NCBI GenBank assembly: GCA_948144175.1
Contig: CANXME010001986.1
Coordinates: 1-64,000 of the forward strand
Direction: 5' to 3'
Origin: Closterium sp. NIES-65
Lineage: Eukaryota; Streptophyta; Zygnematophyceae; Desmidiales; Closteriaceae
DNA length: 64,000 bases
Shown here: positions 1 to 64,000 of the stretch, in pieces
Layout: every line of letters starts with the position of its first letter
How positions within the stretch are numbered: position 1 is the stretch's first letter
Position numbers and translations under genes: made by a program
The notes under the pieces: model-generated
Databases searched by the model: none
Told to the model about the DNA's origin: nothing
Seen by the model: only the letters and a program-made list of their open reading frames with translations

Positions 1-1214
1 CTCACATCTTTGTACTCGTTTTGAACAACTTACTGCAATTCTCAGCTAATTAGATTCATTTCACCCGTAATAGTTGAGCATTAGTTTTTCCTGCTATCTA
101 TAGTATAGATCCTGGAGTGAAGGCACGTGGTGTAAATCACCTGTATCCAGTTTGTTAGAACCACCACAAAGCTGAACGAGCCAAGCAGATTTAGGGCGCA
201 TTTTTTTTCACCTTTCATCGTTCGGACGGAAGCCCCGTCCGAACTTCTGTAGGTAACTAGTTGTTCGTTTAGATGTTTCGTAAGACCCCCTGCGACGTCG
301 GTACTGTCCGGACACAATCTGACACTTCTCTGCCAAAAAGTGGTCTGGACTAACCTGCTGACTCGTCCAAACGGCATTTCGGACGGTCCGTTTTATCTGC
401 GCTGTGATTCGGCCACGAATTGAATGATTTTCCAACCAATAGGATGTCGTCAAATATTGGTGGCGAAATCTCTAAGTGCTATACGATTTCTGTAATGCGT
501 GTTATGTTTAGTGGCGGATTCTACATTTTCGATAGGGGAAAAAGTTGCACAATTGTGGTCCGGACGCCCTATCGTCCGGACCTGCTTCTCAAACGTCTGG
601 ACGGAGCTCCGTCCGGCCAGTTTGGAGGCTCCGTCCGGACATTTGACGAAAATGGAAAAAGTTACGCGCCCTTACAGCTGAAGAAATGGCGTGTGGAAGC
701 TGTGTGTTGACCAAGCAGCGTACAAATGGCCATTGGACCGCAGGGTTCAATTTTCATTTTCCACGCCTCTCGAGAAAGTCCCGACGAGGGCACCCTTGTT
801 CGTATCTGCAAACAGTCGGTTGTCGGTGCGTACGAAGCTTCTATCCCCTTTGCACGAAGGAGGTGTTGATCAACTGAAAGCTTCTTTCGAAAGCCTGAGC
901 TTTTTGAAAAGCGATTTGAGAGACAACCCCAAGACAGATTGCTAGAAAAAGGACTTCACGTCGAAAAATATTGAATCAGCGTTCACAGGATTCAGAAGCA
1001 AAATGTAGTTGGTTGCAAGGTTCTCTCCTATCAGGTCGGGAGGAAAATTATAGAAAATGAAGATTTGCAGCCGGGGAAATGAAGACGGATCGAAAATCAT
1101 GCCCATGCCCAACAAAGAACACACCTCCAATCAAACCCACAGCCTGTCAGCCAGCTTCTTCTGCTCCTCCAAGCAAGCCTCCGCAGAAGCAATACCCGAA
1201 GGGAAACTATATGG
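1..1214. other. Non-coding 5' flank with a palindromic-motif cluster
   Basis: No convincing coding exon is seen. Base composition is near balanced, unlike the GC-rich exons further on, and open frames are short and in all phases. Between about 225 and 640 the octamer GTCCGGAC or close variants (for example CCGTCCGGA, CGTCTGGAC, CGGACGGTCCG) recur roughly ten times in both orientations. The rest shows nothing I can name. Confidence 0.5.
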
Positions 1215-1987
1215 CAGTCATAATTAAGCCCAGTTTATCACGTTTGGTCACAGGGGCATCACGAACAGTCGCAGTACAGCAGACTTGTATCGCGGGTGAT
1301 CACAGTACTATCACGGATGGTCACACATCGCCCCAAAAAGCTATCAGTTTGGTCATTTGTTGAAACCTTGATAGAAAGTTGAAACTACTCAGGTCACTGT
1401 AGGGATTCAAGGAACGTTTTCTCGCGCGCAGTTTTGTCCGTAGTATTACGAAATAGTTTCGCGACAGCTCTTCGTAACTCGTTAATAACATATGCAATTT
1501 TTTGTTCATATTCAACTGTACACTGCTCGATTGATTCATAATGTTCCTAATAATATCGCTTTTGTACGGGTGAAAAGTGAAGGGTAATTTCTCTTCCAAA
1601 ACCTGAAACCCGTTCGAATGGGACTTAATTCGGGATGCATCAACCCTAACCACCTTGTCGCATGGTGTTTAGGGTTGAGGCCTCCCGAAGAACGTGCCAT
1701 CCTATCGGGGTTTATATTTTTTCCTTCAGACCCCTAAATTTCAGGCTAGAATCATGCGCGAGGAAACAAGCAAGAAATATTGAGATTCCCAAAAATCTCT
1801 ACAGTTTCTTTTGTGGTTTCAATTTTATTACAACGTTTCATCGAGTGACCAAACGTGATAGCTATTTGGGGCGAGATGTAACTATCCGTGATAGCACTGT
1901 GAATACCCGCGATTGAAATCTACTGTACCGTGACTGTTTGTGATACCTGTTTGACTAAATGTAATAAAACGGGAAACATTGTGACTG
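1215..1987. mobile_element. Non-autonomous DNA-transposon-like element with long terminal inverted repeats
   Basis: The left arm (about 1215-1435) and the reverse complement of the right arm (about 1760-1987) align over roughly 200 bases with scattered mismatches. Both outer ends begin CAGTCA, and inside both arms are matching blocks such as ATCGCGGGT, CTATCACGGAT and CGCCCCAAA. The centre (about 1440-1755) has no transposase frame. This is the architecture of a MITE, foldback or Mutator-type derivative. I found no clear target-site duplication, so the superfamily is open and the exact ends may be off by a few bases. Confidence 0.6.
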
Positions 1988-3074
1988 ATTGTATAATGTC
2001 CCTAGGCATCACTTGCACAACACACCCAGTCTCCCCAGTGCAATTGCGGTAGAGCACACGCCGCGCCGCGTCGTAACCACACGCCCAGCTTCGTTGTCAG
2101 CCGTTTGTTGACCGTGCCTGCCAGTATGTTGCCAGCAATCGGGCTCTCCGCGACGTGGCTCTGCGATGAACTTATCACCGCTGGACTGGAACGAACGGAC
2201 AACAAACCAATCCGTTTTCCCCAATGTCCCTTGCGCCAAATCTCCGCCAGATGTTCGCAAGCGCGAATCACATTTCCGCGTCAATCTTCCGCTCGAAGCC
2301 AGAAACTGTTTCGACCGCTTGGACCACCGCTAATTAACCCACATCACCGATCTTCCTGACGCGGCTCGCCGCCTCCAGGGCAGAACCTTCCCACCGCGAC
2401 AGTGGAGTAGAGGGGTGGGTGGGAGTGCTCCGCCACACAAAGCGCTCTGGTGACTTGAACTTTCCGCCCAAGAAATGCTTGACACCAGCACCAGGTCCCC
2501 CCCTCCCCCTTCTTTCCGCCTTTCCTCCTGCAAGAATCTTTCCCCGACCCCCTCCGCCCATCCCAGTGCCGATTCCAAGCGAACTTCCCTCCCCTTACTC
2601 CCCTTACTCCCCCTCCTGACCGGCAGAATAAATCTCCCCTCGTCACCAGTCTACATGACAGTCGTGTCGTCGAGCTTCCTCACCGCCCATCCCTACCCCG
2701 TCCCCTCTCACCAGATTATCGTTGCGCTGGCTCTACATAGACAGAGCTCAAAGCATTCACCTCAAAGTGTCAGAAGCAAGCAAGCAGCACGAGCTGACAG
2801 GAGGAGCGCAGCAGCTCTCGTCCCGTACCGTTGTGGCGCTCGTCTTCGTCAACCCCCCACCGCCATCCGAAACCGCACGATTTGCTACATCTCCCTGAGC
2901 CTTTTACCGACCTCGCCTATTCGTTCTGCTTTCTCTCAACGCGACTCCCCCACGACCTCCACAGCCACCACGACTCCAAGACTTCAAGGCGCTTATTAAT
3001 CGTCTCCCTTACTTCGCCTCGCCTCCGCCATCCTTCTATTCCATCCTCCCACGCGCCATAGTAACTCCTCGAGA
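1988..3074. other. Intergenic region and probable promoter/5' UTR of the first DOMON-b561 gene
   Basis: No protein domain is recognisable. The first half is mixed composition. From about 2440 to 3060 the plus strand is strongly pyrimidine-rich (long C and CT runs), similar to the intron 3' ends of this locus. It directly precedes the signal-peptide exon at 3075, so it most likely carries the promoter and 5' untranslated region. No TATA box or start site could be assigned. Confidence 0.35.
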
Positions 3075-6000
3075 ATGGGCGTTTCCAGATATCACAGGCG
3101 GTTCCACATGCTGCTCGTGCCACTTGTCATGCTCTGGTTGGTCGTCTGCGCGCTGCCGTCCGCGCGTAGCGATGACGATGACGATGACGACGAGGGTGAT
3201 GACGCGGTAACCGGTGCATGCGAGGTGTCGTCGCTCGCCGGTTACAAATACGCCGTCGACCTCAGCGGCAGCGGGTAAGTTAGCAGCAGACGGCCAATGG
3301 GCAAGTCAACAACAGCCAGCCTTCAGCAAGTAATTTCTCAGCTGTTAACTTCGGTGGCGCGATTCAAGCACTGCTTCTTAACCCTTCCGCACTGTTGCTT
3401 TCCAATGCCCCCTCTTCCACATCCCCCTCTCCGTCGCTTCCCTCTTTCCCCGGACGTTAACCAACCGTTCCACCTCACCCCCTCCCCCCACTCGATCCCT
3501 TCGGCGCTCCATTCTCTATCCCCCCTCTCCCAACCAACAGTCTCTTGCACTGGGCTCCTAAAGGCACTAGCGAAATGGACTTCGCGGTCGAGGTGCCTCA
3601 ACGTCGTCTCTCCCCGCTCACACCTTGCGACGCTCCCTTCTCCATTCCTCCCCTCCTCCCCCCCTCCCCGCTTTCCCTCCCAACCTGCAGTCTCTACCTT
3701 CACTGGGCTCCTAAGGGCACTACTGAGATGGACTTTGCGATCGAGGCGCGGCCCGGAAGCAGAGCGGAGTCCACGTGGGTGTCCGTTGGGTGGTCATCTG
3801 GACGGATGGCTCCCGCCGACGCGGTCATGGGGAACCTTCCTGGAAACAAGGTCGCGGCGTACTCGATACAAGGCTACGACATGGGGTCCGTCGTACCGAC
3901 GACGGCGTTTTCGGTGGCGGCGGCGGAGGTTCTGACCAGCAATGGGCGGCAGCACGGTTTCCAAGTTCACGCGCACGATCGGCGACGGGGATTTCCCCGT
4001 CGCGCCCGACGCGAACACGCTTATCTGGGCGTTTTCCGAAAGTGTCTCGCAGGGGCTCGATTACCACGGCGGGAACTTGTAAGTGCGCGAAGGTTGCAGT
4101 ATACGCGTTATTAGCATCCATGTCCCGCGAGATAGCCTCCTGTGGGGAGTCCTTATCAAGTTCTTGTTTGTATTATATGGGCGAATCTCGTCCCTCACTC
4201 TGCCTGCCATTCTTCCCGTCGTCCCGTCGTCACCCCGTCCCGTTCTCGCAGCGGCATCGTGAACATCGACTTCACCTGCGCTAGCGGCGCCGCGCCCGCG
4301 ACGGGTGCACCAGACTCCATCACCGGCGGCGGCGGCAGCAGCTCGGGTTCCAGCAGCGGCGGCGGCGGCGGCGGCGGCGGCGCTTCGTGCCCGGCTTCCT
4401 CGCTGGCGGGATTCGACTATCAGGCGGAACTCACCCCAGGGTACGCGCAAACTCCCATCGTCTTCCTTCGGTCGTCGTCCACAGCCTCGGTCTCGCATTT
4501 TCCCCTCCCCCTTTCCCCCGCCAACAGCCTGCTCCTCCATTGGAAGCAAGCGTCCGCCGCGCCCCTCTTCCATCGACCCATTTGCCCGTTTTCCGCTTTC
4601 CCCGGCTATCTCTCTCTCTCCCCCGCTCTTCCCCCGCTCCGCTCCCCCTCCCCGCCAACAGTCTGCTCCTCCACTGGAAGCCAGCGTCCGCCACGTCGCT
4701 CGACATGGCGCTCGAGGCCACCGCATCCGGCGGCGCCGCGGGCTCGTGGATCTCCGTGGCCTGGACGGGCGACGGCCGGATGGTCCCGTCGGACGCGGTC
4801 ATCGGGAACATGCCGGGCGGCGCGGCCGGCGCGTACGCGATCTCGGGATACGATATGGGATCCATCGCGAAGACGACGACGTTTTCCGTCGGCGCGGCGG
4901 CGACGGAGACGTCGAGCGGCGGAAGCGCGATCGTGAAGTTTACGCGGACGGAGGGGGAAGGTTCGATCCCGATGTCGCTTTCCGCGCCGAACGCGCTGAT
5001 CTGGGCGTATTCCGGGAGCGGATCTCAATCGTTGGATTACCACGGCAATAACTTGTACGTGCAAGTCGGGGTTGGCTTTTTGTGTACTCGTTTGAAGGGC
5101 TTTTGCTGTGCAAAAATATATTGCGCTCTAATGTTGGATTTGTTTAGTTTCCATCTGTTTCCCCAACTCTCCTCTTTCCGCCTCACTAACCCTCAATTTC
5201 TCCTTTCGCCAATCTTCGTACCCTTTCCCCTATCTTTGCAGTGGTTCAAAAACCGTGAGCTTCAACTGTGGCGGCAGCAGCACCACTCCCACCACTCCTA
5301 CCACTCCCCCACTACCGCCAGTCCTCCCCCCGCAGTCCCCGCGCCCTCTCCCCCCGTCACCACCCCCACTCCGCCCACCACCTCCCCCTCCGCACCTGGC
5401 GCCAGTGGCAGCAACAGCAGCGGCCCTGCGTGCACGCCGTCTAGTCTGGATGGCTATACCTGCTCCGAGAAACTCAGCGGAAACGAGTGAGTGAATTCCC
5501 TTCACAGTCCAGACAGTCTCGTAATCCACCCCTCACTCGCTCTCATTCACGCATTCGCTCAAAGGCTCACTCACCTGCTCTCCCTCACTCACTCACCCTC
5601 CCCTCCCGCACTCACTCACCCTCCCCTCCCTCACTCCACCCCTCGCCCTTCCCAGCTTCGTTCTGCACTGGAAGACCAACGGTGACTCCATTGACCTGGC
5701 GTGCGAGGTGGCAACCACCGGGTGGGTCTCCCTGGGGTGGAGCGCCGACGGCAAGATGTACCCCGCTGACGCCGTTGTTGGCAACCTCCCCTCCTCCACC
5801 ACCATGCGCGCCGCTAGCACCACTTCGGGCGGCGCTACAGTCGCCAGCTACAGCGTTGCTGGCTACAGTGAATCTGACATCACTCCGGCGGCGGCGACCC
5901 TCCCGCTGGCCGCTACAGCTGTGGAGACCTCGTCCAATGGGAAGACGGTGGTGAAATTCTCGCGGAGCCTGGCCGGAGGGGATTTCCCGATTGACACGAG

Positions 6001-9000
6001 TGCGATGACGAATCTTATCTGGGCGTTTTCAGCTGATGGGTCCAAGACACTTGCCAATCACGGGGGCAACCGGTGAGCAAACCCATTCAGGTTTTCATCC
6101 TTTGTCTTCCCACTCCTCTGCCTCTGCCTCTTTGCCTCTGCCTCTTTGCCTCTGCCTCCTTACCTCTGCTCTGCGTCTGCCTCAGCTCTTCTCTCCCACT
6201 TCTCTACCTTCGTATCTCATTGCTCCCCTTTCTCCACTTCTCAGTCCGCTTCTCTTTTCTTCCCCCCTCCTCCCCTGCTCTTTTCCCCCTCCACAGCGGT
6301 TCTGCGGCTGTGAGTTTCGCTGCCGGCGCTGCTGCCTCATCTCCCCCATCAGGCTCGGGATCAGGCTCGGGTTTAGGCTCGCCAGCCCCCCCAACCACGC
6401 CTCCGCAGACCCCTCCTGTCCCCTCCACGCCCCCGCCAACCCCTCCTGCTGATTCGTCTGCCGGCAGTGGCAGCAGCAGCAGCAGCAGTAACAGCACTGG
6501 AAGCAGCAGCAGCTGCACTCCTTCCAGCATCGCTGGTTATGCCTGCTCGGCGAAGCTTGATGGGAACAAGTAAGCAGATCTGCATACCTACCTGTTGCAC
6601 TATCCTTTCCACGTGTTTGAAGTGTAGTTTTGAGGCGTCTCAAAACAGCACTGGAAGCAGCACAGCAGCAGCTGCACTCCTTCCAGCATCGCTGGTTATG
6701 CCTGCTCGGCGAAGCTCAATGGGAACAAGTAAGCAGATCTGCATACCTACCTGTTGCACTAGTCTTTCCGGTCAATTTCGTGTCTTCAATCTGTTCTCTG
6801 TCTGTTCAGCACTCCCTCTTCCCTCCCCCCCTCTCCAGCTTCATCCTACACTGGAAGGCCACCGGGGCCTTGCGAGGTGGCTTCATCAAACATCACCCTT
6901 GCCTGCGAGGTGGCAACCACCGCTCACTCACTCACTCACTGACTCTCTCAACCCACTCTCTCCCCGTTCCTTCCCACTCTCCCCCCCCCCAGCTTCATCC
7001 TGCACTGGAACACCACCGGGGCAAACATCGCCTTCGCCTGCAAGGTAGCAACCACCGGGTGGGTCTCCATCACTCACTATTCACTCACTCAGTCTCTCCC
7101 TCCCTTCCCTCCTCTTCCCCCTCCGCAGCTTCGTCCTGCACTGGACCACCACTGGGGCAAACATCGCCCTGGCCTGCGAGGTGGCAACCACCGGGTGGGT
7201 CTCCCTGGGGTGGAGCGCCGACGGAAAGATGTACCCCGCTGACGCCGTCGTCGGCAACCTTCCCTCCACCACCACCATGCGCGCCGCTGCGGGCAGCGCA
7301 GCAGGCAGCGCCACTACAGTCGCCAGCTACAGCATTGCCGGCTACAGCGAGTCTGACGTCACTCCGGCGGCGGCGACCCTCCCGCTCACCGCTACAGCCG
7401 TGGAGACCTCGTCCAATGGGAAGACGGTGATCCGATTCTCCCGCGCCATGGCCAAGGGGGAGTTCCCGATGAGTGCGACCGGGCCGACCAAGGTCATCTG
7501 GGCTTACTCGGCTGATGGGTCTAAGGCCCTGGCCAATCACGGCCCCAACCGGTATGTTCTCGTATCGTTGACCACTCACCCTATGTGTTGCGGATAATGT
7601 AACAACAAAGGTCATCTGGGCTTACTCGGCTGATGGGTCTAAGGCCCTGGCCAATCATGGCCCCAACCGGTAGGTCCAAATACATCTTCTTGCCTCCTCC
7701 ACAATCTCTGAGTTCAATCTTCATATGCTCGGCCAATGATGCTTTGACATTTGCAGCTTCGGGCATTGGGGTGATTACAGTGATCTGCTTTGGCTTAACC
7801 TTGGGATTGTCCCAACCTTGGGATTGTCCCGTGCACTAACCGTATGTTCCTGTCCCATCCCCACCCTGCTCTGCCCTAACAGCGGCTCTGCCACAGTCAA
7901 TTTCGTCTCCGGAGCCACGGATACAAGCTCGACCTCAGGCTCGACCTCAGGCTCGACCTCAGGCTCGGGTGCAACTGGGGCAGTCGACCCAGGCCAGGAT
8001 ACTTCCAAGGCGAGCAACAGCACCAGTGCCAGCAGCAGCGGTGGCAGCAGCAGTTGCACTCCGTCGACTATTGCTGGTTACACGTGCTCGGCTCAGCTTA
8101 GTGGCGACAAGTAAGTTTCTTTCTTCTTTTTACCTTCTCTAACGGTGGACATTACTACCTCTTTTTATAACATTAGGCATCCACTTTTTGCGAAAGAAAG
8201 CGAGTGTACCACTTTCCTCTTACCTTGGCTCTTTGTGTTACTCTCTCCCCCCCTCCTCTCTGTGTCCATTGATTCACAGGTACATTCTCCACTGGAAGGC
8301 CAACACATCAACAATCAGTTTCGCTGCTGAGGTGGCGACCTCCGGTTGGGTCTCGCTTGGGTGGAACAGCAACGGCAAAATGGAGCCGGCCGACGCAGCC
8401 ATTGGCAACCTGCCACCTGGCAGCAACAGCGCAGCGGTCGGCCCGTACAGCATCACGGGATACGGTGCGTCAGACATCTCTGCCACGTCAGCATTTGCCA
8501 TGTCAGGCACCACAGTGGAGTCGGCAGCCAATGGGAAGACGGTTGTGAAATTCACGCGGCCGATGGCGGGAGGATCATACCCGATCAACACGAACGGGCC
8601 TACCACGGTCATCTGGGCTTATTCTGCTGATGGCTCTCAGACTCTCGCCAACCATGGTCCAAACTGGTGAGTCCTCTTGCCATCGTCCATTGCACTAACT
8701 TTGGGTAAGGGAGGGATCGTACCCGATCAACACAAACGGGCCTACCATGGTCATCTGGGCTTACTCTGCTGATGGCTCTCAGACTCTGGCCAACCATGGT
8801 CCCAACTGGTGAGTCCGCTTGCCCTCTCCATTCCACCTCCTCTTGTGCGGAGTGATTGGACCCATTCGTGTTGCCTCAGAAGCATCCCTCATGCCATTCC
8901 TCATCCCTCATGCCATTCCTCATCCCTCATGCCATTCCTCATCCCTCATGCCATTCCTCATCCCTCTCCCATCCCCTCGTGTTTTCTGACTTCCTACAGC

Positions 9001-9693
9001 GGATCCGCTCAGATCGACTTCATCTCCGGCTCAAGCGTCTCGACCTCCTCTTCCTCTTCCTCAACGGCCTTCATCATCCACGGATGGCTGCTCGGCATCG
9101 CGTTCGGAATCCTCATGCCCGCTGCTATTCTCATCTCGCGAATCTTCCTCGCCGATAAGCTCCAGGAGAAGCCGCCCGGCGTGGACCACATCCAGTGGGA
9201 GGAGCAGATTGCGCGCGCGAAATCCTGGAAGCCTATGGCTTTCGAAACGCACAAGTGGATGCAGATTGTCGCGGTTGTGCTGGCTATCGCGGGGTGCATA
9301 ATCGGAATGGTTGAATCCGGTTCGGTGGGTCTGAAGGGAACCCACGGCCAGCTCGGAATCGCAATCTTTGTGATGATTTTCATCCAGCCTGTGATTGGTC
9401 ACTTCCGGCCAAACAAGGGTACAGTGAATCGGCCGACGTGGTTTGTTATCCACTGGGTGTTCGGCCTGGTTATTGTCGGACTCGCTTGGGTGAACACGTT
9501 CCTTGGGTTCGACGCCATGGCGGCTAAATTCGCCTCCGACATGCAAGTGTATTTCATCATCTTCGCGATTGCGATCGGGCTATTTGCGGCGATCTACGTG
9601 GTCATCTTCACGGTGGATCAGGTGGCGTTCATTCTCGCGAAGTTGAGACCTGTAGCGGATGAAGGAAGTGGAAAGCTGGTTGATGAAGTGTAG
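3075..9693 (+). CDS. Multi-DOMON cytochrome b561 protein (five DOMON modules), two exons with indels
   Basis: Predicted secreted/membrane redox protein. Exons: 3075-3274, 3691-4078, 4252-4440, 4662-5054, 5242-5486, 5656-6072, 6297-6569, 7129-7551, 7883-8110, 8280-8666, 9000-9693. Exon 1 encodes a hydrophobic signal peptide and an acidic Asp run. Five exons (3691, 4662, 5656, 7129, 8280) each encode a DOMON module with an LHW start, a GWVSLGW-type core, GKM-PADAV and an IWAYS end. They alternate with linker exons rich in Ser, Pro or Thr that end in a C-PSS-AGY-C-LSG motif. The last exon carries cytochrome b561 with four candidate haem histidines (IHGWLLG, ETHKWMQ, THGQLGI, VIHWVFG) and several membrane helices. 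Every intron is phase 2. Two exons break frame: an extra G near 3944-3946, and a shift inside the proline-rich linker 5242-5486. DOMON-b561 proteins pass electrons across the membrane from ascorbate; that role is inferred. Confidence 0.8.
8889..8965. repeat. 19-bp tandem repeat in the last intron of the first DOMON-b561 gene
   Basis: Four consecutive copies of ATGCCATTCCTCATCCCTC lie just upstream of the last exon's acceptor, inside the pyrimidine-rich intron. It is a small local expansion with no coding role seen. Confidence 0.8.
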
Positions 9694-10155
9694 CTTGGGA
9701 TGGGTTGATGGTAGAGGGGTTTTCAATGTTGGGTTGATGGGTACGGGTACTCCTCTGTGCTATTCTTGTACGCTTACACCTAGTAGCAACCCTGTGTTGT
9801 GTGACCTTGATTTGCATTTATCCTTGAGGAATGAGAGTCATCACTCATGACATGAGAGTGTGTTGGATAGTAGACAAGTGCAGTTATTCGGACTGCCAAT
9901 ATCAGCACTTGGGTATAATCCCTGCATTAGAAACCTGGATCTGGACAGGGAATGGTAGGATAGACCCTTTTGCTTCCCCCCGATCATAACTGTCTTGGGA
10001 AATACACTTGCTATGAATGTCAGGCCGCCCACCATATCATACTACAAGTTCATACTGGTCATAGAAAAACACACACTAGATATGTATTTAATATGTGAAG
10101 TGTAGGTGCAAGGGCCAGTCACATGCATGGTTCGCTTACAGTTCAGGTGTTGTGA
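9694..10155. other. 3' flank of the first DOMON-b561 gene
   Basis: Starts directly after the stop codon and is TG/AT-rich, consistent with a 3' UTR, followed by unclassified intergenic DNA up to the 5-bp GTTTT target site (10156-10160) of the gypsy element. No further exon is seen. Confidence 0.4.
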
Positions 10156-10160
10156 GTTTT

Positions 10161-10501
10161 TGTAAGGAAAATCACTTTTCCTTACTTCGCATCCCTACTC
10201 AACGTGTACATCACTGTAGCACCTCAGTCAGCACCGTTACCACTCGCGATCCTCGCATCGACAATCACCCCGCCATTTTCGCACATCGCACCCCGACCTC
10301 ACGGCTCGGCTGGTAACCCGCGCTCCGGGCCTCCGCTTCGACACTTTCCCAACCTCAGTCCCAGGCCCGTCGCGCGACAACCACAGTTCGTTACCGTTAC
10401 TACTGTAGTTTCGCTATATATTCTTCGCTCATGCCTTCGCTCATTGTATTCTTGCTTCGATAGTGCAATTCTCGTTCGTTCACTCAATTGCACTCGTAAC
10501 A
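10161..10501 (+). repeat. Left LTR of the gypsy element
   Basis: 341 bp, TG...CA ends, paired with 30122-30462. It contains a TATATATTCTTCG segment in its right third that could serve as a TATA region. Confidence 0.92.
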
Positions 10502-10683
10502 CTTGTTATTCAGAGCCTACGATCTCCTCTCGGACCGCATCCACACTTTCGCTTCCCCACTATCTCAATTTTTGGGGGGGGTAGACGTCTCTCAGCGACA
10601 CAGCACCGCCGCTCGTAGTGCTCTCTCGTAAGCACGCACGGCCACGACCGAGGCTCTCGCTGAGCTTGCCCGACACCCCCGCC

Positions 10684-11655
10684 ATGACCGATTTCACGCT
10701 CGCCACATTGACGCAGGAGCAGCTTGATCGTCTCGTGCGTCAACTGGAAGATTCGGCGCTCGAAATTGCGACGCTCACGGCGGAACGTGACTCCGCCCGT
10801 CAACAATCCACGGTGAACATTCCGGCAACATCACACGGACAGACAAATGCATCTGCACAATCGGACGAGCCGATCATCATCTCGTCCGGCACACCAACAC
10901 AACACGACAACATGGGACAACGCTCAGGCGCAGCTAGTGATGGCGCCGCCCAGCCGATGCCTGGCATGGGAGGAAGCAGGATCGCACCAAGCCCGCAGGA
11001 GCCCCGGGAAGCCCGTCGGCACGTGGAATTTGCGGCGACAAGTGGCGAACAGGCCATTATGGCACCAATGCCGCTCAAGCCACAGCGCCCGCCCTGCTTC
11101 GACCCAAGCCAACGCGGAGGCCCGACGGTTCAATCGTGGGTCTTCACGATGAACGTCTTCTTCGACGCAAACTACGTCGAGTCGGACGCCGCGAAAATTC
11201 GGTATGCAGTTTCGCTGCTAAGGGGCCCCGCCATGGACTGGTGGCGAGTCATCGTGACATCGCCACGCGCCTACGAGCCACCGTCGCACGAGGAAGGGCC
11301 CACGGGTCCAGCTCTCACCTGGAGTTCGTTCTACGAGACCGCCCAATACAGCACGTGGGATGCGTGGTGCACAGGGCTTTGGGCGCGCTTCGAGCCGATC
11401 GTGGCTTCGATTTCGGCGCGTTAGAGATTGCGCACTTGGCGCCAGCTCGGGTCGGTTCAAGATTATACGAGCGGTTTTCTCGCACTTTGCGAACAGGTCG
11501 GCTACATGCACGAAGCGGAGCGGGTGGACCGTTACGTCGGAGGGCTGAAGCCGGATATCTCGCACGAAATCATGCTCGGCTCCAACCAACGGACTCGCGC
11601 TCCAACTCTCGACCGAGATTTCTACTCGACACGCTCGACCGAGAGACGAAATTGA
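10684..11655 (+). pseudogene. Gypsy gag, frameshifted
   Basis: The frame opens at 10684 with a coiled-coil-like N-terminus (LTQEQLDRLVRQLEDSALE) and leads into a capsid-like region with the retrotransposon gag signature around AMDWWR. It is interrupted near 11422, and the homologous sequence continues in another frame from about 11428 (DYTSGFLALCEQVGY, VDRYVGGLKPDI) to about 11655. Gag packages the element RNA. This copy cannot make an intact protein. The coiled-coil reading is by eye. Confidence 0.75.
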
Positions 11656-11934
11656 CATTCCGCACACGACCCGACGGGCAGCTACTCTCGTGGACGACAG
11701 AGCCACACCACAGCACGCCATGCAACGAATGCAGTGCCGCAGCGAGTGCGTGCAGAGCAGGGCGAGCGCAGAGAGAGAGAGGCGCCGAGGAGCAAGCAGG
11801 GAACAGGCAGAGTAAAGGGCCGAAACGCAGCAGAGTGGGCAACCAACTACTGACCGACTGCCTGCTCGCACAACCGCACCGACCCTCACCGAGTCACAGT
11901 ACCGATTCACGCCATCGATCGAGCTCAGATGAAT

Positions 11935-13025
11935 AAGGAGGGTACAGCGACGGATTGCCCAGTACTGATCTACGGGAAGATACAGGGAGCAGGAGTGAAG
12001 ATTTTTATTGACGAAGGAGCAAGTTACAGTTTACTTAATACAGAACCGCACGGAAACTGCAGTTAACACTTAACCGTTGCTTACCTGAGATAGACGCACG
12101 CTTAGTCGACGGCACGCCAATGGCCATACGGGAAAAGGTGGAGCGAGGTAAAAGTCCGATGCGGAGGGAACTTCGGGTTTACATAGGAAATGCTCGCAAC
12201 GACACTGGATGGGCACGACATTTTACTGGGATGCGATTTGCTGCGACGGTATAACCCGCGAATTGACTGGACGACGGGTAGCTGCACAGTGCGAAGTAGT
12301 GGTAACTGGGTCGTCCTTCCTCGCTGGCGACCACCCGAGTCTTCAACGGTCCACGTCAACGCCATCACGATGAAACGGGCTGTCGCCGCTGGAGCTGACG
12401 TGTACGCAGTGGATATAGCATTAGTGGGAGAAGAGGAGCAGCCGAGCGATTTTCATAAACTGTTGGCAGCAGAGTACCGCCCGAACTTCAGGAACTCTTG
12501 AAACGGTACCCGGGGATTTTTTCCAGACGACTTACCGCAAGGGCTGCCACCTCAGCGGGCGCATATGACCATAGAATCGAGTTAGAACTGGGGGCACAGC
12601 CAACTGTACAGCGCCAGTTCAGACTGACGCAGCCCGGAGCTCGACGAACTAAGGAAGCAGTTAGGTTATTTGTTAGAGAAGCAGTTTATCCGACCGAGCT
12701 CGTCACCGTTCGCCGCACCAATACTGTTCACACCGAAAAAGACGGAGGATTTCGCATGTGCATTGATTACGAGCGCTCAACAGAGTATAGTCAAATCGCG
12801 ATACCCCATCCCCCGCGCCGACAAACTGATTCGACCAGCTGCAAACAGCACGGGTATTTTCGAAAATAGACTTACGGGGGGTTTACCATCAAATTCGGGT
12901 CGAACCATCGACTGCCGCCAAGACAGCATTTAGGACTCGGTACGGGTCATTCGAGTACACGGTGATGCCTTCGAGATGACCAACGCGCCCCGCAATATTT
13001 CAGATGACCATGAACGAGGCGTTTA
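11935..13025 (+). pseudogene. Gypsy pol N-terminal half: protease and start of reverse transcriptase, degenerate
   Basis: A retropepsin-like stretch begins near 11940, with an active-site motif reading IDEGASYSLL instead of the usual D-S/T-G-A, and the C-terminal ILLGCDLLRRY motif near 12220. It is followed by reverse-transcriptase blocks in shifting frames (LEKQFIRPSSSPFAAPILF, KDGGFRMCIDY), ending at MTMNEAF, where the copia element is inserted (target site 13021-13025). Several frameshifts are present. The other half resumes at 27803. Confidence 0.75.
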
Positions 13026-13157
13026 TGTCAGAAACATATAGCTTACTTATTTGTGTAGGCTATAGTGGGGTATCCCATAGGGGGTACAACCCAATTAGGG
13101 TTTCCTATTTGTACTCACTTCGTTCACAGTCATTTCATTCTCGTTCACTTCTTCTCA
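13026..13157 (+). repeat. Left LTR of copia A
   Basis: 132 bp, TG...CA. It shares a core block (GGGGTATCCCATAGGGGG) with the LTRs of copia B, so the two elements are related families. Confidence 0.9.
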
Positions 13158-14206
13158 TGGTATCGAGCAGGTTCCCCTGTGGGAACTGTTCTTAGGCCCA
13201 CCTCCGCTACCTCGTAACTTTTTTCTGCCCGGGAGCGCGCTCCGGGCCCTCTTACTTCCTTTTTTTTCGATCTGCCCTAACGGCCCCTAGACGCCCTCGC
13301 GCGACCGCCCGCCCTAACGCCCGCGCGCTGCCCGCCCTAGACGCCTGAGCGCGGCCCCCCTAGAGCCTGACGGCCGCCCGCCCTAGAGCCTAAGCGCCGC
13401 CCCGCCCTAGCGCCCCGCGCGCTGCCCGCCCTAGAGCTCGAGCGCGGCCCGCCCTAGAGCCTGACAGCCGCCCGCCCTAGGGCCTCGAGCGCGCCCGTCG
13501 TCGCCCTAGCGCCCTAGCGCCCGACGCCCGCGAGCCGCCCGTCGCACCGCCCGTGCGCCGCCCGTGCGTCGCCCTCAGCAGCTCGACGCGCCGCCCGTGC
13601 AGCCGCCCTGTGAGCTGCCTGTGCGCCGCCCGACGTACCGCCCGTGCAGCCGCCCGTGCAGCCGGCCCGTGCAGCCGCCCAGCGTGAGCCGCCCTGCGAC
13701 CGCCCAGGCCGCCGTCCGTGAGCCGCCCGCGACCGCCCAGGCTGCCGTCCGTGAGCCGCCCGTGCAGCCGCCCTCAGCCGCCCGTGAACCGCCCGTGCAG
13801 CCGCCCGCAGCCGCCCGTGAGCCGCCCGTGCAGCCGCCCGCGAGCCGCCAGCGAGCCGCCCGTCGCGACGCCCGCATAACCCGTGCCACCCGCGTCACCC
13901 AAGCCGAACGGGCCGCCCGTGCAGCAGAACCGCCCGAGCCGCCCGTGCAGCAGACCCGCCCGAGCCGCCTGTGCCGCCCGAGCCGCCCGAGCCGCCCGAG
14001 CCGCCCGAGCCGCTCGAGCCGCCCGAGCCGCCCGCGCCGCCCCAGCCGCTCGAGCCGCCTGAGCCGCCCGAGCAACATGAGGTGCCGAGCTCCTGCTCCT
14101 GTGGGGCTGCTGCTGCTCCTGGGCCGGCGCAGCTGCTGTGCTGCAGTGTTGCTGTGCCGCTGTGCTTCCCGACTCTTCCTGCCCGGTGAGATTGTTAGCT
14201 GCTACA
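13158..14206 (+). other. Copia A leader with GC-rich short repeats
   Basis: About 1 kb between the primer site and the gag start, dominated by degenerate GCCGCCCG-type repeats (about 13290-14080). Frames that are open here reflect the repeat and are not supported as genes. Copia B has a similarly long, repeat-built leader of different sequence. Confidence 0.7.
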
Positions 14207-17200
14207 ATGGCCACCCCCAGTGTCCTGGCTTTTGACGCTGAGGGTCGCGCCATTGACTTTGCAGTCTGGATTGAGGACCTGCAGCTGTACTTACCGTGCG
14301 ATGCGATCGATGAGGTTTCTCTCTTTGACTTTGTCTCTGGCGCTGTCCCTGCCCCTCCTGCTGATGCTGACCCCACTGTTCGCTCCAAGTGGGCCACACG
14401 CGATGCTGCTGCACGTCTAGCTGTGCGTCGCCACCTCCCTTCCTCCGAGCGTGCACACTTTAGTCAGTGCAAGACCGCTCAGGCCTTGTACGACGCTGTA
14501 GTTGCACGCTACTCCTCCCCTTCCACTGCTACACTGAGCCGCCTCATGCTACCGTACCTCTTCCCTGACCTTGCTGCCTTTCCCACAGCCACTGACCTCT
14601 TTACCCACCTTCGCGCTAGCGACACTCGCTACCGAGCTGCGCTTCCTGCTGCCTTCCTCGCCGAAAACCCCCCTCCCGTGTACATCACCCTCTACTTTCT
14701 AGTCGCCCGTCTCCCTGAGTCCCTTCGTGCTGTTAGGGACCAGTTTCTCTCTGTCTGTCCCACCACCCTCACTGTCGACCTCCTCGAGAAGTCCCTGCTA
14801 GCGGCCGAGAAGAGCATAGTCGCTGTAGGGGCCTCTCGTGGTGACCCGCGCACCCCCATCTTTGAGGGGTGTTCTCCTTCCCCCCTGCTCCCCTCTGTCG
14901 CCTCTGCTGCTGCGGCCGACCTCGTTGGTTTAGAGTCGGTCGGTGCGGCGTCTGCCCCCAGCGGTAGGCGCCGCTCTGGCAAGAGCAAGGGGGGCAAGGG
15001 AGCGGGTGGAGCTAGCGGGGGCGGTGGCGGAGGAGGTGGGGGCGGCGGGGGGAGTGGGGGTGGCGGTGGGGGTGGAGGTGGGAGTGGAGGTACTGGTGGC
15101 GGCGGTGGAGGCGGAGGTGGCGGCGGAGGTGGTGGCGGAGGAGGCAGTGGAGCGGCGGGGGCGAGGGTGGCGGTGGCGGCGGTGGCGGCGGAGGCGGGGG
15201 TGGCGGTGGTGGAGGTGGTCGGAGTGGCTCGTCCCAGAGGAGCAGCACTGGGGGTGGTCAACGCCAGCAGCAGCAGCACCAGCAGCGCTCTCGCGACGTC
15301 CCCGCCCCTCAGCAGCTCCGTGAGTGGTACTCGCAGCGTCAGCGTGGTGGGGCATTCGGTCCCTGCACCTACGTCCTTCGCACCGGCGACCGCGCGGGTG
15401 AGCAGTGTGGGGGCACCCACACCGCTCGCCGCTGCTTTGCCCGCTTGACCGACGCTTGGCGCCAGCAGTTTCCGGAGGCCTCTGAGATCCCCCGCTGGGG
15501 AGAGCTGTCTAGGGCTGGTGTAGCTGTGTTTGATCTTGACTTTGATGCTATCCTTGCTGCCATGTATGCTGTGACTGTTAGTGATGATGGTGACTGTTAC
15601 CGGTGTTTCCCGCCCGACCCGGGCATTGGTACTGCTGTGTCAGGTGCCAGTGAGGCTGCTGCTCTAGGTGCCAGTGCGTCTGTGCTCTCAGGTGCTAGTG
15701 AGTCTGCCCTCTCAGGTACTGTGTCGGCTTCTGCCTCTCACACCTTCACCCTTGACTCTGGGGCGTCTCGCTCCTTCTTTCGGGACCGCACCACTCTCAC
15801 GCCGCTTAGTCGGCATGTTGCGGTGTCCCTGGCTGACCCCTCTGGGGGTCCTGTCCTGTCTCGTTTCTCCACAGTCCTCCCGTGTCCGGCGGCTCCCTCT
15901 GGCACCCTGACTGGTCTTTACCTCCCCTCGTTCTCTACGAACCTGGTGAGTGGTGCTGACCTACAGGATGTGGGTGTCCACCAGTTCACTCCTGCTCGTC
16001 AGCGGGTGACACACTGCACAGAGGCTAGCACAGGTCGCCACCTGGCTACGTTTACACGTCAGCCAGGGTCGAGCCTGTACACACTGACCACTGCTTCTCC
16101 TCCCGGTGCTGAGTCTGGTAGAGTCCCTTCGTCTGGTCAGGTGTTTGCTGCAGCGTCCAGGTCTGGTCCTGAGTCTGCCCCCTGTTCGTGTCGCCGTCTG
16201 TCTCACGAGACTCTCCTCTGGCACCACCGCCTTGGCCACCCCTCTCTGCTTCAGCTCAGAGGCATGGCCTCCCGTCTTCTTGTTTCTGGTCTCCCCCAGT
16301 CCCTCCCTCCCCTTCCTCAGGGCCCTGGCCCTGCCTGTGTCCCCTGTGTCGAGGGGCGCCAGCGTGCTGCCCCTCACTCCTCCCAGTTTCCTCCGACAGA
16401 GGCTCCGTTGCAGACGCTTCACATGGACGTGTGGGGCCCTGCCCGCGTCCGTGGACTCGGTCACGAGCGCTACTTCCTGTTGGTGGTTGACGACTACTCG
16501 CGTTACACCACAGTCTTCCCCTTGCGCAGCAAGGGTGATGTCACTGAGGTGCTGATCGACTGGATCCGCGCAGCTCGTCTCCAGCTCAGGCAGAGCTTTG
16601 GCTCGGACTTTCCTGTGTTGCGTCTGCACTCGGACAGAGGCGGAGAGTTCTCCTCTGGCTTTCTGCGTGCCTTCTGTCGTGCGCGAGGCATCCGCCAGAC
16701 CTTCACGCTTCCGGACTCACCGCAACAAAATGGGATTGCAGAGCGCCGCATTGGCATGGTCATGGACGTCGCTCGTACGTCTATGATGCATGCGGCTGCC
16801 CCCCATTTTCTGTGGCCGTTTGCGGTCAGGTACGCGGCGCATCAGATCAACCTCCACCCCAGGGTCTCCAGGCCGGAGACCTCCCCAGCCCTGCTGTGGA
16901 CGGGGAAGGTTGGCGATGCGTAGGCGTTCCGGGTCTGGGGATCTCGGGCGTTTGTCCGCGACTTGTCTGCGGACAAGCTGTCCCCTCGCGCTGCTCCCTG
17001 CGTCTTCCTGGGGTTCCCCCCCGACGCCCCTGGGTGGCAGTTCTACCACCCCACCTCTCGACGTGTTCTGTCCTCCCAGGACGTCACGTTCGACGAGTCG
17101 GTAACCTACTACCGCCTCTTCCCCTACCGCACTCCTTCCCTTCCCCCGCCCCCGCTCTTCTTGGTACCAGGTCCCCCCCCGGTAGACCCCCTCCCCCCTC

Positions 17201-17279
17201 AGGGTCCTGCCCCTTCAGGTGTGTCCCAGGTAGACGCGGTCGAGCCTGTCGAGGTCACTGGTGACTCTGGTGCTGCTGC

Positions 17280-17515
17280 GGGAGCTGAGCCTGGGGGTAC
17301 GGAGTCTGGGGGTGCTGAGCCTGGGGGTGCTGGGCCTGGGGGTGCTGAGCCTGGGGGTACTGAGTCTGGGGGTGCTGAGCCTGGGGGTGCTGAGTCTGGG
17401 GGTGCTGAGCCAGGGGGTGCTGAGACTGGGGGTGCTCCGCGTGGAGGTGCTTTGCCTGAGGGTGCTGCGCCTGGAGGTTCTTCGCCTGGAGGTTCTCCGC
17501 CTGGAGGTGCTTCGT
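17280..17515 (+). repeat. 15-bp coding repeat in copia A linker
   Basis: Tandem GGTGCTGAGCCTGGG-type units encode a (GGAEP/S) repeat between the integrase and reverse transcriptase. The same repeat type is found in copia B at about 23650-23930, so it belongs to the family and is not a random expansion. Confidence 0.8.
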
Positions 17516-19408
17516 CTCGCCGAGAGCCACTCTCCCCACAGGAGCTGCGTGAGTGGTTTGCCCGGCGCCGGAGGCGTGGAGAGGGTGCTGGAGGTTCTTC
17601 GGCTGCAGAGGGTGCTGCTGCCGCGCGTCCCGGAGGTGCTCGTGCTGTGGGTGCTGGAGCTGCTGGGCCTGAGGGTTCTCCTGGAGCTGGTGCTGCTGGA
17701 GGTGCTGCTGGAGCGGGTACTCCTGCTGGGGGTACTGGTGCTGTCCCTGCTGTTTCTGGCGTCGCCACGCGGCCCCGACCGTACTTCGTTCCGCTCCTGC
17801 AGCAGGTTCTTGGTCTTACACCTTCTCCTGGTCCTCCTCCGCCTCCCTTAGAGGGTCCACAGCCTGTCCGGTCCCAGTCACAGCTACAGCCTGCCTCCCC
17901 TTTGCCTGCTCCTTCTCCCTACGCTGGTCCGACTGGAGGACTTACTGAGCGTCGTGAGCCCGCGTCTCGTCCTGCGTCGCCTGTTCGTCCTGCACGCACT
18001 AGTGGTCGCAGTTCGCGTCAGCGTCCTCCTCCTGTCCCTGGCATGCACCGGATGTCTCTGCGTCCGTCCACTGCTCCTCTGCGTGCCCCTTTGCCTTCTC
18101 CTCCTGAGTCCTCTCTTCCTGCTCTTGCCGACCCGGAGTCGGACTCTCTTCGTGCTGCCAGTCCTACTGTCACGCGTCTCCTTGCTACTGCTGTCACTGA
18201 CCCTTCCTTCGAGTCTTCTGCTGCGTCTGCCCTTGTCACTGAGCTTGTCGACTTTGCTGCGCGCTGTCGTCTAGACTACGCTGCTAGTCTTGTCGCTGAG
18301 TCTGAGTCTGCCTGTCCTCCGTCCGTCGGGGGTGAGTGTGCCCTAGGCACGGACGTCCTTGAGGACAGGCAGGAGGAGTTCCAGTGTCTGGCCGCCGCTT
18401 CACCTCATCTCGTGTCTGTTCTGCTCGCCCCTGAGGGAGACCCGGATGCACTAGACATCCCGACTCCGCGCTCTTACGCGGAGGCGATAGAGGGTCCCTA
18501 CTCCCCTCAGTGGCAGGCAGCTATGGATGCAGAGATGGCTTCCTGGAAGTCCACAGGCACCTACGTTGACGCTGTTCCCCCTCCTGGGGCGAACATCGTC
18601 AGTGGCATGTGGATCTTCAGGGTGAAGCGGCCGCCGGGTTCTCCGCCTGTCTTCAAGGCGCGTTACGTGGCTCGTGGCTTCAGTCAGCGGCAGGGAGTTG
18701 ACTACTTTCAGACCTTCTCCCCAACCCCGAAGATGACCACACTTCGGGTACTGCTGCACGTTGCTGCTCACCGTGACTACGAGCTGCACTCTCTCGACTT
18801 CAGCACTGCTTTCTTGCAGGGCAGCCTGCACGAGGAGATCTGGCTGCGTCGCCCACCTGGCTTCACTGGGTCTTTCCCTCCTGGTACCCAGTGGAGTCTC
18901 CGGCGTCCAGTCTACGGTCTCCGCCAGGCGCCACGTGAGTGGCACGACACACTGAGGACTACGCTTGCGGCACTTGGGTTTGCTCCTTCTACTGCCGACC
19001 CGTCGCTGTTTCTGCGCACCGACACCTCTCTGCCGCCGTTCTACATCCTCGTGTACGTCGACGACTTGGTCTTTGCCACAGCTGACACTGCTAGACTCGC
19101 CTACGTGAAGTCCGAGCTGCAGAAGAGACACATGTGCACTGACCAGGGTGAACTGCGCAGCTACCTTGGCTTGCAGATCACCCGGGACAGAGCACGCCGC
19201 ACCATTACCCTGACTCAGTCACACATGGTGCAGCAGGTCCTTCAGCGCTTCGGCTTCACGTACTCCTCGCCTCAGGCCACTCCTCTGCCTACTCGCCACT
19301 CGCTCTCAGCTCTGCCTTCGGATGAGTCCGTAGAGTTGAGTGGCCCGTATGCAGAGCTTGTTGGCTGCCTCATGTACGTGATGACCTGCACTCGACCTGA
19401 CCTTGCAT

Positions 19409-19545
19409 TGTCAGAACATATCTATAGCTTATACTGCTGTGTAGGCTGTAGTGGGGTATCCCATAGGGGGTACAACCCAGTTAGGGTTTCATATTTGTAC
19501 TGCTTTCATTCATAGTTCATTCATTCCTGCTTACTCATTTGCACA
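19409..19545 (+). repeat. Left LTR of copia B
   Basis: 137 bp, identical by eye to 26689-26825, with TG...CA ends. Confidence 0.93.
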
Positions 19546-20570
19546 TGGTATAGAGCTAGGTCCCTCCAGGACCGAAATTTTTTTTTGGGCCCACCGAAGC
19601 GCGCCCCCGAGGCGCGATTTTTTTTTAGCGACCCCTCGAGTCGCCCTCTCCCCTGCGGCCTCGCCGCCCACTCTGTCGCGGCCCCGCCCTGCTCCTTACG
19701 CGGCCCCGCCGCCTGCTCCTTACGCGGCCCCGCCCCGGCCCTTACGCGGCCCCGCGTCGCCTCCTACGCGGCCCTTACGCGGCCCCGCGCCGGCCCCTTA
19801 CGCGGCCCTTACGCGGCCCTTACGCGGCCACGCCGCCGGCTCCTTACGCGGCCCCGCGCCGGCCCCTTACGCGGCCCTTACGCGGCCCTTACGCGGCCAC
19901 GCCGCCAGCTCCTACGCGGCCCCGCGCCGGCTCCTTACGCGGCCCGTCCCCGGCCCCTACGCGGCTCCGCGCCGGCTCCTACGCGGCTCTTACGCGGCCC
20001 CGCGCCGGCCCCCCCCCTTACGCGGCCCTGACGCGGCCACGCCACCGGCTCCTACGCGGCCCCGCGCCGGCTCTCACGCGGCCCCGCAGCTGGCTCCTAC
20101 TCGGCCCCGCAGCCGGCCCCTTAAGCGGCCTCACCGCCGGCCTCCTACTCGGCCCTGCCCCGGCTCCTATCACGGCCCCGCCCCGGCTCCTTCGCGGCCC
20201 TGCCCCGGCTCCTACGCGGCCCTACCGCCGGCCCTAACGCGGCCCCGCCCCGTCTCACTTCTACGCGACCCGAGCCGCCTGTCGCCGAGCAGCCCGGGAC
20301 CCGAGCCGCCCTGCAGCCGAGCCGCCCGGGAGCCGAGCCGCCCTGCACCCGAGCCGCCCTGCAGCCGAGCCGCCCGGGAGCCGAGCCGCCCTGCACCCGA
20401 GCCGCCCTGCCGTCGAGCCGCCCGGGAGCCGATCCACTGTACACCCGAGCCGCCCGGTCGCCGTTCTGCTTTTCTGTCGAGCTGCGCGACCTGCCCTGCC
20501 TGGTGAGCACAGTCCCACTGTCACTGCGTGCTCTCCCCCCTACTGCTTGCACTGCTTCACAGTCGTCGTC
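19546..20570 (+). other. Copia B leader with GC-rich minisatellites
   Basis: From about 19685 to 20260 it consists of degenerate units around CTACGCGGCCCCGCGCCGG, and from about 20268 to 20460 of units around CCGAGCCGCCCTGCA. No gene is supported. Such leaders may fold strongly in the genomic RNA, but a packaging role is only a guess. Confidence 0.7.
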
Positions 20571-23500
20571 ATGGCTACCCCTAGTGTCCTAGCTTTTGAC
20601 GCTGAGGGTCGCGCCATTGATTTTGAGGTCTGGCTAGACGACCTGCAGCTGTTCTTATAGTGCGACAGGGCTGATGACCTTTCGCTCTTTGACCTCACCT
20701 CTGGCGCCTCTCCTGCTCCTGCTGCTGATGCTGATCCCGCTGTCCGCTCTAAGTGGGCCACCCGCGATGCTGCTGCACGTCTTGCTGTGCGTCGCCACCT
20801 CCCTACCTCTGAGCGTGCGCACTTTAGTCAGTACAAGAGTGCTCAGACCTTGTACGACGCTGTAGTTGCGCGCTACTCCTCCCCTGCCACTGCTGCACTG
20901 AGCCGTCTCATGCTTCCCTACCTCTTTCCTGACCTCTCTGCCTTTCCCACTGTCGCTGACCTCATTACGCACCTCCGCACTAGTGACACTCGCTACCGCG
21001 CCGCCCTTCCTGCTGAGTTCTGCGCTAGGAACCCCCCTCCCATGTACATCGCTCTCTACTACGTAGTCGCGCGCCTCCCTGACTCCCTTCGCGTCGTCAG
21101 GGACCACTTTCTCGCAGTCTGTCCCACCACTCTCACCGTCGACCTCCTCGAGAAGGCCCTCCTTGCAGCGGAGAAGAGCATAGTCGCTGTAGGTGCTTCT
21201 CGTGGTGACCCTCGCACCCCCATTTTTGAGGGGTGCTCTCCTTCCCCCTTGCTGCCCTCTGTTGCCTCTGCTGCTGCTGCCGACCTGCTTGGTCTTGAGT
21301 CAGTCGGCGCGGCGTCTGCCCCTAGTGGGAGACGTCGCTCCAGCAAGGGCAAGGGAGGCAAGGGCGCGGGTGGAGCTGGGGGGGGCGGGTGGCGGTGGCG
21401 GCGGTGGCGGCGGAGGGAGTGGGGGTGGCGGCGGGACTAGTGGCGGGGGTGGTGGTGGTGGTGGTGGCAGCAGCGGCGGAGACGGTGGTGGTGGTGCCAG
21501 CGGTGGTGGTGGAGGCAGCGGCGGAGGTGGAGGCGGCGGAGGTGGAGGCGGTGGAGGCGGCAGCGGCGGAGGCAGTAGTGGTGGAGGAGGTGGAGCTGGT
21601 CGGGGTGGTACCCAGCAGCGTAGCGGCGGTGGTGGTGGCCAGCGCTCGCACCGGCAGCAGCAGCAGCGCTCACGGGACATCCCTTCGCCTCAGCAGCTTC
21701 GTGAGTGGTACGCTGGGCGTCAGAGGGGTGGGGGTACTGGTCCCTGCACCTACGTTCTTCGTTCCGGCGACCGCGCGGGTGAGCAGTGTGGGGGTGCCCA
21801 CGCCACCCAGCGCTGCTTTGGCCGCCTGACGGACGCTTGGCGTCAGCAGTTCCCTGGGGCTAGTGAGATCCCTCGCTGGGATGAGCTTCTCAGGGCTGGT
21901 GTAGCGATCTTTGATCTTGATTTTGATGCTATCCTTACTGCTATGTATGTTGTGGATTATAGTGAGGAGAATGAGGGTTACCGGTGTTTCCAGCCCGACC
22001 CGGGCATTGGTACTGCTGCGCTACGTACTTGTGAGGCTGCTGCTCTAGGTGCCAGTGCGTCTGCGCTCTCAGGTACTGGTGAGACTGCGTTCTCAGGTAC
22101 TGAGTCGTCCTCGTCCTCCCTCACTTTCACACTTGACTCCGGAGCTTCTCGCTCCTTCTTTCGAGACCGCACTACCCTTTCGCCGCTCGCCAGGCCGGTT
22201 GCGGTCTCCCTTGCTGACCCCTCTGGGGGTCCTGTCCTGTCTCACTTCTCCACTGTCCTCCCGTGTCCGGCTGCCCCTTCGGGCACCCTGTCGGGTCTGT
22301 ACCTTCCCTCGTTCTCTACGAACTTGGTGAGTGGAGCGGACCTGCAGGATGGGGGTGTTCACCAGTTCACTCCTGCGCGTCAGCGGGTGACCCACTGCAC
22401 GGAGGCTCGCACAGGCCGACACCTGGCCACGTTCTCGCGTCGGCCGGGGTCGAGTCTCTACACCCTGACCGTTGAGTCTCCTCCTGTCCCTGCGTCTGGT
22501 CAGGTGGCTGCGTCGGGTCAGGTACTTGCTGCTGCGTCCCGGTCAGGTCCTGAGTCTGCCCCCTGTTCTTGTCGCCTCCTGTCTCACGAGACTCTCCTGT
22601 GGCACCACCGTCTTGGCCACCCCTCCTTGCCCCGTCTTCGGAGCATGGCTTCCCGTGTCCTTGTCTCTGGTCTTCCCCAGTCTCTCCCTCCTCTCCCCTC
22701 CGGGCCAGGACCTTCCTGTGTCCCCTGTGTCGAGGGTCGCCTCCGGGCTACTCCTCACTCCTCCCACTTCCCCCCGACAGAGGCTCCCCTGCAGACGCTT
22801 CACATGGATGTGTGGGGCCCAGCCCCCGTCCGTGGGCAGGGTTACGAGCGATACTTCCTGTTGGTGGTTGACGACTACTCGCGTTACACCACAGTCCTCC
22901 CCTTGCGCAGCAAGGGTGCGGTCACTGAGGTGCTGATCGACTGGATCCGCGAGGCTCGTCTCCAGCTCAGGAAGAGCTTCGGCTCGGACTTTCCTGTTCT
23001 GCGTCTGCACTCTGACAGAGGCGGAGAGTTCTCTTCTCGCCTTCTGCGAGACTACTGTCGTGCACGGGGGATCCGCCAGACCTTCACGCTTCCGGACTCA
23101 CCACAGCAAAATGGGATTGCTGAGCGCCGCATTGGCATGGTCATGGATGTCGCTCGTACGTCCATGATGCATGCGGCTGCCCCCCATTTTCTGTGGCCGT
23201 TTGCGGTGAGGTACGCGGCGCATCAGCTCAACCTTCACCCCCGGGTCTCTCGGCCTGCGATGTCCCCAGTCTTGCTGTGGACAGGGAAGGTTGGCGATGC
23301 GTCTGTGTTCCGTGTCTGGGGATCTCGGGCGTTTGTCCGCGACTTGTCTGCGGACAAGCTGTCCCCTCGTGCTGCTCCCTGTGTCTTTCTTGGCTTCCCC
23401 ACTGACGCCCCAGGGTGGCAGTTTTACCACCCCTCCTCTCGTCGTGTTCTGTCCTCCCAGGACGTCACGTTCGACGAGTCAGTCCCCTTCTACCGTCTCT

Positions 23501-26479
23501 TCCCCTACCGCACTCCTTCCCTCCCCCCTCCCCCGGACTTCCTTGTGCCGGTTTCCCCCCCGGTAGACCCCCTCCCCCCTCAGGTTCCTGCCCCCTCAGG
23601 TGTGTCCCAGGTAGACGCCGTTGACCCGGTCGAGGTTACTGGTGACTCTGGTCCTGCTGCGGGTGCTGAGCCTGGGGGTGCTGACTCTGGGGGTTCTGTG
23701 CGCGGGGGGTGCTGAGCCTGGGGGTGCTACTGCTGGGGGTGCTGGGCCTGAGGGTGCTACTGCGGTGGGTGCGGAGCCTGGGGGTGCTGAGCCGGGGGGT
23801 GCTGTGCCTGGAGGTGCTGGGTCTGGGGGTGCTGGGTCGGGAGCTGCTGAGCCTGGGGGTGCTGAGCTGGGAGCTGCTGAGCCTGGGGGTGCTGCGTCTG
23901 GAGCTGCTGAGCCTGGGGTTTCTCCTGCTGCTGCGTCTCGCCGGGAGCCCCTCTCTCCACAGGAGCTGCGCGAGTGGTTCGCTCGCCGCTGGAGGCGTGC
24001 TGCTGAGTCTGGAGGTGCTGCTGGAGCTGGAGCTGGAGCTTCTTCGATCGTCGAGGGTGCGGGTGCTGCCGGTCCCGGAGCTGCTGGACCTGCGGGTCCT
24101 CCTGGAGCTGGAGCTGCTGAGGGCGTTCGTGCTGAGCCTGCTGCTGTTGGTCCTGCCGCTGGAGGTGTGGGTGGCGCTGGTGCTGTCGCTGAGGGTGCTG
24201 GTGCTGTCCCTGCTGAGACTGGAGCTGCCGCGCGGCCTCGGCCGTACTTCGTTCCGCTCCTTCAGCAGGTTCTTGGTCTTTCTCCTCCAGTAGAGGGTCC
24301 ACCGCCTGTCCAGTCGCAGTCCCTACTGGAGCCTTCCTCTCCACTGCCTGCTCCCTATCCTTACACTGGTCCTACTGGAGGTCTTCCTGAGCGTCGTGAG
24401 CCTGCGTCTCGCCCCGCGTCGCCTGTTCGTGCTGCTCGCGCTAGTGGTCGCAGTTCGCGTCAGCGTCCTCCTCCTGTCCCTGGCACGCACCGGATGTCTC
24501 TGCGTCCGTCCACTGCTCCTCTGCGTGCCCCTTTGCCTTCTCCTCCTGAGTCCTCTCTTCCTGCGCTTGCCGACCCTGAGTCGGACTCTCTTCGCGCTGC
24601 GAGTCCTACTGTCACGCGTCTGCTTGCTACTGTCGTCACTGACCCCTCTTTTGAGTCCACTGCTGCGTCTGCTCTAGTCGCTGAGCTCGTCGACTTTGCT
24701 GCTCGCTCTCGTCTCGACTACGCTGCTAGTCTTGTTGCTGAGTCTGCGTCTGTCTGTCCTCCGTCCGTCGGGGGTGAGTGTGCTCTTGGCACGGACGTCC
24801 TAGAGGACAGGCAGGAGGAGTTACAGTGTCTAGCGGCTGCTTCACCTCATCTCGCGTCTGTACTGCTTGCCCCTGAGGGAGACCCGGATGCACTAGACAT
24901 CCCGACTCCGCGTTCTTACGCGAAGGCCGTAGAGGGCCCCTACTCCTCTCAGTGGCAGGCAGCCATGGATGCAGAGATGGCTTCCTGGAAGTCCACAGGC
25001 ACCTACGTTGACGCGGTTCCCCCTCCTGGGGCGAACATCGTCAGTGGCATGTGGATCTTCAGGGTGAAGCGGCCGCCGGGCTCTCCACCTGTCTTCAAGG
25101 CACGGTACGTTGCTCGTGGCTTCAGTCAGCGGCAGGGAGTTGACTACTTTCAGACCTTCTCTCCCACCCCGAAGATGACTACTCTTCGGGTGCTGCTGCA
25201 CATAGCCGCTCAGCGCGACTACGAGCTTCACTCTCTCGACTTCAGCACTGCGTTCTTGCAGGGTAGCCTGCACGAGGAGATCTGGCTTCGCCGTTCTCCT
25301 GGCTTCACTGGGACTTTCCCTCCTGGCACCCAGTGGAGCCTCAGACGGCCAGTCTACGGTCTCCGCCAGGCACCGCGTGAGTGGCACGACACACTGAGGA
25401 CTACGCTTGCGGCTCTTGGGTTTGCTCCTTCTACTGCTGACCCGTCGCTGTTTCTTCGCACCGACACTTCCCTGCCGCCGTTCTACATCCTCGTGTACGT
25501 CGACGACTTGGTCTTTGCCACAGCGGACACTGCTGGACTCGCCTACGTGAAGTCCGAGCTGCTGAAGAGACACACGTGCACAGACCTGGGTGAACTGCGC
25601 AGCTACCTTGGCTTGCAGATCACTCGGGACAGAGCACGCCGCACCATTACCTTGACTCAGTCACACATGGTGCAGCAGGTCCTTCAGCGCTTCGGCTTCA
25701 CGTACTCCTCGCCTCAGGCCACTCCTCTGCCTACTCGCCACTCACTCTCAGCTCTGCCTTCGGATGAGTCCGTAGAGTCGAGTGGTCCGTATGCAGAGCT
25801 TGTTGGCTGCCTCATATACCTGATGACCTGCACACGACCTGACCTTGCATACCCTCTGAGCATTCTTGCGCGCTATGTTGCTCCTGGGAGACACAGACCG
25901 GAGCACATGGCTGCAGCGAAGAGGGTATTGCGCTACCTGTGCAGTACGTCAGGCATGGGGCTAGTGCTTGGAGGGCGGAGTCCAGTGGTCCTTACCGGCC
26001 ACGCGGACGCTTCTTGGGCTGACGACCAGGCTACGCAGCGGTCGTCACAGGGTTACACCTTCAGCCTTGGTTCCGGCTCTGTCTCGTGGCGGTCTACTCG
26101 CTCGTCTTCGGTTCTCGGCTCCAGTTGTGAGGCTGAGATCTACGCCGGAGCCATGGCTGCACAGGAGCTTCGCTGGCTCACCTACCTGCTGACTGACCTT
26201 GGAGAGCCGCCTCGTTCTCCTCCAGTGCTGTACGTAGACAACAAGGCTATGCTGGCCTTGTGTCGAGAGCAGCGCTTGGAGCACAGAACGAAGCACATTG
26301 CTCTCCGCTACTTCCTTGCTCGTGAGTTGCAGCAGCGTGGTCAGTTGCGACTTGCGTACGTGGCCTCTGAGGCCAACACTGCTGATGTGTTCACCAAGGC
26401 ACTTGCGCCTTGTGACCATCAGCGCTTCTGCACCCAGCTGGGTCTTGTGCCTGTCTTGCCTCACTTGCTCTCCTCTTGA
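20571..26479 (+). pseudogene. Copia B gag-pol polyprotein, nearly complete but broken
   Basis: ATG at 20571. The gag frame meets a TAG at 20658-20660 (codon 30) but is otherwise collinear with copia A. A shift in the Gly-rich tract near 21390 changes frame, and another shift occurs in a run of six G near 23705. Between the breaks all copia domains are readable: the zinc-knuckle-like segment (about 21740-21820), protease LDSGAS (about 22132), HHRLGHPS, integrase (HMDVWGP near 22800, SDRGGEF near 23012), the GGAEP repeat linker, RT with YVDDLVF (about 25498), and RNase H with the LYVDNKAML segment near 26230. It ends at 26479. The family's function is reverse transcription and integration. Because both shifts lie in G-rich runs, sequencing error is possible for those. 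Confidence 0.88.
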
Positions 26480-26688
26480 CTTTACTTGTACTGTGACATA
26501 TATATATACCTGCTCTTGCTTGTCTAGTTTTATATATATATGTCTGTACTCTTGCTTGTGAATTGGCCTTTGGCCTTGCTCTTGTGCTCGAACTGTGTGG
26601 TGACTTTGTGATCCACCCTGAGCTTTGCTTTGTCTTGTTTGACTGGTCTTGTGACCTCTTGTTCTCCCCCACTTTGCCTATGGGGGTG

Positions 26689-26825
26689 TGTCAGAACATA
26701 TCTATAGCTTATACTGCTGTGTAGGCTGTAGTGGGGTATCCCATAGGGGGTACAACCCAGTTAGGGTTTCATATTTGTACTGCTTTCATTCATAGTTCAT
26801 TCATTCCTGCTTACTCATTTGCACA
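26689..26825 (+). repeat. Right LTR of copia B
   Basis: 137 bp, followed by target-site duplication TGCAT, after which the RT/RNase H reading of copia A resumes at once. Confidence 0.93.
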
Positions 26826-27671
26826 TGCATACCCTCTTAGCATTCTCGCACGCTATGTTGCTCCTGGGAGACACCGACCAGAGCACATGGCTGCAGCGAA
26901 GAGGGTATTGCGCTACTTGTGCAGTACGTCGGGCATGGGGCTAGTGCTTGGAGGGCGCAGTCCAGTGGTCCTCACTGGGCACGCGGACGCTTCTTGGGCT
27001 GACGACCAGGCTACGCAGCGGTCGTCACAGGGTTACACCTTTGGCCTTGGTTCCGGCTCTGTTTCGTGGCGGGCTACTCGCTCGTCTTCTGTTCTCGGCT
27101 CCAGTTGTGAGGCTGAGATCTACGCCGGGGCTATGGCTGCTCAGGAGCTTCGCTGGCTCACCTACCTGCTGACCGACCTTGGAGAGCCGCCTCGTTCTCC
27201 TCCAGTCCTGTACGTAGACAACAAGGCCATGCTGGCCTTGTGTCGAGAGCAGCGACTGGAGCACAGGACAAAGCACATTGCTCTCCGCTACTTTCTTGCT
27301 CGTGAGCTACAGCAGCGTGGACAGTTGCGACTTGCGTACGTGGCCTCTGAGGCCAACACTGCTGATGTCTTCACCAAGGCACTTGCGCCTTGTGATCATC
27401 AGCGTTGTTGCACGCAGCTGGGTCTTGTGCCTGTCTTGCCTCACTTACTCACTTCTTGACCTTGCTTGTACCTTCACCTATATATACTCTTGCTCTTGCT
27501 TGCTTGACTCTTGTATATCTCTATATATGATCTTGCATGTGAACTGGCTTTGTGGCCTTTGAACTTGTGCTCGGAATGTGTGGTGACTTTGTGATCCACC
27601 CTGAGCTTTGCTTTGCTTTGCTTGACTGGTCTTGTGACCCCTTGTTCTCCCCCACTTTGCCTATGGGGGTG

Positions 27672-27802
27672 TGTCAGAACATATAGCTTACTTATTTGTG
27701 TAGGCTATAGTGGGGTATCCCATAGGGGGTACAACCCAATTAGGGTTTCCTATTTGTACTCACTTCGTTCACAGTCATTTCATTCTCGTTCACTTCTTCT
27801 CA
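27672..27802 (+). repeat. Right LTR of copia A
   Basis: 131 bp, differing from 13026-13157 by one A. It is followed by GTTTA and the resumed gypsy RT. Confidence 0.92.
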
Positions 27803-30094
27803 GTTTAGGCCACTTTTAGATAAATGCGTGATAGTTTACCTCGACGACATTCTCGTTTACAGCCGCGACCAGCCGCAACACTTAGTCGATCCCGAAGCAG
27901 TGTTTAAAATTTTAGAGGAACATCGGTTACTCACCAAGGGCTCCAAGTGCGAGTTTTTTCGGGACAGGCTAGAATTTTTAGGTCACGTTATTTCGGAGGC
28001 TGGAGTTGAAATCGACCCCAAGAAGCTGGATACCGTAAAAGCGTGGCATCCTCCGATGAACATCACGGAGCTGCAGAGTTTTTTAGGGTTTGTTAATTAC
28101 GTTCGTCGGTTCGTCCCCGACATGGCACGATTAACACCCCCGCTAACAGATTTACTATGCAAGGGGGTCGTTTTTACGTGGGGGGAGAAAGAGCATGCTG
28201 CCTTCTCTGCCCTGAAACATATTCTCCGTTCACCACCCGTCCTACGCATCGCTGACCCACATCGCCCCTTCGAAGTTGTTACAGACGCAAGCGACATCGC
28301 CATTGCAGCCGTACTATTACAGAACTTCGGCAATGGCCTCTAGCCCATCGCCTACGAATCACGAAAACTGCATTCGCCTGAACGGAATTACCCGATACAC
28401 GACCGCGAAATGCTCGCGATCGTGCATGCATTCAAAGTGTGGCGCTACTACTTGACCGGCGCAGACGTGACAGTACGGACAGACCATCGATCTCTACAGT
28501 ACCTCCGTGCACAGCCCCACCTCAACCCACGACAGATTCGGTGGCTCGATTTCCTCGCGTCAAATTTCCATAATACGGTCACCTATAAAAAAGGAGCCTC
28601 GAATATCGCCGCCCCACTGCCCAGATCCATGCGATACTACTCGCCCAGACCAGCCCGCTACTGACAGGACTATTTACCCACGGATATCAAACAAATCCAT
28701 TCTTCACAGGAGGAAACTCACAGCAATTCGCAGCAGCCAAGGGAGTCTATTACGTAAAAGCTGGGACCGAACGCATCTGGGTACCAAGGTACACACTACT
28801 ACGGGAATTACTGTTACAAGAGGCACATGACGGATTTATCTCGGGACATTTCAGAGTAGAGAAAACACGGCAGCAGCTGCAGCGGTATTATTACTGGCCC
28901 GAAATGTTGACCGACGTGCAACAACACGTGGCATCGTGTCCCACTTGCGAGATCATGAAGTCCACCCGGAAGCGGCCGGCGGGACAGTTGCAACCAATCC
29001 CACCTCCAGAGCGTGCTTGGCAGCAAGTGACGATGGACTTCGTCACGGGGTTACCGGCTGGGGCGAGTGGGAACGACGAGATACTGGTCGTCGTCGATCG
29101 ATTGACGAAAATGGCACACTTCGCAGCCTGCAAGAAATCAATCATAGCCGAAGAAACAGCCCACCTCTTCATCTCTACCGTCGTTCGACTGCACGGGATA
29201 CCAGCATCAATCATCAGCGATAGAGACATGAAGTTTACTAGCAACTTATGGCGGAACCTGTGGCAGCAGTTCGGCACGCGACTACAGTTTAGTTCATCGT
29301 ATCACCCCGAAACCGACGGACAGACCGAACGGACAAACCAGACCACGGAACAACTCATTAGGGCCACATCCGACGATCCAAACACGTGGGAACAACAACT
29401 GCCACTCATCGAATTCGCATACAACAACGCCCCATCCGCCACGACCCAACAATCACCATTTTACCTGAATCATGGACAAGACCCAACAGTACCCATGACC
29501 CCGAATCCCGACAACCCCGTTCCACGCGCACAACAGTTCGCTGAGATTTTGCAAGCAGCACGGACCAGGGCAGCAGAAGCAATAAAAAAATCAAACATCA
29601 TCGCTAAACGCAACGCTGACCGCGACCGCAGACCTGTCACTTACCACCCCGACGACCTCGTTTTACTCGACACTCGAAACCTCCGCCTGCCCATCACCCC
29701 CAAACTCCGCCCTCGATATTGTGGGCCATTTCGAATTAGCCATATGATCACACCTGTCACCGCGCACCTCCTCCTCCCTGCTGTCTGGTACGTCAGCCCC
29801 TCGTTCCACGTCAGCCTGCTTCGCCCCTACGTACCATCCACAAGCCAACTGCCACGAAATCGACCAGCCAGCATGGCACGACCACCAACCGAACCAGTCA
29901 TCACCCCCGACAAAATCCTGAGCCATAGAGTTCGCGACCCTCGAGGAGCCCGAAAGATCGATTTCCTGATCCGCTGGAAAGACCGTACACCCACCGAGGA
30001 CAACTGGGTTCGTCTGGACAGAATCGAAAACCACCCTGTTTTTACCGAATATCTGCGCAGCCGAAACTTCAGGGAGGTCTACGCTCGTTCGTAA
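27803..30094 (+). pseudogene. Gypsy pol C-terminal half: RT, RNase H, integrase, chromodomain
   Basis: The reading resumes at the duplicated target site and carries the RT catalytic motif YLDDILVYS (about 27838), the FLGFVNYVRRFV thumb region, and RNase H start VVTDASD (about 28278). A TAG at 28341 and a TGA at 28662 interrupt it. From 28904 to 30094 one open frame encodes the end of the integrase zinc finger (HVASCPTCE), the DDE core (TMDFVTGLP, IISDRDMKF, YHPETDGQTER) and a C-terminal chromodomain-like segment (RKIDFLIRWKDRTPTEDNWV). The chromodomain places the element among chromoviruses, which in the known family target chromatin marks. Confidence 0.85.
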
Positions 30095-30121
30095 GGAGGA
30101 CCTCCTTAGGAGGAGGGGTAG

Positions 30122-30462
30122 TGTAGGGAAAATCGCTTTTCCTTACTTCGCATCCCTACTCAACGCGTACATCACTGTAGCACCTCAGTCAGCACCGTTA
30201 CCACTCGCGATCCTCGCATCGACAATCACCTCGCCATTTTTGCACATCGCACCCCGACCTCACGGATTGGCTGGTAACTCGCGCTCCGGGCCTCCGCTTC
30301 GACACTTTCTCAACCCCAGTCCCAGACCCGTCGCGCGACAACCACAGTTCATTACCGTTACCACTGTAGTTTCGCTATATATTCTTCGCTCATGCCTTCG
30401 CTCATTGTATTCTTGCTTCGATAGTGCAATTCTAGTTCGTTCACTCAATTGCACTCGTAACA
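30122..30462 (+). repeat. Right LTR of the gypsy element
   Basis: 341 bp, about 14 differences by eye from 10161-10501, followed by target-site duplication GTTTT at 30463-30467. Confidence 0.92.
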
Positions 30463-30467
30463 GTTTT

Positions 30468-32590
30468 ACTAGACAGAGTGCGCGGAAGACTTCTATAAAG
30501 AGAATGAATTACAGAATTACTGAATGCTACCCGTTAAAGCCGTTGACCCAAATTGCAAGCCGCGCGCGTCAAGCTTTTAATACTTGACGCAATGACTTTC
30601 GGGTTACCGAGTTTAGAGTAGGCTGAAGTCCGCGCGACACAATCGAGGAAATGAACCAATGATAACATATCCCCAAGGGATGGGAGCCAATGAAATTGAA
30701 CACAATTGTGTTCCGTCGCAGCCCAGGGTTCTGAAGAACCCGTCTTGCCAACACTCACCCAAAAACTTGAACCAGATTGAGCGCAATTTGGAACTTCAAA
30801 ACACAAACTAGCACCAGCTGCAGAGCCGTACAATAGGCCATCACACATCCCTGGCACACCACGATTGCCCATAGCACACCTGATAGCATTTCGACGCCAT
30901 CACGAGGGAGTGTAGGGTGCAACCAGCAAATCTTACAGTTTAGAATGATGGTCGTACGGGAAGTGTCCTGGTTATAGCGCAGAGAGGATAAATCGCAACG
31001 GCGGTTGTAACGACGGTCGCGTTCGCCGTCACGGCCATGATAATTACAGCCATGGCGGCACGCCGTCGACTGGCCATGTAGCCTCGGGCTGATCGCCACC
31101 TTCGCCCTTACGCGCCGCGTCTCGCCGCGCGGTGATTCGTCGCGCATAGTTTTATGCCGTGGTGAGAGGTTGCGCCACGCATCGTGCCTGAATGAACGCG
31201 TCGTACATACGAACTACACGGGCGGGTAAAACGCCGACTCGTCATTGCATCGGTGGAGCGAATGGCCGGAAATGCGCGCGACGCTTACAAACAAGCGCAT
31301 CGGTTTAGGGTTTCGCGACCAAGTTCGACATGTGGTTGCGAATCAGACACCTCGTCGTCAAGGCTACCAACGCATACCTAATGTCGTGTCCGACAGTTCA
31401 TGCCTCAAGACCCCCTCAAATCCACCCATCAAATCCCCCCTTCCCACCTTTCGAATGCGACCCTACTGTCCCCATGCCCCTTTGCAGCCCTCTCTCCCCG
31501 CCGTCTGTCTGTGGAATATGGATGGGGCATCGCTGGATTCGGAGAGCGTCACCCCACGCCGTCTGGCTCGTACGCCCTCCTCTCCCCGCCTTGTTTGTAA
31601 GCGTCACCTTTCCCTCATCCCCTCCCATCTCCATCCGAGCCCACCTCTTCCCCTCGCCCCTCCCTTCCCCACACCTCCAATCCCTCCTCTCACCTTCTCT
31701 CTCCGTTCCGCCGCAACCACTCATAGCCTACCATCCCCTACGCCCCGTCTTCTCCTCTCAGCCGCTCCACGCAAGCCGCCCCTCCGCCTCTCCATCATGC
31801 CGCTGCTACAGTCACCGTTTCGTCTTGCGACGTCTCTTCTGGCGCCGTTGCGCCTGCTCCCTTACCTCCATCCACGGCAGCAGAAGGACTTTCCCACTCC
31901 GTCTCTGCTCCCTGCTTCTCCATGGAGCCCCGTAATTGGCTGGAATACTCAGGACGGGCCTCCACGGATCTCCTAGGCTCGTAGACCCGTGCCATGGATT
32001 CCGAACCTGCAGGCGATGCTCGGTCGTCCCTGGCCTTGCTGGCGTCGAATCTGGTCCCTCCATTGCAGCTTCGGCGGCGACAGGACGTTTTTGCCAAGTA
32101 ATTTTAGTAGGGTTGGGGGATGAGATCGACGGATGGTGTGTGAGAGGGTTCGTTCTTTTTTGGAAGAGGTAGTTGCTGGTTGGAAGAGGTAGTTGCAGGT
32201 TCGGAGGGGAAGATGCAGGTGGAGAGGTGTAAAGTTGGGAACATTTTCTGGATGATTTGAGGGCGGCAGTTTTCAGGTTTAGGGATAGGGTTGGGTGAGG
32301 CAGGAAGGCGAAGACCTAGAGAAGCTTCCTTTGTCATTCTTCCTCGTCCAGCTGCTGCTGCTTCTGCTGCTGGACCTGCTGGTAGCGCTGATGGCGGTGC
32401 GTGCTGGAGCTGGCTTCACCACGGACACGGAGTGGGGCTGCAGATGAGGGTATATCACCAGTTCACTCTTCCATTCCCCCCTTCCCCTCCTCCTCCTCAT
32501 CTCGCTATCACAGGCTCGACTCTCCTCCCAACCCAGGCGAGTAGCGATCTGGCGAGCCAAACCATACGAAACAAAAACCAGAGGACAGCA
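30468..32590. other. Intergenic, partly repetitive sequence
   Basis: No gene supported. A segment around 30540-30600 (CCCAAATTGCAAGCCGCG followed by GTCAAG) recurs in degenerate form near 38440-38620, pointing to an old dispersed repeat. 31400-31950 is pyrimidine-rich on the plus strand and gives long but compositionally driven open frames. 32100-32330 has short TGG/AGG-rich direct repeats. Confidence 0.4.
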
Positions 32591-33270
32591 ATGAGCCATC
32601 CCGCGCTGGTCCTGCTGGGGCTGGTTGTGACGGGTGCCCTGGTGCTGTCTGTGCGTCATGCTGCCTTAGTGATCGCCTCCCACGGCGGCCAGAGCAGCAC
32701 GAGTGGTCAAAGTGAAGGTGAGGCTAATAGTGGCACTGGTGGTGCTGCTGGTGGTACTAGCAGGTGCTGGGTGGATGCTGTGCTGCCTCATTGATCCTCT
32801 CTCATGGCTGCCTGAGCGGCACAAGTGGTCAAAGTATGGTTGTGAGGGAAAATGAGGCACTGGTGCTGATAGTGGTGCTGGGCTTAATGTTGCTGGGGGT
32901 GGGGTTGGTGCCAGCAGGTGCTGTGGTGGTGGGTATGGGGCCCGTTGCCTCGTTGATCCTCACCCGTGGGTACCAGGCCACAAGTGGTCAAAGTGCGGTG
33001 AGGGAATATGAGGCGCCAGGTGCCACTAGTGGCGCTAGTATGATGTTCATAGGTTTCGCCGGGGGTGGTTCTAGCTGGTGCTATGGCCGTGGGTGTGCCT
33101 TGTCCTGCCTCATTGATACTCTCCCATGGAGGCCAGACCTCGAGTGTTCACAGTGCAGGTGAGAAAGTACGAGGCAGTGGTGCTGAGGGTGGCGCTGGTG
33201 GCGCTAGCGGTGGTGCTAGCTGGTGCTGTGGCTGCGGGTGTGCGTCATTGATACGCTCCCAATTCAGCCT
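32591..33270 (+). other. Possible short secreted-peptide gene with degenerate repeated segments
   Basis: ATG at 32591 begins a hydrophobic, signal-peptide-like stretch (MSHPALVLLGLVVTGALVLS) followed by SHGGQ...TSGQS, ending near a plausible donor (AAG|GTGAGG at about 32721). The ASLILSHG...TSGQS-like segment returns at about 32785-32840, 32946-32995, 33105-33150 and 33240-33265 in degenerate form, spaced by roughly 110-170 bases. This may be a decayed or exon-duplicating small gene, or simply a degenerate tandem repeat. No known family is recognised. Confidence 0.3.
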
Positions 33271-33467
33271 GACCTGAGCAGCGCGGCACGGTGGGCGAAG
33301 TGCAGGTAAGGGGAAGTGAGTGTACACTCAGGCAGTGGTGCTAATAGCGATGCTAACTGTGGTCAAAGGTGGGTGCAATGGGGGCCACAGCCACCCCTCT
33401 GGTGCTGATATACCCTCATCTGCAGCCACAGCCACCCCTCTGGTGCTAATAGCGATGCTAACTGTGG

Positions 33468-34240
33468 TCAAAGGTCGTGCTGGTGTCCCACCCCTCTGTC
33501 CGCAGCCACAGTCTTGAATGTACTACCCTCGTCCGTAACAATACCAGCCACTTCAAACCCCACATTCTTGAAATGGTCCATGCCTAAGTTGAATGCAACG
33601 CTTTCTAGCCTAGGGGATGAAGGATCATGGACATACTTCTTCGTATTTTCGACATGCACAATTTTCCTACTCTCGGGATGCAGAAAAGACACACAGCACC
33701 ACTCCGCCTCTCGAGCTTGGCTAAATCTACCATCTACGCTAATATATCCCACCCCACCAGCCCTCTTAGACAAGCTATCACGCACTACTTCCATAGAAAC
33801 CTGGGCTGCACGAATGATAGCCTTCCACAAACCCTTTTCACCCTGCAACAGTCGGTAAAATGCCGTTTTTCCAGGAGTTGGCATTCCGAGGTTGCGACAC
33901 ACTTCCCACATCACTTGAAACCCTAACCCTCCGAGGGCAAACGCACCCACAAACTTTGGCATCAGCTGTATAGACCTTGGTCCGGTCCGCTTCCCATTAG
34001 GGGGGTTTTCCTTCTTCGGGCTTGTCCATATCTCCGTGCGGGTAGGGCATGTACTACAGTGCCAATACAGTCCTAGTGAAGCCCATGTAGTTTTCCATGA
34101 CACGAGGGACATGCTCCCGCCGCAGGCTTTTCTTGTGCAACTGATACGAAGTGGTGCTAATGCTTCTAGCATGTATCTTGGCTCCAAGAAACACACCATG
34201 TACGGTGACATGTACTTGACGGCTGGAGCACGTGGCCACC
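33468..34240 (-). pseudogene. Transposase-like open frame, minus strand
   Basis: The minus-strand frame reads as globular protein below about 34240. Helical segments are followed by GYISVDGRFSQAREAEWC and, about 70 residues later, VAGIVTDEGSTFKTVAADRG. Two acidic positions (VDGR and VTDEG) in a beta-strand setting are reminiscent of DDE/RNase H-fold transposases, but no third acidic residue or named superfamily could be fixed. Upstream the frame runs into the minisatellites at 34316-34760, and downstream it is lost at a stop near 33468. It may be a fragment of a DNA transposon. Confidence 0.35.
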
Positions 34241-34315
34241 CTCTCGGGACTGGAACTGGAGTATCCTTGAGGGGCCCATCCTGATGAGTATTCCTGGAGG
34301 GCCCATAGGCAGGGC

Positions 34316-34575
34316 GCAATGGGAGGGCACACTCCAGGTCGCAATGGGATGGCACAAGGCATGGCGCAATGGGAGGGCACAGGGCAGGGCGCAATGGGAG
34401 GGCACAAGGCAAGGCGCAATGGGAGGGCACAAGGCATGGCGCAATGGGAGGGCACAAGGCAGGGCGCAATGGGAGGGCACAAGGCAGGGCGCAATGGGAG
34501 AGCACAAGGCAGGGCGCAATGGGAGGGCACAATCCAGGTCGCAATGGGAGAGCACAAGGCAGGGCGCAATGGCAC
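34316..34575. repeat. 24-bp minisatellite
   Basis: About eleven units of CGCAATGGGAGGGCACAAGGCAGG with small variants (AGCACAAGG, TCCAGGTCG). Because 24 is divisible by three, several frames stay open on both strands. Confidence 0.9.
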
Positions 34576-34579
34576 GTGG

Positions 34580-34765
34580 CAAGGGTGCGTGTGACTGCAT
34601 GGTGCCAAAGGTGCGTGTGACTGCATGGTGCCAAAGGTGCGTGTGACTGCATGGTGCCAAATGTGCGTGTGACTGCATGGTGCGCCAAAGGTGCGTGCGC
34701 ATGTGACTACATGGTGCCAAAGGTGCGTGCGCATGGGGCTGCATGGTGCCAAAGGTGCGTGCATG
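34580..34765. repeat. 26-bp minisatellite
   Basis: Five or more units built on GACTGCATGGTGCCAAAGG with a GTGCGTGT spacer, immediately after the 24-bp array. Confidence 0.85.
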
Positions 34766-34879
34766 TGTCTGTATTCTTATGAGCTCATGCACACGTGCGG
34801 GCATGTGTGGGTGTGTGAGGGCTCGTGGATGCTCGAATGTCTTCACTTTCCACCTATTCATTCAATACCACCCCTAGTT

Positions 34880-35917
34880 TTACACCTCATTCAACCAACC
34901 CCATCTACGCACTGTCTCACCTTTGGGCTTGATCTGGTACGCCAGCTGCATGGAATACCGCGTGCTGTTGGCTGCTTTCAGTGCTAACAATCGTACAATG
35001 AGGCTGCAGGCTTGGAGCAACCCCCTCTGTTTCAGCTCCTGTTGATTGGGCAACATCTGCACATACGCCATGTATCAGAATCATTAGGGTATACACGCAC
35101 TTGCATTCAGACTCTAGTTCAGTTTCGCTTCATAAACAGTACAGCCTTCACAAACCCTCCGTCTGAAGCATGCTGCATGGTTGTATGGCCAACATAGCAT
35201 AGTCTTGTGCCAACGCCACGATGTTGCTCACCTTGTCCACGCACGCTCTCGAAGGCTTTACCCCTTCGGGCCCCACCCCAACCGTTTCCACGAACAGGGC
35301 GTATTTTCCCCTTCTTATCCTCTTTGTAGGGCGGGAAGTTGTAAACCAGACCCTCGATTGGGCAATCTGCCTTCTCCACTATCCCAGTTACGGCGTTAAT
35401 ACCACTGTTTGCCCGTGCATCGAACTGGCGCCCGTATGCCTCAAGGTGAAGCTCTGCCGTCGCCAATGCATCTCCCCCATGTGTTCCTGCCACGGAACAA
35501 CGGTGACACCAAGTACACCCCATCCATTATTGTGTGGCTGCTTGTGCCGTTGTGATGCGCAAAACAATCAGATTGCTCAACTATCACGGACACACGACCA
35601 TGCTATGACTTGATCACCAACTTTCCACCCTTACCTGCTTCTTTGGCAGCCCGCATCAGCCGTTTGTACGCTGTAGGGGCGTTCATCATGAAGTAGTAAA
35701 GAACATCAGCAGTTGTCGCCTCGGTCTTCCCCCCCATCAATGCCGACAACCCGCATCGTTGAAGGCATATGACTGGCCTCATATGCTTGGATATGCCGTG
35801 AACCGCCTTGTCATGCTCGTCGCTAAGATTCGCTACAGTGGACCCTCCACTTGCTCTTGCATCCGTCTGCCTCCCACGCCTGAAGGTTGGGTTTGGAAAT
35901 GGTGTATGGATTTGCAC
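34880..35917 (-). other. Fragments of an unrecognised spliced gene, minus strand
   Basis: Three minus-strand stretches read as ordinary protein with splice signals. The first, ending at 35635 (AGCAG|GTAAGG), contains DVLYYFMMNAPTAYKRLMRA. The second, 35486-35232, has acceptor GGCAG| and donor AAG|GTGAGC and contains HLEAYGRQFDARANSG and IEGLVYNFPPYKEDKKGK; its phase fits the first. The third, near 35059-34925, contains ELKQRGLLQACSLIVRLLAL and ends at a GTGAGA donor; its phase does not obviously fit. I do not recognise the protein. It could be a host gene remnant or part of a DNA transposon together with 33468-34240. Confidence 0.3.
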
Positions 35918-36254
35918 GGTTTGGAATCGATGGCTGGATATGCGTTACAAGGGAGACCCCAACAGCCAAATACAATGACGGACAACTTGTATGTCCTGCG
36001 CGACAATGCTGGGCGTGCGCGCAGATTCAGTAGCATTTGAATGAGGAAAGATGGACGAGATTGACGGTGGACACCAAAACAGATGATGAGCCCCGACGGG
36101 GAATAATAAGTGGGGGAAACGAGCCCACTGTGTTGCCTCTCCCACCTTCCCCTCTGCAGGTTCACATCCCCTCATTTTCGTACAACCCATCCTGCAGCAC
36201 CTTCCCCCCGCATCACCCGTGTGAGGTGATGCGAGCGCATTTCAACCGCCATAA

Positions 36255-36370
36255 TCATGGTGCTGGTGAGTGGGTGGTATACATGGTGCTGGTGAGTGGG
36301 TGGTGTTGATGGTGCTGGTGAGTGGGTGGTGTTGATGGTGTGGTGAATGGGTGGTGTTGATGGTGCTGGT
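36255..36370. repeat. 26-bp minisatellite
   Basis: Four degenerate units of TGGTGCTGGTGAGTGGGTGG plus a TGTTGA-type tail. Confidence 0.85.
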
Positions 36371-36487
36371 GAGAATGAGGCGCAGATGGGAGGGCGAACC
36401 TAGGATGAAATGGGTCGCTGCAAGATAGGAGGGCATGCACAGTCGGAAAGGTGGTGTGGCCCTAGTGGTGTGGGAAAATCGGACCAG

Positions 36488-36770
36488 GGGAAGTGGGGCA
36501 TTGGATGGGGGGAAGTGGGGGATTGGATGGGGGGACGTGGGGGATTGGACGGGGGGGAGTGGGGCATTGGATGGGGGGAAGTGGGGGATTGGATCAGGGG
36601 AAGTGGGGGATTGGATGGGGGGAAGTGGGGGATTGGATCGGGGGAAGTGGGGGATTGGATCGGGGGAAGTGGGGGATTGGATCGGGGGAAGTGGGGGATT
36701 GGATCGGGGGAAGTGGGGGATTGGATCGGGGGAAGTGGGGGATTGGATCGGGGGTAGTGGGGGATTGGAC
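36488..36770. repeat. 22-bp G-rich minisatellite
   Basis: About 13 units of GGGGAAGTGGGGGATTGGAT followed by CG, GG or CA. The plus strand is almost free of C and contains regularly spaced runs of four or five G, a pattern compatible with G-quadruplex formation. Confidence 0.9.
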
Positions 36771-36934
36771 GGGCAGGTGTGGTGGAAAGGAAAGGGTAGT
36801 GCGGGGAAGGACGAGGTGGAGGGGGGGAAAGGGAGGGTAGGACTGGGGGACAGGGAGGGTGTTTGTAGGGGAAATAGAGATCGCAGGGTGTAGAAGGGGG
36901 TGAGCAAGTGTGGAAAAGAGTGAGCCGTGTGTTG

Positions 36935-37600
36935 AAGGGGGTGAGGAAAGGGGGAAAGAGAATGACCAGGGTGGTGAAGGGGGTGAGGAAAGGGGGAAAG
37001 AGAATGACCAGGGTGGTGAAGGGGGTGAGGAAAGGGGGAAAGAGAATGACCAGGGTGGTGAAGGGGGTGAGGAAAGGGGGAAAGAGAATGACCAGAGAGG
37101 TGAAGGGGGTGAGGAAAGGGGGAAAGAGAATGACCAGGGTGGTGAAGGGGGTGAGGAATGGGGGAAAGAGAATGACCAGGGTGGTGAAGGGGGTGAGGAA
37201 AGGGGGAAAGAGAATGACCAGGGTGGTGAAGGGGGTGAGGAAAGGGGGAAAGAGAATGACCAGGGTGGTGAAGGGGGTGAGGAAAGGGGGAAAGAGAATG
37301 ACCAGGGTGGTGAAGGGGGTGAGGAATGGGGGAAAGAGAATGACCAGGGTGGTGAAGGGGGTGAGGAAAGGGGGAAAGAGAATGACCAGGGTGGTGAAGG
37401 GGGTGAGGAAAGGGGGAAAGAGAATGACCAGGGTGGTGAAGGGGGTGAGGAAAGGGGGAAAGAGAATGACCAGGGTGGTGAAGGGGGTGAGGAATGGGGG
37501 AAAGAGAGTGCGCAGGGTGTAGAAAGGGGTGAGCAGGGTGTAGAAAGGGGAGAAGAGAATGACCAGGGTGGTGAAGGGGGTGAGGAAAGGGGGAAAGAGA
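36935..37600. repeat. 42-bp purine-rich minisatellite
   Basis: About 15 units of 42 bases built from GTGAGGAAAGGGGGAAAGAG, AATGACCAGG and GTGGTGAAGGGG, with a GGAATGGG variant recurring at intervals (higher-order pattern). The period is 14 codons and lacks stops in several frames, so long repetitive open frames arise on both strands. I do not call them genes. Confidence 0.9.
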
Positions 37601-37606
37601 ATGACC

Positions 37607-37755
37607 AGGGGGAAGTGGAGGCGACGGGAGGGGGAAGTGGAGGCGACGTGAGGGGGAAGTGGAGGCGACGGGAGGGGGAAGTGATGGCGACAGTAGGGGG
37701 AAGTGGAGGCGACGTGAGGGGGAAGTGATGGCGACAGTAGGGGGAAGTGATGGCG
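37607..37755. repeat. GGGGGAAGTGGAGGCGAC-type repeat
   Basis: Seven or so degenerate units of about 21 bases (GGGGGAAGTGGAGGCGACG and GTGATGGCGACAGTA variants) directly follow the 42-bp array. Confidence 0.8.
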
Positions 37756-37769
37756 AAGGTGGGTGCATG

Positions 37770-40569
37770 GGAGATGGTCAAGAGGCGTCGATATTTATTG
37801 GGCGAAAGTGAGGTTTCCCACGTAGTGCCATATGACGTTATCCGCGCTGGCATTCAGTGTTTGATATTTCGCCGCATTCCGATGCTTTCAGTTTCGCGCC
37901 GACGTTCGTGCCGTGTCCAGGGTTTTTTCGTACCTTCGAGAAGCATCCTTTCCAGGGCGACGGGCCATATTCCCTATCTCGCCGTCTCGAATGAAGTGGT
38001 TCTGTTTGTTGATGACGGTCGTGTGACGTTTTTTATCTCAACTGCAACCTTTATGGTTGTCGTAATGCTAAGGGTTTGGTAGTTTTATCATCCGCGACGC
38101 AAGTGTGCTTGCTCGTGCCGCCTACTATAGTTGGCTGCTGTATGCAGTATCAAGCACTAGCGGGCCTCATGGTTGGTTGTCGAAAGCCTAGGTCATGGTG
38201 TTGTGTGTGTGGCAGCGCAAGAGCTGCGAAAGTGTTGTGTTGTGTGATTTTTGGTCGCGGTGTGTGGTGCGCCGTGCGACAATTTCTATTGGCTGGTTTT
38301 CTGTTGTTAGACTCGGCTGTTCGCTAAAAAATTCGCGATTTCGCTTACTGGGTGTGCCTTCTTTCGGCTCCCAACTTTCCCTTTCACACCCCTCGCCACC
38401 CGTTTTTCCCCTGGGCCAAGTTTTAAAAACTTGTGCAATTTGGGCCAACGGCTTTAAGGCAAGGAATTGGGAAATTCCTAACATCAGGGACTCCAGAGCG
38501 GTTTGTTCTCTTACAGCCCGCGTCCCAAATTGCGGGCCGCGAGGGTCAAGTTTTTAAAACTTGACGAAGTTGAGTGTCCAAGTTTTTGAAAGTCACGCAC
38601 TTGCAATTTGGGACTTCCGAAGACAGATTCACTCACCAGGGGGAAAACCGAGGGTTGGCTGGGTCTCGCGAAAAGAACGAACCTAGACGAAATCGGAAAC
38701 TCTCGCCAAAGCCCACAACAGAAAAACTCCCTCTGGTCAACTTTTAAAAGCATGAACAATTTGGGCCGCCGGCTTTACTGCTACTCAACAGTCCGAACAT
38801 TGAACTGTCCTAAGCATGATCTGCTGACGTTGGCAAATCACAGGTCCATACACCACACACAAACTTGCTGGGATGTTTTGTTTTTCTCACCTGCCCGGTA
38901 TGGTCATGTGCACGAGGCGTGATGCGGTGCCCACGACCTCGTGGTTGTGGTTGGTTGGCGGTGTGTTCAATATTTTCTACGTCACTGTCGGCGTTGAATT
39001 CCGTTGCTTCCTTTACAAACCTTCTCACCGACACACGCGATGAACACGCGAGAAGCACTTGCTACCTCAACATACGTGACTCAAATGGACAGTTTCTCAT
39101 TCTGGCTCTCCACGTTGGCAACCAGGTGGACCATGAAATACACTTGCACTGTAATGCAGAACTTGCCCATCGAAACCGCGCTGGACATCCATTTCCCGCC
39201 CCATCGTAGCGCAGGCTTTTTGCTCCTGCCCGAGAACCACACACCGCGCGGCGTTGGTGGTCCCTGAAGTTCGGCACGCAAGATTCACCGCTTATCACAA
39301 CTACTGTACCCTTGGTTTGAAGACCCGTGGCTTGGGATCCCTGAATATTTGCCGTTCCAAACCAGCCCAATAGGTTTGGTTGCCCTCTCATCTCGAAAAG
39401 CAAGAATTACTCAACTAAACGCTTCGCAAAAGCAAAGGCGAACAACCCTATCGCTCTGCTCTGGTTTCCAATTCCCTCATTTTAGATACAACCAGTACCA
39501 ACACCTCCTGAACCCGGACTCCCGATTCAACCTACTAAAAGAAAGCGGGTACTCCCCTACACCACCACCGCCAGCGCAACTCAAGAAATCTCCCCGCTGC
39601 TTCTTCCCTAAAACCATGCGCTTCCCGAACCCTCTCCCCCGTCGACGCTGCTTTCGCCAGCCACAGCGCGCTTCCTTTCCCTTCAAACAAGCGGAAACAT
39701 GGATTCCGACCAATCGCGCACACCCAGTCTTCGCGTACAAGACTTCAACATGCGCCTTTGCCTCGTTTCGTCCGCCACGCCCCCCATCCTCTCCCCGCTA
39801 ACGCGCCCCCGCTGGTGCTGCCATGCGTAACCGCGCTGCCGCTGTCAGAACTGTACTGTACTGTAATGCTGCTGCTGTCACTGCTGCTGCCTGCTCGGAT
39901 AAAAACGTTCCCCTTTCAGCATCATCAATCTGATTCCATCTTCCACTCCGTCTTTACTGACGCCTCTTTTCACGTTCACCATCCACCCTCTCCCCAGCCA
40001 AATCTGCTCTGCGCGGCTTTCACAGTCCCGTAAGGTACTCGCCAGCAGTGCCGCGTCTCATCACTCACCTTTCCGCTTACTCCGTGTTTCGTCTCCAGCT
40101 CCTTGCTTCCCTCGCACGCGCCGAACGCTTGAAAGTTCAAGTCACGCCATCTTCCCCCCCGCCAACGCCCGGAAGGCCAGCATAATAATTTACTCAACCG
40201 TCATTGGCCGCATTCCACGCCGCGATTCTTCCACGTTGCTGCCTTTCAATTCCCGAAGAAACCAGAAGTTATAAGCTACCAAACCGACAATAAGGTGAGC
40301 TCCTAGTAAATCGAGTTTATTCGGCGTATGCTCTACAATAGTTCGAGCAGGAAGCTCTTGCGCTTTCATAAAATCAATCCGAACCGCATTGCCGTTTCTC
40401 ACTCTTGAATTTTACCCCTTCCGCGCGCCGCATTCTCGCCATCAAGGCTGTCATCTGCCTCGCACTCGCAAAAACTTTATGCGTTTTGCGAAAACAGCTT
40501 TCCGTTCTGCGCTTTCGCCTTCCTCGTTTGCAAAACGTCACATTCGCAACAGAACCGCCGGCTTGGGAG
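37770..40569. other. Intergenic region upstream of the second DOMON-b561 gene
   Basis: No exon could be assembled. 38410-38790 contains several related segments (CAATTTGGGCC, GGCTTTA and AAGTTTTTAAAACTTG, some inverted), a degenerate repeat also seen near 30540. 38860-39300 has short protein-like stretches on the minus strand (RRFVKEATEFNADSD ending at a GTGAGA) that I cannot place. From about 39750 to 40560 the plus strand is pyrimidine-rich and probably holds the promoter and 5' UTR of the next gene. Confidence 0.35.
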
Positions 40570-43500
40570 ATGTCAATCGCGAAGATGTTTTCTCTGCGGC
40601 GAAGCGATCGACTGGACCCTCGCAGCGCGACGGCATTCGCCCGCGTCCTCTTTATAAGCCTGCTTGCTCTTACTCTATCGGGGGCGGCGGCGGCGGGCGC
40701 AGCAGCAGCCGGTTGCGAGGCGTCGACCCTGTCGGGTTACCAGCATATGCGAGACCTCACGGGGCAAGGGTAAGTTGCCGCACCCGGCATAACATAGTGC
40801 ACACATCTACTTCAATATACGCATCGTAATGAGGCTCCGACAGACTCCGTATCGGCGTGAATTGGAACGGCCACTTATCGTTCCCTGCTCTCGGTATAAA
40901 GCCACTCCAATATCGATACATGAAGATAAATCTTAATATGCATGGTATTGTAATGTGTGTGTTTTACCTTTTGCAGAGTAAGAAGAAGAAAATAAAAACA
41001 TTTACTCCCGTTCCCCCTTCCCTCCGAATCGCGACATCCAGGTTCATTCTCCACTGGTCGCTCGCGACTCCCAGCCGACTCGACATCGCGGTCGAGGCGA
41101 AGCCGGGGAGCGGCGCGGAGAACGGATGGATCTCCGTGGGGTGGTCCGCGAACGGGAAAATGGCTCCCGCGGACGCCGTCATTGGTAACCTGCCGGGCGT
41201 CGCGGTCGGCGCGTACGACATCAGCGGATACGACGGAACGACCGTTGTCGCTTCGACGACCTTCAAGATCTCCGGAGGGCTGCTGAGCAGCGCCAACGGA
41301 CGCAGCACGATCATCAAGTGAGTTATTAAAAGTTTTTAGTCGGTTCAAAAGCCACTGGATACGGCGGGACAACCATTGTGTCTTCGACGAGCTTTAAGAT
41401 CTCCGGGGGACTGCTGAGCAGCGCGAATGGCCGCAGCACGATTTTCAAGTGCGTGGTTTAATCCCGGTTTTCCTAAAGACCGAATGGCCGTGCTCGACTG
41501 AAAGCTCCTGTACCTATTTCGTCTATTGTCTCGCTGCCGCCTCTTCCCCTTCGCTTCCTGGCCTTGTCCGCATGTTTCCCGCCTCTTTCCCGCCTCTCTT
41601 CCGCCCCTAACGTGTTTCCCACCCCAGATCTAGGGTGAGTCGACTTCTACCACTCTCAACCATCTTCAGCCGCTGTGGCGCTGTCCCCTATCCGATGAGC
41701 TCTTGCTCTCGCTTCAACCGTGGAGGCAACTCCAGCTCCTGCTCTCTCTCCTCCCATGTTTCTCTTTCCCAGGTTCTCTCGATCCCAGGGCAGCGGCGGC
41801 TGCTCCCCGCTCGTCCTCCCGGGTACCGCCACCAACATGATCATCTGGGGATACCCCGGTGCTGGCAGCAAGGCTCTAAGCTGATGTTGTTCTTCCCTCC
41901 TGTTTTTCTCTATCTCCCACCCCCAGGTTCTCGCGCTCCCAGGGCGACGGAGGGAGCGCCCCGCTCGTCCTCACAGGTCCAGCCACCAACACCATCATCT
42001 GGGGCTACTCCGCTGCTGCCAGCAAGGCTCTGGACTACCATGGCACCTTCCAAGGCTCGGCTAAGATCAGCTTCAACTGCGGCGGCGGCAACTCCACCGC
42101 CACCACCCCTGTCCCTACTCCGGCAACACCCACTCCTGCTCCTGGTAGCACTGGTGCTGGTGGCGCTGGTGGCAGCACCAGCGGCGGCACTAGCAGCGGC
42201 AGCGGCAGTGGTAGTAGCAGCAGTGGCGCGGCTAATTTGCCGGCGTGTGATGCGTCCACGCTGGCAGGATACGAGCATTCCAAGGACCTCACGGGGAAAG
42301 GGTGAGTTGAATGCTGTTCAATGTTTTCAATGCTGGTCAGTGCTGTGATGCATCCACGTTGACAGGATACGAGCATTCCAAGGACCTCACGGGGAAAGGG
42401 TGAGTCAACGCCGGTCAACGTGGTCAATGCTGGTCAACAGCCACTTATCATTATATGATTCTTTACATCAACTCATTATTTATTTACTTCATTTACTTTT
42501 TATTCCCCTCTCCTCAGGTTCCTCCTCCACTGGACGCTCACCCCTGCCGGCCAGCTGGACATGGCACTAGAAGCCAAACCGGCCAGTGGCGCCAACAAGG
42601 GGTGGATTTCGCTGGGTTGGTCGGCGGCCGGCAAGATGTACCCTGCAGATACGGTCATTGGGAATCTCCCGGATGGGTCCGTGGGCGCTTATGACATGAG
42701 CGGTTACGACGCGTCTGCTGTGCTTCCTTCGACCAAATTCAAGATCAGCAAGGCATCGACGGTTGCTGCCAACGGCGGCAGCACCATAATCAAGTGAGTC
42801 CGGTTACCCAGTCAGTTATCACAGGTAGTTTGAGGTGTTACAGATACAGTCATCGGGAATCTCCCGGATGAGTCCGTGGGCGTGTATGACATGAGAAGTT
42901 ACGATGCGTCTGCTGTGCTTCCGTCAACCAACTTCAAGATCAGCGAGGCGTCTATGCTTCTATGCTTCAACTTCTATGCTCACAGCCAATGGCGGCAGCA
43001 CCGTTATCAAGTGAGTTCCATTTGATGTTTATGCGGGCTTGTGTGTCGGTTGCACAAGGGCCGTTGTTCTGTTCTGTGTGTGTTTGTTCTTGTTTTACTG
43101 TCAGGCGCAGCCACCAACACCATCACCTGGGGCTACTCGGCCACCAGCCAGCAGCATGGCTCTGACCTCATCCTGCTCTCGCGCCCTCTCCCTCTCTCCC
43201 TCACTCTCCTCCTCTGTTCCCAACGCAGGTTCTCGCGCTCCAAGGGCGACGGAGGCATCTCCCCGCTCGTCCTCACAGGTCCAGCCACCAACACCATCAT
43301 CTGGAGCTACTCCGCTGATGACAGCAAGGCTCTGGACTACCACGGCACCTTCCGTGGCTCCGCTAAGATCAGCTTCAACTGCAACAGCAACGCCGGTGCT
43401 GGTGCCGGCGCTGGTGCGGGTGCGGGTGCGGGTGCGGGTGCGGGTGCTGGTAATAACGGCACAAGCACAGGCGGTAGCAGCAGCAGCAGCAGCAGTGGTA

Positions 43501-45583
43501 GCACTAGCAGTGGGAGCGGGAGCAGCAGTGCAGCTAGTGCGAGCTCTAGCAGCAGCGGGAAGGGGAGTGGTTGCACGCCGTCCACCATCCCTGGCCTTGA
43601 GTGTTCCACCAAGCTCAGTGGCGACAGGTGAGCATCATTCCCTCTCTCCCCCTGTATTCGCTACACAATGACCCACGCTGTTCCCTTAACCACCGGTACG
43701 CCGTCGACCATCCCTGGCCTTGAGTGTTCCACCAAGCTCAGTGGCGACAGGTGGGCATCATTCCCTTGCCCACGATTATCCCTACACCATTTTCCAAACC
43801 GTATTCTTTACCACTGGGTGGGCGTACGAGATGTGCAATGGTGACAACCACTGTGTGGGTGTCTCTCTCACTCACTCTCTCACTCACTCACTCACTCACT
43901 CTCTCCCTCTCTCCCTCTCTCCTTCCCTCCATTCTCTCCGCTCTCCCACCAGTTTCATTCTCCACTGGAAGGCCAACGCCTCGACCATCAGCTTCGCCTG
44001 CGAGGTGGCAACCACCGGGTGGGTCTCCCTGGGGTGGAGCGCAGACGGCAAGATGTACCCCGCTGACGCTGTCGTCGGCACCGGCAGCGGTAACGGCGCT
44101 TCAGTTGCGCCTCATTCCATTTCCAGCTACACCAGTGTGACGCCGAGCTCAGCCTTTGCAATCTCAGCTACGGCGGTTGAGTCGGGGGCCAAAGGGAAGA
44201 CGGTGGTAAAGTTTACCCGACAGCTGTCGGTTGGGTCGTTCCCTATCAATGCGAACGGCGTGACTAAGGTCATCTGGGCTTACTCGGCTGATGGCTCCCA
44301 GTCTCTCGCCAACCACATGACCAACAGGTGAGCTGCTTCACCCACCCTTTCCCCCCTCCCTCTTCCTCCTCTTCCCCTCCTCCCCTCTCCTCTCCCCCCC
44401 CCCCCTTTTCCCCCACCCCTCCTTTTTGGTTTCTCTCATAAAAGGTTCTGTGGATGCTCCTCAACTCTCTCCTTCTCATGCTGCTCGTTGCTCACTATCC
44501 CTCTTCCTTCCCTCCCCCGTTCCCGCGCTCCCTCCATTTCGATTACAATTGTTTCTGTAGAGGCTCTGCGTCCATCGATTTCATCTCTGGAAGCACAACG
44601 GTTTCGTCCACTGCACCGCCCTCAACCACTCTCTTAGTCGTCCACGCATGGCTGCTCGGCATTGCGTTCGGCATCCTCATGCCAGCTGCTATTCTCATCT
44701 CGCGAATCTTCCTCGCCGATAAGCTCCAGGAGCGTCCGCCTGGTGTGGACCACGACAAGTGGGAGGCGCAGGTTGCGCGCGCGAAATCCTGGAAGCCGCT
44801 TGCGTTTGAGACGCACAAGTGGATGCAGATCACCGCGGTTGCGATCGCTATCGCGGGGTGTATTATCGTGTTTGTGCAATCCGGCTCGGTGGGGCTGCAG
44901 AGCTCCCACGGACAGCTGGGTCTCGCGATCTTTGTGCTGATTTTCGTGCAGCCTATGATTGGTCACTTCCGGCCGAACAAGGGTACAGTGAATCGGCCGA
45001 CGTGGTTCGTCATCCACTGGGTGCTCGGCATTGGTATTGTCGGACTCGCGTGGCTCAACACTTTCCTCGGATTCGACATCATGCAGACAAAATACTCGTT
45101 CAACCTCCAGGTGCGTTTTTGCATACAGTAACCCCAACATCCTCTGTTCTTGCTTCTCTCGTGAACTGCATGCTATGCTTGAAGAAGATGTCGCTTGTAT
45201 TCTTGTGGTTGATATGCCTCCCTCTTCCTCCTCACCAGTCTCCTCTTCGTCCTCACCAGTCTGTGTTCCTTGCAGAGACAAATGCTTTACATTCCCCTCC
45301 TCGTGTTCATGTCCTTTCGTTCATCACACGCTCATGTGCCTTCCGTTCCCCTCCTCACAATCTCATATTTTCTTTACCTGTGCACTTCTTCCCCTTCCGT
45401 TCCAACAAACAGTGGTGCTATATCATCTTTGGGGTCACAGTTGGCCTTCTGGGAGCCATCTACCTTGTCATTTACATCACGGATCAGGTTGTCGCACTCA
45501 TTTCGATGATCCAAAAGGCAACAACCTCAAACGAGGAGAGGGATGCAGGGAAGCAACTGGTGATAAATCATGTACCAGTATAG
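40570..45583 (+). CDS. Multi-DOMON cytochrome b561 protein (three DOMON modules), paralogue of the 3075-9693 gene
   Basis: Exons: 40570-40769, 41042-41317, 41927-42301, 42518-42793, 43229-43627, 43953-44327, 44561-45110, 45413-45583, total 2622 bases (873 residues), all in frame. Exon 1 is 200 bp, as in the paralogue, and encodes a signal peptide (VLFISLLALTLSG) and the GCEAS...GY module start; ATG 40570 is chosen on that match, with 40585 as an alternative. DOMON 1 and DOMON 2 are each split over two exons, DOMON 3 is one exon. Linkers are Ser/Gly/Ala-rich. The b561 domain has candidate haem ligands in VHAWLLG, ETHKWMQ, SHGQLGL and VIHWVLG. Its last helix lies in a separate exon, where the paralogue has no intron. 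Predicted to carry electrons from cytosolic ascorbate across the plasma membrane; role inferred from the family. Confidence 0.85.
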
Positions 45584-46300
45584 ATGTGCAACTTGCATTG
45601 TCTGGTTTGTTTTCTTTAGCATGGTTTTCTAGGTTGTATATAACAGCCGTCCAAGCATTACGGATGCAGAAATGTGTATTGTCAGGTTTGCTTTGCTAGT
45701 AGGGTTTGCTTGGCTTGGCTAAGTAACAATACGTATGCATTGCTTTCATTTTGGATTGTGCATCAAGCTAATGTCCAGTCTTTGTGTTGATACAGAATAT
45801 AAAAGAGTGTATCAAGTGAGAATGACTATTTCAATACAGAAGGACAACAATAATTAGAAACGTCCTTAATTCCTCACCTCAGGCATTTGATTCCCCTCGA
45901 TTCCATGACCAACCGTTCACAACCTTCACCTAAATGTTTTGGATTGCAACGCACCTTCATCAAGCGAAGTGGTGAAGGTTCACAACCTTCACTGTGTCAG
46001 TGTCTGATATGCAGAGCAACGGATATCCATTGCAGCACGGCAACGTATAACGGTTGTCACTGATGTGGTGAAGTTCCGAAAATCAGCGTGTCTTGAATCC
46101 ACCACGGCCTTTCGCGGGCCTCCGCGCAGTTAGAAAAACACCACAACGCTTGGTCCTTTCTCTCGTTTCCAGGGTATTTTGGCGGCTTGGACGTATCTAA
46201 GTGGCATAGGCTCTGCTCCTTAGGTTCTTGCTATCATTGACGTCTAGATCCCTCGCCAGCTCGCTCGGTGAAACTCGTGGTTTGTTCGCCGTTAGCGAAG
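45584..46300. other. 3' flank and intergenic region
   Basis: AT-rich sequence after the stop at 45583, consistent with a 3' UTR, including a direct repeat of GGTTCACAACCTTCAC near 45910-45990. From about 46140 it leads into the 5' UTR of the next gene. Nothing else is seen. Confidence 0.4.
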
Positions 46301-49300
46301 ATGAATTCGTCACAGGCGGGTTACTTCGCGAAGCAGGGGCTGAGCATGCTGTACAATGCCACTGTAACGAGCGTGAGTGCGATTGCAACGGGGATAAACA
46401 AGGCGTACCAGACGTACACGGACTATTACGAGCGTGACCAGATCGAAGCTCTGAAGAAATCTGGCAAGCGACCAGCCGACAACCTCTATCTAGGTGATAC
46501 CGTTGCACGCGACATGAGGGCGTGGTTAGTACAGGATCTTTCTGCTTGTGATATCTCAATAACGCATGCGCGTGTGTTGCTTGACAATATATGCAGCATG
46601 TTCATGGATTCATGCGAAACTTCATGATTGGTGAACGCATGATTCACGAGCCACGAGCCACAAATTAATTCAAGCATGCAAGCATGAACCGTTTGCAAAG
46701 ATGAAATCATGGCTTCGTGAGTCCTTTGTTCCCTTATTCTCTTCTTTAATGTGGTCGCGAATCCCTGATGGTCATTGACATCAGGGTTCCATGGATTCAC
46801 GATTTTCGTACCTGATTCAATCCTTCTTCTGCGTGGCTGATTACAACAAACCCGTATGACAGTGCTGCAGCGCTTCCAGTATCTCTGCATGGCTGCCTAC
46901 AAGAACGAGGAGAGGAACCATTTCGTCTATGTCCTTGTCTCGTGCGTTGTAAACACACACCCATCTCCCCCCTTGTCCCTCACCACCCACATCAGTGCTG
47001 CAGCGCTTTCAGTACCTCTGCATGGCTGGCTACAACAACGAGGTTGCTGCTGCCGCCCAGAAGGCAGCTGCCAAGCTGGTGAGAGGGCAATGGGCCTGTC
47101 AGGTGTGCCAGGGGGTTGTCAGGTGTGCAATGGGTTTGTCAGGTGTGCCGGGAGGTTGTCCAATGTGCCTTGGGGTTTCCAGGTGTGCCTTGGGGTTGTC
47201 AGGTGTGCCTTTCTCACCTGGGTGCCGACATCAGTGTCACAGCGGTATGAGGAGCTTTTCTCTCAGAGCACTTTCTAACCCCACTCTTACTCCAACCAAC
47301 CCTCTCGTGTCTCTTTCCATTATCTTTTCTCCCAGACGGCAGGAGAGAAGAGCTCAGTGGCTCATGAGACGCTGCTGCTGCTCACCCGCGTGCTGACGTC
47401 AGTGTCGCAGCGGTATGGCGAGCAGTCAGGGTACCCTCTTTCCCGCTCCCAATCTCAACCCCTTGTCTCGCCTCTCCTTATCCCAACCTTCACTCCAGAC
47501 GGCAGGAGAGAAGAGCTCAGTGGCTCATGAGACGCTGCTGCTTCTCTGCCGCGTGCTGTCGTCAGTGTCGCAGCGGTACGGCGAGCAGTCGGGGCAGGGG
47601 TGGGGGCTGCAGGACTTTCTGAACTCGTCTCGCATGGGCAAGGACCACTTTGACCGCGACCAGCTCGTCATTGACTTCTACTTCGCCATCCTCTTCGTCC
47701 AGGACGTGAGTGGGTGGCAGGCAGGGCATGATGTGAGTGGGTAGCAGTGAGGCCATGATGTGAGTGGGTAGCAGTGAGGCCATGATGTGAGTGGGTAGCT
47801 AGCAGGGAAGGAGGGAGAGAGGGGATGACGACCAGCTCGTCATTGACTTGTACTTCGCCATCCTCTTCGTTCAGGACGTGAGTGCTCTGCCGTCCCCCCT
47901 TTCCCCCTCTCTCTAGTCTCTGCTCCCTGCTACCCACTCACCTTCGCATGCCACTCAGATGACGCTTGGCTCAGGTGGCTTACTAGGGAGGGATTGAGGG
48001 AATGTTTGAGTGAGTTAGTGAGTGAGTGAGGGCGCGAGTGAGTGAATGAGTGAGAAGTGAGTGAGGGAGTGAGAGGGGTGTTAGTGACCTGAGTGCCCTG
48101 CTCTGCTTTTCTCACATGAATGAGTCAACCGTAAGGTTGGTTGAAGCAGAAGTTCCTCGGTACGCTACTCTGCCTCTCTCACCATTGGCAACAGGGTTGC
48201 CTTCGCCCAACCCTCTTTCCCTCCACCCCTCTTCCGCCTTTTCGCCTGTTTCCCCAACTCAAAAAGAGTCGACTCAAAAATCGACTCACTACACATGTAT
48301 CAGGTGTGTGGGGGACCCGGGCTGCAGTTTAAGCAAGCCATTCGCGAGGCGACAGGGAGGCTGGTGGAGGGGGACAAATACATGGGCGAGGGAGAGTGAT
48401 TCTCTTGAATTTACTTAAGTACCAGCGCCTCCTCCCAACCCCACCCCACTTTCCGTACCCAAACCCCCTTTTGGTTTATCAGGTGTGTGGGGGACCCGAG
48501 CCGCAGTTTGAGCAAGCCATTCGCGAGGTGACAGGGAGGCTGGTGGAGGGGGACAAATACGTGGGCGAGGGAGAATGATTCTCTTGAATTTACTAAAGCA
48601 CCAGCGCCCCCTCCCAACCCCACCCCACTTTCCGTACCCAAACCCCCTTTTGGTTTATCAGGTGTGTGGGGGACCCGGGCCACAGTTTGAGCAGGCCATT
48701 CGTGAGGCAACAGGGAGGCTGGTGGAGGGGGATAAATACGTGGGTGAGGGAGGGGGGTTCTCTGGTGGCGGTGCAGCGTTCGGTGGTGCTTCCTCCTCCG
48801 TCCCCTCCTATGCTGCTGTGCCATCCGCCAGCGCTCTACCCTCTGATCAAGACCCCAAGTGAGTCCGTGGGTTCACATGCTGTAAAGGAGTGACATGACA
48901 AGTACGTGGGCGAAAGAGGGGGGTTCTCTGGTGGCGGTGCAGCGTTCAGTGGTGCTTCCTCCTCCGTCCCCTCCTATGCTGCTGTGCCATCCGCCAGCGC
49001 TCTACCCTCTGATCAAGACCCCAAGTGAGTCGCTACATTCCACTCCTTTTTATTTGTGAAAAACGAGAGGCAAGTATAAGGGCCAGGTATGAGGACGTGC
49101 TTTTGAGAATTCTCAAAAACACCCTGCAGTATGAGGGTGTGCTTTTGAGAATTCTCAATAACACCCTGAAGTATGAGGGCGTGCTTTTGAGAATTCTTAA
49201 AAACACCCTGCAGTATGAGGGCGTGCTTTTGAGAATTCTTAAAAACACCCTGCAGTATGAGGGCGTGCTTTTGTTAATTCTCAAAAACACCCTGCAGTAT

Positions 49301-52300
49301 GAGGGGGTGCTCTTGAGAATTCTCAAAAACACCCTGCAGTATGAGGGCGTGCTTTTGTTAATTCTCAAAAACACCCTGCAGTATGAGGGCGTGCTTTTGA
49401 GAATTTTCAAAACACCCTGCAGTATGAGGGCGTGCTTTTGAGAATTCTCAAAAACACCCTGCAGTATGAGGGCGTGCTGACTCTTCTGGCGCTTTATTCG
49501 TTGCTGCCTTTAGGGCTGACTATTGCCTCCATCCATCCCGTCCTGTGCCTCTGTTCCGTCGGCCAGTGCTCTACCTACCTGCCGATCAAGGCCCTAAGTG
49601 AGCTGCTTCTCTTTGTGTCATATGATGTGAGAGAGAGGTAAAAGCTAGACAAGTATGTGAGAGAGAGGTAAAAAAAGGACAAGTATGTGAGAGAGAGGTA
49701 AAAGCTGGACAAGTATGTGAGAGAGAGGTAAAAGCTGGACAAGTATGTGAGCAAAGAAAGCGATGGTGGTGGTGCAGGTGTAATTTCAGGCCGTCCGCAG
49801 GCAGAAGAGGAGGCAGACGGACGCAAGCAACGAAGGTGGTGCAGGTGCCCAATCACCAGGGACAAGGTGATGAAGGTGGTGCAGGTGCCCAGTCGCCAGG
49901 AAGAAGGTGATGAAGGTGGTGCAGGTGCCCAGTCGCCAGGAAGAAGGTGATGAAGGTGGTGCAGGTGCTATCGCAGGCCGTCCGCAGGACGTGGGCGAGG
50001 GAGGGGGGTTCTTTGGTAGCGGTGCTGCCTTCGGCGGTGCCTCCTCCTCCGTCCCCTCCTATGCTGCTGTGCCATCCGCCAACGCTCTACCCTCTGATCA
50101 AGACCCCAAGTGAGTCGCTACATTCCACTCCTTTTTATGTGTGAAAAACGAGAGGCAAGTATAAGGGCCAGGTATGAGGACGTGCTTTTGAGAATTCTCA
50201 AAAACACCCTGCAGTATGAGGGTGTGCTTTTGAGAATTCTCAATAACACCCTGAAGTATGAGGGCGTGCTTTTGAGAATTCTTAAAAACACCCTGCAGTA
50301 TGAGGGCGTGCTTTTGAGAATTCTTAAAAACACCCTGCAGTATGAGGGCGTGCTTTTGTTAATTCTCAAAAACCCCCTGCAGTATGAGGGGGTGCTCTTG
50401 AGAATTCTCAAAAACACCCTGCAGTATGAGGGCGTGCTTTTGTTAATTCTCAAAAACACCCTGCAGTATGAGGGCGTGCTTTTGAGAATTTTCAAAACAC
50501 CCTGCAGTATGAGGGCGTGCTTTTGAGAATTCTCAAAAACACCCTGCAGTATGAGGGCGTGCTTTTGAGAATTCTCAAAAACACCCTGCAGTATGAGGGC
50601 GTGCATTTCAGAATTCTCAAAAACATCCTGTAGTATGAGGGCGTGCTTTTTGAGAATTTTCAAGAACACCCTGCAGTATGAGGGCGTGCTTTTGAGAATT
50701 CTAAAAAATACCCTGCAGTATGAGGGCGTGCTTTTGAGAATTCTCAAAAACACCCTGCAGTATGAGGGCGTGCTTTTGAGAATTCTCAAAAACACCCTGC
50801 AGTATGAGGGCGTGCTTTTGAGAATTTTCAAAAACACCCTGCAGTATGAGGGCGTGCTTTTGAGAATTCTCAAAAACACCCTGCAGTATGAGGGCGTGCT
50901 GACTCTTCTGGCGCTTTATTCGTTGCTGCCTTTAGGGCTGACTATTGCCTCCATCCATCCCGTCCTGTGCCTCTGTTCCGTCGGCCAGTGCTCTACCTAC
51001 CTGCCGATCAAGGCCCTAAGTGAGCTGCTTCTCTTTGTGTCATATGATGTGAGAGAGAGGTAAAAGCTGGACAAGTATGTGAGAGAGAGGTAAAAAAAGG
51101 ACAAGTATGTGAGAGAGAGGTAAAAGCTGGACAAGTATGTGAGAGAGAGGTAAAAGCTGGACAAGTATGTGAGAGAGAGGTAAAAGCTGGACAAGTATGT
51201 GAGAGAGAGGTAAAAGCTGGACAAGTATGTGAGAGAGAGGTAAAAGCTGGACAAGTATGTGAGAGAGAGGTAAAAGCTGGACAAGTATGTGAGAGAGAGG
51301 TAAAAGCTGGACAAGTATGTGAGCAAAGAAAGCGATGGTGGTGGTGCAGGTGTAATTTCAGGCCGTCCGCAGGCAGAAGAGGAGGCAGACGGACGCAAGC
51401 AACGAAGGTGGTGCAGGTGCCCAATTGCCAGGAAGAAGGTGATGAAGGTGGTGTAGGTGCTATCGCAGGCCGTCCGCAGGCAGAAGAGGAGGCAGATGGG
51501 CATAAGCAGCGCACATTCAAAGAAGCAGAGGACATGTTGCGACAGCCATCTCGTGCAATCACACATTTCCGCTTCCCCCCCCCCCCTTCCCCCCTTTTCC
51601 CCCCCCTTCCCCCTTTTTTCCCCCCTCTTCCCCCCTCTTTCCCCCACACGCCATTTCACCCAACAATCCCCTTCCTCCTGCTGCTCCCTCTTTCTCCTCT
51701 GTGTCTCCCCCACCATCAGGAAGAAAGCGATGAAGGTGGTGCAAGTGCTATCTCAGGGCGTGCGCAAGGCAGCAGAGGATGCAGACGGGCGCAAGCAGCG
51801 GTCGCTCAAAGAAGCAGAGGACATGCTCCGACCGCCGTCTCATGCAATCACTTATACCCCTTGGCTTTCCCCTTTTCTCCCTACCCCCTCCTCCTCCTTC
51901 TCTCTGTTTCTCTTCTCTTTCTCTCCCCTGTTCCCGGCCCCACTCCCAATCGCCAGGAAGAAGGCGATGAAGGTGGTGCAGGTGTTATCTCAAGCCGTGC
52001 GAAAAGGATGCGGACGGGCGCAAGCAGCGCTCGCTCAAAGAAGCAGAGGACATGCTTCGATTGCCATCTCATGCAAGCACACATCCCTGTACTTTCCCCC
52101 TTTCCCCCTTCTCCTTCTCCTCCCTCTCCTCCTTCTGCTCTATGTTTCTCCTGTGTTTCTCCCCTCCTCCCCACCCATAACCCCCCAGGAAGAAAGCGAT
52201 GAAGGTGGTACAGGTGCTGTCACAAGCTGTGCGCAAGGCAGCAGGTGATGCAGACGGCCGCAAGCAGCGGTCGCTCAAAGAAGCAGAGGACATGCTTCGA

Positions 52301-54139
52301 CTGCCATCTCATGCCATCACTTATACCCTTGGCTTTTCCCTTTCCCCACTACCCTCTCCTCCTCTCTGTTTCTCTTCTCTTTATCTCCCCCGTCTTCCCC
52401 CCCTTTCTCACTCCACTTGCCAGGAAGAAAGCGATGAAGGTGGCGCAGGTGTTGTCGCAAGCCGTGCGGAAGGCAGCAGAGGATGCGGACGGGCGCAAGC
52501 AGCGCTCCCTCAAGGAAGCAGAGGACATGCTTCGACTGCCATCTCATGCAGTCACACATACCCCTCTACTGTCCCCCTTCCCCCCTACCCTCTCTTTCTC
52601 CTGCTCAATGTTTCTCCTTCCTCTCTTCCCCCCGCCCTCCCCCCCTCTCCTCCCCCGCTCTACAATTGCCAGGAAGAAAGCGATGAAGGTGGTGCAGGTG
52701 CTATCCCAGGCCGTGCGAAAGGACTTTTGAGTCGACTCAAAAGTCAGCTTAGTGCAGGTGCTATCCCAGGCCGCGGGAAAGGACTTTTGAGTCGACTCAA
52801 AAGTCAGCTTGGTGCAGGTGCTATCCCAGGCCGTGCGAAAGGACTTTTGAGTCGACTCAAAAGTCAGCTTGGTGCAGGTGCTATCCCAGGCCGCGCGAAA
52901 GGACTTTTGAGTCGACTCAAAAGTCAGCTTGGTGCAGGTGCTATCCCAGGCTGTGCGAAAGGACTTTTGAGTCGACTCAAAAGTCAGCTTGGTGCAGGTG
53001 CTATCCCAGGCCGCGCGAAAGGACTTCTGAGTCGACTCAAAAGTCAGCTTGGTGCAGGTGCTATCCCAGGCCGTGCGAAGGACTTTTGAGTCGACCCAAA
53101 AGTCAGCTTGGTGCAGGTGCTATCCCAGGCCGCGCGAAAGGACTTTTGAGTCGACTCAAAAGTCAGCTTGGTGCAGGTGCTATCCCAGGCCGCGCGAAAG
53201 GACTTTTGAGTCGACTCAAAAGTCAGCTTGGTGCAGGTGCTATCCCAGGCCGTGCGAAAGGACTTTTGAGTCGACTCAAAAGTCAGCTTGGTGCAGGTGC
53301 TATCCCAGGCCGTGCGAAAGGCAGCAGAGGATGCAGACGGGCGCAAGCAGTGCTCCCTCAAAGATGCAGAGGACATGCTTCAACTGCCATCACATGCAAG
53401 CACACATACCCCTCGGCTTTCCCCTTGTCCACCTACCCCCTGCCCCTCCTCCTCTCTGTTTCTCTTCTTTTTATCTCCCCCTTCTCCCCCCCCTTCACAC
53501 CCCACTTGCCTTGCCAGGAAGAAAGCGATGAAGGTGGTGCAGGTGTTATCTCAAGCCGTGCGAAAGGCAGCAGAGGATGCAGACGGGCGCAAGCAGCGCT
53601 CCCTCAAAGAAGCAGAGGACATGCTTCGACGCGAAAACGAAAAGGCAGCTGCGGCCGCCGGCGTGGCCTATGCCGGACCTCCCGCCAAGCCTCTCAGCAG
53701 CTTCGGCGGCGGAGCCTCGGCAGCAGCTCCGGTCGGAGGGTATGGTTCGGCGGGTGGTATGGCGGCGAAGCCGAGTAGCGTGTCGAATTGGAGTGGGGGG
53801 AGTGGGGCTGCTGCTGCTGCGCCCAGCCCTTGGGGTGGGGGAGGGGGGAGTGCGTTGGGGGGACCAGTAGGGGGAACGATGGGGGGAGGTGCAGGGGGGA
53901 GTGTGTGGGGAGGAGGGGGGAGTGCGAGTGTGGGAGGGGGAGGGGGTTTTGGAGGAGGTAGCGGTGGTGGTGGGGGGGGCTGGGGGGGGAGTGCGTCAAC
54001 AGGAGGGGGAGGGGGAGCGTGGGGGGCAGGGGGAGGGCAGGCAGGGGGGAGTGCAGGGGGGTGGGGGGGAACGACAGGGGGAAGCACGACGGGAGGGAGT
54101 TCTGGGTGGGGTACCGGCACTGGTGGCAGCTTGATATAA
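46301..54139 (+). CDS. Unrecognised five-exon gene with Gly-rich tail
   Basis: Exons 46301-46493, 46996-47078, 47499-47705, 48662-48858, 53518-54139 sum to 1302 bases (433 residues) with consistent phases. The first 230 residues look alpha-helical and globular (GYFAKQGLSMLYNATVTSVS, LQRFQYLCMAGYNNE, DRDQLVIDFYFAILFVQD, QFEQAIREATGRLVEGDKYV). A basic/acidic helix follows (KKAMKVVQVLSQAVRKAAED, LKEAEDMLRRENEKA), then a tail made almost only of Gly, Ser and Ala with scattered Trp. There is no signal peptide or obvious membrane span. I do not recognise the family and assign no function. The first donor (TAG|GTGATA) is the least certain junction. The 4.7-kb last intron is filled with copies of its own exons and minisatellites. 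Confidence 0.65.
48000..48080. repeat. GAGT simple repeat
   Basis: Degenerate GTGAGTGAGTGAG-type microsatellite inside the third intron of the unknown gene. Confidence 0.8.
48303..48580 (+). repeat. Two shadow copies of exon 4 of the unknown gene
   Basis: Segments starting at about 48303 and 48482 repeat the intron end (TATCAG) and the first ~95 bases of exon 4 (GTGTGTGGGGGACCC onwards, to GGGCGAGGGAG), at a period of about 179 bases before the true exon at 48662. Each keeps an AG acceptor, but the copies end before the exon's donor and run into intron sequence (TGATTCTCTTGAATT). Confidence 0.85.
48898..49980 (+). repeat. About 1.1-kb intronic repeat unit, first copy
   Basis: Begins with a copy of the 3' part of exon 4 with its donor (CCCCAAGTGAGTCGC near 49020). 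It continues through a 42-bp minisatellite (49082-49480; units GCAGTATGAGGGCGTGCTTT plus GAGAATTCTCAAAAACACCC), a diverged exon-4 end (about 49560-49605), a 30-bp minisatellite (49640-49745) and a degenerate exon-5-like block (49750-49980). The same order recurs at 49985-51480. Confidence 0.85.
49985..51480 (+). repeat. Intronic repeat unit, second expanded copy
   Basis: Same order as 48898-49980 with expanded arrays: the 42-bp array runs 50160-50905 and the 30-bp array (GACAAGTATGTGAGAGAGAG plus GTAAAAGCTG) runs 51055-51325. The first eight or so 42-bp units match the first copy unit by unit including their variants (for example GTTAATTCTC), so the block was duplicated as a whole and then grew. 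Confidence 0.85.
51450..52735 (+). repeat. Tandem array of shadow copies of the last-exon start
   Basis: Copies of the final intron's 3' end plus the first ~115 bases of exon 5 (GAAGAAAGCGATGAAGGTGG to AGAGGACATGCT) occur near 51450, 51718, 51958, 52190, 52422 and 52672, at a period of about 235-250 bases. A further copy at about 53298 precedes the true exon at 53518. The complete intermediate copies diverge from the exon after the same point, where they read CCATCTCATGCA instead of coding sequence. Acceptors are kept, donors are absent. Confidence 0.85.
52727..53320 (+). repeat. 60-bp minisatellite built from exon 5 plus a palindrome
   Basis: Ten units of 60 bases. Half of each unit is exon-5-derived (GGTGCAGGTGCTATCCCAGG then CCGTGCGAAA) and half is GGACTTTTGAGTCGACTCAA AAGTCAGCTT-type sequence holding the perfect palindrome TTTTGAGTCGACTCAAAA. 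The period keeps frame, so the array is open for translation. Confidence 0.9.
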
Positions 54140-54336
54140 GCGACTCAACAAAGGAGCAGCACAGTGTCATGCATGGTGTTGATATGAGCGGCAATAGTGC
54201 ACAACAGCACACCTTGTGTCATTTTGGGTGACAACGTTGCATGACAGCTTAGTTCGCGCCAGTATGAGTGACAATGGAATTCCGCAGCACCTCGTGTCAA
54301 TACGGGCGACATTTGAACTCAACATCACATCTGATC
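54140..54336. other. 3' flank of the unknown gene
   Basis: Contains three loosely repeated segments around GTGACAACG/GTGTCAT (about 54160-54310). No coding exon is seen; a 3' UTR is likely. Confidence 0.4.
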
Positions 54337-54700
54337 TGTTGGGCTGAGAATTTCAGCCTTAGGATCTTTGCAGAGAATAGGCTAGTAGGTGCTAGAGTAG
54401 CACAGCGGAAGACTTGAGTGAATGTACTTGTGCTGGTGTATGAGAACAAGTAATTGATTAAAGCAAAGAGCATACAAGAATATATAGGAAAGATGATTAC
54501 AAGAGGCGGTTATGTTTATCGAGACGCGTAACCCTTCGACTATCGAGGCGGTTACTGTTCACTGAAGCGTCGCTTGCTGTTACGTAACCTCCAGGCGGTT
54601 ACAGCTCGCAACCTCCAGTTGCGGTTTGATGTGGTACGCGCCTTTTCGACTTCATACCCCTTTTGTTGTGCTTCAGTATCGGGTGAGGTTCGATACTACA
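54337..54700 (-). mobile_element. Solo-LTR-like segment, reverse orientation
   Basis: Read on the minus strand it begins TGTAGTATCG and ends CCCAACA, 364 bp. It has a TATATATTC element and three copies of an AACCGCCT block, all typical of plant copia LTRs. No internal retroelement sequence adjoins. No target-site duplication is evident (TGATC on the left, GAAAA on the right), so it may be a recombination product or its ends may be misplaced. Confidence 0.45.
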
Positions 54701-55600
54701 GAAAAGCACTAAGTCATGCGTTTATATTCCCAACATGATCTAGTGTTTGATATGAAGTGGTAATTACAGCAACTTACCCTTAGCATCCCTAACAGGCAGG
54801 AGGGGTGGTTGGTTGGGGCATAGGCAGCGGCGGGTGATGGCTGCTTTGATATGCTAATGTGAGTGATAATGAAAAACACAACAAATGGCAGTAAAATATA
54901 ACAGCACAGTTCCTGCTATGGAATTTTTGAATTTTGATGGGTGTCTCCTGTTGCCCTTGAAGGAGATGTGCAATCGAGGAAATGTATAAAAACCGGGACC
55001 TTGGTATGCTTCATGTTTGCACAGTATTTACGGTATGACTGCGATTATCGAGCACAGCATGGTATGACCACCACAGTGTAAGGGGGATAGCCCTCCACTG
55101 GGGGCACACTGAACTGACACAAGAGGCAGCATCATTATTATGCATTACTGCAATATGTCTAGACATAACAACAAAGCAACCCCCTTTCTCCGATGCACCA
55201 ACTAGTTTCTAGCCTATACACGTACCTCCAACAGGAGGAATTATCGATGGAGGGAATTTCTGTACCCGGCCTTAGTCACCTCTGTCTCCTCCCCTCACAC
55301 ACATGCCTAACTAATCTGTCTTGCTCGGCACTTGAAAATCAGGTATGTAACGTTGAGTTGCGTTGGTTGGCATGGTGGAAGGAAGAGTGAGTGGGAAGGC
55401 AGACAGATGCATACCCCTAGCTTCGACCTCTCACTCTTCCTTCTGCCGTGCCTCCTCGCTTCCCCTTCCGCCCACCCCACTCTCCATTTTCGCTCATCTC
55501 GATTGCATTGATTCAACTTCCCTTGCTTTACTCTCCATCTTCGCTCGCCCAGACTGCACTGATTCAACGCCCCCTTCTCTCCTCTCTCCATCCATCCCCG
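54701..55600. other. Intergenic region
   Basis: AT-richer sequence without recognisable exons. From about 55430 it becomes pyrimidine-rich on the plus strand and grades into the repeated segments downstream (in the sense of the minus strand) of the next gene. Confidence 0.4.
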
Positions 55601-56411
55601 TCGCACTATCTCTGCTTCTTCTTCTTCCCTCCCCACTTCTGCTTCTTCTGCACCCCTCTCCACCTCTCTACTGCTGCACCTGCTGAGCTGCCCAATGCAC
55701 TGCTTCCCCTCATGCGCTCCCTATCTCTCCCCTTCATTCTTCCCTCCACTCTCCCCTCCACTCTCCCCTTCACTCTCCCCTTCCGTCGTCCAGATTCTGC
55801 TGTTTCGTTCGTCCCTTCCTCCACCTCTGTTCCTGCTGCACCTGCTAAGTTGCTTATTCCATATTTCACTCGACTGATGCCATCCCCCTCACTCCTCCCT
55901 TCGCCTTCCCCTCATTCTCTCCCTTCTCCCCTTCAACACCCTCTCATGCTCTCCCCTTCACTCTCCCACATTCTGCTGCGACTTTTCTCTCTTCTTCCAC
56001 CTTTGCTCCTGCCGCATCTGATGAGCTGCCCACCCTTCACTTTTCCCCATTGCACTGCTTTACATTCCTCTCATATCAAGCTCTCCCCTTCACTATCCCT
56101 TCACTCTCCCCTTCACTCGTCCACATTCTGCTGCTTCTTCTGCCTTTCCTTCCACCTCTGCTCCTGCTGCATCTGCTGAGCTCCCCACCCTTCACTCTTC
56201 CCCATTGCACTGCTTTTCTCTCTACTCTGATGCTCTCCCTTAACACTCCCCTTCATTCTCTTCACTCGTCTATTCTCTGCTGCTTCTTCTGTCTCTCCTT
56301 CCACCTCTGCTCCTGCCGCATCTGCTGGGCTGCCCCCTCTTCCACTCTTCCCCATTGCACTGCTTTTTACATTCCCCTCCTCCCATGCCCTCCCCTTCAC
56401 TCGTCTACTCT
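55600..56411 (-). repeat. Degenerate copies of the 3' coding end of the tyrosine-recombinase-like gene
   Basis: On the minus strand, segments encoding QQM(Q/R)QEQRWKERQKKQ or decayed versions recur near 56310, 56160, 56005, 55835 and 55670, separated by about 150 bases of purine-rich spacer, following the intact coding end at 56412-56470. They lie beyond the predicted stop and could be 3' UTR, unused exons or alternative ends. Confidence 0.7.
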
Positions 56412-57407
56412 CTATTGCTTCTTCTGCCTCTCCTTCCACCTCTGCTCCTGCCGCATCTGTTGAACCGGGGACAGGTGTGCGTTATAAGGGGGAGCATTCA
56501 CTCCCGTTACAAGCACACCCTGGGGAAGCAACACACCTCCTCCCCCACTTACACTCACACCAGGGTGAATCAATATTCCTGTTCCCCCCATAACCCCTGT
56601 CCCCCCCCTTCCCATTACATCTGCCCCCATTACCCTTGCCGCTGTCCCTCCCATTCCTTCCGCCCCCATTGCCCTTGCCCCTGTACCTCCCATTCTTTCT
56701 GCCCCCATAACCCCTGCGCCTGCCCCACCCAATACTCCTCCTCCCATCAATCCCCCTCCCATCACTCCTCCTCCCATCACTCCCCCTCCCATCACTCCCC
56801 CTCCCATCACTCCCCCTCCCATCACCCCCCCTCTTATTACTCCCCCTCCTGCCCCTCCCATTCCGCCTACCCCCATAACCCCCATTCGTCCCGCTCCTCC
56901 CCCTCCTCCTGCTCCCATCACCCCTGCTCCCATCCCTGCCATTCCCTGTGTCCCCATAACCCCTCCCATACCACCCCCCAAACCACCCCCCGTTACCCCA
57001 CCCATAGAACCACCCATCACACCACTAGCACCCATCACACCACCACCACCCATCACACCACCACCACCCATCACACCACCACCACCCATCACACCACTAG
57101 CACCCATCACACCACTAGCACCCATCACACCACCACCACCCATCAAACCACTAGCAGCCATCACACCACCACCACCCATCACACCAGAACCGCCCATCAC
57201 ACCAGCAGCAGCAACAGAAGCACCAGAGCCAGCAGTTGGAATGATATTTCTGCCTGTGGCGTTATAACCCATGGAGAGAGGAGTCGGGAGAGGAGGCAAC
57301 CCTTTTGCGTAATGGGCAAGAGTAGCAGCAACAGCCGCAACAACCGCGGAAGCAGCAGCAGGAGCAGCAGCAGGAGAAGCAATAGGCGTAGCAGGATTAG
57401 CAGCAGA

Positions 57408-57474
<67 letters not shown>

Positions 57475-60400
57475 GAATGAGGAGCAACTGGCAGATAGGT
57501 GTTGCGTGCTGCTGCTGCAAATGCAACAGCAGGGGAAACCGCAGGAGCCAAAACAGCAGGGAATGAGGCGTGATTGGTCGAGCTTCCAGCCAATAGCATC
57601 GTGCCACCTGTCCCTGTGCCGCCCAGGTAAAAGGGAGCGCCCCCGTTAATAACTCTCGAGTTTGCAGGTTGCTGCTGCTGATTTCGCTGCTGCTGCTGCT
57701 GTTGCTGCTGATTCTGCTGCTGAATTTGCTGTTGCTGCTGCTGCTGTTGGTCTGCCTGTGGTCGGTGCTGTGAAAACCTCTTTTGCCACTTCTCCCTCGA
57801 AACACCCCCCAAGCTCTCCCCCAAGTCCCCCTCTACACAATCCACAGAAACGTTCACCCCCCGGGCGGCGAGTTCTGTCCGTATCTGCCCCATGCGCAAC
57901 TGTAGCTTCTGCAGCTGCGACTGTAGCTGTATACATTCTGTCTGATACTCCTGCAATTGCTGCAGCAGCTGGGAAGTCTGGATTTGATTCTGTATCCCAT
58001 TCTCCTCATCTCCTTGACTCTGCACCTTCTTCCTTCGATTCCCGTTCGCAAGGGTTTTCTCCTGTGCAGACGCATGTGTTTTTATCTGCCCGTTTTTCTG
58101 CCCCTGTAATTGAGTGGTTGTAGCAGCAGCGGTCCCTCCCCACATCTCTTCTCCTGCACCTCCCCCCATCCCTTCCCCCATCGTTCCCCCCAATCTCTCC
58201 CCCATCGGTCCCCCCAATCTCTCCCCCATCACTCCCCCCAATCTCTCCCCCATCGGTCCCCCCATCCCTTCCCCCATAGTTCCCCCCAATGTCTCCCCCA
58301 TCGGTCCTTCTCCCTGAAATTGGTTCAGTGGCACCTGAGAATTCGCCTCAATCTGTTGATTCACCTGGCTCTGTTGCCCCATCCGGTTCCCCACCTGAAC
58401 CCCCACCTGCTGCTGCAACTCCCCTTCCCCCGCCATCTCCCCTCTGGTTACCCCCTCTCCTCCACCATCCCCTCCCCCATACCTCCCCTCCTCCTCCCCT
58501 TGCCCGTCCTCATCCCCCTCTTCCCCCTCTCCCCCCTCTTCCCCCCCTCCCCCCGCTTGCTCCCCCACCTCCCCTCCCCCTCCCCCATCATCTTCTGGCG
58601 AGTACAAAGTGTATAAAATCTTAACAGAGCAATTCGCCTCCCTTAAAACCTCTTCTAAGGAGAATCCAGCCATGAACAGTAGAGTAACGCCAAGTGACCT
58701 GAAAAATCTCCTGCCCACGTGGGTCAGCCCGGCAGCATCTGCCAGGTGGGCGGCGGAGCGAGCCAGGTTGGTGCGGCCCATGGGGTGGCGGGCGTAGCTG
58801 GTGCAGGTGGTATGTGGGGGCGTGTAGGGGGAAAAGGGGAGGGAAGAAAGTGGGGAAGGGGCATTTAGGAGCGAGCCAGGTTGGTTCGACCCATGGGGTG
58901 GCGGGCGTAGCTGGGGGGGGGGGGGGGGGGGGAGGAAGAGGAGGGGGGTAAGAGGAAGAGGAGGGGGGTAAGAGGAAGAGGAGGGAAGAGGGAAGAAGGG
59001 GGTATTCAGAATGACCAAATGAAAAAGGGGGTTTTTAGAATGACCAAATGGAGAAGGGGGTATTTAGAATGACCAAATGGTTCTTTCTGGTTGAGGCACC
59101 TCAATAAGGGGCATTTAGAATCGGGCTATTGATTGGTGCGCCTTGGCAGCATCTGCCAGGTGGGCGGCGGAGCGAGCCAGGTTGGTTCGGCCCATGGGGT
59201 GGCGGGCGTAGCTGGTGCAGGTGTTATGTGGGGGAGCTGGGAGGTTGGAGAGGGGGAGAAGGGGAGGGAAGAGCTGGGGAAAGGGGCATATAGGAGGGAT
59301 TGGTCGTTAGGTCATGTCAGTTCGGACAGCTGACAGCATTGGCTAAAATCTAGATGAGGGATGGAGCGAGACACGCTAGTTTAGCCCATGGGGTGGCGGG
59401 CGCAGCTGGTGCAGGTGTTATGTGAGGGAGGGAGGAAACAGGGAGGGGGAGTGGTGGTGGTGGATGGGTGGGTGGGAAGAAGGCGGGGAAGGGAGGTGGA
59501 AAAGGGGAGATGGGGGGGAGAGGAAAAGTGGGGGGAAGGGGATTGGGCACATAGGTTGGGTGCATGAGCAACAGTGGAGTGGAGTGACGCCAAGGGACCT
59601 GAAAAATCTCCTGAAAAATCTCCTGCCCACATGAGTGAGCCCGGCTCACCTGTTCAGAGGCCCGAAAGAAGGCACGCGAGAAAACTTCGCCGACAGAAAC
59701 AGGCTCGGCGCAGCTCCGGGCGGGCGCATCCGAGCCTCCTCGTCCAAAATCCGAACCGGGCACAGGATCGGGTTCTGCAGGTTCGGGAAGAACTGCTTCT
59801 GCACGAGGCTCGGCGCGAGGCTCGGCGGCGGCACAAACGCAACATGCTCGCCCGGAAACTGCGGCGACAGGTACTCCCCTCCCCGGTTCAAAACGACAAA
59901 ATGGGAGAACTCAAGCTTGAGTAGGGAGTCCAAGCCGCCCCGGACGGCAAGAGTGGCGAAGACTATGAGCTTTCGCATGGTGTGGGCGATGGCGTTGGTT
60001 CGGGCGAGGGCTGGGCTTGCCATCATGTGACGAACGTCGGATAGACGGAGCGCGTGGGATGATGATGATGATCCGTGTTGTTTGCGCTTCCGCTTCCTGC
60101 TGCTGCTCGTTTCATGACTTGCTGCTGCTGCTGCTGCTGCTGAAATAACCTGCTCCCTGCTGCCACTAACAGTACCGGTCGCTACTGGTACTCGTGCTCG
60201 TGCTGCTCCTACTCCTGCTGCTGCTTCTTCCTCCTCTGCACGTCCCTCTTCCTCCTCCGCCTCTCGCTTCACATCCGTGCCTGTAGCCCCAACCTCTGCT
60301 GCTGAACTCATCTCGCCTTGCTCCCTGCTAGTATACACGGCCTCGCCTTGCTCTCTGCAGCCAAATTCAAGCCCGTCTTTCTCCATTCCCTCTGCATTAA

Positions 60401-62426
60401 AGGAACCTTCTTCTATGCTGCACTCATCCTCTGTCTCCTCATCATCTGTAGACTGTAGCAGCATATCGCCTCCCCCAGTAACGCCCTCCTTGGTAACACC
60501 CCAAGTGCTTCCCCTGGTGGCTCCCCCAGTGGCCCCTTCATTCGGAACTGATCCAGGTTCATCTATAGAAGGATCCGTTACAAGAGCATCTGTTACTGGA
60601 GCATCTGATACAAGAGCATCCAATATAAGAGCATCCGTGACAGGAGCATCCGTTACAAGAACATCCGTCATAGGAGCATCTGTTATAAGGGCATCCGGTA
60701 CAGGAGCGCCTGCCAAGAGCACAGCTTCAGCAGCAACAGCAAAAGGCGTCTCAACAGCTTCAGCAGTCACAGCCTCTGCTTCCGCCATTGTCACTTGGTG
60801 TGACTCCTCCTCCTCAGCATTCCCCCCCATTATTGTCACCCGGTCTAATCGCCCCTCAGCTGCTTCAGCAGTCACAGCCTCTGCTTCCGCCATTGTCACT
60901 CGGTGTGACTCCTCCTCAGCATCTCCCCCCGTTATTGTCACCCGGTCTAACTCCGCCTCAGCTGGCTCACCAGTCACAGCCTCTGCTTCCGTTATTGTCA
61001 CTTGGTGTAACTCCTCCTCAGCAGCAGCCCCCGCTATTGTCACTTCCCCTAACTCCGCCTCCTCGGCTGTAGCCGCCCTTCCAGCCTCCTCCTCCACATT
61101 TGTAGCCGCCTTCCCAGCCTCCTCGTCCACGGCTGTAGCCGCCTTCCCAGCCTCCTTCTCTACGGCTGTAGCCGCCTTCCCAGCCTCTTCCTCCACATTT
61201 GTAGTCGCCTTCCCAGCCTCTTCCTCCACATCTGTAGTCGCCTTCCCAGCCTCCTCCTCCACATCTGTAGTCGCCTTCCCAGCCTCTTCCTCCACATTTG
61301 TAGTCGCCTTCCCAGCCTCCTCCTCCACATTTGTAGTCGCCTTCCCAGCCTCCTCGTCCACGGCTGTAGCCAGCTTCCCAGCCTCCTTCTCTACGGCTGT
61401 AGCCGCCTTCCCAGCCTCTTCCTCCACATTTGTAGCCGCCTTCCCAGCCTCCTCGTCCAAAACTGTAGCCGCCTTCCCCACGTCTACGTCTGTAGCCGCC
61501 TTTTCTGCCTCCTCGTCCACAAGTGTAGCCGCCTTCCCCACGTCTACGGCTGTAACGGCCTTTTCTGCCTCCTCGTCCGCAAGTGTAGCCGCCTTCCCCA
61601 TGTCTACGGATGTAGCGGCCTTTTCCGCCTCCTCGTGCACAAGTGCAGCTGCCGTCCTCGCCTCCTTGTCTACGGCTGTAGCCGCCTTCTCAACGTCTTG
61701 CGACTTCTCTATATCTACTTCTGAGACGCCTTTTAACGCGTCCACGGTTAATCCGTCGCACTCAGCGTCGCCCCCGGGTCGTTCTGCGGCCATCTCGTCG
61801 CCTCCTGTTACCACGTCACAAGACTGCGGCTGGTCTGCTTCCGTCTCCTGCCCTGCAGCGTCCGCTGTAGGTCCCGACGTTCCGTCGACTGTTTTTTCAG
61901 CTGTTTCGTCGGCTGCAGCGTTTGCTGTAGCAGGTCCCCGTTTCTCGTCGGCTGTAGCGTCGGCTGTAGCGTTTGCTGTAGCAGGTCCCGCTTTCTCGCA
62001 CGCTGTAGCGTCGGCTGTAGCGTTTGCTCTAGCAGGTCCCGCTTTCTCGCACGCTGTAGCGTCGGCTGTAGCGTTTGCTCTAGCAGGTCCCGCTTTCTCG
62101 CACGCTGTAGCGTCGGCTGTAGCGTTTGCTCTAGCAGGTCCCGCTTTCTCGCACGCTGTAGCGTCGGCTGTAGCGCTCTCATGGGATGCATGCTGCTGCA
62201 TCTCATGACCGCTTGGATGCCGATCCAAAGACGCGTCGTGACGTACGCCTTCCGCGTCTTGTTCCTTTCTAGCCTCCGCAGCGTCATTAGTAGCGCTTCC
62301 CTGAACCGCAATTGCTGGGTTTTGAGATGTCTCAGAATTAGTGGCACCCTCTTGACCAACAATTCCTGGATCCGCGTCAGATACTGCGTTAGACACAACA
62401 ATTGCTTGATCGCCGTTGTCTGCCAT
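56412..62426 (-). CDS. Large low-complexity protein with a split tyrosine-recombinase-like core
   Basis: Two exons, 62426-59650 and 58797-56412 (phase-2 junction, 5163 bases, about 1720 residues). Residues 1-700 are Ala/Glu-rich repeats (CEKAGPARANATADATA, 17 residues; EEEAGKATTNV, 11 residues). A basic KRKRKQ stretch may be a nuclear signal. Residues 835-1000 read like a tyrosine-recombinase catalytic domain: FATLAVRGGLDSLLKLEFSHF fits box I with its Arg, then CPVRILDEEA. After the splice comes AAGLTHVGRRFFRSL with an H-x-x-R, LFMAGFSLEEV, and a Tyr in ILYTLYSPE. The usual LGH histidine position seems to be Asn (REANCS). Acidic Gly-rich, coiled-coil-like, polyQ, polyAla and Gly-Met repeat regions follow. 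The recombinase link is by motif only; the protein may be a domesticated Crypton-like or phage-integrase-like gene without catalysis. Confidence 0.65.
57400..57480 (-). repeat. Poly-alanine trinucleotide tract
   Basis: AGC-rich tract on the plus strand, read as Ala codons on the minus strand in the second exon of the recombinase-like gene. Confidence 0.85.
57664..57755 (-). repeat. Poly-glutamine trinucleotide tract
   Basis: CTG-rich on the plus strand, giving Gln runs interspersed with Asn, Ile and Arg in the recombinase-like protein. Confidence 0.85.
58860..59645 (-). repeat. Shadow copies of the second exon start in the intron of the recombinase-like gene
   Basis: The intron 59649-58798 holds degenerate copies of the exon-2 start: near 58869-58915 and 59140-59215 (both with the ARHPMGRTNLARS-like reading), near 59365-59415, and near 59578-59635 (a copy of the HVGRRFFRSLGVT part). 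At least two keep the CACCAG acceptor. A run of about 19 G at 58915-58933 and AGGAGGGGG repeats lie between copies. Confidence 0.8.
61060..61700 (-). repeat. 33-bp coding repeat in the recombinase-like gene
   Basis: Degenerate 33-base units encode EEEAGKATTNV-type 11-residue repeats, about 15-20 copies, with Val/Thr/Ala variants and no frame break. Confidence 0.85.
61945..62175 (-). repeat. 51-bp coding repeat in the recombinase-like gene
   Basis: Four to five nearly identical 51-base units encode a 17-residue repeat containing CEKAGPARANATADATA. Their high identity suggests recent expansion or homogenisation. Confidence 0.88.
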
Positions 62427-63723
62427 TTAGGAAACTATAAGAAAGGAAACGGAACCTACGCGAGACACAAGAATGGAATTAGTCTCGAGATCAGGTGATT
62501 CTAGGCCGCGCCGCGAACCAGAACCATTAGTGTTTCACTCAACTTCGGATGCTCGAGCATGCCAACGTTGAGATGTGTGGGAAGGTTGCAAAAATTCTAG
62601 TGATTGCTGTGTGAAGAAAGTAATTTATGCTGGAGGCGTCTGGACCTGTTGACCGTGAACGTGGTTGATTGGAGAATGGTCTGCCCAACTCGGTCGCGAT
62701 ACTCCCAGTAGGCTGAGAAGAAAAATGATTCCTCGATTCTGGTTCACGGAATGGCGAAATATATTCGCATGAGGAAACCAACAGTGAAATAGGAAGGGCA
62801 GCATCCTTGCACCAATGAGCGCGTCTCAAAATCTGCCCGTAAGCGCGATTTTTGTTGTATATATTTCGGGCAGGAGATAGCAAATGACACGACCGTTTGT
62901 GGTGGAGGCGGAGGGTGATTGATTTATCGGGCAGGAACTGAAGGAAATTCTCAGCCGTCCATTCAAATCGCAATCCAACAGCTCAGCGCAATTTCAGCAT
63001 TACTCCCTCGGTATGATCAAACCGGTACCTTTCTGGGTACACGGACTAAGGGCGCGTCCCCTCCCTTGATCGATCGCGCGATCGCTGTGAAAAACCACTC
63101 GGGCACACCGATCGCAGGATTGGGGTGGGATTGGTTGGAGGTGACAACGGCGGATCGATCTCGATCCCTGGGTGACAGGATCGAGAATACAAGGGGCAAA
63201 AAACCCTCGATCCTTCTAAAGCCGAGATCGGTGTGGCCACGAGGGCACATCGATCGTCACAGCGGAGGTGACAGGATCGTTGGGCACAAGTTACTGGAGA
63301 TTCGCAAGCCTTCTCGAAATTTGATTACCCTGTCAGCTGTGATTCTGTAGCTGTCCCTCGATCGATCGAGGGCAGGATCGATCGAGGGAGGGGATGCGCC
63401 CTAAGAACAGGTGCCGCGTCCTAAGAACCAAGATCGAAGTTGTCAATGACGAAAAACCAAGCTCAAGCTTCTGGAATTCTGAGGAGTTTAGGAAGAATCT
63501 AGGTTTCGGCTTTAGGGTTTCTCTCTCCCCAGTGTTCCTTGCTGGATACCTGACCTGAACCAGCAGCAGGTTATTGATAGCTCGCTTAGCCCAGAGCGAA
63601 TGATTCTGTGCTTGTCGTTGTTATCTTAGCCCCACTCTGCTTCAATTCCCTCTAGTTTCGTTTCAAAGAGTCATTAGTTACTAGTCTGCCGCGCAGCAAA
63701 GTCTGGGCTAAGATAGAGCGTAC
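62427..63723. other. Divergent intergenic region between the recombinase-like gene (-) and the gene at 63724 (+)
   Basis: Presumed to carry both promoters. No exon is seen. From about 63060 to 63400 GATCGATCG and CGATCG motifs are clustered (for example 63068-63085, 63245-63255 and 63357-63390), with no explanation offered by coding. A TATATATTT element near 62857 could be a TATA box for one of the genes, but its use cannot be shown. Confidence 0.45.
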
Positions 63724-64000
63724 ATGGCGAAGCCAGGAAACCCGCGGTCGCACAGACCGCACGGGAAGGGAGGCAAATTCGGGCAGCAGAAAAAGGGTCA
63801 GAAAAACAACAAGCACCAGTACCAGAAACCCCCGTCCAAGCTCCAGCTAGAAATCGCGGAAATCCGGCAGCTCGAAGCGCGGATCGCCGCCGGCGCGCCC
63901 GCGCCGGGCTCGAATCCCCTAGCTGCGGATCTCTCCGCTCCCGCCGCTTCCGCCTCTCCCGCTGCGCCAGCGAATAGCAAAGAGAGGAAAAGGAATGCGT
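63724..64000 (+). CDS. 5' part of a gene cut by the window end, basic N-terminus
   Basis: Open from ATG 63724 to the window end (92 codons, no stop). It starts MAKPGNPRSHRPHGKGGKFG, continues with a basic Lys/Gln-rich stretch, then a short helix LQLEIAEIRQLEARIAAGAP, an Ala/Pro-rich segment and KERKRNA. This resembles the basic leader of nucleolar or RNA-binding proteins (some DEAD-box rRNA-processing helicases begin this way), but no domain is reached, so no function is assigned. Confidence 0.6.
   Translation, partial: MAKPGNPRSHRPHGKGGKFGQQKKGQKNNKHQYQKPPSKLQLEIAEIRQLEARIAAGAPAPGSNPLAADLSAPAASASPAAPANSKERKRNA

What the first reader, a model, noticed from the sequence alone, without database searches (positions are those of the whole stretch)
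3540..62426. Shadow exons: many exons in four unrelated genes have degenerate partial copies in the flanking introns, with splice sites retained
Seen directly. First DOMON gene: 3540-3591, about 4531-4565, 6644-6745, 6838-7066 (three), 7603-7673, 8703-8812. Second DOMON gene: 41349-41455, 41771-41880, 42345-42404, 42840-43015, 43103-43160, 43697-43752. Unknown gene: 46861-46915, 47336-47430, 47826-47885, 48303-48580, 48898-49026, 49985-50111 and the 51450-53320 array. Recombinase-like gene: 55600-56411 and 58860-59645. Copies upstream of an exon carry its 5' part with the acceptor, and copies downstream carry its 3' part with the donor. Such a regular pattern across unrelated genes points to a genome-wide tendency to duplicate splice-site-spanning segments, either a repair or replication-slippage signature or a source of alternative splicing. 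I know of no name for it.
Basis: partly seen in the sequence, partly recalled or inferred. Interest (0 to 1): 0.88.

Follow-up and report, generated by a model that had tools for sequence, protein, structure and literature searches.

The report
Exon-edge copies left by local duplications
In this single-celled relative of land plants (a Closterium alga), genes carry decayed copies of their own exon edges inside introns, left by small local duplications, and some of these surround tiny palindromic inserts that occur about thirty thousand times in the genome and look like an undescribed kind of insertion.

Summary
The window is Closterium (named protein matches 97% and 93%; own assembly 874 Mb). 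In three genes with checked exon models, 13 of 20 introns hold a copy of a flanking exon above every shuffled intron. All 9 downstream copies carry the donor and 8 of 9 upstream copies start at the exon's 5' end. A locus taken blindly from another contig shows the same. I read the shadows as short local duplications that survive because one crossing a splice site leaves the mRNA unchanged. Splice-site targeting is not shown; an exon-hugging bias stays unexplained.

A second layer was not in the finding. Two shadows enclose, and two arrays contain, the palindrome TTTTGAG-N4-CTCAAAA: 30,327 copies genome-wide, reversed control 4. In 28 of 32 sampled groups it lies between adjacent direct repeats, against 180 of 1200 control positions in the same loci. 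At least six filled sites have a paralogous site without the insert and with the flank once. Two literature searches showed me no description of it. How the inserts form is inferred, not shown.

The parts
3075..9692 (+). First DOMON gene, 11 exons (3075-3274, 3691-4078, 4252-4440, 4662-5054, 5242-5486, 5656-6072, 6297-6569, 7129-7551, 7883-8110, 8280-8666, 9000-9692)
   Evidence: hand-built exon model; exon 2 has a frame break (described only)
3541..3596 (+). acceptor-side shadow of exon 3691-4078
4525..4567 (+). acceptor-side shadow of exon 4662-5054
6627..6646 (.). palindrome GTTTTGAGGCGTCTCAAAAC at the left border of the copy at 6644
6644..6769 (+). donor-side shadow of exon 6297-6569 with 41 nt of intron; with 6490-6610 it encloses the palindrome and a longer left arm shared with locus L041
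6838..7068 (+). two acceptor-side shadows of exon 7129-7551 (about 6839 and 6993)
7605..7675 (+). donor-side shadow of exon 7129-7551
8709..8836 (+). donor-side shadow of exon 8280-8666
41042..45584 (+). Second DOMON gene, exons modelled 41042-41317, 41927-42301, 42518-42793, 43229-43627, 43953-44327, 44561-45110, 45413-45584 (5' end not determined)
41330..41355 (.). decayed palindrome (TCGA family) between exon 41042-41317 and its shadow
41357..41454 (+). donor-side shadow of exon 41042-41317
41768..41877 (+). acceptor-side shadow of exon 41927-42301
42344..42436 (+). donor-side shadow of exon 41927-42301
42841..43016 (+). donor-side shadow of exon 42518-42793
43102..43141 (+). 5'-truncated upstream shadow of exon 43229-43627
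43698..43766 (+). donor-side shadow of exon 43229-43627 (97% identical)
46301..54139 (+). Unknown gene, exons 46301-46493, 46996-47078, 47499-47705, 48662-48858, 53518-54139; orthologues in Closterium Naga37s-1 and Yama58-4
46863..46910 (+). acceptor-side shadow of exon 46996-47078
47336..47431 (+). acceptor-side shadow of exon 47499-47705
47829..47884 (+). donor-side shadow of exon 47499-47705
48298..48580 (+). two tandem acceptor-side shadows of exon 48662-48858 (period 179)
48897..49031 (+). donor-side shadow of exon 48662-48858
49087..50900 (+). two arrays of a 42-bp unit, each unit carrying TTTTGAGAATTCTCAAAA or a variant
51717..52722 (+). tandem acceptor-side shadows of exon 53518-54139 (period 235)
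52690..53321 (+). array of a 60-bp unit: 33 nt of exon plus palindrome ACTTTTGAGTCGACTCAAAAGT
58730..59425 (-). minus-strand gene: repeated acceptor-plus-exon start (CAG|CTACGCCCGCCACCCCATGGG and variants); the lowest copy, near 58800, runs on into longer sequence
   Evidence: read by eye, no exon model

Best explanation
The shadow exons are leftovers of short local duplications (roughly 40-250 bp, copy placed next to its source), which this Closterium genome has at high density in genes. A duplication inside an exon changes the protein and is mostly lost. One that crosses a donor or an acceptor leaves a complete original exon with working splice sites and puts the spare part into the intron, so it persists and decays there. 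That is enough to give the stated rule. Most of the acceptor-side copies look like tandem repeats of polypyrimidine tract plus AG plus exon start. The donor-side copies have a spacer, and in two cases it is a palindromic insert (TTTTGAG-N4-CTCAAAA). Genome-wide this palindrome sits between direct repeats of about 16-130 bp, and insert and flank duplication look like one event. Shown: the copies, their geometry, the palindrome's numbers and flank repeats, and sites without insert that have the flank once. Inferred: that survival explains the rule, and that the inserts arise when a break with long overlapping ends is filled in and joined through a short palindromic DNA, perhaps because both ends receive the same added sequence and pair at its self-complementary four-base tip.
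For: Exon-intron scans in three genes. Same pattern in the blindly chosen locus L008. Local spaced duplications: 33 in 191.6 kb of 20 blindly chosen loci against 0 in shuffles; 6 in 6.7 kb, 6 in 4.8 kb and 15 in 7.9 kb in the three genes; 3 in 30.9 kb of a stretch that contains retrotransposons. Spliced model of the unknown gene matches annotated orthologues at 94% over its whole length, skipping the shadows. Differences between exon and shadow: 31 residues with an orthologue for reference; 17 where the exon keeps the orthologue's residue, 11 where the shadow does, 3 neither (with the correction; the script alone gave 19, 9, 3 because it aligned one exon to the wrong repeat). Palindrome: 30,327 places, reversed control 4; 46 of the 50 places listed there have one of four self-complementary centres, the other 4 being one transition away; adjacent flank repeat in 28 of 32 groups against 180 of 1200 control positions at score 32, 22 of 32 against 146 of 1200 with one fixed window; at least six filled sites with a site without insert.
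Against: Purely intronic duplications of this size were not seen among 12 in the two DOMON genes where the null expects 35%, and donor copies include less intron than expected. Most donor-side spacers (seven of nine) contain no clear palindrome. Four of the 32 palindrome groups fail the adjacency test, and a palindrome in L008 (5806) and one in the window (62320) have no flank repeat. Judged by repeat score alone, without position, only 3 of 24 palindromes exceeded the 90th percentile of random positions, because these loci are full of arrays. For L026 no site without insert was found in the genome. Exon-shadow differences fall mostly on third codon positions (19, 13, 48), which is compatible with a decaying copy beside a constrained exon but also with copies from a diverged gene.
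Confidence: 0.7

Rival explanations
1. A mechanism targets splice sites or exons, for example breaks tied to transcription or splicing, so that segments at exon edges are duplicated preferentially.
For: No purely intronic duplication among 12 in D1 and D2 (p 0.006), and the upstream copy of donor-side pairs ends 6-7 nt past the splice junction in five of nine pairs.
Against: Survival predicts the same rule. Short purely intronic arrays do exist (for example 5566-5636, 8883-8966) and an intronic spaced pair is seen in L008 (1472/1542). The palindrome flanks sampled show no common motif at their ends by eye (10 sites).
Confidence: 0.14
2. The shadows are used as alternative exons or alternative splice sites.
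For: Splice sites and reading frame are kept in several, and the two copies differ mainly at third codon positions.
Against: Copies are truncated; donor-side copies mostly lack an acceptor of their own. Annotated proteins of other strains omit them. Shadows carry more changes away from the orthologue than exons do (17 against 11).
Confidence: 0.08
3. Shadows are junctions between diverged gene copies (template switching between paralogues or strains' haplotypes), not copies of the present exon.
For: Strains of this complex recombine sequences of different origin (PMC10407611, section read); shadow residues match the Naga37s-1 or the orthologous form at 11 of 31 differences; homology in several pairs stops at the donor consensus.
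Against: Several pairs are 95-97% identical to the neighbouring exon, and full exons on both sides are of one type. Decay after duplication, with some conversion between exons (exon 41927 is 93% identical to 43229), explains the same residues.
Confidence: 0.1
4. Assembly artefact (collapsed alleles or chimeric reads).
For: The copies are short and local; the assembly holds an identical second copy of part of the second DOMON gene on contig C43, which may be redundancy.
Against: Copies are diverged by 3-23%, unlike read errors. Tandem arrays, decayed palindromes and related sites without insert need real history. Assemblies of this species complex in PMC10407611 used long reads with N50 of 17 kb or more (section read), though I did not identify the strain for certain.
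Confidence: 0.03

Closest known systems
[quoted passage not shown] 2016, PMC4974935; sections 3 and 5 read)
   Same: A tandem duplication crosses the intron end and exon start; splice signals are copied with it.
   Different: There a new intron is spliced and an exon is added; here the spare copy stays inside the old intron as far as gene models show, and cases are numerous.
Small tandem duplications from breaks with complementary overhangs filled by Pol alpha-primase (PMC8355091; abstract and outline read)
   Same: Staggered ends filled in and joined give a local direct repeat.
   Different: No palindromic insert of recurrent sequence is mentioned in what I read.
Introners (PMC9860276; search listing only)
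   Same: Repeated short sequences spread through genes.
   Different: Introners create introns. The sequence here occurs inside introns, intergenic or repetitive DNA and duplication arrays, as far as I could tell.
MITEs and other DNA transposons with terminal inverted repeats (recalled)
   Same: Inverted-repeat sequence, many copies, direct repeats at the flanks.
   Different: Flank repeats vary from about 16 to 130 bp and the insert is only about 18-55 bp, nearly all palindrome.

Membership tests
[quoted passage not shown]
[quoted passage not shown]
   shadows lie within introns of my models and annotated orthologues omit them; no RNA available
DNA transposon or MITE | terminal inverted repeats | tested here: met
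   the insert is a palindrome
DNA transposon or MITE | target-site duplication of fixed short length | tested here: not met
   flank repeats 11-97 bp among adjacent cases, 16-129 bp
DNA transposon or MITE | a related autonomous element with transposase | not tested
   whole-genome DNA and family searches did not run
Introner | each insertion makes a new spliced intron | tested here: inconclusive
   at 6627 and 41333 the palindrome lies inside an intron whose flanking exons are modelled; elsewhere not testable
Small tandem duplication from staggered breaks | local direct repeat, single copy in the unduplicated state | tested here: met
   six of 34 filled sites have a related site with one flank copy (output cut, so at least six)
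Small tandem duplication from staggered breaks | dependence on the break-repair pathway | not testable with these tools
   needs experiments

The most novel reading that the evidence does not exclude
The 18-55 bp palindromes are a new class of insertion: tens of thousands of copies with four fixed self-complementary centres, inserted together with a 16-130 bp duplication of the target, made by adding the same short sequence to both ends of a staggered break and pairing the ends at the four-base tip, or by an unknown palindromic mobile DNA. They seed tandem arrays and, when they land at exon edges, shadow exons, so one process shapes introns genome-wide in this lineage.
Probability: 0.42. Interest if true: 0.86.

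Novelty: new variant of a known kind. Interest (0 to 1): 0.7.

Why it matters
Intermediates between a local duplication and a gained or enlarged intron are rarely caught. Here many of different age sit in the same genes, so the fate of splice-spanning duplications can be followed directly. In the two DOMON genes, introns with shadows average about 380 bp and those without about 210 bp (lengths). The palindromic inserts would, if confirmed, be a form of insertion with no known counterpart and a natural source of duplications in a close algal relative of land plants.

Tried and rejected
Rogers-type intron gain by an AGGT duplication: rejected for these cases, because the donor-side copy sits just behind its own exon, not in front of the next one.

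Direct comparison with a second copy of the second DOMON gene: contig C43 holds 1251 of 1251 identical bases, shadows included, so it gives no site without insert.

A pattern search for the L026 site without its insert found nothing, up to 3 mismatches.

Third-codon-position excess as proof of coding use: not pressed, since 19, 13, 48 differences do not clearly exceed what a neutral copy beside a constrained exon would give.

Exact continuation of the tandem unit into the spacers: weak for most pairs (largest z 4.5, 2.9, 1.7), so I did not claim simple tandem origin for donor-side pairs.

Sharing of a shadow with strain NIES-53: its annotated protein begins with residues resembling window 43838 onward, but the match of that stretch to the exon only ties its shuffled control, so I treat it as suggestive.

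Looking for the palindrome in viral contigs gave 0, and in bacterial and archaeal genome contigs 4 stretches.
Full report
Identity. The C-terminal part of the second DOMON gene matches proteins of Closterium sp. NIES-53 (97%, whole query) and Naga37s-1 (93% over 34% of the query). The window is contig C1688, bases 1-64000, of an assembly of 874,075,685 bases in 2400 contigs. That is close to the 876 Mb given for strain NIES-65 in table 1 of PMC10407611 (section read); naming the strain is inference. Window positions of about 16.9-30 kb hold retrotransposon ORFs (RVT_2 twice, integrase).

Observation. Self-comparison gives 161 short-range matches, arrays and minus-strand matches included, against 0, 1, 0, 1 and 0 in five shuffles. 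Exon models were built by hand. The unknown gene's spliced protein matches annotated proteins of Naga37s-1 and Yama58-4 at 94% over the whole query. Scanning each intron against its two exons, keeping only the best match per pair, gives shadows above every shuffle in 5 of 10, 4 of 6 and 4 of 4 introns: 18 shadows, 9 downstream and 9 upstream. The nine downstream copies all retain a GT donor; the upstream ones retain AG (read). Only 43102 breaks the rule about the exon's 5' end. The fourth region, on the minus strand, shows the acceptor-plus-exon start repeated several times, but I made no exon model there.

Not confined to the window. Of 20 loci taken at fixed positions on contigs chosen by number, 11 hold spaced local duplications, 33 in all, with none in shuffles. 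I read one of them, L008, in detail: it has repeated acceptor-plus-exon starts near 5868, 5997 and 6118, and near 2446, 2600, 2755 and 2877, in a gene with a CUE domain ORF.

The null of survival. A duplication across a donor leaves the first copy attached to the exon and the second in the intron; across an acceptor it is the reverse. So the rule needs no targeting. A simulation with my estimated ancestral introns expects 35% purely intronic duplications; 0 of 12 were seen in the two DOMON genes (p 0.006), and the intronic part of the seven donor copies averages 20 nt against 56 (p 0.0004). I leave this unexplained; short intronic arrays were not counted.

State of the shadows. Exon and shadow differ at 19, 13 and 48 first, second and third codon positions of 266, 266 and 262 in ten pairs of the DOMON genes. 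With an orthologous protein for reference, 31 residue differences in ten pairs split 17 (exon keeps the orthologue's residue), 11 (shadow does) and 3 (neither) after correcting one pair that the script had aligned to the wrong repeat (uncorrected 19, 9, 3). So both have changed, the shadow more. One exon (41927) is 93% identical to a later exon of the gene, which suggests conversion.

The palindrome. In the window TTTTGAG-N4-CTCAAAA has 42 matches with up to 3 mismatches, against 2.05 expected, most of them in two kinds of array. It lies at the border of the shadows at 6644 and 41357. In the genome the TCGA-centred form has 13,080 exact places (reversed control 0) and the general form 30,327 (control 4). 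The listing is capped: of its 50 places, on three contigs, 46 have centre TCGA, ACGT, GCGC or AATT and the other four are one transition away. A 38-bp palindrome around TCGA has 641 places with up to 3 mismatches (control 0), and in the part listed the mismatches lie mostly at the outermost base. The same 18-mer occurs in 0 viral contigs and 4 stretches of the bacterial and archaeal collection.

Flank repeats. In 20 loci fetched around TCGA palindromes taken from that capped list, all 24 groups have some direct repeat of 16-129 bp within 150 bp, but score alone did not separate them from random positions in these array-rich loci (3 of 24 above the control's 90th percentile). Requiring the repeat to sit next to the palindrome does: 22 of 32 groups against 146 of 1200 with one window, 28 of 32 against 180 of 1200 when nearer windows are also tried (21 of 24 for TCGA at score 28). 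With up to 2 mismatches and including the window and blind loci, 41 of 60 against 336 of 1800. Examples: a 32-bp perfect palindrome between two 44-bp copies (L029), and 23 bp between two identical 60-bp copies (L024).

Sites without insert. Of 34 filled sites compared with all sequence held, at least six have a related place where the two outer flanks meet with one copy of the repeat and no insert: L030:1664, L027:2684, L036:1580, L028:1756, L025:1972 and, weakly (71%), L034:2050 (output cut; hits inside arrays of L023 and the window's 50690 were dropped). For L026 none was found genome-wide.

Mechanism, inferred. Insert and flank duplication together suggest a break with long overlapping ends, filled in and joined. 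Fill-in at staggered breaks is a known source of small tandem duplications (PMC8355091, abstract). A fixed centre, arms of varying and unequal length and a self-complementary tip would follow if both ends received the same added sequence and paired at their tips; a palindromic mobile DNA is the alternative. Neither was tested.

Literature. A search for intron gain with tandem duplication and AGGT gave four papers, of which I read two sections of PMC4974935; it describes one duplication across an exon-intron boundary that made a new intron. Searches for palindromic insertions with target duplication, for Closterium with palindromes and transposition and for shadow or partial exon duplications listed nothing that describes this, judging by titles and abstract starts. 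The library holds open-licence papers only.

Noticed in passing
window 13285-26479: Two related retrotransposon stretches with RVT_2 domains and long GC-rich arrays; an integrase ORF follows at 28589-30091.
   Followed up: partly
window 25846-27785: Direct duplication of about 960 bp, 90% identical, with a 19-bp gap.
   Followed up: no
window 41924-42080 and 43226-43382: 93% identity between two exons of the second DOMON gene across their acceptors, while the shadow of the first is more different: possible conversion.
   Followed up: partly
window 40908-42158 and G000:C43:879750-881000: Identical over 1251 bases: recent segmental copy or redundant contig.
   Followed up: partly
window about 3940: Reading frame of exon 2 of the first DOMON gene changes; sequencing error or decay.
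   Followed up: no
window 38417-38433 and 38545-38565: Two further near-perfect palindromes of another sequence (CAAGTTTT..AAAACTTG) about 130 bp apart.
   Followed up: no
L008:4446-4475: AATT-centred palindrome TGCGACTTATGAGAATTCTCAAGAGTCGCA with only a few bases repeated at its flanks.
   Followed up: no
window 6611-6646 and L041:327-362: Shared longer arm (about CACGTGTTTGAAGTGTAG) beside the palindrome, so the ACGT family has its own arm sequence.
   Followed up: partly
L020: A satellite-like array of about 370 bp period fills this 10-kb locus.
   Followed up: no
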